A stretch of 64,000 nucleotides of DNA, taken from assembly GCA_018389105.1 (NCBI GenBank), contig JACATO010001006.1, positions 1-64,000 of the forward strand, written 5' to 3'. This DNA comes from Nautilus pompilius (taxonomy: Eukaryota; Mollusca; Cephalopoda; Nautilida; Nautilidae). The notes beneath the pieces were generated by a model. That model was not told the DNA's origin, searched no databases, and was given only the letters and a program-made list of their open reading frames with translations. Positions 1 to 64,000 of the stretch are shown here, piece by piece. Numbering within the stretch: position 1 is the first letter of the stretch; each line of letters begins with the position of its first letter. A program made the translations under genes and the position numbers.

Positions 1-33
1 GAGGAGGAGAGAGAGAGAGGGGAGGAGAGACAG

Positions 34-65
<32 letters not shown>

Positions 66-82
66 CGGGGGAGAGAGAGACG

Positions 83-145
<63 letters not shown>

Positions 146-152
146 CTCGATT
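1..152. repeat. (GA)n microsatellite
   Basis: Almost pure GA dinucleotide repeat with scattered GG and C interruptions, all purine on the + strand. It runs off the left edge of the window. Confidence 0.95.
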
Positions 153-2250
153 TTAAGAGTTGATATAAAAAATAAAATTTTGCAGTTCTCTCGCTTTTAG
201 TGTCAAGTGCATTTTTAAAAAAAATTAACTGTTTGCTGGTTTCACTGCTTGTTTCCATGAGAGTACACATCACAAATGACTTGCGCTAAAGCGATAACTC
301 GGCGCTTATTTCTTGACGATTCCCATCCTTTCGACCGGACAGGAGAAGGGGAGGAAGGAGCACAAAGATGACGCGTGAACCGCCTTCTGGAGCCCCATCG
401 CTAGTCTAAAGATGACTTTATCTCATACTCATGGTTATCGCGTCCCGTTTCTATTGAAACTTGAAACGTTGCGGAACAAAAGTTTGTCCAGAGATGTCTT
501 TGTGCATCTTCTGATGCGAGACACCCTGACCTTGTGCGGATGAAATGAAGTGAAGTGATCCTGTCCGCCTACAATGCCGTGCTGCCTTATACAAGCACTC
601 ACAAAAGAAAGAAAGAAAAAATAATTAAATTAAATTTATATACAGTATTGCTTTTTCTTTGTTGCACAAAAAAATTCTGATTTGACAGGTGCTTACCTAG
701 ATGTTTCATGGACGTCGGATATAAAACGCAATGAAGCGGGCAGGGTTCGGGTCAGTTTGGTTTGTAAATGAAACTGGGTCTAGACGGCATAGATATAAAT
801 GATAACGGACTATCGGGTTGTCGCTTTTCACACGTTAAACCAAACAATTAACAGCACAAATTATATTCTATCTAACTGTGAACAGGCGTAGCAAAACACA
901 TGGTGCAAAACGATAACGTAGCTGGTTCTGAACCATTGCATGGTCGGTGTATAAATTACAAGTGACCGCGCTGAAAAAAAGCTACCGGGATTAAGTATTA
1001 TCGGATAACCCAGTTCTACTTGTAGGTAGGCGGAATCTTCTTAACAATGTATTCAACAGCGACAATAAACGAAGAAACAAAACTGCAGCTTGGTTTAATT
1101 AAAAATTACGAATTTAGAAATCGCGAACACAAGGTCGCCATATAGTAATTCCTTTTTCAACATAAACGATGTCAAATTGTACAGATTTCGGTTTGTAGTT
1201 TATCACGGCTGTGACTGACCTTATTCACCGGTGAGCTGATGGCGGGCTAAAATAACTAAATCGTGAAAGATTACGCAGATGATTATAGTGCGATACGGTT
1301 TCCAGCCAAAACGGCCACAATCAGCAGTACTTAGAATAACAGAATTTCCTGAAGTTGAACAGCAGTGGCATTTATCCAACAAAATTTTCATCGACATTCC
1401 ATTGGAAAAAAAAAGAAGGGGGGGATAATTTTCGCTTCGAGATCGAACCTGTTTCGAGAAGTCTTTTCGTCGTATGCATTAGTGATCAATTAGTTCTTAG
1501 AACCCCCCAAAAGCTAAATAATCCGCGTTTTCTTTGTTTCCAGACTTCCTTAATAACCTTACGGTCGGTGGCTTATCCTCCATGTCAGTAACAGCTGTAG
1601 GAAAGCAGAAGGAGCCGCCATGGGGCGCTCGCTCATGCATTCTGCTGGCTCCTGAACACAGGGGCTTCACGGGCTAACTTGTTAATGAACAAGGTCTCCG
1701 TGACCCTGAAATAGAATTCAGAATAACGCCCACTCAGCACAGTCCAGCCGATACTATACGCTTGTGATTCTAAAAGTAAAAAAACAAAAACAAAAACAAC
1801 CCCAGAGGCCGAGCCATATCGATATACTACTCGTCAAGGATGGGGCTCGCAGCTGCTGTGTGCGAGTCTTTTGAAAAGCCACCCTGACACATTACAGCAG
1901 CCTTCAACACCGGCAGAATAGGTGTTTCCACTGGAACAAAGATTCAGTAATAGGCCCTAACCACGGAGTCGAACCGCGTTGTGAGATCTTCCGCTCCGGT
2001 TTAGTACCAGTTCAGAAAAAATAACAAATCCCTGTACCGTTTCCCATAAACATTCCGGTCTGTGACCACGACCATGTTACCATTGTTAAGCAATGTGACA
2101 ACAAAGACAATGATCCAATCGATATTATGCCAAACACTGCAGATTTTTATTTCACGGTGTAAGTCTCTACATTTTTCCAAAAACAGTGAACAAAATCAAT
2201 TAAAAAATGACCACAATTACTCGTCCTTTAAAATTTAGTTGTAACGGCCC
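153..2250. other. Unassigned AT-rich sequence
   Basis: No conserved coding region is recognised. The only structure seen is a tRNA-like SINE trace near 1935-2015. A good Kozak context (GCCGCCATGG) at about 1613-1622 opens a frame of only 11 codons. Confidence 0.5.
1935..2015 (-). repeat. tRNA-like SINE trace
   Basis: On the minus strand the block reads GCGGTTCGACTCCG, a close match to the pol III internal B box (GGTTCGANTCC). It is preceded by a loose A-box-like stretch (TGGTACTAAACCGG). It does not fold into a clean cloverleaf by eye, so a decayed tRNA-derived SINE is more likely than a tRNA gene. Confidence 0.3.
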
Positions 2251-2252
2251 AA

Positions 2253-2315
2253 GGACCTCTTCTGTCAGGTTTGTGCTTTGTAGCGGTAGCACAGACCTGA
2301 AACCAGAAGAGGCTG
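2253..2315. other. Imperfect hairpin, ~25-bp stem
   Basis: CCTCTTCTGTCAGGTTTGTGCT (2256-2277, 22 bases, of which the first 9 and last 6 pair cleanly) faces AGCACAGACCTGAAACCAG and following bases to 2312 across a ~10-nt loop. GGAC/GTCC outside the stem can extend pairing. It could be a pre-miRNA-like fold or a chance or MITE palindrome; no known miRNA seed was recognised. Confidence 0.4.
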
Positions 2316-2777
2316 TCCGACTGTTTAGTCTTTTCAGTTTAGATTGAGCTTTTCTTTGATGATGCCAATATTTCAAAATGGTCTCATTTTATCTTTTGTC
2401 CAGGTTAGTGAGACAATAATTATCCGGAATTGTACTAATGTTATTTTTCGACACATTCATGACGAGATGACTCACATATTTTACTGAATTCTCTTTCCTG
2501 CAAAGGGGGAAAACAAACAAGAACCGGAAACGCGAACTGGTAATGTTTTTAATCAGTTCGGTTCTGGTTCGGCTTCATTGGATTATTTTTTCACTCTGGT
2601 TCAGGTCCTGTTTAGAGAAAAAAAAAGTTGTCCATACTGGTTCACGATTCCGGTCGAGTTTGGTTTGACTCCTTGGTCCTAAGCAGTGTTAAGTCCACTA
2701 TATAACTGGTCTTTGCATATTTGCACATTTGGATTGCATATGAGAGTGGAATTGCATAAAAGGACTTGGTAATCGCT

Positions 2778-2795
2778 AATTACACAGGCCTGCAA
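2778..2795 (+). repeat. Left terminal inverted repeat
   Basis: AATTACACAGGCCTGCAA, an exact inverted match to 5065-5082. The core CAGGCCTG is itself palindromic. Confidence 0.85.
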
Positions 2796-3192
2796 TGGAA
2801 AAAAAATTGTCCGAAAATTAATAGCTGATTCTTATAGATTTTTGGGTGCTGTTTTCAGTGAAAATAGTTTAAAAATTCCATCACCTACCATTTTTCCACA
2901 AACTCAAATTTTATATTTCAATATCTCCAGAATCATTGTATTAAGCTTCTAAACGAAAAATTAATTATAATTAATTTTTCTTTTTTTTTAACTCTTTTTT
3001 ACTCACTCCTTTTTGTTTCCCCCTCTCCACGCTCCCTACTCGGATTCAGTTGCAATTAGATCTTTGTGTGAGAAGGTTCTGTCAAAACCAGTGTACTTTT
3101 CCAGACGTGTCACTTCTGCAGAAGTTTACCTTTTCTCTCCAGTTTCCTTAGTGTTTTTTATTTGTGGTTTTCTTCTGTTTATAAGTGTATTA

Positions 3193-4824
3193 ATGGCTGC
3201 AAGGGGTCGTCTTAATGCACCTGATGACTTTTGCTACATTTGTGGGAACTTTGTAGTGAAGAACCAGCAAAGAAACATTAGACTTCGTTAAGAAAGTGTA
3301 TTATGGGTATTTTGGTGTGAAACTTGGTGACCAGGATAAGTCCTTGGTCGCCACATAAAGTGCGCTATATTTTTGTGGAAGAACTCCGACAGTAGTCTCA
3401 AGGTAAGAAAAAGTCTTTCCGTTTTTGGATCCCTATGATCTGGAGGGAACCCCGAAATCACAGTGATGACTATTACTTTTGTTCTGTAACGTACAGGGGT
3501 TCCATCTAAAAAATAAGAAAGAAATTTTCTATCCGAACCTCTCGCCTGAAGACTCTGAAAAAGAAGTCCAGGATTCTGATGAGGACTTTCATGATGTTTC
3601 AGGCAGCAGCGAGCCCCAACATTTTTCACAGCTTGAATTGAATGACTTAGTCAGAAACTTGGGTCTTCCTAAAGAGGCAGCAGAACTGAGGCTCTAGGTT
3701 AAAGGAAAAGAACTTGTTGACCCCTGGTACCTCTTTCTTATGGTTTAGAAATAGAGAAAAATATTTCATTCCATACTTTACTAAAGGTGGTGACCTGGTT
3801 TACTATAGTAATGGCCCTGGACTGATGGAAAGGTTTAACATACAGTATGACGTGAACGAGTGGAGGCTCTTTATTGACTCGTCAAAAAGAAGCCTCAAAG
3901 CAGTGCTTCTCCACAATGGCAGCAAGTACGCTTCAGTACCATTAGAGCATTCTGTGTATCTGAAAGGATGCTACGAGAATTTAGCCTTAATTCTCACCGA
4001 ACTGAAATACAAGGATCATGGATGGATGATATGCGGCGATCTAAAAGTAAGTTCCATGCTTCTTGGACAGCAGGGAGGATACACCAAGTACCTCTGCTTC
4101 TTGTGTGAATGGGACAGCCGGAATAGGGGCCAACACTTGATCAAAAGGAGTGGCCGTGTAAGGTAGAATTAGAATCTTGAAGCAAAAATGTAGTACGAGA
4201 AAGTTTGGTTGATCCAAGGAAAGTCCTCCTGCCTCCACTTCATATCAAGCTTGGACTGATGAAACAAATTGTAAAGGCTCTGTCAAAAGAAGGAGAGTGT
4301 TTTAAATACCTGCGCAACAAGTTTCCAGGACTGTCAGAAGCAAAAGTGAAAGAGATACTTTCGTTGGTCCAGATATTCAGAAACATCTGAAAGATGATCA
4401 TCATGTGTTTGAAATAAAAATGGAAACAGTTGAAAAAGAGGCTTGGATAGCTTTCAAAGAAGTTGTTCAGAAATTCCTTGGGAACTATAAGGACCCAAAC
4501 TTTAAGTGTATTGTGGGAAATATGCTGATGAAATTCAAAGACTTGGGATGTTCGGTGAGCTTGAAGGTGCACTTCCTAAATTCTCATTTAGACTACTTCC
4601 CCGAAAATCTTGGTGCTGTTAGTGAAGAGCAGGGGGAAAGATTTCATCAAGATATCAAAGAGGTGGAACGCGGATACCAGGGTAGGTGGAATGTCAACAT
4701 GATTGCGGACTACTATTGGATGCTTACAGAAAAGAGCCGCACGCTGCCTACAAGAGAAAAAGGACCAAAAGGAGCTTTGAGGGAAAACGGAAAAGGCAGC
4801 ATAAGGACTTGTAGAGGGGAGTAA
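3193..4824 (+). pseudogene. Decayed gene of a dispersed invertebrate family, inside TIR element
   Basis: The frame starts near 3193 with MAARGRLNAPDDFCYICGNF, a Cys-x2-Cys start that resembles a family of uncharacterised, highly multiplied proteins of arthropods and other invertebrates. Later landmarks in the expected order are FGVKLGDQDKS (about 3310-3345), WREP-like and NVQGF (about 3430-3500), a long piece at 3714-4166 with DWRLF-type FIDSSKRSLKAVLLHNGSKY, LLGQQGGYTKYLCFLCEWDS, PPLHIKLGLMKQIVKAL (4224-4274), FLGNYKDPN, and a C-terminal block at 4405-4824 with HFLNSHLDYFPENLG, EEQGERFHQDIK and YQGRWNVNMIADYYW. These pieces sit in different frames, separated by stops near 3290, 3695, 4165 and 4390, so no intact product can be made. 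Family membership is from memory of its conserved motifs. The biochemical function is unknown to me, and I infer that it travels with, or is, the element's own gene. Confidence 0.8.
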
Positions 4825-5064
4825 GTGTTGAGAACAGTTTTCTATCAATAATTTTGTAAATGAAACTATTTAAAAATTTTTTTTTTGCAAATAAATGTTT
4901 CAACCAGAATACGTATTAATAATCTCTTTTCCCATATTTTCGGATTCACTTTGTGAAAAAATCTTTACGTGATAGAGAAAAATAGTGGTCATATTTGAAA
5001 TCAGCGCACCGAACAACATAAAAATCAGTTAGAACATTGCAGACAATTTCCAATGATCCAAATT

Positions 5065-5082
5065 TTGCAGGCCTGTGTAATT
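5065..5082 (-). repeat. Right terminal inverted repeat
   Basis: TTGCAGGCCTGTGTAATT, the exact reverse complement of 2778-2795. It closes the 2.3-kb element. Confidence 0.85.
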
Positions 5083-6480
5083 CGAGACACTGCAGATGTC
5101 TGTCTCTTTGTACTGTCGGTTTTATTTACTCTAAATAATTATTCGCAACATATGATCGACAGACTCGGCCAGAAGCGTAAAACAGAAAAATAAGTAAAAT
5201 ATTTCATGGCGGCACAGGCTGAACGATTCCGACCCATTTTGAAAATTTCGAATTTCAGGGTTATTTGGAAATCGCAAGAAAAAAACCTATCTGGCTTCAG
5301 ACGCTTTGAAAAACAAGCGATTTCCTTTCAGATAAACTATGTTAAGGTGAATCCCTAGTTTTGTACTGATCAATGAAATATTCCGTATTTCATGGCTAGG
5401 CTAGTCTTTAATTGCATATGCGTAACTTACTGTGGCAGGTAGTTTCATGTATGTAAGCACATGACTGCTAAAAAATCTGCTTATTTTCAGATTTTTGTCA
5501 CACAGGACATTTTTAAAGCCGAACACGTTATCATTACTAGTGCTTCCGGCCAGGAATCTTAAAAAAAATCAACCTATGTGATTTTATTTCATTTGCTTTG
5601 CTTTGATGTTTTATTTTTCAGCCGTGATTTGGTTTAGAAAATTTTTGAGAATTCGAAATCGAACCTCTTTGTTCATCCTTACTGTTAGACCAATGAAGAA
5701 GTGAGGGAAACGGTCCGCATAAGGCGGCAATGCGTTCTCTTTTTATCAGCGTCTTAAATGGCGATTTTTGGTGATGCATATAAATAAACGAAGGCCAATG
5801 GACAGTTAGGCAAACAAAAGCTGCTGAGAAAAACGTATTTAGATAAACAAAATCCCTTCCGAAATTATTGCGGTTAGAATGTACAAAGGGGATCCCGCCT
5901 GATGCATTTAGGAAAAGAAAGGAACTGATTCGTCTGGAAAAAAGACAAATTTAAGTAAGGAGACGATGGGATCGGATGAGAAATGCCGCTTGTACTTATT
6001 CCTGGAATTTCGATTTCCAATACTGGTAATGAATCGCAGAATCCAAATTTGCAATTGAGGTGGTAAGATTTCGGAAAATATGGTGTCAAAATTTGGCAAG
6101 AAGAGTGAGTACTATTAGTGCCTCAGTGTGTAGTATTGTCACTTTCTACATGCAGAAATTATTTGTGGTCATCTGGTTTTTGTTGACTATTGTTCTAGCA
6201 TCCTACATGTGACTTCTTTCCACCACAATATTGTCGCTCGAACTGATCAGCAGGACTTTGCTATGACTACTGATGTCATGTACTGTTATAATCTCACTGT
6301 CATAATTCATAATAACGCGCTCTCAGTTTCAGGTTTCAACTCCATTTCTCTTCTTTATACCGAATCCCGATTATTGTAGTATAGTCATCATGTCTACACG
6401 ACAGTAGAAGTTTATCTACTGGTTTTGAAGTTTTTCTCACGGACACATTACCGTGTGTGTTGCGCGGATTAATCAGAGAT
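5083..6480. other. Unassigned AT-rich sequence
   Basis: No coding similarity, RNA gene or clear repeat recognised. Short open frames near 5874-6099 on the minus strand overlap each other in two frames and look fortuitous. Confidence 0.5.
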
Positions 6481-6490
6481 CTTCGTTTCT

Positions 6491-8067
6491 ATGCTGTCTT
6501 TTGAATCTGGGAGTGGCATCGCGCAGGTGAAGCCTCAAGTGCAACAGACCATGGAAGATCAAGCGGTGGGTGAAAGCTGTGGAAAAAATCAAGGTCTCTT
6601 CGAAAGCAAATGCGAAACTTGCTGCGCTGGTCCAAAGTGGCATCCGAAGTTCTTTGAGTTCCTAGGCGACAGAAGCACAACGTATAAGCTGCGAGGAGGT
6701 CGCTCACAACAGCATAAAAATTCATTCTCAAAGTTTCAGTTGCATTTTAAGGGCAGGGCCAAGGAGACCTCTCCAGAGGCCTGCAAGCAGAAGTGAGATC
6801 ATTTTCACAAGATGAAGAAGCTACATGGCATTTTCACCTTCTTAAAGAAGCCGAAGGTTGCGCGAGACCGTAAGGACTTTGATATGGCGGTACATAATCG
6901 AAGACGAGCCACCCTCAGCCGCGTCAAAAAGTGCGACTTTCAGAAATTGATGCCGAAGTGTGTTCCAGAATACAAGCTTTTAAGCCGCTACGCTACCAGG
7001 AAATCAGTGAGCATTGCATCGTTAGGAAGAAAACCGTTAAGAAGCTGATGGAAAAGTGCTGTGCCCGTCAGCACTTCATGAGCCCAGTTCCCTACATTAT
7101 GATGATGTGCAGTGAGGTGTTAATCAAGGTGTTTACCTGCCGACACTTTGCCAGATCCCACAGCGGCTAGCCTTTCACAATGATCCGCGACACAGTTGGA
7201 GAGTTCGGGATCGCCAAGATCGTACGGATGGGCACCGACAGTGTGTCGAACATTGTAGAGAAGAGCATCAACGACAAGGATGATGATATCGATGATAGCA
7301 GCGAGGGAAAAGGTGAAGTTTGGAGTGGTGCGCCATTAGGTTTCCAAGAACAGTGCGTGAAGATTGCTTCGGCGGACAGTAGATCGCTCCCCCATGAATT
7401 GCAGTCCAGTGTTTTGATCGAGAAAAGCTTCCGCTGCGTCTGCCACCTGATCCAGGTTGCAATCAAAGACTTCATCAAGATGTCTGTGCACCACGACTAC
7501 AAGAAGGTGATTAGCAGGGCAAATAAATTCGTGAAGTTTGCACGCAAGTCCAACCACAACAGTAAGGTCCTGATCGAAAAGAAGGCGATGTTGCAGCCGG
7601 CAAACGACACTTGCTAGAACAGCACCATATGATCTGTCCAATGCTAAAGGCGTCCGTCCTCTAAGGAAAGTTTACTGGATTGATCTCAACCAGGTGGATA
7701 TTGATGATATAAAGAAAGGATCTCTCTCGGCGGTGAAGAGACAGCTCACAAGCTTCTGGTCCAAGAGGTTCTCCAAGACGCCACGGATGGCGCCAATGAC
7801 GTAGAAAACGGTCAGGACAGAGACGGCTCTGTACCACCCTGACGTGGTGGCGACTGCTTTGAGATGGATCTCCGGCCGCTCCATTGGTTGGTAGTGAACC
7901 CACCGAAGTGTTCGGTCACGTTCTGTCTAGCAATGCTCTACCTCCGCAGCTCAATTTCTACGGTAAGCCCGAAGCGCCTGTTCTCGCTTACTGGCTGTAG
8001 TTTCCGCGCTCAGCGCTCTCAGCTGATTGCTGAGAGCCTCGAGATGATCGCGTTTCTCAAGTCGTGA
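6491..8067 (+). pseudogene. hAT-type transposase fossil
   Basis: Four or five + strand pieces in changing frames follow the order of a hAT (Ac-like) transposase. 6491-6796 is an N-terminal part that may hold a decayed BED-type region (CETCCAGPKW, FKGRAK). 6812-7170 is a middle part. 7180-7617 has MGTDSVSNIV, then RCVCHLIQVAIKDFIK and ANKFVKFARKSNHNS, leading into MLQPANDTC where the family expects a DTRWNST-type motif. 7864-8067 ends with SISTVSPKRLFSLTGCSFRAQ-like sequence, the C-terminal dimerisation block (usually S-x-ERLFS-x-AG). In-frame stops and frameshifts separate the pieces, and the stretch 7618-7863 is badly eroded. No TIRs or 8-bp target duplication were found. Inactive copy. Confidence 0.75.
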
Positions 8068-10506
8068 AACCCTTAGATCAACGTTTTTTCAATTTATGCA
8101 GTTTGTTTCCCTTTTTAAAATATTTTATTAATTTAAATCATTTTATCAGCAAATACGTAATCTTTAACATCCATACTTTTGTTCTTTCTCATTTCATGGT
8201 GTTTGAAAGCGTAACAATGTCACCACGTAAAACGTTAAGAAACAGAAGTGACTGCCTTCTCTGTTGTGGGGCGAGAGCCAAACACTTTGGGAAACGGTGT
8301 ATTAGGCCGTAAATTGGCAGAGGTCAGACGGATGGGTGTTCTTACGTATCATGTTTTGGTACGCGAAATCATGGTAGAATTTTAAGGGAGTGTCACGATA
8401 TCTTCGTTACCAAACAGATCGAAAGATCTGGAGTTAGATGCAGATGTCAAGAACATCAGTGGTCCCAAAAAGTCTTTGTCTTTGAAAAGACATCTTACAA
8501 ATTATGTATAAACATGATTAAAACGTCGTTCTCCGAAAATCCCAATTCAGAAATGAATGATTTAAAAACTCTAATTAAATCATGTGGTTTGATTTGATTT
8601 TTAAGCATTTATAATTTTCTATCATTTGATTTGAAAAACTCAGATGATGAATTTTTTTATATCCCTGCTTACGGTTGGGCTTGTTTCATGGCTGCAGACA
8701 CGTTACGCCATTTTGTAACAGTTCGTTTGCGTGTAGGTGAATCTTCCCGATCTTGGACGACATTTCCATTTCGCGTAGCCAACGTGAAGATAAGCTTCTG
8801 TTTCCAGTTGGTAAGCAGTACAGATTGTGCAAATTTTTTTTGTTGCAGCAGAAGTATAGAAAAGGTATTTAAAATTTGAGTTGTTATTTCTCAAGGGAAT
8901 TTTTGTAGGTATGAGCTTTTGAGGGCAACGTGGTTTAATTGAAATAGGGCTAAAGAGATCACATCTTTCTTAGGATGACGAGTAATAATTTATTAGAAAA
9001 CATTAAAAAAATTAGAAAGCCTATATTAGTTATTGTTTAGCATGAATTGCCAACGCTTGCATAAGTGTAAAATGTTGACTATTATTTTTAGATATGCTAA
9101 GAACGTAATAAAAAAATATTATTGTTCTCTGTGAAGATGAAATAGCGATGACATGGACCAAGTTGTCGAGAAAGTTTTGAAGAGATGCTCACTGCGTAAG
9201 GAAAGTAAGGCATTTTACTGTTCTCTGTGGATCCCTTTATTGCTGCGCTACTAGAAGAAAGACAGGTGCCAAAGAAGTCAATGAGATCGCCGACTAACCC
9301 TGCCTGCTACAACTGGAGAATCACGGAGCCCTACTGACACCCAGGGATGCGAGCAGATTTTGCGAGAGGAACTATTACGATGCGTGCTCGAGAAGAATGG
9401 GAAGGTGGTAGCTGCTTCGACGAAGTTCGCATTAGGGCCACCGGCAAAGAGCAGTTTATACTTGTCGCAGTTCTGAACGAACATTCTGTGAAATAATTTG
9501 CATAGCATTATAATTTTTGGGTGATCTGCTCCCCCTTCCTTGGGATAAGGAGGATGAAAGCATCCGTTATCAAATTTTTGTTTTTGTTCGAGAAAGCAAC
9601 AATTTGCCTGGGACTTTGTGGCTGGGCTGTTCGTAAATAAGGATACTTTAAGAAAGGCTGGAACTTTAGCAATATAGAAATAGTTAGTTTGTTTTTTCTG
9701 AACTGGTCCACTTTACCACATAGTAACCTACAGCAAAATATAATAAGAAAAAACGTAGCATTTCCACTTTTATCTGCTAATTAAGTAATGTTTACTGCAG
9801 CACGAAAATTTCGGCGAAAAATATTTAACCATGTAAATATATATATAGTCTGATTATATTACATACTGTTTTTTTTTTCATTTGAAAACAATGAAAACAA
9901 CATACTTAGTCGTATAATTTGCATACGATTTTGTGACTCTGAACGACGAAGGATCTCGATCGACTGCTATGCATTACTTGTATGCGTATTACTCAGGGGA
10001 CAACCTTGGGTCGGGGCGAATATTTGTATATTATTGGCCCAGATACATATTATTTTAAAAAAAAATAAGTATTAAAATGCGCAGTAATTCTTGCGTTTTT
10101 TTAAAAAATAGTAAATACTTCGTGATTCGGGTTTGAATAATGTCAGAATAATGAGTCCAAAATCCAAAACCAGAACGGAATAAGTTTAGAGAGAAGTAAA
10201 ATCAGTGAGTCAAATAATATAATGTAACAATCTGACACCGCAAAATATATTATTAGTAAGCTTAAAATAAAGATATTAGCTTGAAATTTGCACACACGAA
10301 CATATATATATATATATGATTAGTAGTACACAACATAGAGGTGAAGAGCTTGCTTTGAAGATAAACAACCAGGTGGGTATGGCCCGGTCACAGCAGTCAT
10401 GTGTTCTGTCTACCAGAATTATGTCAATTACATAATTACATTTCAATCCATAATTTTTAAGCCGTCCCGTTGGAAGAACACGACACCGTACTTTGTGTTT
10501 AACTCG

Positions 10507-10543
<37 letters not shown>

Positions 10544-10790
10544 TTGTCGCGGTTTTTTATTCTTATTCTTGTTTTTTGCACGATTTTTTCTGTGATTAAC
10601 GCCACCATCCGAATTCGATTAAATGATTTTATATGGATGACATGATGTCTTCAAGGTTTTTCAACAAAGAACAAACAAACCCCCCCCCCACCCCCTTCTT
10701 TTTTTCTTTGCAGTGTCGAAAGCCAGTTACTTAGGTCTTGAATGTACTCGGTAAATAAAGAGCACGCGCTGGTATTCTTGGGGGGGGCTA
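8068..10790. other. Unassigned upstream sequence of the Gfi1 locus
   Basis: No recognised gene. It contains short TA microsatellites (about 10302-10318 and 10509-10538), a poly-C stretch at 10681-10695, and open frames such as 8219-8312 (with LLCCGARAKHFGKRC) that I cannot assign. Confidence 0.5.
10509..10538. repeat. (TA)n microsatellite
   Basis: About 15 uninterrupted TA units. It accounts for the YIYIYIYI run in the + strand open frame here. Confidence 0.9.
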
Positions 10791-10809
10791 GCTTTAACCG
10801 AAATCCCGT

Positions 10810-11113
10810 TCACACCTGCTGGTTCGGCGGTGCACCTATATGCGTGCACACAGTCACCCACCGGCGGGGCATAGGCTCCGCTTCCAGTCGGCGCTTCTGA
10901 TTGGTTGCACCTGCTAGGAAGTTATTGCACGAGACAGAAAGGGGGCGGAGTCGGCTTTGTTAAAATGTGCTAGTGGCACGCGCTGGCTGGGAGGCGGACA
11001 TTCAGCTAAACGTTATACTAGTGCGGTAGTACTTAACCCGACCCAGCAGCGCAGAGAGAGAGTGAGGCTTTAAAAGGGGGGGAAAAGGAAAACGGGTTTC
11101 CTAGCCCTCCAGC
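10810..11113 (+). promoter_or_regulatory. Promoter-like block upstream of the SNAG exon
   Basis: More GC-rich than its surroundings. It contains two E-boxes with identical CACCTGCT (10813-10820 and 10908-10915), an inverted CCAAT box (ATTGG, 10900-10904), a GC box (GGGGGCGGAG, 10941-10950) and a TATA-like TTTAAAAGG (11069-11077) about 40 bases before the ATG at 11114. The TATA-like site is so close that the 5' UTR would be very short, so the real start site may be further upstream. CACCTG E-boxes bind proneural bHLH proteins in general, and senseless/Gfi1 genes are known proneural targets; occupation of these sites is inference. Confidence 0.45.
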
Positions 11114-11226
11114 ATGCCTAAGTCATTTTTGGTAAAAGAACAAAAAAAGTGCGAGTTACCACGACGCGGCCGGCACCGAGGAAAGTTGCAGAAGTGCTTT
11201 TCATTTCGTGGCACCAAAATTACCAG
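11114..11226 (+). CDS. GFI1: Gfi1-type repressor, first coding exon (SNAG domain)
   Basis: The ATG at 11114 starts MPKSFLVKEQKK, a SNAG repression domain. The vertebrate consensus is MPRSFLVK, with Arg to Lys here at residue 3. SNAG recruits LSD1/CoREST-type corepressors in Gfi1 and Snail families. The exon continues as a basic, Cys-containing stretch (CELPRRGRHRGKLQKCFSF) and ends ACCAG|GTAAGA, a near-consensus donor, after 37 codons plus two bases (phase 2). Read through unspliced, the frame hits TAA at 11228-11230, which supports splicing here. SNAG also begins Snail and INSM proteins. Gfi1 is favoured because the next recognisable gene piece on the same strand is the diagnostic Gfi1 six-finger array (30.4-32.9 kb). 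The piece is too short to be found by a long-ORF scan. Confidence 0.85.
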
Positions 11227-11989
11227 GTAAGAAAAAACAGACTTAAATCATCTACGTGCTGTCGGGACGTGGGGAGACGAAAGTAGTTCCTGGTATCTCT
11301 TTAAATGTCCCTAATTTGATCTGATTTTGTGCTATATTAACAACTTTGCGTAATTAAGAGCCCCGATCTTTGTTTATTCTTCAGCTGGTCAATTTTTAAA
11401 CACAGATTGAGCTCTCATCAACGTATCGTTCATTATAGACTGAAATCTAATTGAATGATGATACGAGTGATTTATTTAGTAATTATTATAATTTTTAAAC
11501 CGCTAACGTATGCATTGTAGATTTGTCAACAAACTTATCTTGAACAAATTAATAATCCGCTCCTTTAATACTGACTGGACCAGCAAACTACTCAAATTCA
11601 AGATGATTAGTTGCTCAGAGGGTGATGCCATGAACAATACGCTATTTGTAATTAAATTTGATTTAACCAGTTATTTATACAAAATCTACCGTAACGTAAT
11701 ATTAAGTTAAAGTAACCAGCTTTTAAGAATATATGATAGAGAAGTGGAGAATCAAAGGCTTCTAAAAGAACTAGATTAAAGTACACCAATTTAAACTTCA
11801 TCCCACCCAATTTCGAAGATTTCTCCAGACTTATTAAAACAACTTTACAATTATCAAGTGTTTGGTTACTCTAGAAGCTTGGCGAATACAAGAGCTAAAC
11901 AGATTAACGCCTTCTGTAGTATAAAATTGTTGATTCAATAAGAGATTTTAAGACAATTTATATTCCTTTTTTAGTCCACTCTTAAATGG

Positions 11990-12005
11990 CTAATAATAAT
12001 AACAC

Positions 12006-12047
<42 letters not shown>
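11990..12047. repeat. (TAA)n microsatellite
   Basis: AATAAT repeats with one CTA interruption near the left end. Confidence 0.9.
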
Positions 12048-12049
<2 letters not shown>

Positions 12050-12518
12050 CGTACGGATAAATGATAATAATTAAATAATTATTTATTCTCTCTCTCTATT
12101 TATATATATTTTTTACATAAACCGTAATCAATCTACATATGAACACTGATATAAATCGGAAACCTTTATTCATTTTTTCTCACTTATCTTTATTTACATT
12201 AATCAAATGTGGATATTTTCAATTTCTAGCCTTTTAGTCGATTTTCGCCCTTCGGTATAATTTTCACTACCGGTTTCTGCCTCCTTGCGATACATTGCTT
12301 TTACAATAATTATATATTAAAAATACTAGCATTAGGAATGTATTTCCTGCTTACTGAAAATGTATTTGATAAAATACATAAAAAATAAAAGACGAGCATG
12401 AAACGTAAAGAAATCGAAAAGGACAGGAAGCATGTAAAAAATGATGGACTAGTAGAAAGAAAGAGAGAGAAGAGAATTTTGAATACAATCTATAAACAGG
12501 CTGTGTGTGTGGTGTGTG

Positions 12519-12528
12519 CGAAAAAGAG

Positions 12529-12568
<40 letters not shown>

Positions 12569-13066
12569 TGAGAAGAGATAGAGAGAGGGAGAGGAGAGAG
12601 AGGAGAGAGAGAGAGAGAGCGAGATGAGATACAGACGTAAGGAGGGAGAGGGAGAGAGAGAGAGATGAGATAGAGCCGTAAGGAGGGAGAGGGAGAGAGA
12701 GATGAGATAGAGCCGTAAGGAGGGGGAGGGAGAGAGAGAGATGAGATAGAGCCGTAAGGAGGGAGAGGGAGAGAGAGAGAGAGATCGATAGAGCCGTAAG
12801 GAGGGGGGAGGAGAGAGAGAGAGAGAGAGATAGAGCCGTAAGGAGGGAGAGGGAGAGAGAGATGAGATAGAGCCGTAAGGAGGGAGAGGGAGAGAGAGAG
12901 ATGAGATAGAGCCGTAAGGAGGGGGGAGGGAGAGAGAGAGATGAGATAGAGCCGTAAGGAGGGAGAGGGAGAGAGAGATGAGATAGAGCCGTAAGGAGGG
13001 GGAGGGAGAGAGAGAGAGAGAGAGATGATAGAGCCGTAGAGCGGAGGGGAGAGAGAGAGGGAGAGG

Positions 13067-13103
<37 letters not shown>

Positions 13104-13125
13104 GTAAGGAGGAGAGAGAGAATTG
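12519..13125. repeat. Composite GA minisatellite, ~37-41 bp unit
   Basis: About twelve copies of a unit built on GATAGAGCCGTAAGGAGGG followed by a variable-length GA run. Units differ mainly in the number of GA steps. The long minus-strand open frame across it (Ser/Leu/Pro-rich) is a product of the repeat. Confidence 0.9.
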
Positions 13126-13242
13126 TAGAATTGGCAGAAATTGTAAGTCAGTCATCCACTTAATCTTGTCATCAAAGCTTTTCTTGCAGTTATATGCCCA
13201 TTATGCCATTTAGGTAGTTTATTTATTTTATTGAACTTCATT

Positions 13243-13375
13243 GGCTGCGCAGTGGTCTTATGGTTAGTTTACTGGACTGCTAATGTTGAGACCCTCCCAG
13301 GTGGAATTCCAACCGGAACTGGCTCGGTTTGGCGTGATTCCCTGGCTTAGTTTCTTCTGTAAATGAAGAGTTCTA
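13243..13375 (+). repeat. tRNA-derived SINE, copy 1
   Basis: GTGGTCTTATGGTTAGTTTA (A-box-like), TGGACTGCTAATGTTGAGAC, a decayed B box (GGTGGAATTCCAA), then GGCTCGGTTTGGCGTGATTC. The same order, with GGCTTGGTTTGGCATACTTC in the tail, occurs on the minus strand at 28975-29095, so this is a dispersed family rather than a tRNA gene. Confidence 0.6.
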
Positions 13376-13976
13376 GTAGGGATTTTCGCTCGTGGCCCCC
13401 CCCCCCCCACACACACGCTGAGCAGCGGTTGTGCAACCCAGTCGGCACGTAAGCAAACGCCCGACGAAACCCTTCTGAAGTGGAGCTATCAGTAACAAGT
13501 ATTGGTATGATAGGTTCATATCGAAACATTTTAAATTTACGAATTTTCTTAATTTTTTTCTTTTCTTTGTTCTTTCCATTAAAAGAAAACAAAAAATATT
13601 ATGCAGTTCTAACAGAAAACAAATTAAAATATCTTTAATAAAACGAAAGGTTAATTTGTATAAGTAATTTTCCTCCACTCGGCAGTTATTACTTATTTTA
13701 TTTTATAAACTTTCAGGGTATTATTAATAATAATTACCAAAGTTAATGTATTAGACAAAAACCCCTCTATAATCAATTTTGCATTACTTCAACATGAAGA
13801 TGAAGAACAATATTTTATCTTTGCCAATAAGATCTAAATATTTCTCTTATTTTGCATAAAAAGTGGTGTGAGAGTGCTTTATACACCTAAAAACATCGCA
13901 GAATTGTAAAAGAAATGATTTTTTTTTACCACAAAACTAGAACTTATCTACTCTCTATAGTCAGGGAAAACGAAAG

Positions 13977-14225
13977 CATCTTGGAAATAGAGTTGGTATT
14001 TCTCTCTCTATCTGTGTTTTCTTTATCTCTCTATCCATCTCTCGCACACAAAACTTGTCTAAAAATATCAAGGTGAAATTAACTTCGGGAGGAAGACAGG
14101 TCAATTTCCGAGTTTTTCCGGTGTGGCAGACAAATGCTTACATAAACAAGACAAGTAGATGGGAGATTTCACGACGTAATGCTGGATGATGTTTGATTAT
14201 GACACATGCACACTTCTAAAACGAG
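13977..14225 (+). repeat. Left arm of ~240-bp inverted repeat
   Basis: Runs from CATCTTGGAAATAGAG to CACTTCTAAAACGAG. Its reverse complement, about 90-95% identical by eye with a small CT-run length difference, is at 14955-15186. The ~730-bp spacer contains no recognised gene. Probably the ends of a fold-back or MITE-like element. Confidence 0.85.
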
Positions 14226-14954
14226 ATCTATAGATCTGTTCTGTTATGTCTAAAAATATTTTAGAAATTAAAACGCGCGCGTGTGTATACATATGTCATT
14301 TACAAATTATTCAAAACCAACACCTGTTTTATTGGTTTCTTCGTCTGGAGACGCATTTACGGCCCAGCTCGATAACTTTATGACAAACTCTAACGATACT
14401 TGGTCAGGACGAACCCGTGTAGGAAGGCAGCCGACTTGTCGTCCATCCCTGTCTTCCTAATGCCGCCATTTATTTTCAGATAATTTCTTTTTAAAAAAAA
14501 AAACAACAACAAGCAACAAACAAACAAAAGGCTGGTTTTCCAAGTTGGCATGTTTTCTTCGTGGTGGTGGTGAATGCAGGTAAACGTGTCTAGGGGTAAA
14601 CCGAAAACCGCCCAGGGTTCCAACTGAAGGGCGATGGGCCAATTATTATGATCAACAACTCGAGACCGGGGATCACGCTAGGGAGCCTGCAGCACAAGCC
14701 TCTGTCAGTCGGGGCCCGTCGATCGGAAAACCCTAACCCCTGGGGAAGAAAGCAAGCCTAGTCAGGGACCAGAGCGCACCTTGGAGCTTTGGTTGAATTC
14801 GCTATGTAACTTTCCGATGTTTTTATAGTTACTGGTAGGTTCCAAAGACATGGATTTGAAAGTAAAACGCCCAAGCTTTCATTTATTACCATTTCATTAT
14901 AACAAGTGACAGGTGTCTCCATTTTCAATGTTTATTTTTGTTTATTTCGACACT

Positions 14955-15186
14955 CTCGTTTTAAAAGTGTGCATGTGTCATAATCAAACATCATCCAGCA
15001 TTACGTCGTGAAATCTCCCATCTACTTGTCTTGTTTATGTAAAGCATTTGTCTGCCACACCGGAAAACTCGGAAATTGACCTGTCTTCCTCCCGAAGTTA
15101 ATTTCACCTTGATATTTTTAGACAAGTTTTGTATGTGAGAGATGGATAGAGAGATAAAGAAAAATACTAACTCTATTTCCAAGATG
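14955..15186 (-). repeat. Right arm of ~240-bp inverted repeat
   Basis: Reverse-complement partner of 13977-14225. The two arms could form a long hairpin in a transcript that crosses the intron. Confidence 0.85.
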
Positions 15187-15464
15187 TTTCTTTTTCTCCA
15201 ACTTCTCAAATATTGACTATAAACTGACATTTTGACACCTGAAAGCCATATCGATCCTGAAAACAATTACATTCTCTCGATATGGTCATTATCTTAGACT
15301 CTCAAAAAGTCTGAAAGTCAATAATGGAAGAATTAGCCGTATCAGTGCATTTGTATGCAGGTGAAAAAATGTAGGTTTATTCTTATTTTCTATATGTGAC
15401 CATCAGACATACGGCTAGATAGAATTTCTGCTTTATTCATCAGACACCTCAAACATGATACACT

Positions 15465-16245
15465 ACATAGGTGCTTAATATGTCCACCATCGCCATCCAC
15501 GCAGCCATTGCAGCGTCTGACAACAGCGACACACAGCGGCAGGCGTTCTCATAGGGATAACTGTTGTAGCATCAACAAATCTCAGTTAATGTCCGTGGTT
15601 TTTTGGCGCACACCTTGTCCTCCAACACCCCACAGGACGAGATCTGAAGAACGTGGCGGGCATTCAACTGGTCCGCACCGTCCCATCCACCTCCCAGTGA
15701 AGTGTGCATCTATAAATGTCCATACATCTTTGCCACACGCTTAGAACACGTGACGTCAGGGTCTGGCGTCCTGTTGCACGGTGCTGTCATTTACTAGCTT
15801 CCGAATTAAAAGTCTTAAAGTGGAGACAAAATGCCTTTGTACGGTAGCATACGATGTTTAATAAGCATTCAACTAATACGTTAAAACAAAAATGGATTCT
15901 GTTGCAGAGCCATACGTTTAAAGGTTCTGAATGATACAGCGATGAATCCGTAAACTTCTACCCAGTCGCCCTCTTCAGGGACACGGCGACCAGTTCTAGA
16001 TGCCAGGGCCGTGAATACATTCTCCAGCTGTCTGGGCTGTGCTGTGACCGGTAACTGCCTCGATGATGCCACCTCACTCTCAGAATTGTACGAACTGTTG
16101 AAGAGGGAAGGTTCAAATCTTGTGTGGTGCGGTGAACCGATTTCCACAGACTTTCATATATGCTCTTCGACGTCTGTAGCAGTTGCTGGTCTCTACCAGA
16201 GTTTTTTCCTCTTTCTTCAGTCAACTTCTGATGGATCCTAAACTT
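15465..16245 (-). pseudogene. Mariner/Tc1-superfamily (DDE_3) transposase fossil
   Basis: Read on the minus strand from 16245 downward. An N-terminal HTH-like block comes first (SIYESLWKSVHRTTQDLNLP, then SSTVRTIL). Much lower comes VQQDARP (where the family has QQDGAPPH), then FTGRWMGRCGPVECPPRSSD leading to LWG (family: FPGRWIGRGGPVEWPPRSPDLTPLDFFLWG), and finally a GGHIKHL-like end near 15465-15485. The middle third is eroded, and stops and frameshifts are frequent, so it is inactive. It lies antisense within the Gfi1 intron. TIRs were not identified. Confidence 0.7.
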
Positions 16246-16435
16246 CCGTTTTACCGGCTCCCGTCAGCCACAGGGTGCACCTAACAGTTTTCCTCCATTA
16301 CTGGCTTTTACTATAGTTTGACCAACAATCAGAAGTAATGAAAACTATGAGCGAGCGTCTTTTCAGTACAATTGGTTTCGCTCGGTCCTTTGTAGTTAAG
16401 TAATTATCAAACACTGACATCTCTCCAAGACTCTG

Positions 16436-16438
<3 letters not shown>

Positions 16439-16470
<32 letters not shown>

Positions 16471-16506
16471 TCCCTCCCTCTCCCCCCTCTCTCTCTGTGT
16501 GTGTTT
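16439..16506. repeat. (CT)n microsatellite with GT end
   Basis: CT repeats with CCC interruptions, ending in TGTGTGTG. Confidence 0.9.
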
Positions 16507-17253
16507 AAATATCTATTGCTAGTCGGAAAATATCCATGAGATCAATTTTAAAATTGTTGATTTTCAGTTTTAAATTTTTTTTTAAAAATAACCTAAAATT
16601 CTTAAAGTTTAGTAAAATTCATCCGAGGAATATTTTCCGACCACTGACAATACGTGTAAGTTGGCTAATATGGATAAAACGGCAACAAACATCTTTAATT
16701 TTATTTAGACGATAAACTCCATTAAAATATTAAAAATAAGGTTTCAACAAAATTCCAACTTTCACACCAGTTTCTAATACGTTTCAGTGTTTTTTCTCTG
16801 CCATTGTCAGGACCAATCTCCAAAAGAATAAGAAGCCGATGGTTAGCACTAAAACACGTAGTGTGAAATTGTTCCACCAAGATTTCATCCTCATGAGAGT
16901 TAAAAGAAGAGGCGTCATTTAAAATTGATTTTGAATTAATCCAAATAATAAATGTGACCCGCAGTAACTTTCAGTGGTTCTCTTGCTTAAATTGTAATAG
17001 CAGAATTTTGCAGCCTGAAGTTGGCGTATCCATTGTACAAAACGAAAGTTTCAGATACATTCATCACCTCTTCCTTCTCATCCCCAGTTTCTTCCCTGTA
17101 AAGTTGCTGTGATTCCGCAGGAACTATATCACGTTAAACAAAAGAACGGCAAGTCAATTTTTTTTTAATTCACACACCCAAAGATAGAATGTTGAATCTG
17201 TGAGCCGAATATTAACCAAGGGAGCCGAGGTGTTTGGTGGATTTTCCATTTAG

Positions 17254-17342
17254 CGTTTTCGGAGAGGGCACGGATTCACAAGACAAGATCAAGTCTGCAG
17301 AGAAGCAAATCCAGAGAGCATCCTGTTTAAAGGACAGCACCA
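17254..17342 (+). CDS. Candidate internal exon of Gfi1 (weak)
   Basis: An acceptor-like TTTTCCATTTAG ends at 17253, then one base plus 29 open codons plus one base reach a donor-like CCA|GTAAAC. The frame reads VFGEGTDSQDKIKSAEKQIQ and then RASCLKDST, a charged segment without known domain. Its phase (2 in, 1 out) is exactly what is needed to join the SNAG exon (ends phase 2) to the candidate exon at 24378 (enters phase 1). With it, the assembled coding length is 387 codons including the stop. The donor is weak and no homology is recognised, so chance is a real alternative. Confidence 0.22.
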
Positions 17343-18276
17343 GTAAACGACGCATAATGATAATATATAATGTGAAAATAGAGTCTACACGAGTAATAAT
17401 CGACGAATGTCGATAACACAATTGAAAAAAAAAAACGAACTAACCTAAGTGAAATGCATTTATTAACTGGGTATAAGTATTTCTGCCAGCTTTAATTTCG
17501 TGACGTCCGGAAGCCTACCACTCCATTTGTGAATTCGGAGTTTATTTTGATCATTTGGCCAAGGCGCCATTTAGCAAAGTCACTAACTAAACGACTCAGA
17601 CATTTTAATAATTCTGTTTCTAAATTATATAAAATTACTTTCTCGTATTCTATTCTGTAAAAAAGAAATCTACAAGTAAAATGAAGTAATTTCGTTCAGT
17701 TCATCTTTTTCTTCAGATCTAAGATGTGCCCCAAACTTTGTTTTGTGTGTGTGTGTGCCGCACTCATTCGCCTGCGGTAAATTCAGTGCACATGGAAGAT
17801 AAAAATGCTCATTTCTGTCGACCCTTCCAGCAATTATTCATTCATTACACAAGTGAGCGTGCATTGATTTCGGATACAAAATCATTGTTCGTCAAAGAGA
17901 ATGCCTCGCAAGAAAGATATGACACCACCGGCAGATAGAAACCAGGCCAGGGATGTGCATAGTCCCGGATGAAAAAATAGAGCAGTAATCTAAACGAGAC
18001 ATGACTACCCCGCCCATCACAAAAACAAACAAACAAGTAGCTTCCAGAAAACTAGCTGCTGAAACAGTTATAAAAAAAAAGTTTTTACAACGAATGTTTA
18101 ATTTTACAGTAACAAGAGGAAAAATGAGAAGCAATAATCAAAGGAAATCAAATTATTTATACATGCACAATATTGTTGATGTCCCCGTGTTATTATTCTT
18201 CGGTTTGATATGGCAGAATATTTTTGGAATATCGGATTTCAAATAAATTGAAACATGTTCACGAAATCAAAATATG

Positions 18277-18296
18277 TGATGATGATGATGATGATG

Positions 18297-18354
<58 letters not shown>
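18277..18354. repeat. (GAT)n(AAT)n compound microsatellite
   Basis: Six or so GAT units run directly into about 20 AAT units. Confidence 0.95.
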
Positions 18355-18355
<1 letters not shown>

Positions 18356-18529
18356 GTCCGTTTCTAAACCAGCAAATGGTAAAAATATTAATTTAATTGA
18401 TACATACTTGTGCTGGCAAGTAAAAAATAAATAGTAATAGTTAAATGAGTAAGTAGCATTGAATAAAGCTTAATATATTGTAAAATAAAACAGTATAAGA
18501 GATACTGGTGATGCTCATTGTAGAATAAC

Positions 18530-18790
18530 AGTGTTATGTACTGCAGTGCATTATGGCGTAGTGGACTTGATGTATGTAATGTCGTATAATGAAGCATAGT
18601 TTATGTACTGTACTGACATTTACTTTAGTGTAGTATACAGCAGTTTTATATAAATAGTGTAGCGTTAGTGTACTCCAATTCAGTGTAGTATTGTGCAATT
18701 TCTTGCGGTTTAGTGTTGTGTAGTGCATTGTATGTATTCCTCCTTTAAAGTGTAGTGGAGTGCAGTTTCGTATAGTTTAGTGCATAGCAT
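18530..18790 (+). repeat. Cryptically simple TGTAGTG-rich tract
   Basis: Imperfect, overlapping GTAGTG/TAGTGTAG words repeated for about 260 bp with very few C on the + strand. No fixed period. Confidence 0.6.
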
Positions 18791-20639
18791 TTTAAAAACT
18801 GAGTTGTTAGGGATGGCTCAGGGTCTAGAATAAGATTCGTTCTGGATTGTTACTTATGACTATTGGGCTTGGAAGTTTTTGCCAGTTAGGAATGTGTTTA
18901 CCGACAGACTAATGACAAAACCAAAACACGTATTAATTCGTATTGGCCACAGGCGCCGGGTTTCCGATACGTGCTGACGTAGTTTACTGAAGCAAATCGG
19001 TTTGGTCACCAATTTATTGGTGTCACTTATTGTTAGAGTAAGAAAACATGCCTGCAAATGTGATCTAGTTTTATTATAATTCATACCCTTTAATTCATTT
19101 ATTTTTGTAATCTTTTGCTATTGTGTGCTCCCCTCTCCCCATATACATAAACGCCCCCCTCCATCCATTCTCAACATTGTGCGTTTTTTAGCACATTTAC
19201 ATTTTACCCAGAATCCATTCTTTCGTATGTTGCTTTAATTTCCGGTCTGTTGTTTTCAAGTAGATCATCATGACGAAACCGAGAAGCTTGAAAACGCCAG
19301 ATAAACGCTGAAACAGGCGAAAACTTACCGAAAATAATTCAAGGTTAAAAAATGAACGTTTGTTATCAACCAAAAACTGACTCTACAAATAATTTAAAGC
19401 TGACAGAGAAGTAAAAACAAAACGGGATAGAATTCTCTTGCAATAAACTGAATGCCATAACGAAGTGTGCGCATTGGCGCATGGCTATGTTCGATGGAAG
19501 ATCTCAGCGATCTATTTAGAATGTTGCTAGTCAGTCCCAAAAATCTGCCAGGAAATCACGCGACGAATACTGCAGCATCCATTTTGGACGTATGAGTCTG
19601 CACTCATGTGTGCACTTCTGTATAATAGTCCCTTCCTCTTTAGCGAAAAAAGGAGGATCCAGGCCTGATTCCATGGTGTGCTGTTCTACTGTTCCAAGTT
19701 TATTCGGAACAGAAAGTGTCTGACTGTTCAGAATATTAGAGTGCGCGCGCGCGTGTAGCTAGATCGGTTCCACGTTCGTTACTAGCTCTCCATAATAGTA
19801 CAACGATCACAGATAGTAAAATCCTGTCAAAAAACTGGCATATAATAAGCAAAATAATCTCTACTATCACTTTGGAAAGGCAGATTACCATCACAACACC
19901 AAAATTTTATCATATTTTTGGAGTGTTCCAATCAGCGTAACTATTAGCAAGTAAGTGTTTTTTTTATTTTGAATTTAAAAGGTAAATCTTGTGCAACAAG
20001 AGGGTGGTCAAGTGCATTGACCGTTTCCGTGATAAGATGCCGGCTTCATAGAAGCTTCTTCTGTAGCACCGTTATGATAGTAGTAGTAGCTTTGTTTATT
20101 TAACAAGTCCGTAGAAGTGAGTTCAAAAGTGGGGATCACTCACCTCCGAAATGACCACTGAAACTCCCTGCTGCTGACTCAATACTATTAGAAGTGTAGT
20201 AAACGATCACATAGTGAAAATAACAACGTTCTACTGAAAAATGTTGTTTATTATTATAATAGATATTAACAGAACCGTTCATGAATACACATTGAGCAGT
20301 CTAACATGACAAAGATTTATGCAGATGCAATAAATAAAAATCTATGGTCGATTACTTGCAAATTATCCTCTGTTTCATTCTACCTTGGTTTCAGAAGTCT
20401 TGGGTTTGCGTCAGAGACCTAAAAGTCACAAACAGCTTACGGCTTATAATCTTCTCCTGCAGCTGCTTTGAGAAAGAGATTCTTAAGACTTGTGTTCACT
20501 TCATTCCCCGGCTGGTTCAATCAGTTTTGATCGAAGTTCTCTATTAAATGTACTTTATAATCAACATGTCTGTACCGCTCCTTCACAGTTGTGATACGGC
20601 AAGGAGCTTTATCAATACATCTGGGTGATCTTCTGGGAA

Positions 20640-20930
20640 GTTTCAGGTCACTTACCCCAATTCTTGAGCTCTGGTTTTCAGAGAGACCAGATGCTTCTTT
20701 GTTTTTGAAGCTTCCAGTGTTGTTACCGTAATGGCCACCATCTTCTGGCCTTCTGCAGCAAAAGTAGTGGGAGTCTGTAAAGCTCTCCTTAAATTGTCAG
20801 GGTACCTTAAAAGGCATTCACTTATCATGACACTAAATAAATTAAAGTTCTTCACACAGAGAGACACGGCCTTAATCTTCCCACTCATTTCTGTATTTCT
20901 CACGTAATCAGGGGCTTCATCTCAGACCTC
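20640..20930 (-). pseudogene. hAT/ZMYM-like transposase fragment
   Basis: Minus-strand frame with MSGKIKAVSLCVKNFNLFSV, then LLRYPDNLRRALQTP and AAEGQKMVAITVTTLE. The YPDTL-x-ALQ-P pattern with an A-x-EGQ block resembles the central part of hAT-related ZMYM-type (TTF/DUF4371) elements in invertebrates. Only about 90 residues remain; the family call is tentative. Confidence 0.35.
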
Positions 20931-23338
20931 AAATAGAATATCAAAATTTTCTATTACACTTTAAAGGGGCGTCGCCCCCTAACTGTCCACTATAATTCTA
21001 TTGGAAACACCGCGAGTACCAAGCCAGAAGGTAAAAACTTTTGATTCTGGGCGCTGGTTGATCGATAACGATAAATTAGACTAATAATCTTTTCAAATTT
21101 GCATTTTAATAGGACAGACTATTCTATAAAAACGAAATACCATAATCTGGGAGTATAAAGAAAAGTGGGGTGGTGCGTCGCCCTCCACCGTTCCTATGGG
21201 CATGTTTAAATTCTGTGTATTACTGTTCTCGATTAGAATCTTCCATCATAACTTTAGCGTAACCACAAATAGCGTATGGAACGTGCATACGTGTCACCTG
21301 AATGACCAACCACTTAAATAATCCGTTTTGTTTTACTTTCAGCATCCCAGATTTTCAGGAGAAAAAAGAAAGGCAGAAAAGGAAGAGTGGGAGGTCATTT
21401 TGTATTAATGTATTCCCTATAAAAATTATGTGGCTGCTTCCAGAGCGACAGCGATTCGTGCGCATGCAAGTCTGATAATGAAATGCTAATAAGGTTCCGC
21501 TTTCAGATTTTTTCGCTATAAATCTCGGAGAGTTTATTATGACACGTGTGTGTGCATCGTTGAACTTTGCTAGCAGCACGCCCCGCATCAGTTGCGTGCA
21601 GAGATGGGTGCTAGGTATATCGAAAGTAGTTTTGCAATAGTTTTCGAACAAACAACACGTATACTGCACGTATGTGGCCTCTCGTTTGTATTCATCTCAC
21701 GTAGCTCTTCAATAATTATCCCCATTAATACGATGACAGAAAAGAATGGTCCGTCAAAAGTGAAATAATTTGCCTCGCTTTTATTCCAATTAACTCCGCT
21801 AGTAAAAACCTGTGTCCCATCACCGAAAAGGCAGCGAAGCTTGTCGGCTCGTCCGACCGTGACAACCGTCTGCTGCCGGTTACGTCACCCTCCAGCATGT
21901 CACAATGGCCGTCATTTCGAAGTTTCTAAAACGAGGTAGACTTGCATGATTTTTGTTGTTGGTGGCAATAAATGCTTAACCAGTCACAAAATTAAGGATA
22001 AACGTTCCAAATTATAATCTTACAAAATCTTAAAATAGTAAATAGAAAAGTGAAAAGATTGAGCATTGAAATATTAGTCGAACCAGTACAAAGTGCATCA
22101 CGATGAGTTATATATAATACTGAACTTTTTCTAAAAAAGTTTAACTTTGTAAGAGAACAATTTAAAGTAGACAAAAGATAACGCAGAATAAACAGGAAGG
22201 AAACATTCTGATTTTAAACTTTAGATTAACAACACCTGGAAAAAAAAAAAACGTATACTACTCACAATCCAATGTTAGCTAAGAAGTGAATTAAGACTTA
22301 TGTATTGTAATCCTTATTTCTTATTAAACACAAAGTTTGTTTTAAATCTTTGGTGCTGGTTCTGACAAAATAAATAAAGTGAAAATGAAAAAAAGAGTTG
22401 TAAGTTGAGTTTACTTTCCTATTAAACCCACTTCGTAGTTATGTTAAAGGATCACTGAAGTTCATACGATTAGGCCTTAATTCCAAGTTACTAGTCACAG
22501 ATTATCAAATTAGTATTCACATCGATACTTCTTTCGGAAACTGTAAACTTTGTGTACTTGAGATTTTTTGAAATAAACGTTTTTTATAGTAGTAGCACTA
22601 GTTTCCATGCAAACTCTTTATAACACCATTTAATACAATCATGACGCAAACAGATGGCTAGTGATTTTCTTAACAGGAGAGCTGCGTATAATTAAACATT
22701 TGGTATTTTTCAAAGACCCTACGGGAGACAACGCAGCTTCAGAAAGAAGTCGATATGCAAAAACAACTGCGTATGTATCATAGTTGTGCAAGAGCTAGCC
22801 TCTACGGTGTAGAGTATGAAAGCACAAAATGGCGGTCTCCGGGTATGAAAATATTTAATTATTTCCATCTCATAATTTGTGATTCGCAATTTTTGCATTG
22901 AAAAATGAATAATAAATAATAGTGATATTCATGTCAAAAACTAAGAACCTTACTGTTTCCTTGAGTAGTGAATATACTCAATTAGTGCCCCCAAACTAGA
23001 TTTAATTACGGTTTAATATAACACACAAATAAATGCAGTAAGTCTCTTTTTTAAAACTCCGGACACATTTGTGTATAATTTCGGTGAAAACTATTAATTC
23101 CGACACTTTAAAGCGTAATTGGTGTCGCCTTATTAGTCCGGACATTATTACAGTGGAACTTTGTTGACGGATTCTCTGATTTCTGACACACATTCAGACT
23201 TAAATCATCTAAGGTTTCCATTCTTCTAATTTAGCAGTACATTTTAACATTTCTATAGCAATCAAGGAGGTATGTATAAATAATAGCAGCTAAAATACGT
23301 TGATACAAATTATTTTCAGGAAGTCCACAAACGATCAC

Positions 23339-24044
23339 TTAGATTAAGGTCCGATGATTGAGACGGCCATGAGAGATCACTGTCTTGAAAGTATTCACCC
23401 CTATTAGGGTGCATGTGAAACATCGCTGGATGCGCTTGATCAGAAATAATGCTAAAGTAAGGTTTGGCATTCTTTCTGCCTTGTAAAGAGTCCAGGGGGA
23501 TCTAGAGTGTGATAAAAAAAATATGCCCCAAACCAGAGGCCTGAACAGTTGGGGCCACATAAAAAAAGTCGAGTGATTCGTGTGGCTTTCTCCGAATCTG
23601 TCCTCTCCCGTCTGTACAAAAAAGGGTGAATCGCGACTCGTCAGACAACATCACTTTTCGCCAGTCCTCCTCAGTCCATCGTCTGTTCTTGTACCACACG
23701 AGACCATTTTTCATGTTGGTAACTGTGACCAGTGGTTTATGTAATGGTCCCCTTGTTGTAATGTTCTACGCAAGGTACGGCTGAAGACGTGTGTGGATTT
23801 CCCGGTACTGATTGCCTCTGTTATTAGATTATTGTTTCCTGATGGTTAGATTTTACTATCTTTCGTAACCACCTTTCTCTTTTTGTCACTACGTGTTTGT
23901 GACCCAATTCCCACTCGTAACAGACATTTTATTCACTTTTCTTCATTGCTGCTAAACTTTAATAACCGATATTCTGGACACTACGACATCTGCACCCGCC
24001 ATCATATCTCTTTCGAACGCTGTGATGTCTTTACCTTTCGGCAT
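23339..24044 (-). pseudogene. Tc1-like transposase fossil
   Basis: Reading on the minus strand from an ATG at 24044: MPKGKDITAFERDMMAGADV, the conserved Tc1 N-terminus. Stops follow quickly. Around 23714-23502 the catalytic region reads RRWTEEDWRKVMLSDESRF with the first catalytic Asp in SDES, then a second block with PTVQASG. Further down, FHMHPNRGEYF and DLSWPSQSSDLNLSDRLW stand where the family has WPAQSPDLNPIEHLW, so the third catalytic Glu region is altered. Multiple stops and frameshifts make it dead. Antisense within the Gfi1 intron. Confidence 0.85.
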
Positions 24045-24377
24045 GTCTGTTAGAATGACTGCAAATACACTTGTCTAAGTCTCTTATAGTGCTTCAGGGA
24101 GCACCTGTCACTTCATGTGGTTAGCCTAATTTGAATCTACAGTTCAGCTAAAACCAGGTCCAAGTCTGAAAGGGGCCAGCAACTACTGAATCTTTCCGTT
24201 ATCTATTTTTAAAATCTCTATTTGCTGTTAACTTGAAGAAAAAAAAAACAGACAAATTCACTCACTTTTTTGCAGAACTCTTTTCATTGTGCGAATTCTA
24301 AATGTAATTAGACAAAAAAAAAAAATCGAATCAGATGCGTACTGTTTATTATTCTTTTAAATTTGGTGTCTTTCTAG

Positions 24378-24545
24378 ATAAAAAGTTGATAGAGAACTGT
24401 GTGACGAATTTCCCACCACCTCTGCTGACTGCCGCTGCCAACTTCTGCCTGATTCATCCCGTTCCCCAGACCGAAAAGATTACGACAATCGGCGGAGACT
24501 ACACCGCTTTCCGACCCTGGGTGAACAAGGACAATGACCAAGGAG
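24378..24545 (+). CDS. GFI1: Probable internal exon of Gfi1
   Basis: An acceptor-like TTTCTAG ends at 24377 and a donor GGAG|GTATCT follows 24545, with 168 bases open between. The frame has NFPPPLLTAAANFCLIHPVP and later GGDYTAFRPWVNKDNDQ, with GC-rich third positions that stand out from the AT-rich intron on both sides. It enters in phase 1 and leaves in phase 1, and the zinc-finger exon (30453) enters in phase 1, so the two join in frame at a Gly codon. I recognise no domain. Gfi1 proteins carry a poorly conserved linker between SNAG and fingers, which this would be. Alternative: an exon of an unrelated or nested gene. Confidence 0.5.
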
Positions 24546-25383
24546 GTATCTTCACTTTACAACCTCAGAAACGCGAGAGTTGCCGAGACAATACGGGCTT
24601 AGAGAAAGAAAATAGTAGTTATGTAACTCCATGAAGTTCTAATAAAGTACAACGCTGAAGTATTTATAGAACCGAATAGACAGACGTACATATCGTCATC
24701 GTCAAAGTAGAGGCTGTTTATAGCTGATTAAAAATTTCTTGTGTCTTCCATGACTAGTGCTATTATTGCTATCAGATCGTAAAATAATGGCTTTTTTGTA
24801 TTTTAGAAAAAAATTCTTTAGTCTTCATGGCTTACATAAGCAGGAGATGCAAAACAACGCCCCAGAACGTCTTTTAGGTAGAATGATTAAACTGGCTAAA
24901 AACATAGACGAGCGAGCCGTTATACGAAAGCTTGGCTGTAGCAGGAAGTAACTATTCACGATCAAACACTAGCCGAGATTATTCGAAAAACAGAAATGCT
25001 TCGCCAGACATTCACATTTTATATATGAAATACATGGACAAAGCTTATAGATTATGTCGACAAGGCCAATCATGTCTGCTGATAGAGCGATTTCATATTT
25101 TCATAGTATAAAATATAAATTAAAACATTTAACGGTTTTATTTAATTAAAGTCTTTTTATTGTGGCATGGCTTGGTGTGAATTTACTTCTAGGGTTATAT
25201 TGGTAAGTTGTGCGAAAAACCTGTGAATGAGACAAACGAAATAAGCTGACTTACGTGAAGAAACAAACCGCAAAAAGATGGTCTAACCACAAAATTAAGA
25301 AGAAGAAACGGAATTAGTGAAACTTGAAACTTTTCATGAAATTTAAAGCACATTAGAAACGAGCCAGCCCCAAAGTGAAATCG

Positions 25384-25384
25384 T

Positions 25385-25441
<57 letters not shown>

Positions 25442-25457
25442 TACACACACAAACACA
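25384..25457. repeat. (CT)n(CA)n compound microsatellite
   Basis: About 24 CT units followed by CACACACATACACACAC. Confidence 0.95.
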
Positions 25458-25599
25458 CATATGCCTTTACCATGAGGGATATCTTTGACTGGTCAAGCAA
25501 CAAAACGTTGCCGTGGACCATTGGTGGCTCCGTCGAAAGCTTTAATGCGGGTAGAGGAATGTTGCTCGTGCAGCGTGAACCAAAGAACAAGGTCGCACT

Positions 25600-25860
25600 C
25601 CTGAACGGGACTCCACCGTGCCGAGATTGGCGGGCGATGGCAGTAGGCGCGATTCGAGCTGCCATGACGACAAGATCTGTTGCACAACAATTGAAATGTC
25701 GGCACAGACTATGGTCAGATTAATGCAACGGTTACGGAAGACGAGCCAAGCAAAGGAACGTCAAATTCGGCTGTTTCCGGGCTCAAGGGGCGCAGGGCCG
25801 ACGAGGAATTGTCAGCGGTATTACATTTACGTGCTGCTCTTTTCCTTGTTTTGCGATTTA
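25600..25860 (+). pseudogene. Tc1/mariner N-terminal (HTH) fragment
   Basis: WRAMAVGAIRAAMTTRSVAQ and, one frame over, VRLMQRLRKTSQAKER and SRGAGPTRN match the paired helix-turn-helix of Tc1-like transposases (pattern: AVGMIRAGMT-x-RxVA and RxRETGSTxxRxRSGRPR). Only the DNA-binding part remains and a frameshift near 25720 breaks it. It is sandwiched between a CT microsatellite and a TAA microsatellite. Confidence 0.6.
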
Positions 25861-25908
25861 GGCTTAGTCTATTCAGTTCAATTATTTTCTAAATGATAAT
25901 TCAACACT

Positions 25909-25934
25909 TACTATAATAATAATAAATAATAATA

Positions 25935-25971
<37 letters not shown>

Positions 25972-25990
25972 TAATATAATAATAATAAAC
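25909..25990. repeat. (TAA)n microsatellite
   Basis: TAATAA repeats with periodic TAAATAA and TATAATAA interruptions. Confidence 0.95.
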
Positions 25991-27966
25991 GAGTTATACT
26001 GGGACCGAGCTTAAGGGAGGCAATTGTAGTCAAAATAGACAAAGAATGGGATTTAAAAAACTGTCATGCTCCCGACCCCCCACGTCATTTCAATGGCGAT
26101 AAAATCACGAAAACTGGGGCTACTTTCTCGTATAACCAAAAAAACAAAATTAAAATGGACACTGCTGTAATTTCAACATAGAGCTAGAAGAGGGTGGCTC
26201 ATAAGTCCTTTCGCCTCTATGCAATGTGTTGTTGTTTTATGAAGAACCATTTATATTACATAACTATGGCAACTTTCCCCCTGGTTCTTCCTCTCCATAA
26301 CAATAGTTTAATGTGACCTTTTTTTTTTACACGGCAGCCCATAAATTTCTTCATTCCTCGTGTCTCGCGGTTTTGTGTGGGCGCCATATTTATCTCGACC
26401 TAAGATCACGTGGCGCCAGATCCGGCGGGACATCGTTCCAAGCGAGGCTGGTCCAGCAGCCGTAAATGCGGCAAAGCCAGCAGGTTTTAAGTAGTCGCCA
26501 CGATCTCCTCGACGTAGCCCGGGGGGTCTGGAGACTCGTCAGATCCTTCACCCATCCCTCTGCTCGGAAGGATTTCGTCGACGAGGACCCGGACAGCTGA
26601 TGTATAATGCGCTGGCGGCGGCGGCCCCTCGTCGGGACTACACCGACGCCGTTCTTTCTGGCATGGAACAAACCACGCCCCCGAAATATGTAGATATGTC
26701 CTTTGATTGACACAGCCCAATAATGCGCCGACTGTTCACTGCAGCCCAATGGGGAGAAGGACTTTAGGGTTTAAGGGTCATCTTGTAGTGCAGTAATTAT
26801 TTCTATTCCCCCCCCCCAGAATCATAGCTACTGAAAATTGAAATAAAACAAAGGGCTCTTTCAGCTACAGAAGAAAATTGTGATTTTCTACAAACGTCCA
26901 GTGAAATGCTGCACATTTACTCTCTGTAAGAAAAAGAGCGCCACCTGGTACAGGGAAACGCGCCGATGTCGGTCGGATGAGACATTTATCCTGCGCCTAT
27001 CATTTATTTTGTAAACAGGGTTAATTAATGCTGTATATTGGAGGACGAAGCAACAACATAACACATTTATTTCAGCAGTCGCCATCAAGAAAAGAATAAA
27101 ACAAGACCTTCATAGACTATTTTATTATGTGACGACCTCGAAATTCTGTACACGCCGGGGTGGGTCCGACAAAGATCGCTATTCTACTTTTATTTAGTTT
27201 AAATGACTTTATCATTTTTTTTTTTAAAAAAAAAAACAAACTGTTTGTTTTTTCTATAGTTTTTTAATTCTAAAATCATGAGGGATCACCTGTTATCAAG
27301 GAAACAGGAAGAGAAAACAATCAAAACTAAACAAATGACGGGCGGGGGAGAGTTAAGAGTAGATGTGAAGGAATATGCGAACGGTATTCGTTAGAATTTA
27401 TTGAGGATGTTTCAATCCGCTTACTCCGCCAGCCGGTGGGTGATATAGCTCGTCTTGCAGAGTTTAAATTGTCAGAAAGCTTTATAAATAGAGTACTGTT
27501 AAGGGGCCATTGTATTATTTACCTTACTTTCTTGGGGACCCCCCAAAAATGATAAATAAATAGCGCTGTAAATGAGAAGAAGCGAAATAAGACGGGTCGG
27601 AACTACAGGGAAGAAATAGATTGTCTAAATTTTAGTGAAATATAATTTTTTAACTATTTGGAAAACGTTTAAGGCAAACATTTCTTACGAAGTAGTGTGT
27701 AAAAACGAAGTGCAAGGACGACACCAAGCAATAAAATTATTTCTTTCTTAGTGATGATAATTTAAAAAAAAAACAACAAAAAAGTTTTTAGAATTTTTTG
27801 ATTTCTTTGAAGTATTTTATCATTTTGTTTAATTATTTTCTTGCTAATATTCTTTCTGTTTTTTTCTTTCTTTATACTTCTTTTCTCGTTTTAATTCTCT
27901 GGACCAAAGTGGTGGTCAGGTCTAATTAAATCTAAGAGTAGAAATTACGCGCCATTTGACTGTGTT

Positions 27967-27986
27967 CATCATCATCATCATCTCTC

Positions 27987-28027
<41 letters not shown>

Positions 28028-28028
28028 C
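27967..28028. repeat. (CAT)n(CT)n(CA)n compound microsatellite
   Basis: ATCATCATCATC, then CT repeats, then CACACACACACA. Confidence 0.95.
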
Positions 28029-28974
28029 TACCTTTCTCTCTTCTTATTACCCACCCCTACACATTAATACAACAGATGCCCACATAGTGGATAAGTATTA
28101 TACTGCGCTGTTTGAATCTCGTTACTTTCTGTCAACATCTGTTTTAAAGCATAAAAATCATATGAAACCCTTATCAAATATGACATTAGTTGAAATATAA
28201 AGTTGTTTATCATCTGTATTCATTTTTTTCCATCATTAACAGTTTGAAGCTGATATTTTATTTATTTATACAATTGTCACTGCATTTAAATCTATTATTA
28301 ATGTAGTTTTGGTTTTATTGTTTATTGTTTTTTTACATTAATACTTCAATTAAACTTTTAAATCTATGCATATATAAATTAATTTCTGAGTAAACGATGT
28401 CAGTCTTGTCAATTCAGTTTCCAAGAACGACTTTACCTAAGTAAATGGGATAACATGTCGTGAAAGTGAATGCTTTCATTTGTAAATAAGTAGAAATACA
28501 TATTATATTATATTATATTATAAGTTACTAGCTGGGTAACTGGCACTGCTTGGGGGAAGAAATGGCTTTAGGCCAATGTGCGGTAGCTTAAAATCCTGCC
28601 CAGATGCAGAGGTACTTACACTCAAAATGGGGGCCTCTGAGTGCTAAGATTCGACCGTGAAAGAGTAACAAATAAACACTTGAAAATATGTGTTATATTT
28701 TTTCAGGAAATGCTTCATTCAAACGTTGTTTGTTTTCCCGTCGAATCCCTGTCCCAACTTTTGATGTCGAAGGACATTGCAGTTCTAACAACGAGCTAGA
28801 ATTGGAAAGATGTGAGGTGGCAGTCTCGCTGACCAAGCGAGTTACCTGGGTACAGTAAAGGGAGGGGTTCTTAGCCTGAAGTCAGGGTGACAGCCAGTCT
28901 GGAGGTACCGTGAAACCTCAACCATGTGTACTTGAAAAACTCTACTAGAACTCTTTATTTTTAGATGTGAGGAG

Positions 28975-29095
28975 AAACCATGGTAGAGAAGGAAGTATGC
29001 CAAACCAAGCCGCTCCCGACCAAGATTCGAACTCGGTGGGGGGGTCTAAACCGTGGTAGTCCAGTAGTGAGGCCACCCGCTGCCCATATTCAAGT
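28975..29095 (-). repeat. tRNA-derived SINE, copy 2
   Basis: On the minus strand: GGGTGGCCTCACTACTGG (A-box-like), then a good B box GAGTTCGAATCTTGG, then GGCTTGGTTTGGCATACTTC. Same arrangement as 13243-13375 on the other strand. Confidence 0.6.
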
Positions 29096-30452
29096 AATTA
29101 AACAACGAACCTTTCTGGTTGATACTGTTCCATTCTGTGGACTCGGAGGGAAAAGTAATAAAAGCAAAACGAATGAACAAGGAAACAGAAATGGGTTTCA
29201 AAGACGCAGTAAAAATTAAATGATTAGTATTACCGCAATCTTGTTCTATTCTGAAGTTAAATTACAACTCTAAATCTTTAGATATTTCAAAAAAAATATT
29301 CTAAACAAATACATTTTAAAACTTTTTGCAGGACGCAATAAATCGTATTTGATTATCGGCGCCATGACGTCAACTTTACAAAGTCATGCGCAATAAAGAG
29401 CAGAGAAATAGAGATTAAAATAAGAAGATAACCCGTTTCCATCTATAGGAAAAAACAACGAACAGTAAATTTTATATTTGTGTTCGGTCGAACACCAATC
29501 TGTTTCTACTGCAGAATTAACTGTCTGCTTTAACAGATTCTAAAAGGAATTAAAGCTAAGTGATTCCCTTTCATCTTATATTGCTTTCTCATCTTATTTA
29601 TGAACGTATAGCATCTAGATCAGAATTAATTGGAATTGCTTACTTATTCGTGTAATAATGGTGTTTTAGTTTGGGTAAACAAGCTCAATGATTACCTACA
29701 GCTGTAGTCAAAATTATTAGATCATCAGAAATAATCCAGATTTTCTAAAAGTGTAGTTATACCATAAATATTACAAAGTTTAAGCATTTGTTTTGCTGGT
29801 TTATCATTTATGTTAAGTAATTTGCAGAAATAACATTCCTTAGCGAAAAAAAATGTTTTTTTAAAGTTTACTTCTCTGTCACTCTATAGTTTCATCTCAA
29901 CAAGAAATAACTCCCTTAAGGATGTTCAGTAAAGTGTCCCTATGAATATTAAAACAATGTTTAATTGGCTTTATTATGTTAAAACGTATTTTTACAATGT
30001 AGCACATTTTTTAAAGTATAAATTGATGCAAAAATCTTGGCCTTTACTGTATTTGTGGTTTTCACGTTCGAGTTAGTGTTATTTGAACACGAGATTTTTT
30101 CTCTCTTTCTCCACTTCAGGATAACTAATACAATGAATAAAATTTCATACATATATAGCAAATGACTTATTCTTTATTAACTAATAATTTTTAACTGTCA
30201 ACATTATTCCGTTGATACATAATTCATAAAATTTTATCGATAATTTATAACGACCGCATATAATTAACAATTTTTACTCGCTTGGGTTGCTTTCTTAACT
30301 AAGTTTTACAGGGGGATAACTCTTCTCGTTTCTTTTTGAAAATTGGTTGTTTTTCCCCTGTTACGTCACATTTAGGAGCTTAGTTTTAAGACACTCGCTG
30401 TACCGTTTTAATTTATTTTAATTTTTTCGTTTCGTGTTTACTTCAGCTTCAG

Positions 30453-31019
30453 GTACATTGTACGTGCCAGGAAAGTACCCCAGCCCGCTGTCTTACCAAG
30501 GATATTCGGGAGCACTGAGATCGGACACCCGAGCGCTCATAGAAAACTTTTATCTCGCGCACAGACATCTGTACGGGAACAATGTCCGCACCGAAGATGA
30601 CTTCCGTGAAAAGACGACGCTAGTGGAGACCTCGCAGCAGGCGGGCGAGAAAGCAGCCGAGGGGATCCTAGTAAACTCTCCGTCGTCGACGTTCGAGTGC
30701 ACAAACTGCAACAAGCTCTTTGGCACCCCTCACGGGCTGGAGGTGCACGTGCGCCGCTCGCACAGTGGCTCGCGGCCTTACGCTTGCGAAGTGTGCAACA
30801 AGACGTTCGGACACGCAGTCAGCCTCGACCACCACCGGTCCGTGCACACCCAGGAGAGAACATTCGAGTGCAAGCAGTGCGGGAAGACGTTCAAGCGATC
30901 CTCCACGCTCTCTACCCACCTGCTCATCCACAGCGACACCCGGCCTTATCCCTGTCCTTACTGTGGGAAACGCTTTCACCAGAAGTCGGACATGAAGAAG
31001 CACACCTACATACATACGG
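30453..31019 (+). CDS. GFI1: Gfi1-type repressor, zinc-finger exon (fingers 1-4)
   Basis: Two acceptor-like CTTCAG sites end at 30446 and 30452, both giving entry phase 1; 30453 is chosen as the second. After a linker ([17 protein letters not shown] and onward) come four C2H2 fingers: [20 protein letters not shown] at 30692, [19 protein letters not shown] at 30779, [19 protein letters not shown] at 30863 and [19 protein letters not shown] at 30947. The words [24 protein letters not shown] and [20 protein letters not shown] are diagnostic of Gfi1/senseless and almost unchanged from vertebrate GFI1. Fingers 3-5 of this family bind AATC-core DNA. The exon ends ACGG|GTAAGC in the finger 4-5 linker (HTG|EKP), phase 1. 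Expected to be a nuclear DNA-binding repressor of neural/sensory and blood-type cell fate in animals. Confidence 0.95.
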
Positions 31020-32718
31020 GTAAGCGGCTGGCTTGGCCATTTTTCCTCCACTGAAAAGAAATAAACAGCGACAAAAACTAAAACCGTATCTGGTTCATCT
31101 AGAATTACTGATCTCGATGTTTCGCTGCTAACAGTTCAAGAAACGCTGGAATTGTCGACGGGAATGCAGCAAAGATACTAATTTATTCATAATATACGTC
31201 AGTTGGTGAGATGTCTTTGTTACTGACGCCACTTTAAAAGGCTTAACCCTTTGTATACTACGTCAGTTTTTACTTCTCTTAGACCACCTGTGGCTAGCCT
31301 AGAAGCTCCAGTTTCTACCTGTGCTGAGTAATACAGATTTGAAGCTTTAAAAAAAGTTAAAAATGGAAGAACTACCAGAGAAATGCGAAAACTGCGTCTA
31401 AAAGAAAACATGACAGTTAATTTTTTTTTTAAACGTTATCACGGTTGGTTTTTCATGAAGAAAAAATCGTGTTATTTAAAGAATCTGAACAGTGCATCCT
31501 ACTACTATTCCCCATCTCGACTAATTTACCATCTGTTGACATTCGGATGCGATGCTAACCATGCTTCCCCCTTTACATGTAATACAGTGATCATGGCGTT
31601 CTTTAACAACGCTGGTCTCTGTAGCGCGAAAAAGAATTTTCCTTTATTGAAGTGCTTTTGGCATAGTAACGTTTCGCAACCTTTGACCTCTCTACTCTCA
31701 GCACGTTCAATGACTCGCTGAAATTAATTTCATTGTGGCAGTTAAAGCGCGTCTTACATTTCCCAGCGAGATAGAAAAGTTGAATTTTAAACAAAAGTAA
31801 TTAATTCTTAATACAGAATGCAGTATTGTCGTTTTTTTTTTAAATCGCAGTTTAAGTACAAAATTACAAACTTGCTGCATCCATACCCTGATTTAGTTAG
31901 ATTGTATGATATCCTATTTGAAATGCAGTGTATAGACAACAATAATTACCGTTGATTTCTTAGCAGTTGGTCAGACAAATACGTTATCATTTTAACAACT
32001 TTTGCAAGCCATGGTTTTGTTGTTTTAGATGTTTTATGAAGACTTTTATGGGCGATTATCGAAACGTTTATTTAAAATCACAACTTTCTAAAAGTGTTTA
32101 TTCACCGGGTTTTTGTATTATTCAACTGATAATGAGCCAAAATACAAGAAAAGATCAACACGAGGAGGATGAAGTAAATAATCACTAACGCGAGTGATTT
32201 AGTCATGTTTATCGTTACATTTTCAAGTCGGACTAAAAGCGAAGCTAGAATTAACGAACAACAAGGTAAACAAAAGTTTACAACAAATGCGAATGTTTTG
32301 GCTTTAAAACTGTAGGAGATTTTGTATGATAATCCCTTAGAGAAAACTAAAGATATATATTATCGAAGGACCGGCTGTTCATTGTCTTTAAGTTAATCCA
32401 GTACCGATTTCGGGAAAGAAACAAATTATATGGACTTTAAAGTTTACGGTTTTTCTTTCTGTCTTTCCTTTACTTGGTGTTACATCCGGAGGAACGTTTA
32501 TGTTAATATGTGCTGCACAGTCCATCTTCACTGCATTTTTTAAGTCATGTAAACAAAGTTTTATTTTAAGATTCTAAATTATTAAACATTATAAAAACCC
32601 ATCGCCGCCTTTAAAAAAATGGCTGTATGAAAATCGAAGCGTATTAATTGCATGTTGTTTTTCGAGCAGTGTTCTTTTAAATATTTTAAAGATGTCTGCT
32701 TTATTATTTATCTTCCAG
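31020..32718 (+). other. Last Gfi1 intron
   Basis: GTAAGC donor to a TTATCTTCCAG acceptor, 1.7 kb, AT-rich. No other feature recognised. It interrupts the TGEKP linker between fingers 4 and 5. Confidence 0.9.
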
Positions 32719-32942
32719 GCGAAAAGCCACACAAGTGTCTACAATGCGGGAAAGCCTTCAGTCAGTCATCCAACCTGATCACTCACAGTCGAAAACACAC
32801 CGGCTTCAAGCCGTTCGCTTGCGATAAGTGTGGGCGTGCGTTTCAAAGAAAGGTGGATTTACGGCGCCATGTTGAGACACAGCACGCTCCTGTCATCAAT
32901 AAACCTTTGTTGCAACCGCTACCAGTTCTACAGTCAGTTTGA
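32719..32942 (+). CDS. GFI1: Gfi1-type repressor, terminal exon (fingers 5-6)
   Basis: The acceptor TATCTTCCAG ends at 32718. Two bases complete the Gly of HTGEKP. Finger 5 is [19 protein letters not shown] (32730) and finger 6 [19 protein letters not shown] (32814), both closely matching GFI1 fingers 5 and 6 including the [19 protein letters not shown] linker. A short tail ([18 protein letters not shown]) ends at TGA 32940-32942. The full model with the two candidate internal exons is 386 residues, between human GFI1B (about 330) and GFI1 (about 422). Drosophila senseless has four fingers, so the six-finger form here is the non-dipteran arrangement. Confidence 0.95.
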
Positions 32943-33851
32943 GGGTTCGCACAGGTGTTACCCCGCGCACGTCCAGAGTCTCCAAGGAGACTGACATAGC
33001 CACTATTATCGCGCTCACGTCGTGGTAAAGAACAAACCTGTTTTGCCTAAAGGAAGTTCAATACACTTAATGGTCACTTGTTGTCAGTTGCAGCGATAGT
33101 ATAATGTAAGCCCAGCCATTAAAAAGGGGACATAATTTTTGTTTGAACTAGTGCTATTTGAATGTCAATGTTCTTTAAGTATTAAATATTTAATTTTGAA
33201 GTCGTGTTTCTATCGATTCTAAACAGTTTCAGCCTTTATAGACCGCTTAGAAGATTAGCCACAGAACTAACTACATCAGTGAATGAATGACTGAAGCACA
33301 GTAAGTAAATAGATGAGCAAGCTATACAAGCTGATACACAAATAACGTTCTTATCTATACAAATATTTGTTAAATAACGGGTTGAAAAGACTATTTAATG
33401 CATAACTTTTTAGGTCTTGAAAATAATTTAAATAATTCTCAACGACAATCATACTGTTTGATAATTTTTACTGCAAAATGTAAATACTTTAAAATTCGAA
33501 GAAATGAAAAATAATTTAATGTAGAAAATAAGTTCCCTGATCTACGTTGACTTGAGAAAGTCTGATTAAAGTACTGTTTGTTTGTTTCTCGGATATTCAA
33601 TTAGGAATGGCAAATATAGATTCGACGGAAATTCTAGATACAAAAGCAAGTGAAAATCAACACGGAGATTTGAAGTTTAAAGTGAACAATAAAATACTGA
33701 TGTAGAGGGTTTCAAATGTTCACATTGAGAAGTGAAATAGAACATAAGTGTAAACACATTGTTATCTATCCAAGGGTAATATCTATGTAGTGAACAATAG
33801 CAAGTAATTTAACCAATATTTATATGTCCTATACTTTGATGTTTACGTTCT

Positions 33852-33857
33852 AATAAA
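33852..33857 (+). terminator. Candidate poly(A) signal of Gfi1
   Basis: AATAAA about 910 bases after the stop, followed by a T-rich stretch (33870-33900). An earlier AATAAA at 33688-33693 is an alternative. Confidence 0.4.
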
Positions 33858-33899
33858 ATTTTCAATTTTAATGTCGCTTTTCTTTCTTTATTATGTTTG

Positions 33900-36100
33900 T
33901 CATTCTTGTTGTTAATGCTGTTGTACTTTCCATTCACGGCTGAATTAAATCCTTTTATCTTCTATACTAGCGATCTACAGAACCTAATCTCTAATTTCAT
34001 GGTTGGATCACTCGCCCATTACTACTGACCGGTTTGAGCCTGTGATGGCTGTCAATCTCAGTTTATTTCTTTACAAAAGGTTCATTTTTCTTTTAATACT
34101 AAAAACAAGCCGACAAACACATTTCACCGTTCAAACTGAAAAGCTGTAAATGTAGCTCATTGATAACGTGAGGTCAGGTTCGTGAGTTGGGAAACAGTTT
34201 AACTTATAGAGAAATATTTCGAGTCGAATGTTGGTTTCAGTGAAAGCCCATTTAAACTCATCATTCTACATTCTATTGTAGGCCATGCTTCTACAAACAA
34301 TTGAAAAAGTGAAAGGGATTTTTAGTTATTTAAATAATCTCTTCGGCGCTTACGATGCAAGTGTGGGCTGAGTGATAAAAATATAAAATCAAGTGAGACA
34401 ACACATAGTAGCGTGGCAAATAAGCAAGACGGTGAATTAAGGGTTCTGACCGAGAAACAGCGTGGACTCTTATTGGTTGTTAGCTTCATAACCACAAATA
34501 CAATTTATGACCACTGTTTTCTCCCTGCAATTAATTTTGGGTAAAAATTCCCTTCTCGCACATCTAAAAACAAAGCACATCCTTCCAATCCAGATCAGGA
34601 CACAGTGGAAAAACACGACTTATTATATTCCTTTCTAATTTCATACTGAAAAGGAAGCTTATCTCTTGCAGGGAGTAAAGATAATCAATCGGGCTCTGGT
34701 TTCTGACCAAGTCTTGCCCTAAAGGTCAGGGCTTCGTTGGATTGGTGTTGCAGGCTGCCTAGCTGGGGGAGTGGTCACCAGCGCGGTCCTCGGTCTCGAG
34801 TCGGAGGTCATTAACTCGGGGCTGCGACCCCCACCTCCGAAAAGATAAACAGACATACATCTAAACACACTTTACCCACTAGCACCAGAATCACAAATAT
34901 ATATCAGCGAGATATGTACAAAGTTGTCGGAAATAGAGCCAGAACACCATAAAGCATCCATATCGGTTAATACGGTCCATCGTTTGACCACTGAACTGCT
35001 AAGTGGTCTAACGTTTAATGACCCCAGCTTTCAGTATGGCTATCACACTACATCATATCCGTAAGGCATATGGCTTATGGATGGTATCTGCAAAGATGCT
35101 GTTCCATTTCTGTTGCAGTACCGCGGCAAACTGATAGCTTATCCTAAACACGTTCTTTAATAGGAAGAAAATTTGGATGGCCAGTCAAGCGTTATTGACG
35201 TTTGTTTTTGCTTTAAGAAAACCTTTGTCAGTCTTGCTGCGCGTGCGCATGCATAGAATGGGGAGGCGTTTTCTTGTTGGAATGTCAGTTAGAGCCGAGC
35301 AGAGGAAGGAGAACCGGGCGCGGAATATCGTCCCCATAAATGACAGGTTGTCATATTTCCGTTCGAATTTGTTGCGCTGTCTGACGCAACGGTCTACAGT
35401 CCATGTGGATGGCGGTAAACCCCGAAATGACGAAATAAATTGCAATGTATTTTTTTTTGTTGTTGAGAAAACGAAAGTTGTCTAAAATCTGACTACATTT
35501 TGAAAAAAAAACAAAACAGCTGAACACGATGTAGTTTGAGGAGCAGCTCTAGTTTTTCACTCATTCGAGCTGAAGAAACTGGCCATATTTCTGCAAGGAT
35601 ACTGTTGACAAGTGCACGAACGAAACCGATGTTTTGTTTCTTTATTACCACTTTCTTCCGTTAGACGGCGCGTCTAGGAGATTTTGAAGTTCATGATCTC
35701 GATGGTGAAACGCCTAGATATCAGGCCAACTCTCCAACTTTGTTCTGCTGAAGTAGAGAGTCCAATTTCTCCTCTCTTGGTGCTCCATTAAGACAGACAA
35801 GTTTCGCGGTCTTTTTCCTTTTCTTATCACTGGTAAGAACAAAAGCGAACCCTTGACGCTAAGCTCTTTCCACTTACGATAATCTAATTATCTCAGTTCA
35901 GTCAAGCCCCAGCTTTAGTAAGTATTGCGCTCTGATTGGTTGTCGTGAAATCAACCAGAAATGCCACGCTCGCAGAAGGACTATAAAAGTATAGGCAGTG
36001 ACATCATCGTAGTGTGATGATTACTTTTACTACTGGGTAGGAGATATCACATGACAAGTGTATAGAAATTAAAGTCTTAGGCTATTTCATACGGCAGATT
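33900..36100. other. Unassigned sequence downstream of Gfi1
   Basis: AT-rich. A GC-richer patch at 34730-34850 has tRNA-like words but no clear boxes. An open frame at 35177-35485 is not recognised. Confidence 0.5.
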
Positions 36101-36118
36101 GCACCCCGACTTCATGTT

Positions 36119-37025
36119 TCAGAAGGAGCTGTACAAGACTCTGAGGAAGATATGCGGAACTGGTACTGATGACAATAGATGCGGTCGAGGAAAAAAGCCT
36201 AAACCCTTCAAAAGTGATGTAAAATATCTCAGGGTATTTTCTCTACAGGATAGATGACGAATCAGTAGAGATTTTTTGAATGGCCCAGCTGCAAGTACGG
36301 GTGTTATTGTTTCTTCAAGACTAGTAAGATACATATTAGAGCGATGTGGGCTTAGTGATGTGTAGCTGCCTGAAAACCTTTGCTGACGAGAAGCAACCAG
36401 GCGGCCAGGTGAAATGAGCAGCAGAAATAAAACAGTGGGATGCCCAAACCTGGAAGAAGGTGCTCTTTACAGATGAATCCAAGTTTGAACTGTTTGGCAA
36501 TAATCAACGACAGTTAATTCGAAGGTGGACTGGGGAGCGGTTAAACAGTCAGCATACAGAAGCCAGAGTGAAGCAAGGGGGTGAATCACTACAAGTGAGG
36601 GGCCACATATCAGCCAAGAGTGTGGGAAATTTGTATGAAATCGAAGATATACGGACTTCCGACATCCATCATGCCGTTCTCTCGGGAAGACATTGTATTG
36701 GGCAGGAATTCATCTTCCAACAAGAAAGTGACTCCAAACATACTGCCACTGTGGTGAGAAACTATATGGGACGTAAAGAGGCTGATGGAGAACTCACAAA
36801 GATGCCTTGGCCTGCACAAAGTCCTGATATGAACATCACTAAGGCACCATGGGGTTATATAGCTGCTGAGAAAGTCAGATGGCAACACCTTGGTTGAATT
36901 GTGGAAAGTGCTACAAGATATTTGTAACACTATTCCATAATCTTACATTGGTAACCTCTATGGGAGCATGAAAACAAGGGGCCATGCTCTATATAACGCA
37001 AAGGGCCAACATACCAAATATTAAT
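36119..37025 (+). pseudogene. Tc1-like transposase fossil, family copy 1
   Basis: The longest open piece, 36460-36897, has the catalytic core of a Tc1 transposase: MLFTDESKFELFGNNQRQ with the first Asp (TDES), then VKQGGESLQVRGHISAKSVG, HHAVLSGRHCIGQEFIFQQE (the second catalytic Asp, normally QQDND, is mutated to QESDS), KHTATVVRNYM, and WPAQSPDMNITKAPWGY where NIIESVW with the third Glu is expected (lost). The N-terminal part (36119-36460) is broken by stops, and the C-terminal NLYGSMKTRGHALYNAKGQH lies past a frameshift. A sister copy on the minus strand is at 48229-49180. Inactive. Confidence 0.85.
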
Positions 37026-37898
37026 GCACTATAAAAACGTATTCATCTTGTTTTTGAATATTTTCTGTAATAATGCACTGTGTATATGTAATATATGTCT
37101 CTTAGTTGAAACGACTCATTATTTATGCATATTCTGTGTGATCACATAATTATTTCCAATACTGGTTCTATGCGCAACTAATCAGAAAAAAAACATGAAT
37201 TACTTTTAATATAAATATCTTTGTTCTAAACTCTAATTTTGTACTGTTTGTTAATAATATTTAACTTTAAAAATCGTAGTATAATCACACCTATTTAAAA
37301 GAGCAAAAGCGAGAACTATTAACAACATAGGCAGGAAATATTGAATACATAGTACGTAATGGAGGACTCGTATACTCGACACTAACCAGACGAATTGCCA
37401 GGAATTCGAGGAAAGTCGGGCTGACGACATCAAATGATGGAGGGAAATCGGAGTAGCAACTATGAAAAGACCCGTAAGAGGAAAGGATGGAGAGTCATGG
37501 TCGCCAACCTCCGAATCGAAAAAGGCACTTAGAGAGAAAGCGAAAGAGAAGGTTATTGATAAACATTAAATATCATCACTTTAAAAATCTCAGAATTTTA
37601 ACTTAAATTTTCAATGTTTCAAATACTATTCACATTTTTCGTTAAGCTACCCGCCGCCATTGTTTTTAAAGCTGTTTTACCTAGAAAAATCTTCGTGCAA
37701 CAATTAAAGTCACAAAATTACAGCAGAAAAAAAAAAAAATAAGAGATGTCATAGAATTTGTTTAAAACTGAAGCAAATTAAAAGTAACAGATAAATAAAT
37801 TAATAAATAGTCTCAAACAGGTTAAAAATATTCGCAAAAATTTTAAAAAAACAAACAAACAACAACTACGTAAATATTTCTAACGGCGCATAAACAAA

Positions 37899-37967
<69 letters not shown>

Positions 37968-38080
37968 CGTAGTCTGGTTGTCAGTCGTCACAAAAATACT
38001 GTAATTTCTTTTCTTGCAATTATTAAGTTAATACGAAAGTCGTCGGAGTTATAGAATACATTCATATTTACTTGCTTTGT
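37026..38080. other. Unassigned sequence
   Basis: 3' tail of the Tc1 copy to about 37180 (shared with the 48-kb copy), then AT-rich sequence with a TTA microsatellite. 37390-37510 is slightly coding-like but not assignable. Confidence 0.45.
37898..37967. repeat. (TTA)n microsatellite
   Basis: About 23 uninterrupted ATT units. Confidence 0.95.
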
Positions 38081-38082
38081 AG

Positions 38083-38289
38083 ATATTTCAACTACGAGGT
38101 TATGGAAAATTAACACTGAATGACATTCAGACACAGATCTGCAGTGCCTACAGCTACAGCAGCCAAAAGATTTTAATTTTCCTTGATGAAGTCGAACGGA
38201 ACCTGCTGAATGTGCACGATAACAGCGTTACGTCACTGACGTACAGAAGAGGATACCGCTGGGTAGTTTACCTCCACGTGATGAAATAG
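38083..38289 (+). CDS. Exon-like open frame with Walker-B-like motif (uncertain)
   Basis: An acceptor-like CTTGCTTTGTAG ends at 38082 and a frame of 68 codons follows to TAG 38287-38289. It reads LRGYGKLTLNDIQTQICSAY and then KILIFLDEVERN, four hydrophobics plus DE as in an AAA+ Walker B. The last 33 codons are also the first unit of the ~180-bp satellite (38188-39445). Torsin-like AAA+ proteins have a similar FIFDE-x-(D/E)K box preceded by a Q-x2-I helix, but I see no Walker A nearby. It may be an old exon captured at the edge of the array, or coincidence. Confidence 0.22.
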   Translation: MFQLRGYGKLTLNDIQTQICSAYSYSSQKILIFLDEVERNLLNVHDNSVTSLTYRRGYRWVVYLHVMK

Positions 38290-39445
38290 AGACCGAGACA
38301 CTGAAATCTAACACGGAATACGTCATCTCCGAAAAGACCTCGGCGACAGGTGGCCCAGTCAACTAGAAGTCGAACGGAAACCTGCTGAATGTGCACGATA
38401 ACACGTCACGTCACTGACGTACAAAGAGGATACCGCTGGGTAGTTTACCTCCACCACATGAAATAGAGACCGAGACACTGAAATCTAACACGGAATACTC
38501 ATCTCCGAAAAGACCTCGGCGACACGTGACACCAGGCAGCTAGAAGTCGAACGGAACCTGCTGAATGTGCACGATAACAGCGTTACGTCACTGACGTACC
38601 AGAAAGAGATACCGCTGGGTAGTTTACCTCCACGTGATGAAATAGAGACCGCGACACTGAAATCTAACACGGAATACGTCATCTCCGAAAAGACCTCGCC
38701 GACACGTGGCACCAGTCAACTAGAAGTCGAACGGAACCTGCTGAATGTGCACGATAACAGCGTTACGTCACTGACGTACAGAAGAGGATACCGCTGGGTA
38801 GTTTACCTCCCACGTGATGAAATAGAGACCGAGACACTGAAATCTAACACGGAATACGTCATCTCCGAAAAGACCTCGGCGACAGGTGGCACCAGTCAAC
38901 TAGAAGTCGAACGGAACCTGCTGAATGTGCACGATAACAGCGTCACGTCACTGACGTACAGAAGAGGATACCGCTGGGTAGTTTACCTCCACGTGATGAA
39001 ATAGAGACCGAGACACTGAAATCTAACACGGAATATACGTCATCTCCGAAAAGACCTCGGCGACACGTGACACCAGTCAACTAGAAGTCGAACGGAACCT
39101 GCTGAATGTGCACGATAACAGCGTTACGTCACTGACGTACAGAAGAGGGATACCGCTGGGTAGTTTACCTCCACGTGATGAAATAGAGACCGAGAGACAC
39201 TGAAATCTAACACGGAATACGTCATCTCCGAAAAGACCTCGGCGACAGGTGGCACCAGTCAACTAGAAGTCGAACGGAACCTGCTGAATGTGCACGATAA
39301 CAGCGTCACGTCACTGACGTACAGAAGAGGATACCGCTGGGTAGTTTACCTCCACGTGATGAAATAGAGACCGAGACACTGAAATCTAACACGGAATACG
39401 TCATCTCCAAAAAGACCTCGCCGACAGGTGGCACCAGGCAACTAG
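38188..39445 (+). repeat. ~180-bp tandem satellite, seven units
   Basis: Units begin with GAAGTCGAACGG at 38188, 38366, 38543, 38723, 38903, 39084 and 39266 (spacings 178, 177, 180, 180, 181, 182). Each unit contains GTTACGTCACTGACGTAC, a palindrome around TACGTCA-C-TGACGTA, and a second AATACGTCATCTCC. Units are over 95% alike, so the array is young or homogenised. The canonical 180-bp length keeps one + strand frame open for 60 codons per unit (VERNLLNVHDNSVTSLTYRR and onward), most visibly at 38567-39004. Confidence 0.95.
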
Positions 39446-39954
39446 AAGAGTTCTCGGGTACAGTGAGGGTCAAGGTGCGCGACCGTAGATTTGGAGACAG
39501 TATATTGAGAACAAAACTGAGGTTCTTTTTTCTTTAGTTTTCTTCATTTGACAATAAATGTGATGGTTTAAAAATATTCTCTTCGAATTTAAATTGCTTT
39601 TTTAAAGAGTGGTAATTTTTTATGATTCACTCTTTTTGTGGAATACAATATCTGGTTTTCACATTTTAGAATGCTCTCTAAAACAAAGAGGAGTAACAAC
39701 TATTTACCAGTCGATGCGCGTCAAGATTTGACAAATTTACAAGCAATGATTCATGGATTTCACAAAGGCCGCATAACGCCACCAGCCACGGTGTATTTCG
39801 GGATACTGTTGCGCCTGGCATGCTCAGTTTCCCGAGGGACGCCGTTTTACACCGTCCTTTATCCGCGGTAATCTTATCAATCCGATCCGATCGACCGGCC
39901 GCCGTTCCTAACAGCATCTCCGAAATGTCAGCGAAGTGCTGGAGAGATGCCGAA

Positions 39955-40035
39955 ATGGAAATGGAAATCGTTTGACATTTGCACGAGGGATGCTCTGGGA
40001 TTTGAATCCAGCAGTGTTAAGCCCGGCTTTATTAA
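39955..40035 (-). repeat. tRNA-like SINE trace
   Basis: Minus strand reads CTTCACCAGTTAATAAAGCC, then GGATTCAAATCCCAGAGC, a B-box-like TTCAAATCC. No full cloverleaf. Confidence 0.3.
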
Positions 40036-42565
40036 CTGGTGAAGTGAGTGACAGAGATAATAGGTCGTCCCCCCGTACAAATTAACTTTGTTTCTTCTTG
40101 TTGTTGTTATTATTGTTGTTGTTGTTTTAACGATCAGGCGTAAGCGGTGCGCCAGAGCATGTTTATCGTTGTGTTTTGTTCGGCCACGTGGCCGCGACGG
40201 CTAGATCGCGCAGTCCCGCCTAGCTATTATAGGGCGGCTCATGTTTTACAGATAGCGAACGCCAAATGATTTAACCACTCTCCCCACTGACCTTCTCGCG
40301 TACACAAAAACGAGCACGTGTCGTCGGACGTCACCATATTGCAAACCGCGTTTTCGTGCAATCTGCTGCCGAATCTTAAACAAAAGATCCAGTCAGTCAC
40401 ACGGCCCGAAAACAACAATAACAACAAAAGTGGGTACTTTTAAATTCTAATTTTTATTGTGGGGACTCTAGTGCCTACAAACGATTTAAGAAAACATTTA
40501 CTTGGTTGCTTGCTGTAATGCCAACCTCAGTAACCATGGAAACGGGTAAAGCGACAAAGTTACATTTGAATAAAAATAGCAAGCACTCTTATTGATGCCT
40601 GCGATTTATCAGCTGGCAATAATACTAACTCTCAGTGATGATTAACCGATATCATAGGGTAAAATCAAATCTCTGCATCATGTATTCTCTCTCCCTCTCT
40701 CCCATCTCAGCGGGTATTGTTAATTGCTAAAGATCAAGAATGACAAATTCAAAGGAATGTAAAGATTCTCATTTTTAAAGAAAAGACAACTGTAATAAAA
40801 AAGATAAAATCATTGAAACCTTTAAGGCAACATTTCTTGAAATCTTGCGGATGACATCACTGTTTCGTAATAGATCTTTGAAAGAAATAGAAAGAGTCGC
40901 TGGTGTTGGATACAAAATTCAACTTCATGAACATTTCGTTTAAGCACTTTCATAGATCTGATGCTAGCGACGCCTGGTGAGAATCTTTGACGCGCGCACA
41001 AAAGCGGTCTAAGCAACCCGTAGGCTGAGTGAAATCTAATTTAGATCAAGGACCTCGTCTGCCCATTCAGTCTTTGAATCGCTTCACGTGAAAAAATTTG
41101 AAAAATGAAGTAGGAAATAAAAGAGACCAAAGGGGGGTTCACACTTGGGGGAATGATTTTATCGCGGTTTCCGACGGAAGTTCCATAACTTCGTTCTAAA
41201 TAACACGGAGAACTATCGTCAAGGAAACTGAAACCTAGGTGATTTCCCTGCGTTTGTAAACGCGAAGTTAACCGCCAATCAGATACATGTTTTACTGGTT
41301 GTGTAACTAGTTTCCCGGTTGATACGAGGAGGGCATCTGTAAAAAGAGCTTCAGAGTTAAAGAAACAAATCCTCTCGAGATCGCTTACACTGTTAACAAC
41401 TAATTCTGGCAGTCTATTTCACTCGGCTACAACTATGTCATTAAAGAAATATATTCTGAACCACAAGCTTTACAACCAGTTAGCTAATTTATAATTAAGT
41501 GCTTTACTATTTTTATTTGGAGTTTAATAATAAAATACAACAACTGTGTAACAAGAAAATTTTGTTATATTTAAGCAATCTGAACACAGAAATTCTTTAA
41601 AATTTCTTTTTTAAAAAGAGCCTCATAGTATTTTTCCAACTCATTAAACAAAAAAGAACTAAAATTTCTAATCGTTTGAAATAAGAAATAATCTAAATAT
41701 TTAAGGTTTGTAAAATATCCAGGCAACCATAACTGAGATTTTTCCATGTCAAACAACGATGTCCCACTAACTTTCCATAATCTACAAGTGGACAAGTTAA
41801 GTAAGAACTTATACAACAACACCAAGTGTGATCGCAATACCATGATAATCCTTAACATCTTGTTCACTTTATTTTTACCACATTTTACAATTCCTTTTTT
41901 TAAAAATTTTAATGAATTAAAAGAAACCGCTCGATCGCTGTCGGACCAAAGTCGCCATACGGGGGGTGAAATATCAATAGCGCTGGCGCTCGTAGGCTTC
42001 CAATCAAATTAATTTCTATGCAAGAAAGGAAGAGATCCATCCGACATCACGATAATAGATACTGTACGTACACGGAGTTGCTATAAATCGGTTTATCAAA
42101 CTCATTACAACTCATGTAATTTGAGAAAATGAAGAAAATGAAATGCTTGGAAAATGTATAAATTTACAACCAAGTTTAATTTAATATATATCAACTATGT
42201 TGAACATTAAAAACTAGAATATAATAATTAAACTGAAATTGTTGTGTATAAAGTGTCGGTATGCGCATAGTAGAAAAGATTAATATTTTTCTTTTAACAA
42301 CGTTCTGGTCGGAAACATCAAACGCACCCCGTTCTAATTAGGACAGGTAGCAGACACTTCATCAAAGAATGAAATATGAACCGTCATTTAGCTCGCTGTC
42401 CTAAACAATTTTGGGGAAGGTGGAGTCGCTGTACAGATTTTCTTCACTTAAGTCGATTTATGAAAATGATTAAGTTTCAAAAACCGATGAAATTTGATAA
42501 CTTGTTTGTAGGTTGACATTTGACAAAAGCGAACTAAAATAATAACAGTTTATCAGTTAAATATT

Positions 42566-42634
42566 TAATAATAATAATAAAATAATAATAATAATAATAA
42601 TAATATAATAATAATAATAATAAAATAATAATAA
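42566..42634. repeat. (AAT)n microsatellite
   Basis: AATAAT repeats with AAAATAAT interruptions. Confidence 0.9.
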
Positions 42635-43947
42635 TTTCTTCTAGTACATGAAACACAAACAAACCTAAAACATTGCACTCTATTGATTGATCGCCTCGCC
42701 TTAGGCTCCACCAGTTGTTGTTTTATTAACAGAAACACTGCTACAGCTCTCTGCTATTAAATTAAAAACGATGCCTCAGTTGGGGTCTTTTCCCAGACAC
42801 TTTTTATTTTCTCTTCAAATCTGTGGTGTCTGTCACAGATGTACTATTATAGACGGAAAGATTTCTTTCTTATTTATTTTTTTATAAAGAAAAAAAAAAC
42901 AAAACAAAAACAAACAACAATAAATGTTCACTGTTCACCTTGTGCTTTTCTGAAACGATCCCCTTTTTGTTTTGTTTTTTTGTTTAAGTCTCAGTTCGCC
43001 ATTTGAAGGCATCCATTGTTTCTTTAAAGAAGCTATTTTTTACTGGATAATACGAAAAATGTCCGGCTATTTGCAAAGCAGTCGAGCGAAACCCTGAATC
43101 CAGCTGCAATTTAAATAGAAAAGGAAAAAAAAAAAAATTATTCGGAGTAACTCGAGAGGGGTACAGGCGGAGATGGACGCATGCATTTCTTTGCCACGCC
43201 ACAAGCCAGGTTGATTTACAACCGTACAACTGGTTGTCAGTTTTCATGGACATGTGAGCAAGCGTGTTTATTACGCGGAGAAAATACAACAACAACAACA
43301 AAACAATAGTTATTTACACAGCGCTCCTGCATAGAAACAGTAAGACACGAGCGTGAATGGACTGTGAGAAAATTGCCTGTGTATGCAGGTATGTGTCAGT
43401 GCGTGTGGTAGAGAGAGGCCCAATTGTTGTAACAGTTGTGCCCTTTTGAATCATCATCATCATCAGAAACAGAGAGAACCTCTGTGTATACGTTCTTCTC
43501 TCCTTTTTTTGCTGCGTAGTTGCACTTAAAACAACAGCAACTTATGTAACACAAGGAGGATATCTTGATATTACCCTCCACCTCCCACACTACCAGCTGT
43601 CTCTCCACGCTTTGGTTCTCCTGTTTCTCTCCCACAGATGATCGCGGCGGGAGTTTCATTTAACGTCGTCGGCTATGATGAAATCTGTCAACTTTAAATT
43701 GGGATAGAAAGCAAAATCTTTCGCAAGCTTAGCTGTGTAGCTCATAAAGACGGACACAACCAACCACAACAAAAAAAACAATGATAAAGAATAACAGTAA
43801 TAAATAAAACGAGGCTTTTGTAGTGCCTTGCCCAAAAATTAAAACTAAAGAAGGATAAATGAAGGATAAATCTAGAAACGTCTTCGTCCAATCAATTTTT
43901 ATCTAAAAGAAAAAAATAATAGTGTGATGCATTAAACTTAAGAGTCC

Positions 43948-43950
43948 CCC

Positions 43951-43985
<35 letters not shown>

Positions 43986-44031
43986 CATCTATCTCTCTCT
44001 CTCTCTCTCTTCTCTGTGTCTCTCTCTCATA

Positions 44032-44073
<42 letters not shown>

Positions 44074-44144
44074 ATCTCTCTCTCTCCATATCTCTCTCTT
44101 CATCTCTCTCTCTCATATCTCTCTCTGTGTCTCTCTCTCATTCT

Positions 44145-44219
<75 letters not shown>

Positions 44220-44222
44220 CGC
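43948..44222. repeat. (CT)n imperfect microsatellite
   Basis: CT repeats punctuated by CATAT, CATCT and TGTGT words. The Ser/Leu frames on + and the Arg/Glu frames on minus are artefacts of it. Confidence 0.95.
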
Positions 44223-46470
44223 TTTCAAGGGCTCGCTCGCTCTTCCATATTACTTCTGCACTGTTTCGGTGCCCAATGTCATTATCGTTGCTCTTCAGTT
44301 CCGACCAGTGCCATCGTAGGTGGCGCAGTCTGCCCGTTCTCGGCTGAGAGACGCGGGCGGTCGGAAACGTTAAAGCTTCTCCGCCATTCGTCCGACCAGT
44401 CTGCGGAACGATTCCTCTTCTGGCCGACTCCCCGTCTTAGCAGTGGGTTCAACCAACGGAAGATTGGGAGAGGGTGATACGTAATCGGAAAACATTTCCT
44501 AAAAACTTCGCTTTCAGATGTGGGAGGGAACCAACGATGCTGGCAGGGATGGCTACCGTGGACCCTTCCTTCCCACCCCCGGCTGGTCCAGCAGCCGGCC
44601 CCTCCACTAGGCGACCCTGACATTATTGCCTTCGTACATGTTTAGGCTCCATTCTTAGATTCACCCACCGCACAGCTGACTTCAATTTCTCTTCATCCAC
44701 AGAGGTGTTTTATGCACAAATAAAATACCTGGTAAATTAATTTTTTCTGTTCACTTAATAAACGAAGTTTTGCTAAACAAAAATCTCTCATTACTTTTCT
44801 TTTAGATATTTAAACCTGCATTTGAAAGAGAGAAAAAATCCTTATAACTTAATCAAATAGCTTTTAATTTGGTTAATCAAATTTCGTTAAGAATCATTAT
44901 ACTAATAGGGATGGGATCGGACTTTTTTATTATCTAAGGATAAAATTTTAATTCCAGACATGTTTTGTGTTGTATATCATAGTACTGGAGTTCGCAATAC
45001 AGAGGAAAGTCCTTCATCGTATGTATGTGAGTGTATCTGAGTATGTTCTATGTGTGTGTGTGTCTATATATTTATGAGGTTCGCTTCCCATGTCTGGACG
45101 TGAGAATCGATCTTTCTTTACCGTATGCCATTAGAAGGCCATCGAGTAGACGGTGCTAAGCGTTTAGTTAGACGGTGTCCCCTTATAGCTCTTTATTCCA
45201 AGCAAAGCATAGGGTTTTTCACCGTTGTTTTCCATACTGAATCCTTACTTGTTGCTGTAACTTTGACGCTAATACTTAGATGCTCAGCTGACACCAAATT
45301 TAAAACGTTGCGCCTTCCTTCACTTATTATAATATTAAAAACAAGTCTAAAAGTCAATATTTCTATTCACTTAGATCCATTCTCTTTATCTATCTCAGAC
45401 TTAACCACGCAATATGCATAACTTGGACATCCGCCACTGGTTACACAGATATTCAGCGTGTTAGTTCTTCTCCGCCATCTTAATCTGTCTTCCTCTCGCA
45501 CGAATACAAAGTTTTCCGTCATAAACCGCTGGAGCAGGAGAGAGATTCCTTATTACTCTTCAAGAAAAAAGTCAACGACACGAGACCGGACACCGCTCGG
45601 ATCAAGAAATTAATTTTTACCAAAAGATTATTAGGTTAGCGCAGCCGAGATGATAAGACGATCGGGTCCGTCTATCTCACAATGTAAATTCTAACCGTGA
45701 CGAACTGCATTCCTGTCATACACTTCTGGGTTTTAATATTGACCAGCAACTCGATAGGGAGGACAAATCCCCCCCCCCAGATACTGAGTCTTGCTCGCGA
45801 TGTCCCTGGAACTCGTTCTTTGAACCGACGGCGTTTTCCTCAGCACACCTTTAATGACGTGTGAGGCAAGATTCTCCCCTTCCGGCCTGAAGAGCTCTTC
45901 TTCTCGATTATTAGCCATTTTTCGCTTTCTGCTGGTATTTTATCTTAAAAATCTTTACATCTTAAGAAAAATTAATGGGACACCGTCCACATCTCGGAGC
46001 TAATAAATAAGCATAAGCGAGGGGGGGGATGGTGTCACTGGTAGATCTTCCCCTCTCCAGACTACGACAGACGACATTCAGCCGAGCGAGAGCCCTCCAC
46101 CTAACAATCGTGGGCTTGTTTATAATCCGTCTGCGCAACAGGAGGGCTGGATACCATTTAATGTCGCTGATTACGTCAGTTACTAATGCTTAAGACCGAC
46201 TGCAGCGCCATGATAAATTTTTTTTTCTTCTTTTCATAAAGTGGCTTCCTCCTGTAACTTAGTTAACTGTATCAAAGATATCAAAGACCTCAGCCAGACA
46301 GGACATTTTCTCGACTATAGACGACGACGAGGAGCTCTGGCGAGAGCGACGGTTTTACCAGCATCTCGACCGACCGACCACTGGGCGATCTGTCTTCCTG
46401 TCTGCCTTCTAATACTGAGCGGGGGTTAGGTTATCGCGACTGCCAGTAAGGAAGGGAGGGCATCATCATC
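44223..46470. other. Unassigned GC-richer sequence
   Basis: CpG-containing stretch, especially 44223-44640 and 45600-46440. No protein recognised in the overlapping frames. Confidence 0.45.
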
Positions 46471-46477
46471 ATCATCA

Positions 46478-46975
46478 CTTCTCTCTCTCTCTCCATCTTC
46501 CCCCCTCTCCAATCTCGGTCTCTCTCTCTCTCTCTTCTCCTCCATCTCTGTCTCTCTCTCTGTCTCTCCATCTCCCCCCTCTCAATCTCTCATCTCTCTC
46601 GTATCCATCTCTCTCTCTCTCTCTCTCTTTCCATCTCCGCGCCCCCTCTCCCCTCTTCTCTCTTTCCATCTCCCCGCGCCCCTCGCCCTCTCCCCTCTCC
46701 TCCTCTCTCTCTCGCATCTCCCCCGCTCCATCTCTCTCTCTCTCTATCCATCTCTCTCTCCTCTCTCTCTCGCTCTCTTTCCATCTCCGCGCCCCCCTCT
46801 CCCTCTCTCTCTCTCTTCTTCCATCTCCGCGCCCCCCTCTCTCTCTCTCCATCTCCCCCTCTCCATCTCTCATCTCTCTCTATCCACTCTCTCCCTCTCT
46901 CTCTCCATCTCCCCCTCTCCCCTCTCATCTCTCTTTATCCATCTCTCTCTCTTTCCATCTCCGCCCCCCCCTCTC
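46478..46975. repeat. Imperfect CT/CCATCTC pyrimidine repeat
   Basis: Roughly 500 bp of CT with regularly spaced CCATCTCC and CCGCGCCCC words. Almost no purine runs on the + strand. Confidence 0.95.
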
Positions 46976-47304
46976 TAAACCCACAGAGTTCGGCTAAACG
47001 CAGTTTTATTCCAGACAGATTTTCAAAATCATCATCACCCATATCTCTCTAAATATAAAGACGTTAACCTCTGTTTAGTACCAACGCTCGCCTAAACAGA
47101 GGATAAATCAACTCTGTTGTCACTTTTTTCTTTCTCGCTCTGACAGCCAAGCGGGTTGTAGTAAAGTTATCTTAGGAAATTGTATTAAAAAAACGCGGTG
47201 TGTTTCCATCGGTGATAACGAAGAAGAAAATATACAATTAGTCATTACAAAAGCGACACTGATTATTTAATTTCCAAGAGATAATGAGTTCATTTTACTC
47301 GATG

Positions 47305-47305
<1 letters not shown>

Positions 47306-47338
<33 letters not shown>

Positions 47339-47672
47339 TGTGTGTGTGTGTGTACTGAAGGAGAGGAACAAGAGCGATTGAAGAGAGAGAGAGAGAAAGA
47401 AGAACAGAAAGAGAGACACAGAGAGAGAGAGAGAGAGAGAGAGATGACATCATATATAGAGAGAGATGGAAGCGAGAGAGAGAGAGAGAGAGAGACAGAG
47501 ATGACATCAGTATATATAGAGAGAGAGATGGAGAGAGGAGAGAGAGGAGAGATGAGAGATGGAGAAGGGGGGAGAGATGGAGGGGAGATGGAGAGAGAGA
47601 GAGAGAGAGAGAGATGACATCAGTATATATAGAGAGAGATGAGAGAGAGAGAGCGAGAGAGAGAGAGAGCAG
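47306..47672. repeat. (TG)n plus GA minisatellite with TGACATCA units
   Basis: TATATATGTGTGTG, then GA repeats containing three copies of GATGACATCA(GTA)TATATAGAGAGAGATG near 47441, 47496 and 47613. Confidence 0.9.
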
Positions 47673-48228
47673 AAGAAGCCATAGAAATACTATACTAGCA
47701 GACGATCACTGCTCGTATTAAATACTAATCTAGCTAATTTTTTTTTAAATATGTATAATGCAAAGTCTTTAAGTAGCAAATCAAAAACAGTTTAGATAAA
47801 GGATAAATGTTTCTGCTAATTTTGATAAGCTAAATCGTATTTTTTTCGCTTAAAAGTAGTTTGTTTTTAAGTTCAATTACATTTAAAACTCAATCGAAAC
47901 TAAAAGCAAACTGAATCTCCTTTCTTTTGTCGATAACAAATCTTGTGGGAATTCTGTTAAGGTTCTCAAAATTATTCATTTTCTTCTGACACATGTAAGT
48001 ATTACCTTCTATTGTCCAATGGTGGCAGTGAATAATATCTGTAAACTAACGAAGCTACTTCACTTCGATGCCACTAACATTTAAAATTGTAAAATTGAGA
48101 GGCTGCAACTACATGACCGATTTAAAATAGATATATACACACAATTATACAATATTGTAAATAATTATTGAAACACACACATGATGTGCGCAAATAATGA
48201 ATAATTACAACTGGTAGATGTATATAAC
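47673..48228. other. Unassigned AT-rich sequence
   Basis: The last ~170 bp look like the 3' tail of the adjacent Tc1 copy. Otherwise nothing recognised. Confidence 0.4.
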
Positions 48229-49180
48229 ATACATGATGCAATATCACAGAAAATGTACAAAAAAAACAGAATTAATGTGCTGTACAGTGTATTAGCTTTA
48301 GGTATGCGACCCTTTTGCTTATACGGAGCTTGGCACCTTGTTTCCTGCTCCCATACAGGTTTATCAACATATGACTGACTGGAATGTTGTTCCAACTATC
48401 CTGTAGCACTTTCCCCATTTATTCAATTTCTTTTGATTTTCTCAGTAGCCCATATAACATCATAGTTTTAATGATCACATCAGGACTTTGTGCAGGCCAT
48501 TTGTGAGTGCTCCATCAGTCTCTTTACATTTCAGATAGTTTTTCACCACATTGGCAGTATGCTTGGGGTCACTGTCATGTCAGAAGATGAATCCTTGCCC
48601 AATGAAATGTTTTCCTGAGGGAATGGCGAGATGGACAAGAATCTGCCTGTATCTGTCAGCATTCAGTATACCTTTGATTTTATGCAAATCTTCGAAACCG
48701 TTCAGTGATATGCTGCCCCACACTAGCATTTATCTACCCCCCCACCATCCTATCCTTCACTGTAGTTGTTGTATCACTTCTCGGTCTATCTCTGTTGATT
48801 ATTGCCAAACGGCTCAAACTCTGATCTACCCGTAACGAGCACCACCTTCTTCCAGGTTTGGTCACCTCACCGTTTAATTTCTGCCACCTATTTCATCCTT
48901 GTCATTCAGTTGTCTCTCCTCAGCATCCCTTGAGGTCACTTCACACCAATGCATATTTTAATGTTCTTGAAACCATGTTAACACCCATACTTGCAGCCAG
49001 GTCATGCGAAGGTCTCTACTGGCTCTTTGTCTATCACAGACACATCCTGAGGTACATAGCATTGCTTTTGTTGTGAACGGTACCAGAGTTGTGTATCCTC
49101 TCCTCAGAGTCTTGTATGCAGCTCCTCCTGAAAGATGCAGTCAGGTTCGCTGGCCAAGACTTTGATTTCTACACCAGTGT
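48229..49180 (-). pseudogene. Tc1-like transposase fossil, family copy 2
   Basis: On the minus strand this runs parallel to the 36.1-37.0 kb copy. Shared segments include CAAGACTCTGAGGA near its start, GGCTGCAAGTATGGGTGTTA, CCAAACCTGGAAGAAGGTG, TTTGGCAATAATCAAC, the second-block words CACTGTGGTGAGAAA-like, GCCTGCACAAAGTCCTGAT, and AACCTGTATGGGAGCA near the C-terminal end. Even the 3' untranslated tail aligns. Stops are present in every frame, so it codes for nothing. The + strand open frame 48551-48835 is its shadow. Confidence 0.8.
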
Positions 49181-49602
49181 CATGTGTTATGCCCTTCTCA
49201 GCAGCCATAGTATTCACCACACTACAATAGTTCTCCTGTAGCTCTGGAACTTTCTGCTTGGTTACGCACTACTGTACTATAGAACATTCCATCATTACAC
49301 ATAAGATGCGATTCCATAACTATCATCCGCATCTCTTAACACCGAGCTTTTTCATCTGTTTTTTATGTAAATGTGTGTGGAGAGGTGGGAGAAGCGAAGC
49401 GAGCGCCGTCTACCGGTTTTGGGTATTTCCGGATAAATTTCCAAAGCGTGGTCCGGTGTTCGGCCGCCTAACCGGGTCCAGAGAGGAGGGTACAGGGAAG
49501 ACTGAGACGTTGACAAATTGCAAATCGCGGAATTCAATCCCGTCATGCACCGCACCGTTACAAAGCCCGGAATGGTGGATCGGGTAAGACGAGAACGGCG
49601 GA

Positions 49603-49807
49603 ATGGCGGAGGACGCGACTTCTTGTTCAAAAGAAGAAGAAGAAGAAGAGCGATTAATTACGAAAGTGAAATTTAGCTCATCAGCAGCCGAATGGCGACG
49701 GATTTGCTCTCGGGGGGGGGGAGAAAAAAACAGCCCGCCATGGAGATCCACGAAGTGCCACCGACGACCGACGCTGCGGGTTTTAGAAGTTCCCGAACGG
49801 CCGCCTT
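49603..49807 (+). CDS. Candidate N-terminal exon, unrecognised
   Basis: ATG in GCGGAATGGCGG context, open as MAEDATSCSKEEEEEERLIT and onward, in a GC/CpG-rich block after AT-rich sequence. A GTGAGT donor-like site follows at 49808. No domain recognised, the minus strand is also open over this stretch, and the Glu run is encoded by a GAA repeat. It could equally be an untranslated promoter region with a YY1-like ATGGCGG site. Confidence 0.2.
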
Positions 49808-49984
49808 GTGAGTGGGTCGACTCCGTGTCCGCGACAGATATTAGCGGAATCCAAGAAAGAAACCACCTATTTTTTTTAAAAAAACCGGATGGTCTCGCAT
49901 AGCAAATTTTTAAAGGATTTATTTGGAAAAAAAAACACACACACAACCACCAACCCCCCCCCCCCGAAGTCCACGGTGGAAATC

Positions 49985-50835
49985 GAGTTGATGCTGCTCA
50001 GGCGTGCCACAGGGTTTACTTTTGGATCCGCCCCTGTTCGACTCATATATGAATAATAGTGTTGGCGGCGGGCCAAAACACTAATATTAAGATGTTTGCC
50101 GATGATACTAGAATATACACACATAAGCATAAATGTTAATACTGGGGAAAGGATAAAATTAATTTTTTTTTTTTTTTTTTCAGATAAATTATAGTCATTC
50201 ATTCGGTCTTTTAAGCCAAAAGTTGAATTTAGTGATAAAAGTGAAAATTTATCCAAGCAGGAAACACAGATAATTTTAATCATATATTTTTTTTTTTTAT
50301 GTGGGTAACATAATTAGTAACGAGCGTTGGTGATTATTAATCCATATCTCTAAATGTGAAAAGCAGTGGGTTGCTTCCATTGTACGAATTTTTGGTATAC
50401 GCCCCCCTATCTAGAAAAATGAAGTGTCGGCGTCGAGTCCCTTATTTGAGAGAGTCCAGCAGGGATTTACTGTAATGTTTCCAGGTGGTAAACATTTGGT
50501 TCGGAAACAAGTCTGGTGGGTCGAAATACTAGATCTAAAAAAAGTCTTTGAGTTTTAGACGGTTAGGAAAAGAGCCGGCGAGTGTTTTCAGAACTAAAAG
50601 TTTGGAGCAAACAGAGAGAAACAAGTTATTTCGGCTCCCTGCGTTTGCTAACTGCCAGAGGGTGACGTTTACAAATTAGTAAAAAATTCCGCTATGGTTA
50701 GATATCATCATAACTTTTTATCGTCTTACTTTTCTTTTTCTTTTATTTTTAGTAATAAAATTGTTAACGAATGGAATAAATCACCAGCAGACAGAGTTAA
50801 TAGGGACTGGATGGTATTAATCAACCTAGGAGCTG
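49985..50835 (+). pseudogene. Non-LTR (LINE) reverse transcriptase fossil
   Basis: SGVPQGLLLDPPLFDSYMNN at 49998-50057 corresponds to the SGVPQGSVLGPLLFLLYIND block of LINE reverse transcriptases. It is followed after a short gap by MFADDTRIYTHKH at 50092, the (F/Y)ADD catalytic box with both Asp present. Further on, VQQGFTVMFPG near 50450 resembles the VQRRATKLIPG block, and SNKIVNEWNKSPADRVN at about 50755 the conserved C-terminal NRVVNxWNxLP motif. Frames change between blocks and stops occur, so it is a 5'-truncated, dead copy. Confidence 0.7.
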
Positions 50836-53300
50836 CATTGATGACTATTTCTTCTTATCTAGGAGCCGCTGTGTAAGCCAGGATAGCATCTCTCTCTCTC
50901 TCTCTCCCCCCCTCCCTTCTCGCCACCACAAATTAAATTAACACTCGATCTATTATTGTTATTTTTTTCTTCTTCTCCTTTCTCTCTTCTCGGGAGTCGT
51001 TTGCGCTCTCAAATCTCTCCTCCTCCTCCTTATCCCTCCATCCTCCCGCTTTCTTTCTCCCGACCTGAATTTTTTGGGACCCCCCCTCCGACACCTGAAA
51101 GTATTTCGAAACTGCAGCTATATGTCCAATCAACTGTACACCAGGTGGCGCTTCTTATTTGCGTGCGCGAAGGCGGCGGGCGGGTGGGGGGACTCAGAAG
51201 CAGAAGATGTGATATTTAACTCTGTTCATCCCCCTTAGTCTAAGACGCATTAGACGCGTTCGGCGTTAACCGTGTCCACTATATCATTGGAGAAGTGCGG
51301 ACAGGGTTAGTTTCGGTATTTTTCAGTATGTAATCGGGAGCTCGGTCACCCCCCCCTGTCCCCCCCCCTCTGAAGCTTAAAAAAAAAAAAAGTTTTTAAT
51401 ATGGATAACAAACCGTTTTGCGATTAAGTTCCAGTAATTAAACTGCTAATTACAAATTAGCGAAGGCATGTAAGAAAATTGTGACATTATAGTATGCGCA
51501 TGCGCAAACGGTCGTGGTATGTTTTGACAATTTTCTGCCGTGAAAGGATAAAGGAAATGCTCCGGCCAGATCCATCTTCCACAACTATGACGCGCAACCA
51601 AACGACGTGCAACACCATTCACAAGTATGACGTAGACGGGGTTGCATGTGATCTTCTTGACAAGAGACGTTTCATATACCAGTAAATAGCCAGCTCTTTT
51701 CCAAATATGACACAAGTAAAATATCGTCTGCATTTAAAACGGTTTGGCTTCTATTTATTTCCATCGTCTTGTGTTCTAAATAATAATAATAATAAAAAAA
51801 AACGGTTATAAACCGTCTTTTCGGCGAAGTAGTTAAACCATATCGGGTTTTGGTAATCGCTTAGGGCAAAGATGGGCAACTCTTTCAGGGTGGGCGTAAC
51901 GGTCGCATCCCCGGCACCTCGGCAGTAGGGAGGTATCGCAAATCGAACACAACCGAGCTGAAATACGCTGGCAACAAATCGCGACTGATAGTAACAGTTT
52001 CGACCCCGACAAAAGAAATTCTTCGCGAATGTTAATCTCCGTTGGTGGGCGTTTTTCGCGAACCATTAATGGCTTTCTTGTGTCATCTGAATCCAGCTAA
52101 CGTAATTTACGTGGTATATCTAATGGCAGAGGAGCGACAGCCAAAAGGGCTCTCCGGTTTCCACACACTCGATGAATTCTCAGATAACCGTAAGCGGCAT
52201 CGCTTCCTGAAAGCTTCTTGTGGCCGGACATTTTAAGAGCATTCTGTCCGGGCAGAGTTAAAGACGCTTAGCGCCCGTTTGGGTTTTCTCTGAGATTCTT
52301 AAAGCTGAACAATCGTTCTTATTCTCCGACTTCGTTCGCCGTCGTCGGCGCGTAACACACTAAGCAGCGGACATCGCCCTCTGGCGTCAACTTCTTAAAC
52401 GGAGCGGAGTAGAACAGGGTTCGGAGGTCAGTTAGCTTTATGTTAGAACCGACGAAGTAAAAGCCCGCCATTGCGGAAGTACTATGGCGTCGTTCACGTG
52501 AACGCATGCGCTGCTTCTGACGTGGCGTGGAATCTGTCAACAGCGATTACATGTATCGGCTTACACGGTTATTTCAAATAAGCTAGGATTTTAAGCGTAT
52601 AACTGAGAAACAATTTGTGGACACGGAATTAATTAAACTTCCATTCGAAGAAGACTTATCAACCGAATAGTAGAAATCAAAGTCGTAGAATTAATTTCCG
52701 GGTGGAAATTATTGGTGGTAGATGTATTGATTAGTTTTTAAGCTGAGTTGGTAGATATTCGACATGCATTCTGGGAACTTCGTACAAGTCACGATGGTTT
52801 GCCGCCTCGAATTAAAGCTGAAGAGTCGTCGATGCTTAGTCTATCAGCTCGATGGTTGTAGAGGGCAAGAGCATCGAGTCTGAAACTCACTGCCATAAAA
52901 CACGTGTATACAGACACACGTTTTCTGTCTAAGTTAATCCCCAGTGATCTGTATCGCCCGCTTTGGAATAAACAAACGGCCTACGGGCTGGAACTGCTGT
53001 CGGACTCTCTGACAGGCGGGAGAAGAGTGCACAGGATGACAACGATCGGGATGGCGAAGATAACGTACCTGACCCCCTGACAAAGTGGAAGTAGACGTCT
53101 CGGCTCTCGTGTTGCTCTCCTCTCCTCCTCCTCCTCCTCCCGCGGCATGGAGCCATAATGGCTGCGGACGCTGACACGATGATAACAGGTCGGTGCGCCG
53201 AGGATCAAGGTGTGACCGCGGGGATTAATAACAAACCAGCTTGTAAACATCACGCTCTGTCTATCGAAACATGCGATTTCCCTCAAAGGAATCTCCTTGC
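50836..53300. other. Unassigned GC-richer sequence
   Basis: Contains CT, C and A homopolymer runs and several short frames. The ATG at 53158 (MAADADTMIT) has a promoter-like setting but no recognised product. Confidence 0.45.
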
Positions 53301-53309
53301 CTACAGAAA

Positions 53310-53310
<1 letters not shown>

Positions 53311-53343
<33 letters not shown>

Positions 53344-53414
53344 TTTTAGAAAGGCTTCTCTCTACCCCATCTCTCTCTCCTCCTCTCTCTCTCTCCTCTC
53401 TCTCTCTCCATCTC

Positions 53415-53451
<37 letters not shown>

Positions 53452-53617
53452 GACCATCTCTCTCTCTCTCTCCTCTCTCTCCACTCTCAGATCTCTCTCT
53501 CTCTCTCATCTATCTCTCTCGCCTCTCTCTCATCGCTCTCTCTCCTCTCTCTTCTCCCTCTCTCTCTCTCTCTCCATCTCTCTCTCTCATCTCTCTCTAA
53601 TGACGTCGTCTCTCTCT

Positions 53618-53693
<76 letters not shown>

Positions 53694-53695
53694 CT
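53311..53695. repeat. Poly(A) run followed by CT microsatellite
   Basis: About 31 A residues (53311-53341), then 340 bp of CT repeats containing one TAATGACGTCGTCTCT word near 53598. Confidence 0.95.
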
Positions 53696-54500
53696 CCCGT
53701 TCGGATTTCTGGGAAGAGTTTCTCAGCATTTCGAAAACACTCGCGTAATTGTTTCAAAACGTTCTCTACCCATGAAATACTGAGCGGCGCCATTCTTTCC
53801 TGTCACCTGTAAAAACTGCCTTAAAGGGAGATAACTGTCTGAGATTAATTTCCAGCCAAAAAAAAAAAAAGAGGAAGGTGCAAACATTCGTCTTATCAGG
53901 ACATTTGGTTTTTTTTTGTTTTTTTTTTGTAAGAAAATCACTTTATTAAAACCATGCTTCTCGCTGCTTCTGTAAGATTCTGGTTTGAAAATATGAGAAA
54001 CTTGCTCTAATTAAAAGAGTTAATTGAGTTGTCGCCCCTTAGTAAAAGTCGCGGGATAACTCCGACGTTTCGGTAATCTGACATTTTCCCCGGGAAACGA
54101 TTTCTATCTACCACGTGCTCGAGGGAGGGGGAAGCGGACGGGGAGAGCGTAGTAATTTCCGTCTGTTTATTTAACCTTAACTTCGGCTTATCGCCCCTTG
54201 GCTCACTTCTAACGACGTCAGGCATTTCACCCGACGCTAATATCTCGCCCCGCCGTGCAAATGTAGCCCCCCCAACCACAAAGACCTTATTGCTTTCCCT
54301 ATTTTTTTGGGAGGGGCTGTACTGTTTTGTTTATCTAATTTGATAATTGTAAATTACGCAGTAATTGCGTGAAATTCTGTTCAATTAAATAACAGCAACA
54401 ACAATAATAATACAAGCCCAGCAACACATGTGAACCATAACGGAAGGTTCTAAAGAGCACGTGACTGTAACAAGTCGACTTCCGCCGCCTCCTCCTCCTC
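53696..54500. other. Unassigned sequence
   Basis: No recognised gene. Mixed AT-rich and CpG-containing sequence with T and A runs. Confidence 0.45.
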
Positions 54501-54648
54501 ATGTCGTCTGCTAGTCTCGGAGTTTATACTAATCGACTTATGTTTGGAATTGAGTGTGAAATGCGAACAAGATGTCGATTATTCTGGGAAGCTGCCCGGC
54601 TCCCGCTAGCTGATGCCAGGACGTCGTCGGTGCTAGTGACACGAGTAG
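54501..54648 (+). CDS. Candidate first coding exon, unrecognised gene
   Basis: The ATG at 54501 follows an in-frame stop (TAA 54468-54470) with no other ATG between. It opens MSSASLGVYTNRLMFGIECE and stays open for 49 codons plus one base to GAGTAG|GTAAGTAG, an excellent donor. Read through, a stop arrives at 54654, as expected for a spliced exon. The setting is GC/CpG-rich with a CCGCCTCCTCCTCCTC stretch just upstream. The -3 base is C, so the Kozak context is poor. No homology recognised; downstream exons would have to lie beyond the 90-bp minisatellite or outside the window. Confidence 0.33.
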
Positions 54649-55009
54649 GTAAGTAGCCATCTTTCTTTCTTTTAAAGAAGAAGAAGAAAACCAAGTGGAA
54701 TTTACCTTTTTTCCCCATTCACGACTGGTGCGATGCTTTATTTATTTATTTATTTTTATTTTTTAAATGGTAAGAAGTTTAAATTGAGCGTTTCATGTTA
54801 AATTCACAAAACGGAAGTGGGCATGTCACAGCAGTACCGCAGCAAAGTAAAACGGGCGCAGCAGCGTAGTAATTAACCTAGTGGAATAACGCGAGCGAGT
54901 CTTAAAAATGATCATCTTCCTCTGCGACTGGCGCAAAGTTCATTTCTGTACGTAGAGTATCTTGCTGGCATGGTAGGCGACTTCCCGATGTTTCCGAGCA
55001 GCTCCCTCG
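54649..55009. other. Unassigned sequence before the 90-bp array
   Basis: On the minus strand the frame that crosses the array continues to TAA near 54902 with an acidic end (PVAEEDDHF). No other feature seen. Confidence 0.35.
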
Positions 55010-55635
55010 TGGTTCTCCGACAGGTTCGTCTGTCTCTGGTGCATTGTGGGCATTCTCTGAGGCAGTGTTCAATCTCAGCAGTAGTGCTGGGAGCATATCT
55101 GCTTCCCCGACAGGTTCGTCTGTCTCTGGTGCATTGTGGGCATTCTCTGAGGCAGTGTTCAATCTCAGCAGTAGTGCTAGGAGCATATCTGCTTCCCCGA
55201 CAGGTTCGTCTATCTCTGGTGCATTGTGGGCATTCTCTGAGCAGGGTTCAATCTCAGCAGTAGTGCTTGGGGCAGATCTGCTTCCCCGACAGGTTCGTCT
55301 GTCTCTGGTGCATTGTGGGCATTCTCTGAGGCAGTGTTCAATCTCAGCAGTAGAGCTGGGAGCAGATCTGCTTCGCCGATAGGTTCGTCTATCTCTCTTG
55401 CATTGTGGGCATTCTCTGAGGCAGTGTTCAATCTCAGCAGTAGTGCTGGGAGCAGATCTGCTTCGCCGACAGGTTTGTCTGTCTCTGTTGCGTTGTGGGC
55501 ATTCTCTGAGGCAGTGTTCAATCTCAGCAGTAGTGCTGGGAGCAGATCTGCTTCGCCGACAGGTTCGTCTGTCTCTGTTGCGTTGTGGGCATTCTCTGAG
55601 GCAGTGTTCAATCTCAGCAGTAGTGCTGGGAGCAT
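54899..55635 (-). CDS. Repeat-encoded open frame (doubtful)
   Basis: Two minus-strand frames (55635-55210 and 55186-54899) encode 30-residue repeats of the type LLPALLLRLNTASENAHNAP. They end outside the array with a unique 37-residue tail, PRGSCSETSGSRLPCQQDT and onward to EEDDHF, and a stop. The tail makes this strand the more protein-like one. The frame break at about 55200-55240, the equally open plus strand and the absence of known homologues argue for chance. Confidence 0.2.
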
Positions 55636-55697
55636 ATCTGCTTCCCCGACAGATTCGTCTATCTCTGGTGCATTGTGGGCATTCTCTGAGACAGTGT
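55010..55697. repeat. 90-bp minisatellite, ~7.6 units
   Basis: Units start with CAGGTTCGTCT at 55021, 55111, 55201, 55290, 55380, 55470, 55560 and 55650 (one unit 89 bp). As 90 is a multiple of three, frames stay open on both strands: minus reads LNTASENAHNAPETDEPVGE per 30 residues, plus reads ALWAFSEAVFNLSSSAGS. A single-base deletion near 55241 shifts every frame. Differences between units are mostly C/T changes. Whether any frame is translated is unknown. Confidence 0.95.
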
Positions 55698-57120
55698 TGA
55701 ACAGTTTCTGTTTACTTAAATTGCTTAGAATTCTCCTTAATTCTTTAGTATTAACCGACGCCTAGCTTGTCTATCGCATAGTTCTCTCAGCCGTTGTTCA
55801 CACAGCCTAAAAATCAAATTTTCAAAGTTCCTTCAGAAAAACAAAATCTGCAATTCCGTCAAAAAAAAATTAAAAGTCTCTGAGCATCTTAATCTTCTTT
55901 CTTAAAATTGTGCGAATCTGTAAGTAATACTACCGACTCGATAGCCCGCACCTCGGTCACCAAAGATGCTACCCCATCACCTTTCCCTCCCTCCTTCTTG
56001 GAAAGCGTCTTTTAGAGCGCGAAAGCCAGGACAGGGGTTCGACAACAACAGGGAATACCGCCCATTGTTTTAGTGAATTTACCTAATTTTCCAGCCCGGG
56101 TGTTTGGCCTGCCCTTTAGATTAACTAACCTGTTGCCGTCGTCGTCATCGCTGTTGTTTAGGCTGACATGGCCGGCTGAACCTTCCGGTTTCCGTACAGA
56201 ACGGAAACCGTACCGACAGCTGGGTCTGGGTTCGATTTATCCACTGGTTTAGTTCAAACGACGCCTAATAGCGGTGACGAAGTTGAGGCAGTTGATTCAC
56301 GATGTCGAACACGCGATGGTAGTTAAAACCGTTGGGACATCTCGCGTTCGTCGAGCATCCCATAGCGTAGAAACGCACTTCCGGCGGAGGAAGCCTCGTT
56401 CTGCCATTCACGGGGGCGTGGGGGGGGTGAAAGGACCTCCATCATTTTTTCTTGTAACCACAAAGGCCGCAAACTCCGGCAATCGCGCAGTTTGAGGTGT
56501 TGCCTCGACTAATGAACGCGGAGAACGAGCTAAAGTCGAAACAAATGCTTAATGTTACATGGAAATTAATTTCCTCATACGTTAATTATCCTCTTGTATT
56601 ATTACACGGACGGGTGGTTCCGTAGTTCAGTCTGCTGACTGCTGCGGCCGCCACCTGGTGGCGGGGACGATTTCCTTACTTCTGTTGTTGCGCGCAGATC
56701 GGTGCGCAGAATCCATATATAAATACCTTCAGTCAGATATGATCGAAGATATTCGCCAACTCGACACCGAACGAAACCCTAACCAGCCCTAAATATTTAC
56801 CGAAATCGCTAAAGATAGAAGTTTGTTTTTTTTTTTGAAAGAAAAAGAAAAAGTCGCGATAAAATTAATACGGTGACCGAGTTTAATTTGGAGGTGAACC
56901 GATACAGGAACCGCCGATGCGGAAATGGGAAAACCGAAATAAATCATAGACTTTTTTCTTCCTATTTTTTTTTTTCTGTGGGGCGGATTACGGACCTAGG
57001 AGACATTTACCTGGCAGTGTTGTTTATTGCCATCGCCGCCCACACCCTCTCACGTCGCTGATCAGGTAAATAGAACCCGCCGTGGAAAGTTTGCGATCGC
57101 TTTCTGAGTTAACTTCGCGA
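55698..57120. other. Unassigned GC-richer sequence
   Basis: Includes a perfect 10-bp inverted repeat (56186-56195 against 56201-56210) and a donor-like ATCAG|GTAAAT at 57065. No gene recognised. Confidence 0.45.
56186..56210. repeat. Perfect 10-bp inverted repeat
   Basis: CGGTTTCCGT, ACAGA spacer, ACGGAAACCG. It could be a small hairpin or a dimeric binding site; nothing decides between them. Confidence 0.6.
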
Positions 57121-57123
57121 ACA

Positions 57124-57921
57124 GATCTCTCTCTGTCTCTCTCTGTCTTCTCTGTCTCTCACCATCTCTGTCTCTGTCTCTCTCTCTGTAGTGATGTCAT
57201 CTCTGTCTCTGTCCCTGTCTGTAATGACGTCATCTCTCTCTGTACTGACGTCATCTCTGTCTCTGTCTGTCTCTCTGTAATGACGTCATCTCTCTCTGTA
57301 CTGACGTCATCTCTCTCTGTCTGTTTCTCTGTAGTGACGTCATCTCTCTCTGTAGTGATGTCATCTCTGTCTCTCTGTCTGTCTGTCTCTCTGTAATGAC
57401 GTCATCTCTCTCTGTAGTGATGTCATCTCTGTCTCTGTCCCTGTCTGTAATGACGTCATCTCTCTCTGTAATGACGTCATCTCTCTCTGTACTGACGTCA
57501 TCTCTCTGTCCGTCTCTCTGTAGTGACGTCATCTCTCTCTGTACTGACGTCATCTCTGTCTCTGTCTGTCTCTCTGTAGTGATGTCATCTCTGTCTCACT
57601 CTCTCTCTGTCTGTCTCTCTGTAGTGATGTCATCTCTGTCTCTGTCCCTGTCTGTAATGACGTCATCTCTCTCTGTACTGACGTCATCTCTCTGTCCGTC
57701 TCTCTGTAGTGACGTCATCTCTCTCTGTACTGACGTCATCTCTGTCTCTGTCTGTCTCTCTGTAGTGATGTCATCTCTTTCTCTGTCCGTCTCTGTAATG
57801 ACGTCATCTCTCTCTGTACTGACGTCATCTCTGTCTCTGTCTGTCTCTCTGTAGTGATGTCATCTCTGTCTCTCTCTCTCTGTACTGACGTCATCTCTGT
57901 CTCTGTCTGTCTCTCTGCGAT
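57124..57921. repeat. CT minisatellite with repeated CRE palindromes
   Basis: Units of 22-52 bp built from CTGTA(A/C/G)TGACGTCATCTCT and CTGTCTCTGTCTGT. I count about 18 perfect TGACGTCA and about 7 TGATGTCA copies. TGACGTCA is the palindromic cAMP-response element. The long open frames on both strands (SVMTSSLS on plus, QREMTSLQRD on minus) come from the repeat. Confidence 0.95.
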
Positions 57922-59530
57922 AGAAGAAGAACATGTCCATTCCCTCTCTAAATCACCGCCTGTTTGGCTTGTTGTTGTTGCGGCTTTGTTCTCATTGTCT
58001 GATGGATTTCCTCTCGTTGGCGCTCGCTTCACCGAAGTTAGGTGCCAAATAGAAGGCGAAAACCGTGCGTAGAACAGAAGTTTGCTCGTTGTCTGAAGGG
58101 GCCTTTAAAGTTTGCTTATTCTCAACTTATGTGATCAAACCATCCCCGCTTATATAGAAAGTGTGGAGGGCGGCGGCGGCCAACGGAACTCGCTACTGAA
58201 ATGAAAAATGGCGGCGCATCCGGGCACCCGCTGAAAGGGCACCATTTTCGCGGAAATCATTTACGTCATATCGGGGAAAAGTGGAAGTTGAATGAAAAAT
58301 TGCAGAACCTTTTTGGTGTGGCACAGATGTGGTGGAAGAAGCCAGCACAGGTTCGTCGTGTCAGATTGCCGGAGTTTATAATCACGTCTCCCAATCCCTA
58401 GCCTCCTCTTATTTTCCGTTCCGCCAATTTAAATTCCTTCGTTCGTTTACGGCCACGATTCAAGTTTTGCTTCGGTCTCGTTCCCCCCCCCACCCTCTAT
58501 TTATACCAGCCAGTCGGTGACGCTCTACTGTTTTCCAGTCGGAGTCACGTTAAAAACTCGCGCCCCACCTGGATACCGCGAAATACGGACTCTTTCGGCT
58601 TCTTAGTTTATGCTTCGATTTATCCTCATCATTTCTGACTCTGCCGTTTACTAAAATCTGGACCCGAGAATATTAATTAATTTTCTTTTTTTTTAAAAAA
58701 AACAAAACAAAAAACTCAAAACCTCCGTAATTCGTTAGATATGGTGCCCGTGTAAAAGAATTAATCTAAGGATAAATGACAACCGATGGTAGATGTTTAG
58801 AAAATAATAAAGGATGCTGCACCTGCCACTAACGTAATTATAGACAGGTTTGTGGGCTACCTCTAAGTACTTTCAGCTTTAACTCTCTCTTCCGGCAGCC
58901 ACCAGTTCTGACAACACGTGGCTTTGATTCATTCAGCTGCATTTTTTTTTTTCGCCTTCGAGTTATCTGCCCCTCCCGTTCTCCTACCTCCTCCCCAGCC
59001 TCGTTCGAAAACTGGACATGGATATTTCTGACAACCTGGCATCCCCCCCGACCCTTGCTAGTAATACTAGACTGATTAAGTAGGCGCGATAACAAGAGTA
59101 TTAGTTGCAACAGTGGTAACAATAACAATAGTGTGTCGGAACACCAGTAGTAATACTAGCGTCGATGTTATAACCAAACCGCTTTTGTAATAGCGGTAGA
59201 AATGGTGACGGGCAATAATTATACCAGGTGCAAGACTTTTGGCCCAGGGCTGTATCCGCACCGCTGTGGTCCAGCTTGCTAACAATGGCGTTTTCTCCAC
59301 TACCGATAGGGCGAGAGACAGCTAGGCCCCAAATGGAAACGTATTCCATGTAACTAAAGTAGTGATATTTATATCATTACTATAATTAGTTTAATACTAA
59401 TTACACGGAGGCAGAAAGCTGGGGCAAAGATCTCGGCCAACTCGAGATTAGGAAGACTTCTGTCTTCTCTCAGATTGCCGGATCCCAGTAATGAAACCCC
59501 GAGTTGTTTTCTCCCTTGTTAAGAACTCTC
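57922..59530. other. Unassigned GC-richer sequence
   Basis: Contains AAAAATGGCGGCGC at 58203-58216 (YY1-like) starting an unrecognised 66-codon frame (58201-58401), and otherwise no recognised gene. Confidence 0.4.
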
Positions 59531-59537
59531 CATGCTG

Positions 59538-60290
59538 TTCTCTCTCTCTCCTCATCTCTCTCTACAAGCACACACACACTCTCTCTCCCCTCCTCATCTC
59601 TCTCTCTCTAGACACACACACGCACTCTCTCTCTCTCCACACACGCACACTCTCTCTCTCCTCTCCTCATCTCTCTTTACACACACACGCACTCTCTCTC
59701 TTTACACACACATGCACTCTCTCTCTTCCTCTCCTCATCTCTCTCTCTCTTTACACACACAACGCACTCTCTCTCTCTCTCTCTCCTCTCCTCTCTCTCT
59801 CTCTTTACACACACACACACACTCTCTCTCCCTCCTCATCTCTCTCTCTCTAGACACACACACGCACTCTCTCTCTCTCCACACACGCACACTCTCTCTC
59901 TCCTCTCCTCATCTCTCTTTACACACACCACGCACTCTCTCTCTTTACACACACATGCACTCTCTCTCTTCCTCTCCTCATCTCTCTCTCTCTTTACACA
60001 CACACGCACTCTCTCTCTCCTCATCTCTCTCTCTCTCTCTTTACACACACACACTCTCTCTCTCTTTACACACACACACACACTCTCTCTTCCTCTCCTC
60101 ATCTCTCTATCTCTTTACACACACACGCACTCTCTCTCTTCCTCTCCTCATCTCTCTCTCTTTACACACACGCACACACTCTCTCTACTCTCCTCATCCT
60201 TCTCTCTCTTTACACACACACGCACTCTCTCTCTTCCTCTCCTCATCTCTCTCTCTTTACACACCACACGCACTCTCTCCTCTCCTCATC

Positions 60291-60327
<37 letters not shown>

Positions 60328-60342
60328 CACACACACAACAGT
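59538..60342. repeat. CT/CA composite minisatellite, ~45-bp unit
   Basis: About 16 units of CTCCTCATCTCTCTCT + TTTACACACACACGCACTCT with variable CT and CA lengths. A block near 59585-59770 is re-copied at 59828-60010. The 281-codon frame across it is low-complexity Ser/Leu/His/Thr. Confidence 0.95.
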
Positions 60343-61685
60343 GTTTTCGTATTCCCTCGCAGAACCCACGACGTTGATCAGGGGAGACCGACCAAAACAT
60401 AAACCCTCCCCATCTACTTTCCGACCCCTAAAACTGTTGATACAGCGGCTCTCCCCAGCTAAACTGAGTTTCCTTGTTTCGGGGACGGAGAGATGTATAT
60501 CTTTTGCAGGTCAGTGAATTCATCTGTGCGGTCAAAAGCGTGCACGAGCACAGGAAGTCCCTGACTCACCTAAAGTCCCCTCCCCCATCACCAGAAATGC
60601 GAACGACTATAAAAGTCTTGTTATTTTAAAAATAGGTTCTAATCTCAAAACCTTAGCGCGGCCCCCGTTAATAAACATGGCTGCCGAGAACAACATCAAA
60701 AACCCTCGCGGAGAGAGGGGGGCCCGGCGGTTCACCAGTCTGGAGACGAACGGCTTAAAAACGAAGCACGAAGGGGTAGATTAACCAATGACCCGCTTTC
60801 CTAACAGCGAAGGGTTCCTCGCTAACTCTCGGCTGCCAGGGGTTTTAGCGCGAGAGCCTCTCCCCCCCCCGGATAAAAGGGGCTATTTCTGCTGCGCGGA
60901 TGTGCGACGGATTTAATTAAAACCGGAAGGAGGTCGGTGGCGATGCATTGCTGGCGGAAGTTGGAGGGGCCGATCGCTCGCCACCGCAGGATCGGCAGTA
61001 ACCGAAGTAGTTAAGGAACCAAGTTCACTGGTTGGTTTAGCCACCGTATAAGGCGATGAGACGGGCCCTAACCATTAACCCTTTACTTTCTGCACTAAAA
61101 CGTTCTCTAAAAACAAAAATTCTTTTTTTCCCTCCAATTTACGTCAAAAGGAAGAGGAGAGAACAACCGAAGTCTGACACTATGAAGGCTTTATTCTATA
61201 AATTACGCGTCTCAGGTAAAGGAATATACCCGTTGACTACCTATATCTCGAATTTTTCCGATATGATGCCACCTTTTAGTTAGACACCTGGTGTTTCAAA
61301 ATTACAAAAAAAAAGGAAACAATTAAAAAAACTTAAGATCTTTCGCGAAGAGAAATTTCAACCTGCAAGAAGATACAAAGGTAAAGTTGATGCTTACACA
61401 GGCGCTGATCCGGTTTAACGACGAGCAGATTCCGCGGATAAGCCGGCTCACCTGTACGTTTCTTCGGGATACTTCGCTTTCGTCCAGCTGTCGCCGGTCG
61501 GCGCACCTTTACTCTCAACGTGGCTTTACCTTCCTGGTTGAAACCTACACGACAACTCATCGCACAACATGTACTGGAGAACAAGTTCAAATGAAGGAAA
61601 GTCGAAAACTCTTAACAGAGTGCCGTTTAATAATGATATTATATAATAGGATATATATATATATATATTTTTTTTCTTTTTTGCT
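60343..61685. other. Unassigned CpG-rich sequence
   Basis: Promoter-like: ATGGCTGCCGAG at 60678 opens a 35-codon frame (MAAENNIKNPRGERGARR). GGATAAAAGGGG at about 60870-60881 is TATA-like. A + strand frame covering 61387-61815 is not recognised in its first part. Confidence 0.4.
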
Positions 61686-61799
61686 GAAGCAGAACCTTTC
61701 ATCTCTCCGTGGCTATAGGGAGATTGATATCAGCCTCAACCACGTGAGACCACCCATGGCTTCGTATCCCCTTGATCTGACGTCACAGGCAGATGTCGT

Positions 61800-62400
61800 A
61801 AACATGTCGCTTTGAGACCACATGACTGAAGCCATGTTATTTTTACTGATGAGTCACAAGTTAGCCTCCATCCAAAGAAGGGGTCGCTATGGTAGTCGTG
61901 GTGTGATAGTTTTGAGAGGGAGAGACTGGCCGTACGTGCAGGCCTGCATGTGTTTTAGGGAGGCACCCATACCCCAATGATGCAGCATAGGCACGACGTT
62001 ATAGATCCCTGCGTCAGACCATACGCAGGTTTGCGGCTGGAAATAACTCTGTTTTGTTAGAGGAGAAAAGTTGCGCACAAAGGGGCACCGGCAGATATCT
62101 TCAAGACCAGACTATTATCCGCATATGTAGACAGCGCACTTTCCGGGGCCAAATTGTATTGAGCATGTTTGAGATTCTCTATGGGGTCGGGTTTTGTCTC
62201 TCCATCCCTCTTGTTACTCTTCAGGGATGCGGGTGTGTTAAAGAAACTCCGAAGGTCGCAGCTTTAACATGTCTCACTACCACCCCACACACACTAAGCA
62301 CAACTATGATCCACCGCAGCTATGGTGCACACGAGGATATTTGTAATCTTCTTTACAGAAGAGCTATGGCGGATATCACATGTTCGAAAGGTACTGAAAG
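61800..62400 (+). pseudogene. Tc1-like (DD-E) transposase fossil
   Basis: HVIFTDESQVSLHPKKGSLW at about 61834-61890 carries the first catalytic Asp (TDES). Further on, SALSGPNCIEHV-stop-DSLWGRVLS at about 62130-62195 corresponds to PDLxPIEHxWDxLxRRV, including the third catalytic Glu, and the end region contains decayed C-terminal sequence. The second Asp block is near 62090-62110 but blurred. Several stops and frame changes. It differs clearly from the 36/48-kb Tc1 family, so it is a separate lineage. Confidence 0.65.
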
Positions 62401-62752
62401 TTAGAAATTACGGAATTTCCACCGAGATTAGCGACGTAGGCCTGAAACTTCGGAGATATTTTAATTATGCAGTGAACCAGATCTGCTAAGAAACTTCAGT
62501 GTTCTTCAGCCTATGCTTTACCACTGGAATAAATTTGGTTTGAGCTGACAGGAGTGCAATAGGTGTTGGCTCACTTACTAGCGGAAGGCACGAAGCCACC
62601 ACAGCCATACGAGTTTCAGGGAGATGATACTTTAGTAGAACTTTAAAACCGTGGGTGGCCAGAAGACTCGTCTACATAATCTGAGCCTTTTGATTACCCC
62701 TGAAGCTTCTATAGTGTAGATTTTGGGGGTCTGCCCGCTCGGGGTATTCGAG
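62401..62752. other. Unassigned sequence
   Basis: Nothing recognised. Confidence 0.4.
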
Positions 62753-62754
62753 AT

Positions 62755-62808
<54 letters not shown>

Positions 62809-62831
62809 TGGAGAGAGAGAGAGAGAAGATG

Positions 62832-62900
<69 letters not shown>

Positions 62901-62918
62901 AGAGAGAGAGAGAGATGA

Positions 62919-62963
<45 letters not shown>

Positions 62964-63103
62964 GGAGATGGAAGGGGAGATGGAGAGAGAGAGGGGGGAG
63001 ATGAAGAGAGAGAGAGAGATGGAGAGGGGGAGATGGAAGGGGAGATGGAGAGAGAGATAGAGAGAGAGAGAGGGGGAGATGGAAGGGGAGATGGAGAGAG
63101 AGA
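62753..63103. repeat. (GA)n minisatellite
   Basis: GA repeats with GGAGATGGAAGGGGAGATGG words repeated three times near the right end. Overlapping long frames are artefacts. Confidence 0.95.
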
Positions 63104-63819
63104 CTGCGGCGGTGTTTTTAATTCGATGTGACGGCATCCGTTTGGTGCACTGGCTGGCTGCTGGTACGTGTATTTCTGTGGCCCCACCCCTTCGCTCCCG
63201 ATGCTAAATGCACGAACAAAGCGATGGCCCAGGAGGCGGGTCGGCCGCAAACACGTGTTTATCTCGCTGGATGCCAATAAGAGGAAAGCGCGAAGGGAGA
63301 GAATGGAGGAGGAGGAGGAGGAGGGTAGGGCGAAATCTGAAGCATAAGCCCGGCAGCCAGCCTGCAGATTGAGGCAGAGCGCCGAAAGCCATATGGGTAC
63401 CGATTCCGGCGACTGTAGGTCAGGGGTCTGTTTAGATTCGGCAGGAAATAATGAGAATGACGGTGGTTAGCCGCCGGGTTGCTGCAGAATTCCGGGAAAG
63501 GTTGCCCGGGATGGGGGGGGGGGGAGGAGGAGGAGGGGGATACAGCTTGCCGCTATTCCCCCCCCCCCACACACACTGCTGATACAGAGACAGCGGGAGC
63601 GATTAACGCGCCTCCTGCCGGCACCATTCCGAGCGATTCGCTTATTGGACGCGACAGGGCCAACCTGTTCGGATGCTGAGCCAAAAATCTAACGCGGGTC
63701 TGTCCTTCTTCGTTCCTTTATCGATGTTCCCGTCTGTACCCTGAGACTTCGACGGATCGCGCCGCACAGAAACGTCAGCTCGGTGATCACCCCCCCCACA
63801 AACCCCGCCTTTTAACCCT
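63104..63819. other. Unassigned CpG-rich sequence at right end
   Basis: GGA repeats (63304-63325), G and C homopolymers, many CpG. No recognised gene; promoter-like composition. Confidence 0.4.
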
Positions 63820-63922
63820 ATGGCTGCCGAACACACAGGAGCTTCCGTCGCATCGTTGTTCCCAGAGAGTGACGAGATAATCCGGGTGGGATCATAATCT
63901 ACCGAGGTAATTTTGTCAACAG
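63820..63922 (+). other. Candidate 5' exon running toward the window edge
   Basis: The ATG at 63820 (MAAEHTGASVASLFPESDEI and onward) closes at TAA 63895-63897. A consensus donor CAACAG|GTAAGC follows at 63922. As the frame closes before the donor, this would be a leader exon with a small upstream frame, unless an earlier donor (CGG|GTGGGA at 63886) is used. Not recognised. Confidence 0.25.
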
Positions 63923-64000
63923 GTAAGCAGCACCGTTTTCCATGTATGTATGCTATTTAATTAATTTATTCCAGATAAATTACTGATGAGCGCTTCATCC

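What the first reader, a model, noticed from the sequence alone, without database searches (positions are those of the whole stretch)
11114..32942. A Gfi1/senseless gene split over 22 kb, with a SNAG exon too short for ORF scans
Seen directly: MPKSFLVK at 11114 with a near-consensus donor, and six Gfi1-type zinc fingers at 30.45-32.94 kb with perfect phase-1 splicing across the finger 4/5 linker. Known: SNAG plus six C2H2 fingers defines Gfi1/Gfi1b. Inferred: they are one gene. The SNAG exon ends in phase 2 while the finger exon enters in phase 1, so a direct splice breaks the frame and at least one exon must lie between.
Basis: partly seen in the sequence, partly recalled or inferred. Interest (0 to 1): 0.7.

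Follow-up and report, generated by a model that had tools for sequence, protein, structure and literature searches.

The report
Gfi1 repressor gene with SNAG tip
This stretch of an unnamed animal genome most likely holds one gene for the Gfi1/Senseless zinc-finger repressor, spread over 22 kb and starting with a short repressor-recruiting tag that some papers describe as confined to vertebrate members of the family.

Summary
MPKSFLVK lies at 11114 (+), four codons after an in-frame stop, in a 113-nt exon whose donor is in the top 0.06% of GT sites. Six Gfi1-type fingers lie in two exons (30447 or 30453 to 31019; 32719-32942), joined in phase 1 inside the Gly codon of the finger 4/5 linker; human GFI1B has an intron at that codon and phase.

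That they are one gene is well supported, not proven. In 291 kb of the contig this is the only SNAG-like start and the only C2H2 cluster, in the right order and strand. The Gfi1 fingers are single-copy in the genome search. I add a probable intervening exon, 24378-24545, phase 1 in and out, which fits the finger exon. It cannot take the SNAG donor directly, so one more exon is needed; the two candidates are no better than chance.

It is a member of a known family. The interest is SNAG on an apparently non-vertebrate Gfi1, against statements in two papers. The phylum was not established.

The parts
11114..11226 (+). SNAG coding exon, MPKSFLVKEQKKCELPRRGRHRGKLQKCFSFRGTKIT, ends in phase 2
   Evidence: Sequence; in-frame stop four codons upstream; donor top 0.06%
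17254..17342 (+). Unproven candidate for the phase 2-to-1 exon after SNAG (SVFGEGTDSQDKIKSAEKQIQRASCLKDST)
   Evidence: Open and in phase, unique in the genome, but not better than control stretches
21343..21386 (+). Second unproven candidate for the same slot (IPDFQEKKERQKRK); good acceptor, poor donor
   Evidence: Acceptor 5.4, donor -1.1; open when joined; not better than control stretches
24378..24545 (+). Probable intervening coding exon B, phase 1 in and phase 1 out, KKLIENCVTNFPPPLLTAAANFCLIHPVPQTEKITTIGGDYTAFRPWVNKDNDQG
   Evidence: One of three loci passing in 582 kb of both strands, thresholds set after seeing it; splice sites only top 5-6%; no Pfam match
30447..31019 (+). Finger exon with fingers 1-4 and the stretch before finger 1; the start may be 30453 instead; enters and leaves in phase 1
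30565..30565 (+). Internal acceptor (exon would start here) that would allow a direct in-frame splice from the SNAG donor
   Evidence: Score 2.0; open 263-aa product
31020..32718 (+). Intron splitting the Gly codon of the HTG|EKP linker between fingers 4 and 5, phase 1, as at human GFI1B Gly272 (c.814+1)
   Evidence: PMC5368270 passages
32719..32942 (+). Last coding exon with fingers 5 and 6 and stop TGA

Best explanation
One gene of the Gfi1/Senseless family on the + strand, from about 11.1 to 32.94 kb, with a separate first coding exon for the SNAG peptide, probable exon 24378-24545, at least one exon not yet identified, and two finger exons. The protein would bind DNA through the Gfi1-type fingers. 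By analogy with vertebrate GFI1/GFI1B, its free N-terminal SNAG peptide would dock into LSD1 (KDM1A) as a mimic of the histone H3 tail and bring LSD1-CoREST to target genes, which are then repressed. Shown here: motifs, phases, splice-site scores, single copy, exclusivity on 291 kb of contig. Inferred: the transcript, the SNAG-proximal exon and all the biochemistry.
For: Only SNAG-like start and only C2H2 cluster in 291 kb, same strand, right order. Chance of the motif 1.2e-5 (strict) to 7e-4 (relaxed) per window; in-frame stop just upstream and a donor in the top 0.06%. Fingers single-copy: 444 bits against 144 for the next locus. Fingers 3-5 match all 82 residues of solved Gfi-1 fingers 2kmk at 166.9 bits. 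Finger 4/5 intron at the same codon and phase as human GFI1B. Exon B between them fits the finger exon in phase. The stretch before finger 1 aligns with recalled human GFI1, 5 of 1000 shuffles as good. Joined models with either candidate exon are open.
Against: No transcript. SNAG joined to exon B stops after 38 aa, and joined to 30453 is out of frame. No candidate for the missing exon beats controls. Coding log-odds of the SNAG exon are slightly negative (-2.75). Exon B ranks only 29th of 787 overlapping open 55-codon windows in 11.2-30.4 kb by composition, the best lying near 26.5 kb, and shows no likeness to recalled GFI1 or GFI1B (935 and 605 of 1000 shuffles as good). Two ATG exons without SNAG could also feed exon B in phase.
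Confidence: 0.88

Rival explanations
1. The SNAG exon belongs to another SNAG-type gene (Snail, Scratch, OVOL or INSM type) and Gfi1 starts from a first exon without SNAG.
For: The motif is shared by several families (PMC2688512 passages; OVOL and INSM recalled). Nine of the other 17 pattern hits in the genome read MP[RK]xFL[VI]K (read by eye). The phase mismatch is unresolved. Two ATG exons ending in phase 1 with donors of 3 or more lie at 15324-15360 and 17792-17852.
Against: No other C2H2 cluster on the same contig up to 291 kb. About ten SNAG-like starts in 728 Mb would fall within 20 kb upstream on the same strand by accident with a probability near 1e-4 (my estimate).
Confidence: 0.06
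2. Both are Gfi1, but some transcripts join SNAG directly to an acceptor at 30565, giving a short 263-aa SNAG plus finger protein, with exon B and the stretch before it used only in other transcripts.
For: The joint is open and in frame; the acceptor scores 2.0, like that of exon B (2.07).
Against: It would drop the stretch before finger 1 that aligns with recalled GFI1; the usual acceptors at 30447/30453 score higher.
Confidence: 0.1
3. MPKSFLVK at 11114 is a chance string in non-coding DNA.
For: Coding log-odds of the exon are slightly negative; the codons after the eighth show no likeness to GFI1 beyond KK.
Against: Expected 1.2e-5 per window, 7e-4 relaxed, and it stands just after an in-frame stop, before a donor in the top 0.06% and upstream of the only Gfi1 fingers.
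Confidence: 0.03

Closest known systems
Vertebrate GFI1 and GFI1B
   Same: N-terminal SNAG, six Gfi1-type C2H2 fingers, intron at the same codon and phase in the finger 4/5 linker (GFI1B c.814+1, PMC5368270 passages); a 25-residue stretch before finger 1 aligns with recalled GFI1
   Different: One gene instead of two; fingers 1-4 lie in one exon, whereas skipping of GFI1B exon 5 removes fingers 1 and 2; the middle region is otherwise not alike
Drosophila Senseless, C. elegans PAG-3, Daphnia GPS
   Same: Same finger family
   Different: Senseless is reported with four fingers and no SNAG, PAG-3 with five fingers, Daphnia without SNAG (PMC2889900 and PMC9098437 passages); here six fingers and a SNAG
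Snail and Scratch
   Same: SNAG N-terminus followed by C2H2 fingers (PMC2688512 passages)
   Different: A characteristic set of five fingers of another type; the fingers here are six and Gfi1-type

Membership tests
Gfi1/GFI1B/Senseless | Six C-terminal C2H2 fingers of Gfi1 type | tested here: met
   Six units; 2kmk Gfi-1 matched over all 82 residues (four chains rank above it, three of ZNF568 and Aart, by summed repeats of generic fingers)
Gfi1/GFI1B/Senseless | Phase-1 intron in the Gly codon of the finger 4/5 linker | tested here: met
   HTG|EKP against GFI1B c.814+1, Gly272
GFI1/GFI1B (SNAG-bearing) | N-terminal SNAG, MP[RK]SFLVK | tested here: met
   Present at 11114 after an in-frame stop
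GFI1/GFI1B (SNAG-bearing) | SNAG and fingers on one transcript | not testable with these tools
   No RNA data; frame and contig evidence only
GFI1/GFI1B (SNAG-bearing) | SNAG binds LSD1-CoREST and represses | not tested
   By analogy only
Snail/Scratch | Characteristic five-finger domain after the SNAG | tested here: not met
   The only C2H2 cluster in 291 kb is six Gfi1-type fingers

The most novel reading that the evidence does not exclude
A non-vertebrate animal keeps a full six-finger Gfi1 with an N-terminal SNAG, so SNAG belonged to the ancestral Gfi1 and was lost in lineages such as flies. This would overturn the published view that vertebrate Gfi1 acquired it and that the acquisition helped secondary sensory cells evolve.
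Probability: 0.65. Interest if true: 0.5.

Novelty: new member of a known kind. Interest (0 to 1): 0.4.

Why it matters
[quoted passage not shown] A single-copy, six-finger Gfi1 with a SNAG exon in an apparently non-vertebrate animal makes that claim directly testable. It also shows how a 37-codon first exon 19 kb upstream can be missed, so that a protein is wrongly called SNAG-less.

Tried and rejected
One exon bridging SNAG (phase 2) straight to the finger exon (phase 1): two weak candidates in 11.2-30.4 kb. With relaxed limits, 24 candidates of phase 2 to 1 lie between SNAG and exon B; 17254-17342 ranks fourth, 21343-21386 third. In one search, candidates of at least 80 nt with coding log-odds of 4 or more: 1 in the 13 kb itself, 1 on its minus strand, 6 and 7 per 31 kb at 33-64 kb (+ and -), 2 and 0 at 0-10.9 kb, and 1, 1, 2, 0, 2, 0 in L009-L011; so neither is claimed. 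SNAG joined to exon B stops after 38 aa; joined to 30453 it is out of frame. The only other phase-1 donor before the stop in the SNAG exon, at 11208, scores -8.3. phmmer of the SNAG exon against the PDB: nothing at E up to 10. Pfam for exon B with the stretch before finger 1: nothing. Rfam on the window: 0 matches.

Phylum: 117 COX1-like matches were found (list shown), nearly all interrupted by stops under the standard code; their letters could not be fetched, so the phylum stays open. That the animal is not a vertebrate rests on one Gfi1-type gene against two in humans. A species guess from genome size was searched once and is not claimed. Not obtained: the genes behind the other SNAG-like hits, and genome-wide uniqueness of exon B (asked from then on, never answered) and of the SNAG exon (asked once). 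Exon A is unique.

Papers: passages only were seen of PMC9098437, PMC5368270, PMC2688512, PMC2889900, PMC9676683, PMC7649360, PMC3009687 and PMC3538684; all others only as search listings. Jafar-Nejad and Bellen 2004 is not held. A search for the GFI1B splice variant by its code gave 0 papers; led to PMC5368270. That I saw no paper describing SNAG in a non-vertebrate Gfi1 rests, of which 17, 47 and 55 listed only 20 of 532, 12 of 380 and 15 of 591 papers; sequence databases were not searchable.
Full report
Setting. That it is an animal is inferred from the Gfi1 gene itself; the phylum was not established.

The SNAG exon. ATG at 11114 opens MPKSFLVKEQKKCELPRRGRHRGKLQKCFSFRGTKIT. An in-frame TAG lies four codons upstream, so this methionine begins its frame, as a SNAG requires. 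The exon runs 113 nt to AG|GTAAGA; its donor scores 7.25 on a generic matrix, top 0.06% of 3525 GT sites in the window. By base composition MP[RK]SFLVK is expected 1.2e-5 times in 64 kb and 0.13 times in the genome, a relaxed form 7e-4 and 8.3 times. A relaxed DNA pattern has 18 hits in the genome against 8 for the reversed control. Reading the 18 by eye, ten are MP[RK]xFL[VI]K, the window's included; three are exactly MP[RK]SFLVK.

The finger exons. Six C2H2 units lie at 30698, 30785, 30869, 30953, 32736 and 32820. Fingers 3-5 match all 82 residues of the solved Gfi-1 fingers 2kmk at 166.9 bits; four chains (three of ZNF568, and Aart) score higher by summed repeats of generic fingers, with single stretches of at most 77 bits among the two chains shown. 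In the genome the first finger exon scores 444 bits and the next locus 144 bits at 45% identity, so the gene is single-copy in this search, which scores only the best candidates. The intron after 31019 splits the Gly codon of HTG|EKP after its first base. Human GFI1B carries a splice mutation c.814+1G>C at Gly272 that removes finger 5 (PMC5368270 passages); base 814 is the first of codon 272, so codon and phase agree.

Are they one gene? In 291 kb of contiguous sequence the SNAG at 11114 is the only SNAG-like start and the six fingers the only C2H2 cluster, with one isolated pattern match at 281964. Both are on the + strand, in the right order, 19 kb apart. About ten SNAG-like starts in 728 Mb would put one within 20 kb upstream on the same strand by accident with a probability near 1e-4 (my estimate). 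The contig begins 11 kb upstream of the SNAG, so nothing further upstream can be seen.

What lies between. SNAG ends in phase 2 and the finger exon enters in phase 1; joined directly they are out of frame. Exon B, 24378-24545, was first seen by eye. It enters and leaves in phase 1 and reads on into the finger exon. With thresholds set after seeing it, three loci pass in 582 kb of both strands: the finger exon, exon B, and one at 134564 on the minus strand. Against it: its splice sites are only in the top 5-6%, and by composition it ranks 29th of 787 overlapping open 55-codon windows in the interval, the best lying near 26.5 kb. Exon B cannot take the SNAG donor: the joint stops after 38 aa. 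So one more exon, phase 2 to 1, is needed if exon B is used. Candidate 17254-17342 is unique in the genome and gives an open protein of 386 or 388 aa; candidate 21343-21386 gives 371 aa. Neither beats control stretches and neither is claimed. Two ATG exons without SNAG, 15324-15360 and 17792-17852, could also feed exon B in phase.

The middle region. [25 protein letters not shown] before finger 1 aligns with [25 protein letters not shown] of human GFI1, score 44, reached by 5 of 1000 shuffles; against GFI1B, 937 of 1000. The SNAG exon scores 43 with both (2 and 0 of 1000). Exon B gives 935 and 605 of 1000 and exon A 196 and 934 of 1000, that is, nothing. The human sequences were recalled, not fetched.

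How it would work. By established biology the fingers bind DNA and the free SNAG peptide, like the histone H3 tail, binds LSD1 and brings LSD1-CoREST to targets (PMC7649360 and PMC5368270 passages). In flies the family also coactivates proneural factors through its fingers, without SNAG (PMC9098437 passages). None of this was tested here.

What is known. The gene is a Gfi1/Senseless family member. [quoted passage not shown] In the Snail superfamily SNAG parts were lost many times (PMC2688512 passages), so loss in some Gfi1 lineages is plausible. Six searches showed me no paper describing SNAG in a non-vertebrate Gfi1, but long listings were cut and sequence databases could not be searched, so such records may well exist. 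One Gfi1 gene here, against two in humans, suggests a non-vertebrate. If the SNAG exon is used, the vertebrate-acquisition account is wrong or incomplete.

Limits. No transcripts, no relatives, no phylum. The genome service answered 5 of 38 searches, so the other SNAG genes and the COX1 copies were not read.

Noticed in passing
window 13974-15189: Near-perfect inverted repeat (arms 89-100 nt, 98-99% complementary, 0.7-0.9 kb apart), probably a transposon with terminal inverted repeats inside the presumed first intron.
   Followed up: partly
window 38188-39448: Tandem array of a 180-base unit, 7 copies, 94% matches, with long open frames across it.
   Followed up: no
window 55013-55698: Tandem array of a 90-base unit, 7.6 copies, 94% matches; because 90 is a multiple of three, several frames on both strands stay open.
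   Followed up: no
window 57163-57902: Imperfect CT-rich tandem array with repeated TGACGTCA, about 54- to 226-base units.
   Followed up: no
window 36418-36897 (+), 23502-23765 (-), 25379-25896 (+): Fragments that look by eye like Tc1/mariner transposases; only the first has a Pfam match, DDE_3 below its cut-off (E 0.014); the pieces tested of the other two (23502-23765 and 25379-25723) have none.
   Followed up: partly
window 26390-26770: GC-rich stretch with the highest coding-like composition on the + strand of the presumed intron and open frames on the minus strand; no Pfam match. Unexplained.
   Followed up: partly
L011:322-567 and 2671-2997 (+), about 82.3-85.0 kb of contig C961: Protein-like exons that resemble by eye (recalled) the PC-esterase protein CPED1, perhaps the next gene downstream; no Pfam or PDB match.
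   Followed up: partly
genome G000, many contigs: 117 COX1-like matches, nearly all with stops inside (TGA above all), probably nuclear copies of mitochondrial DNA.
   Followed up: no
genome G000: C264, C577, C870, C2021, C590, C294, C895, C964, C2046: Nine other starts that read MP[RK]xFL[VI]K, probably including Snail/Scratch, INSM and OVOL type genes; C577 has a C2H2 match 6 kb downstream on the same strand.
   Followed up: no
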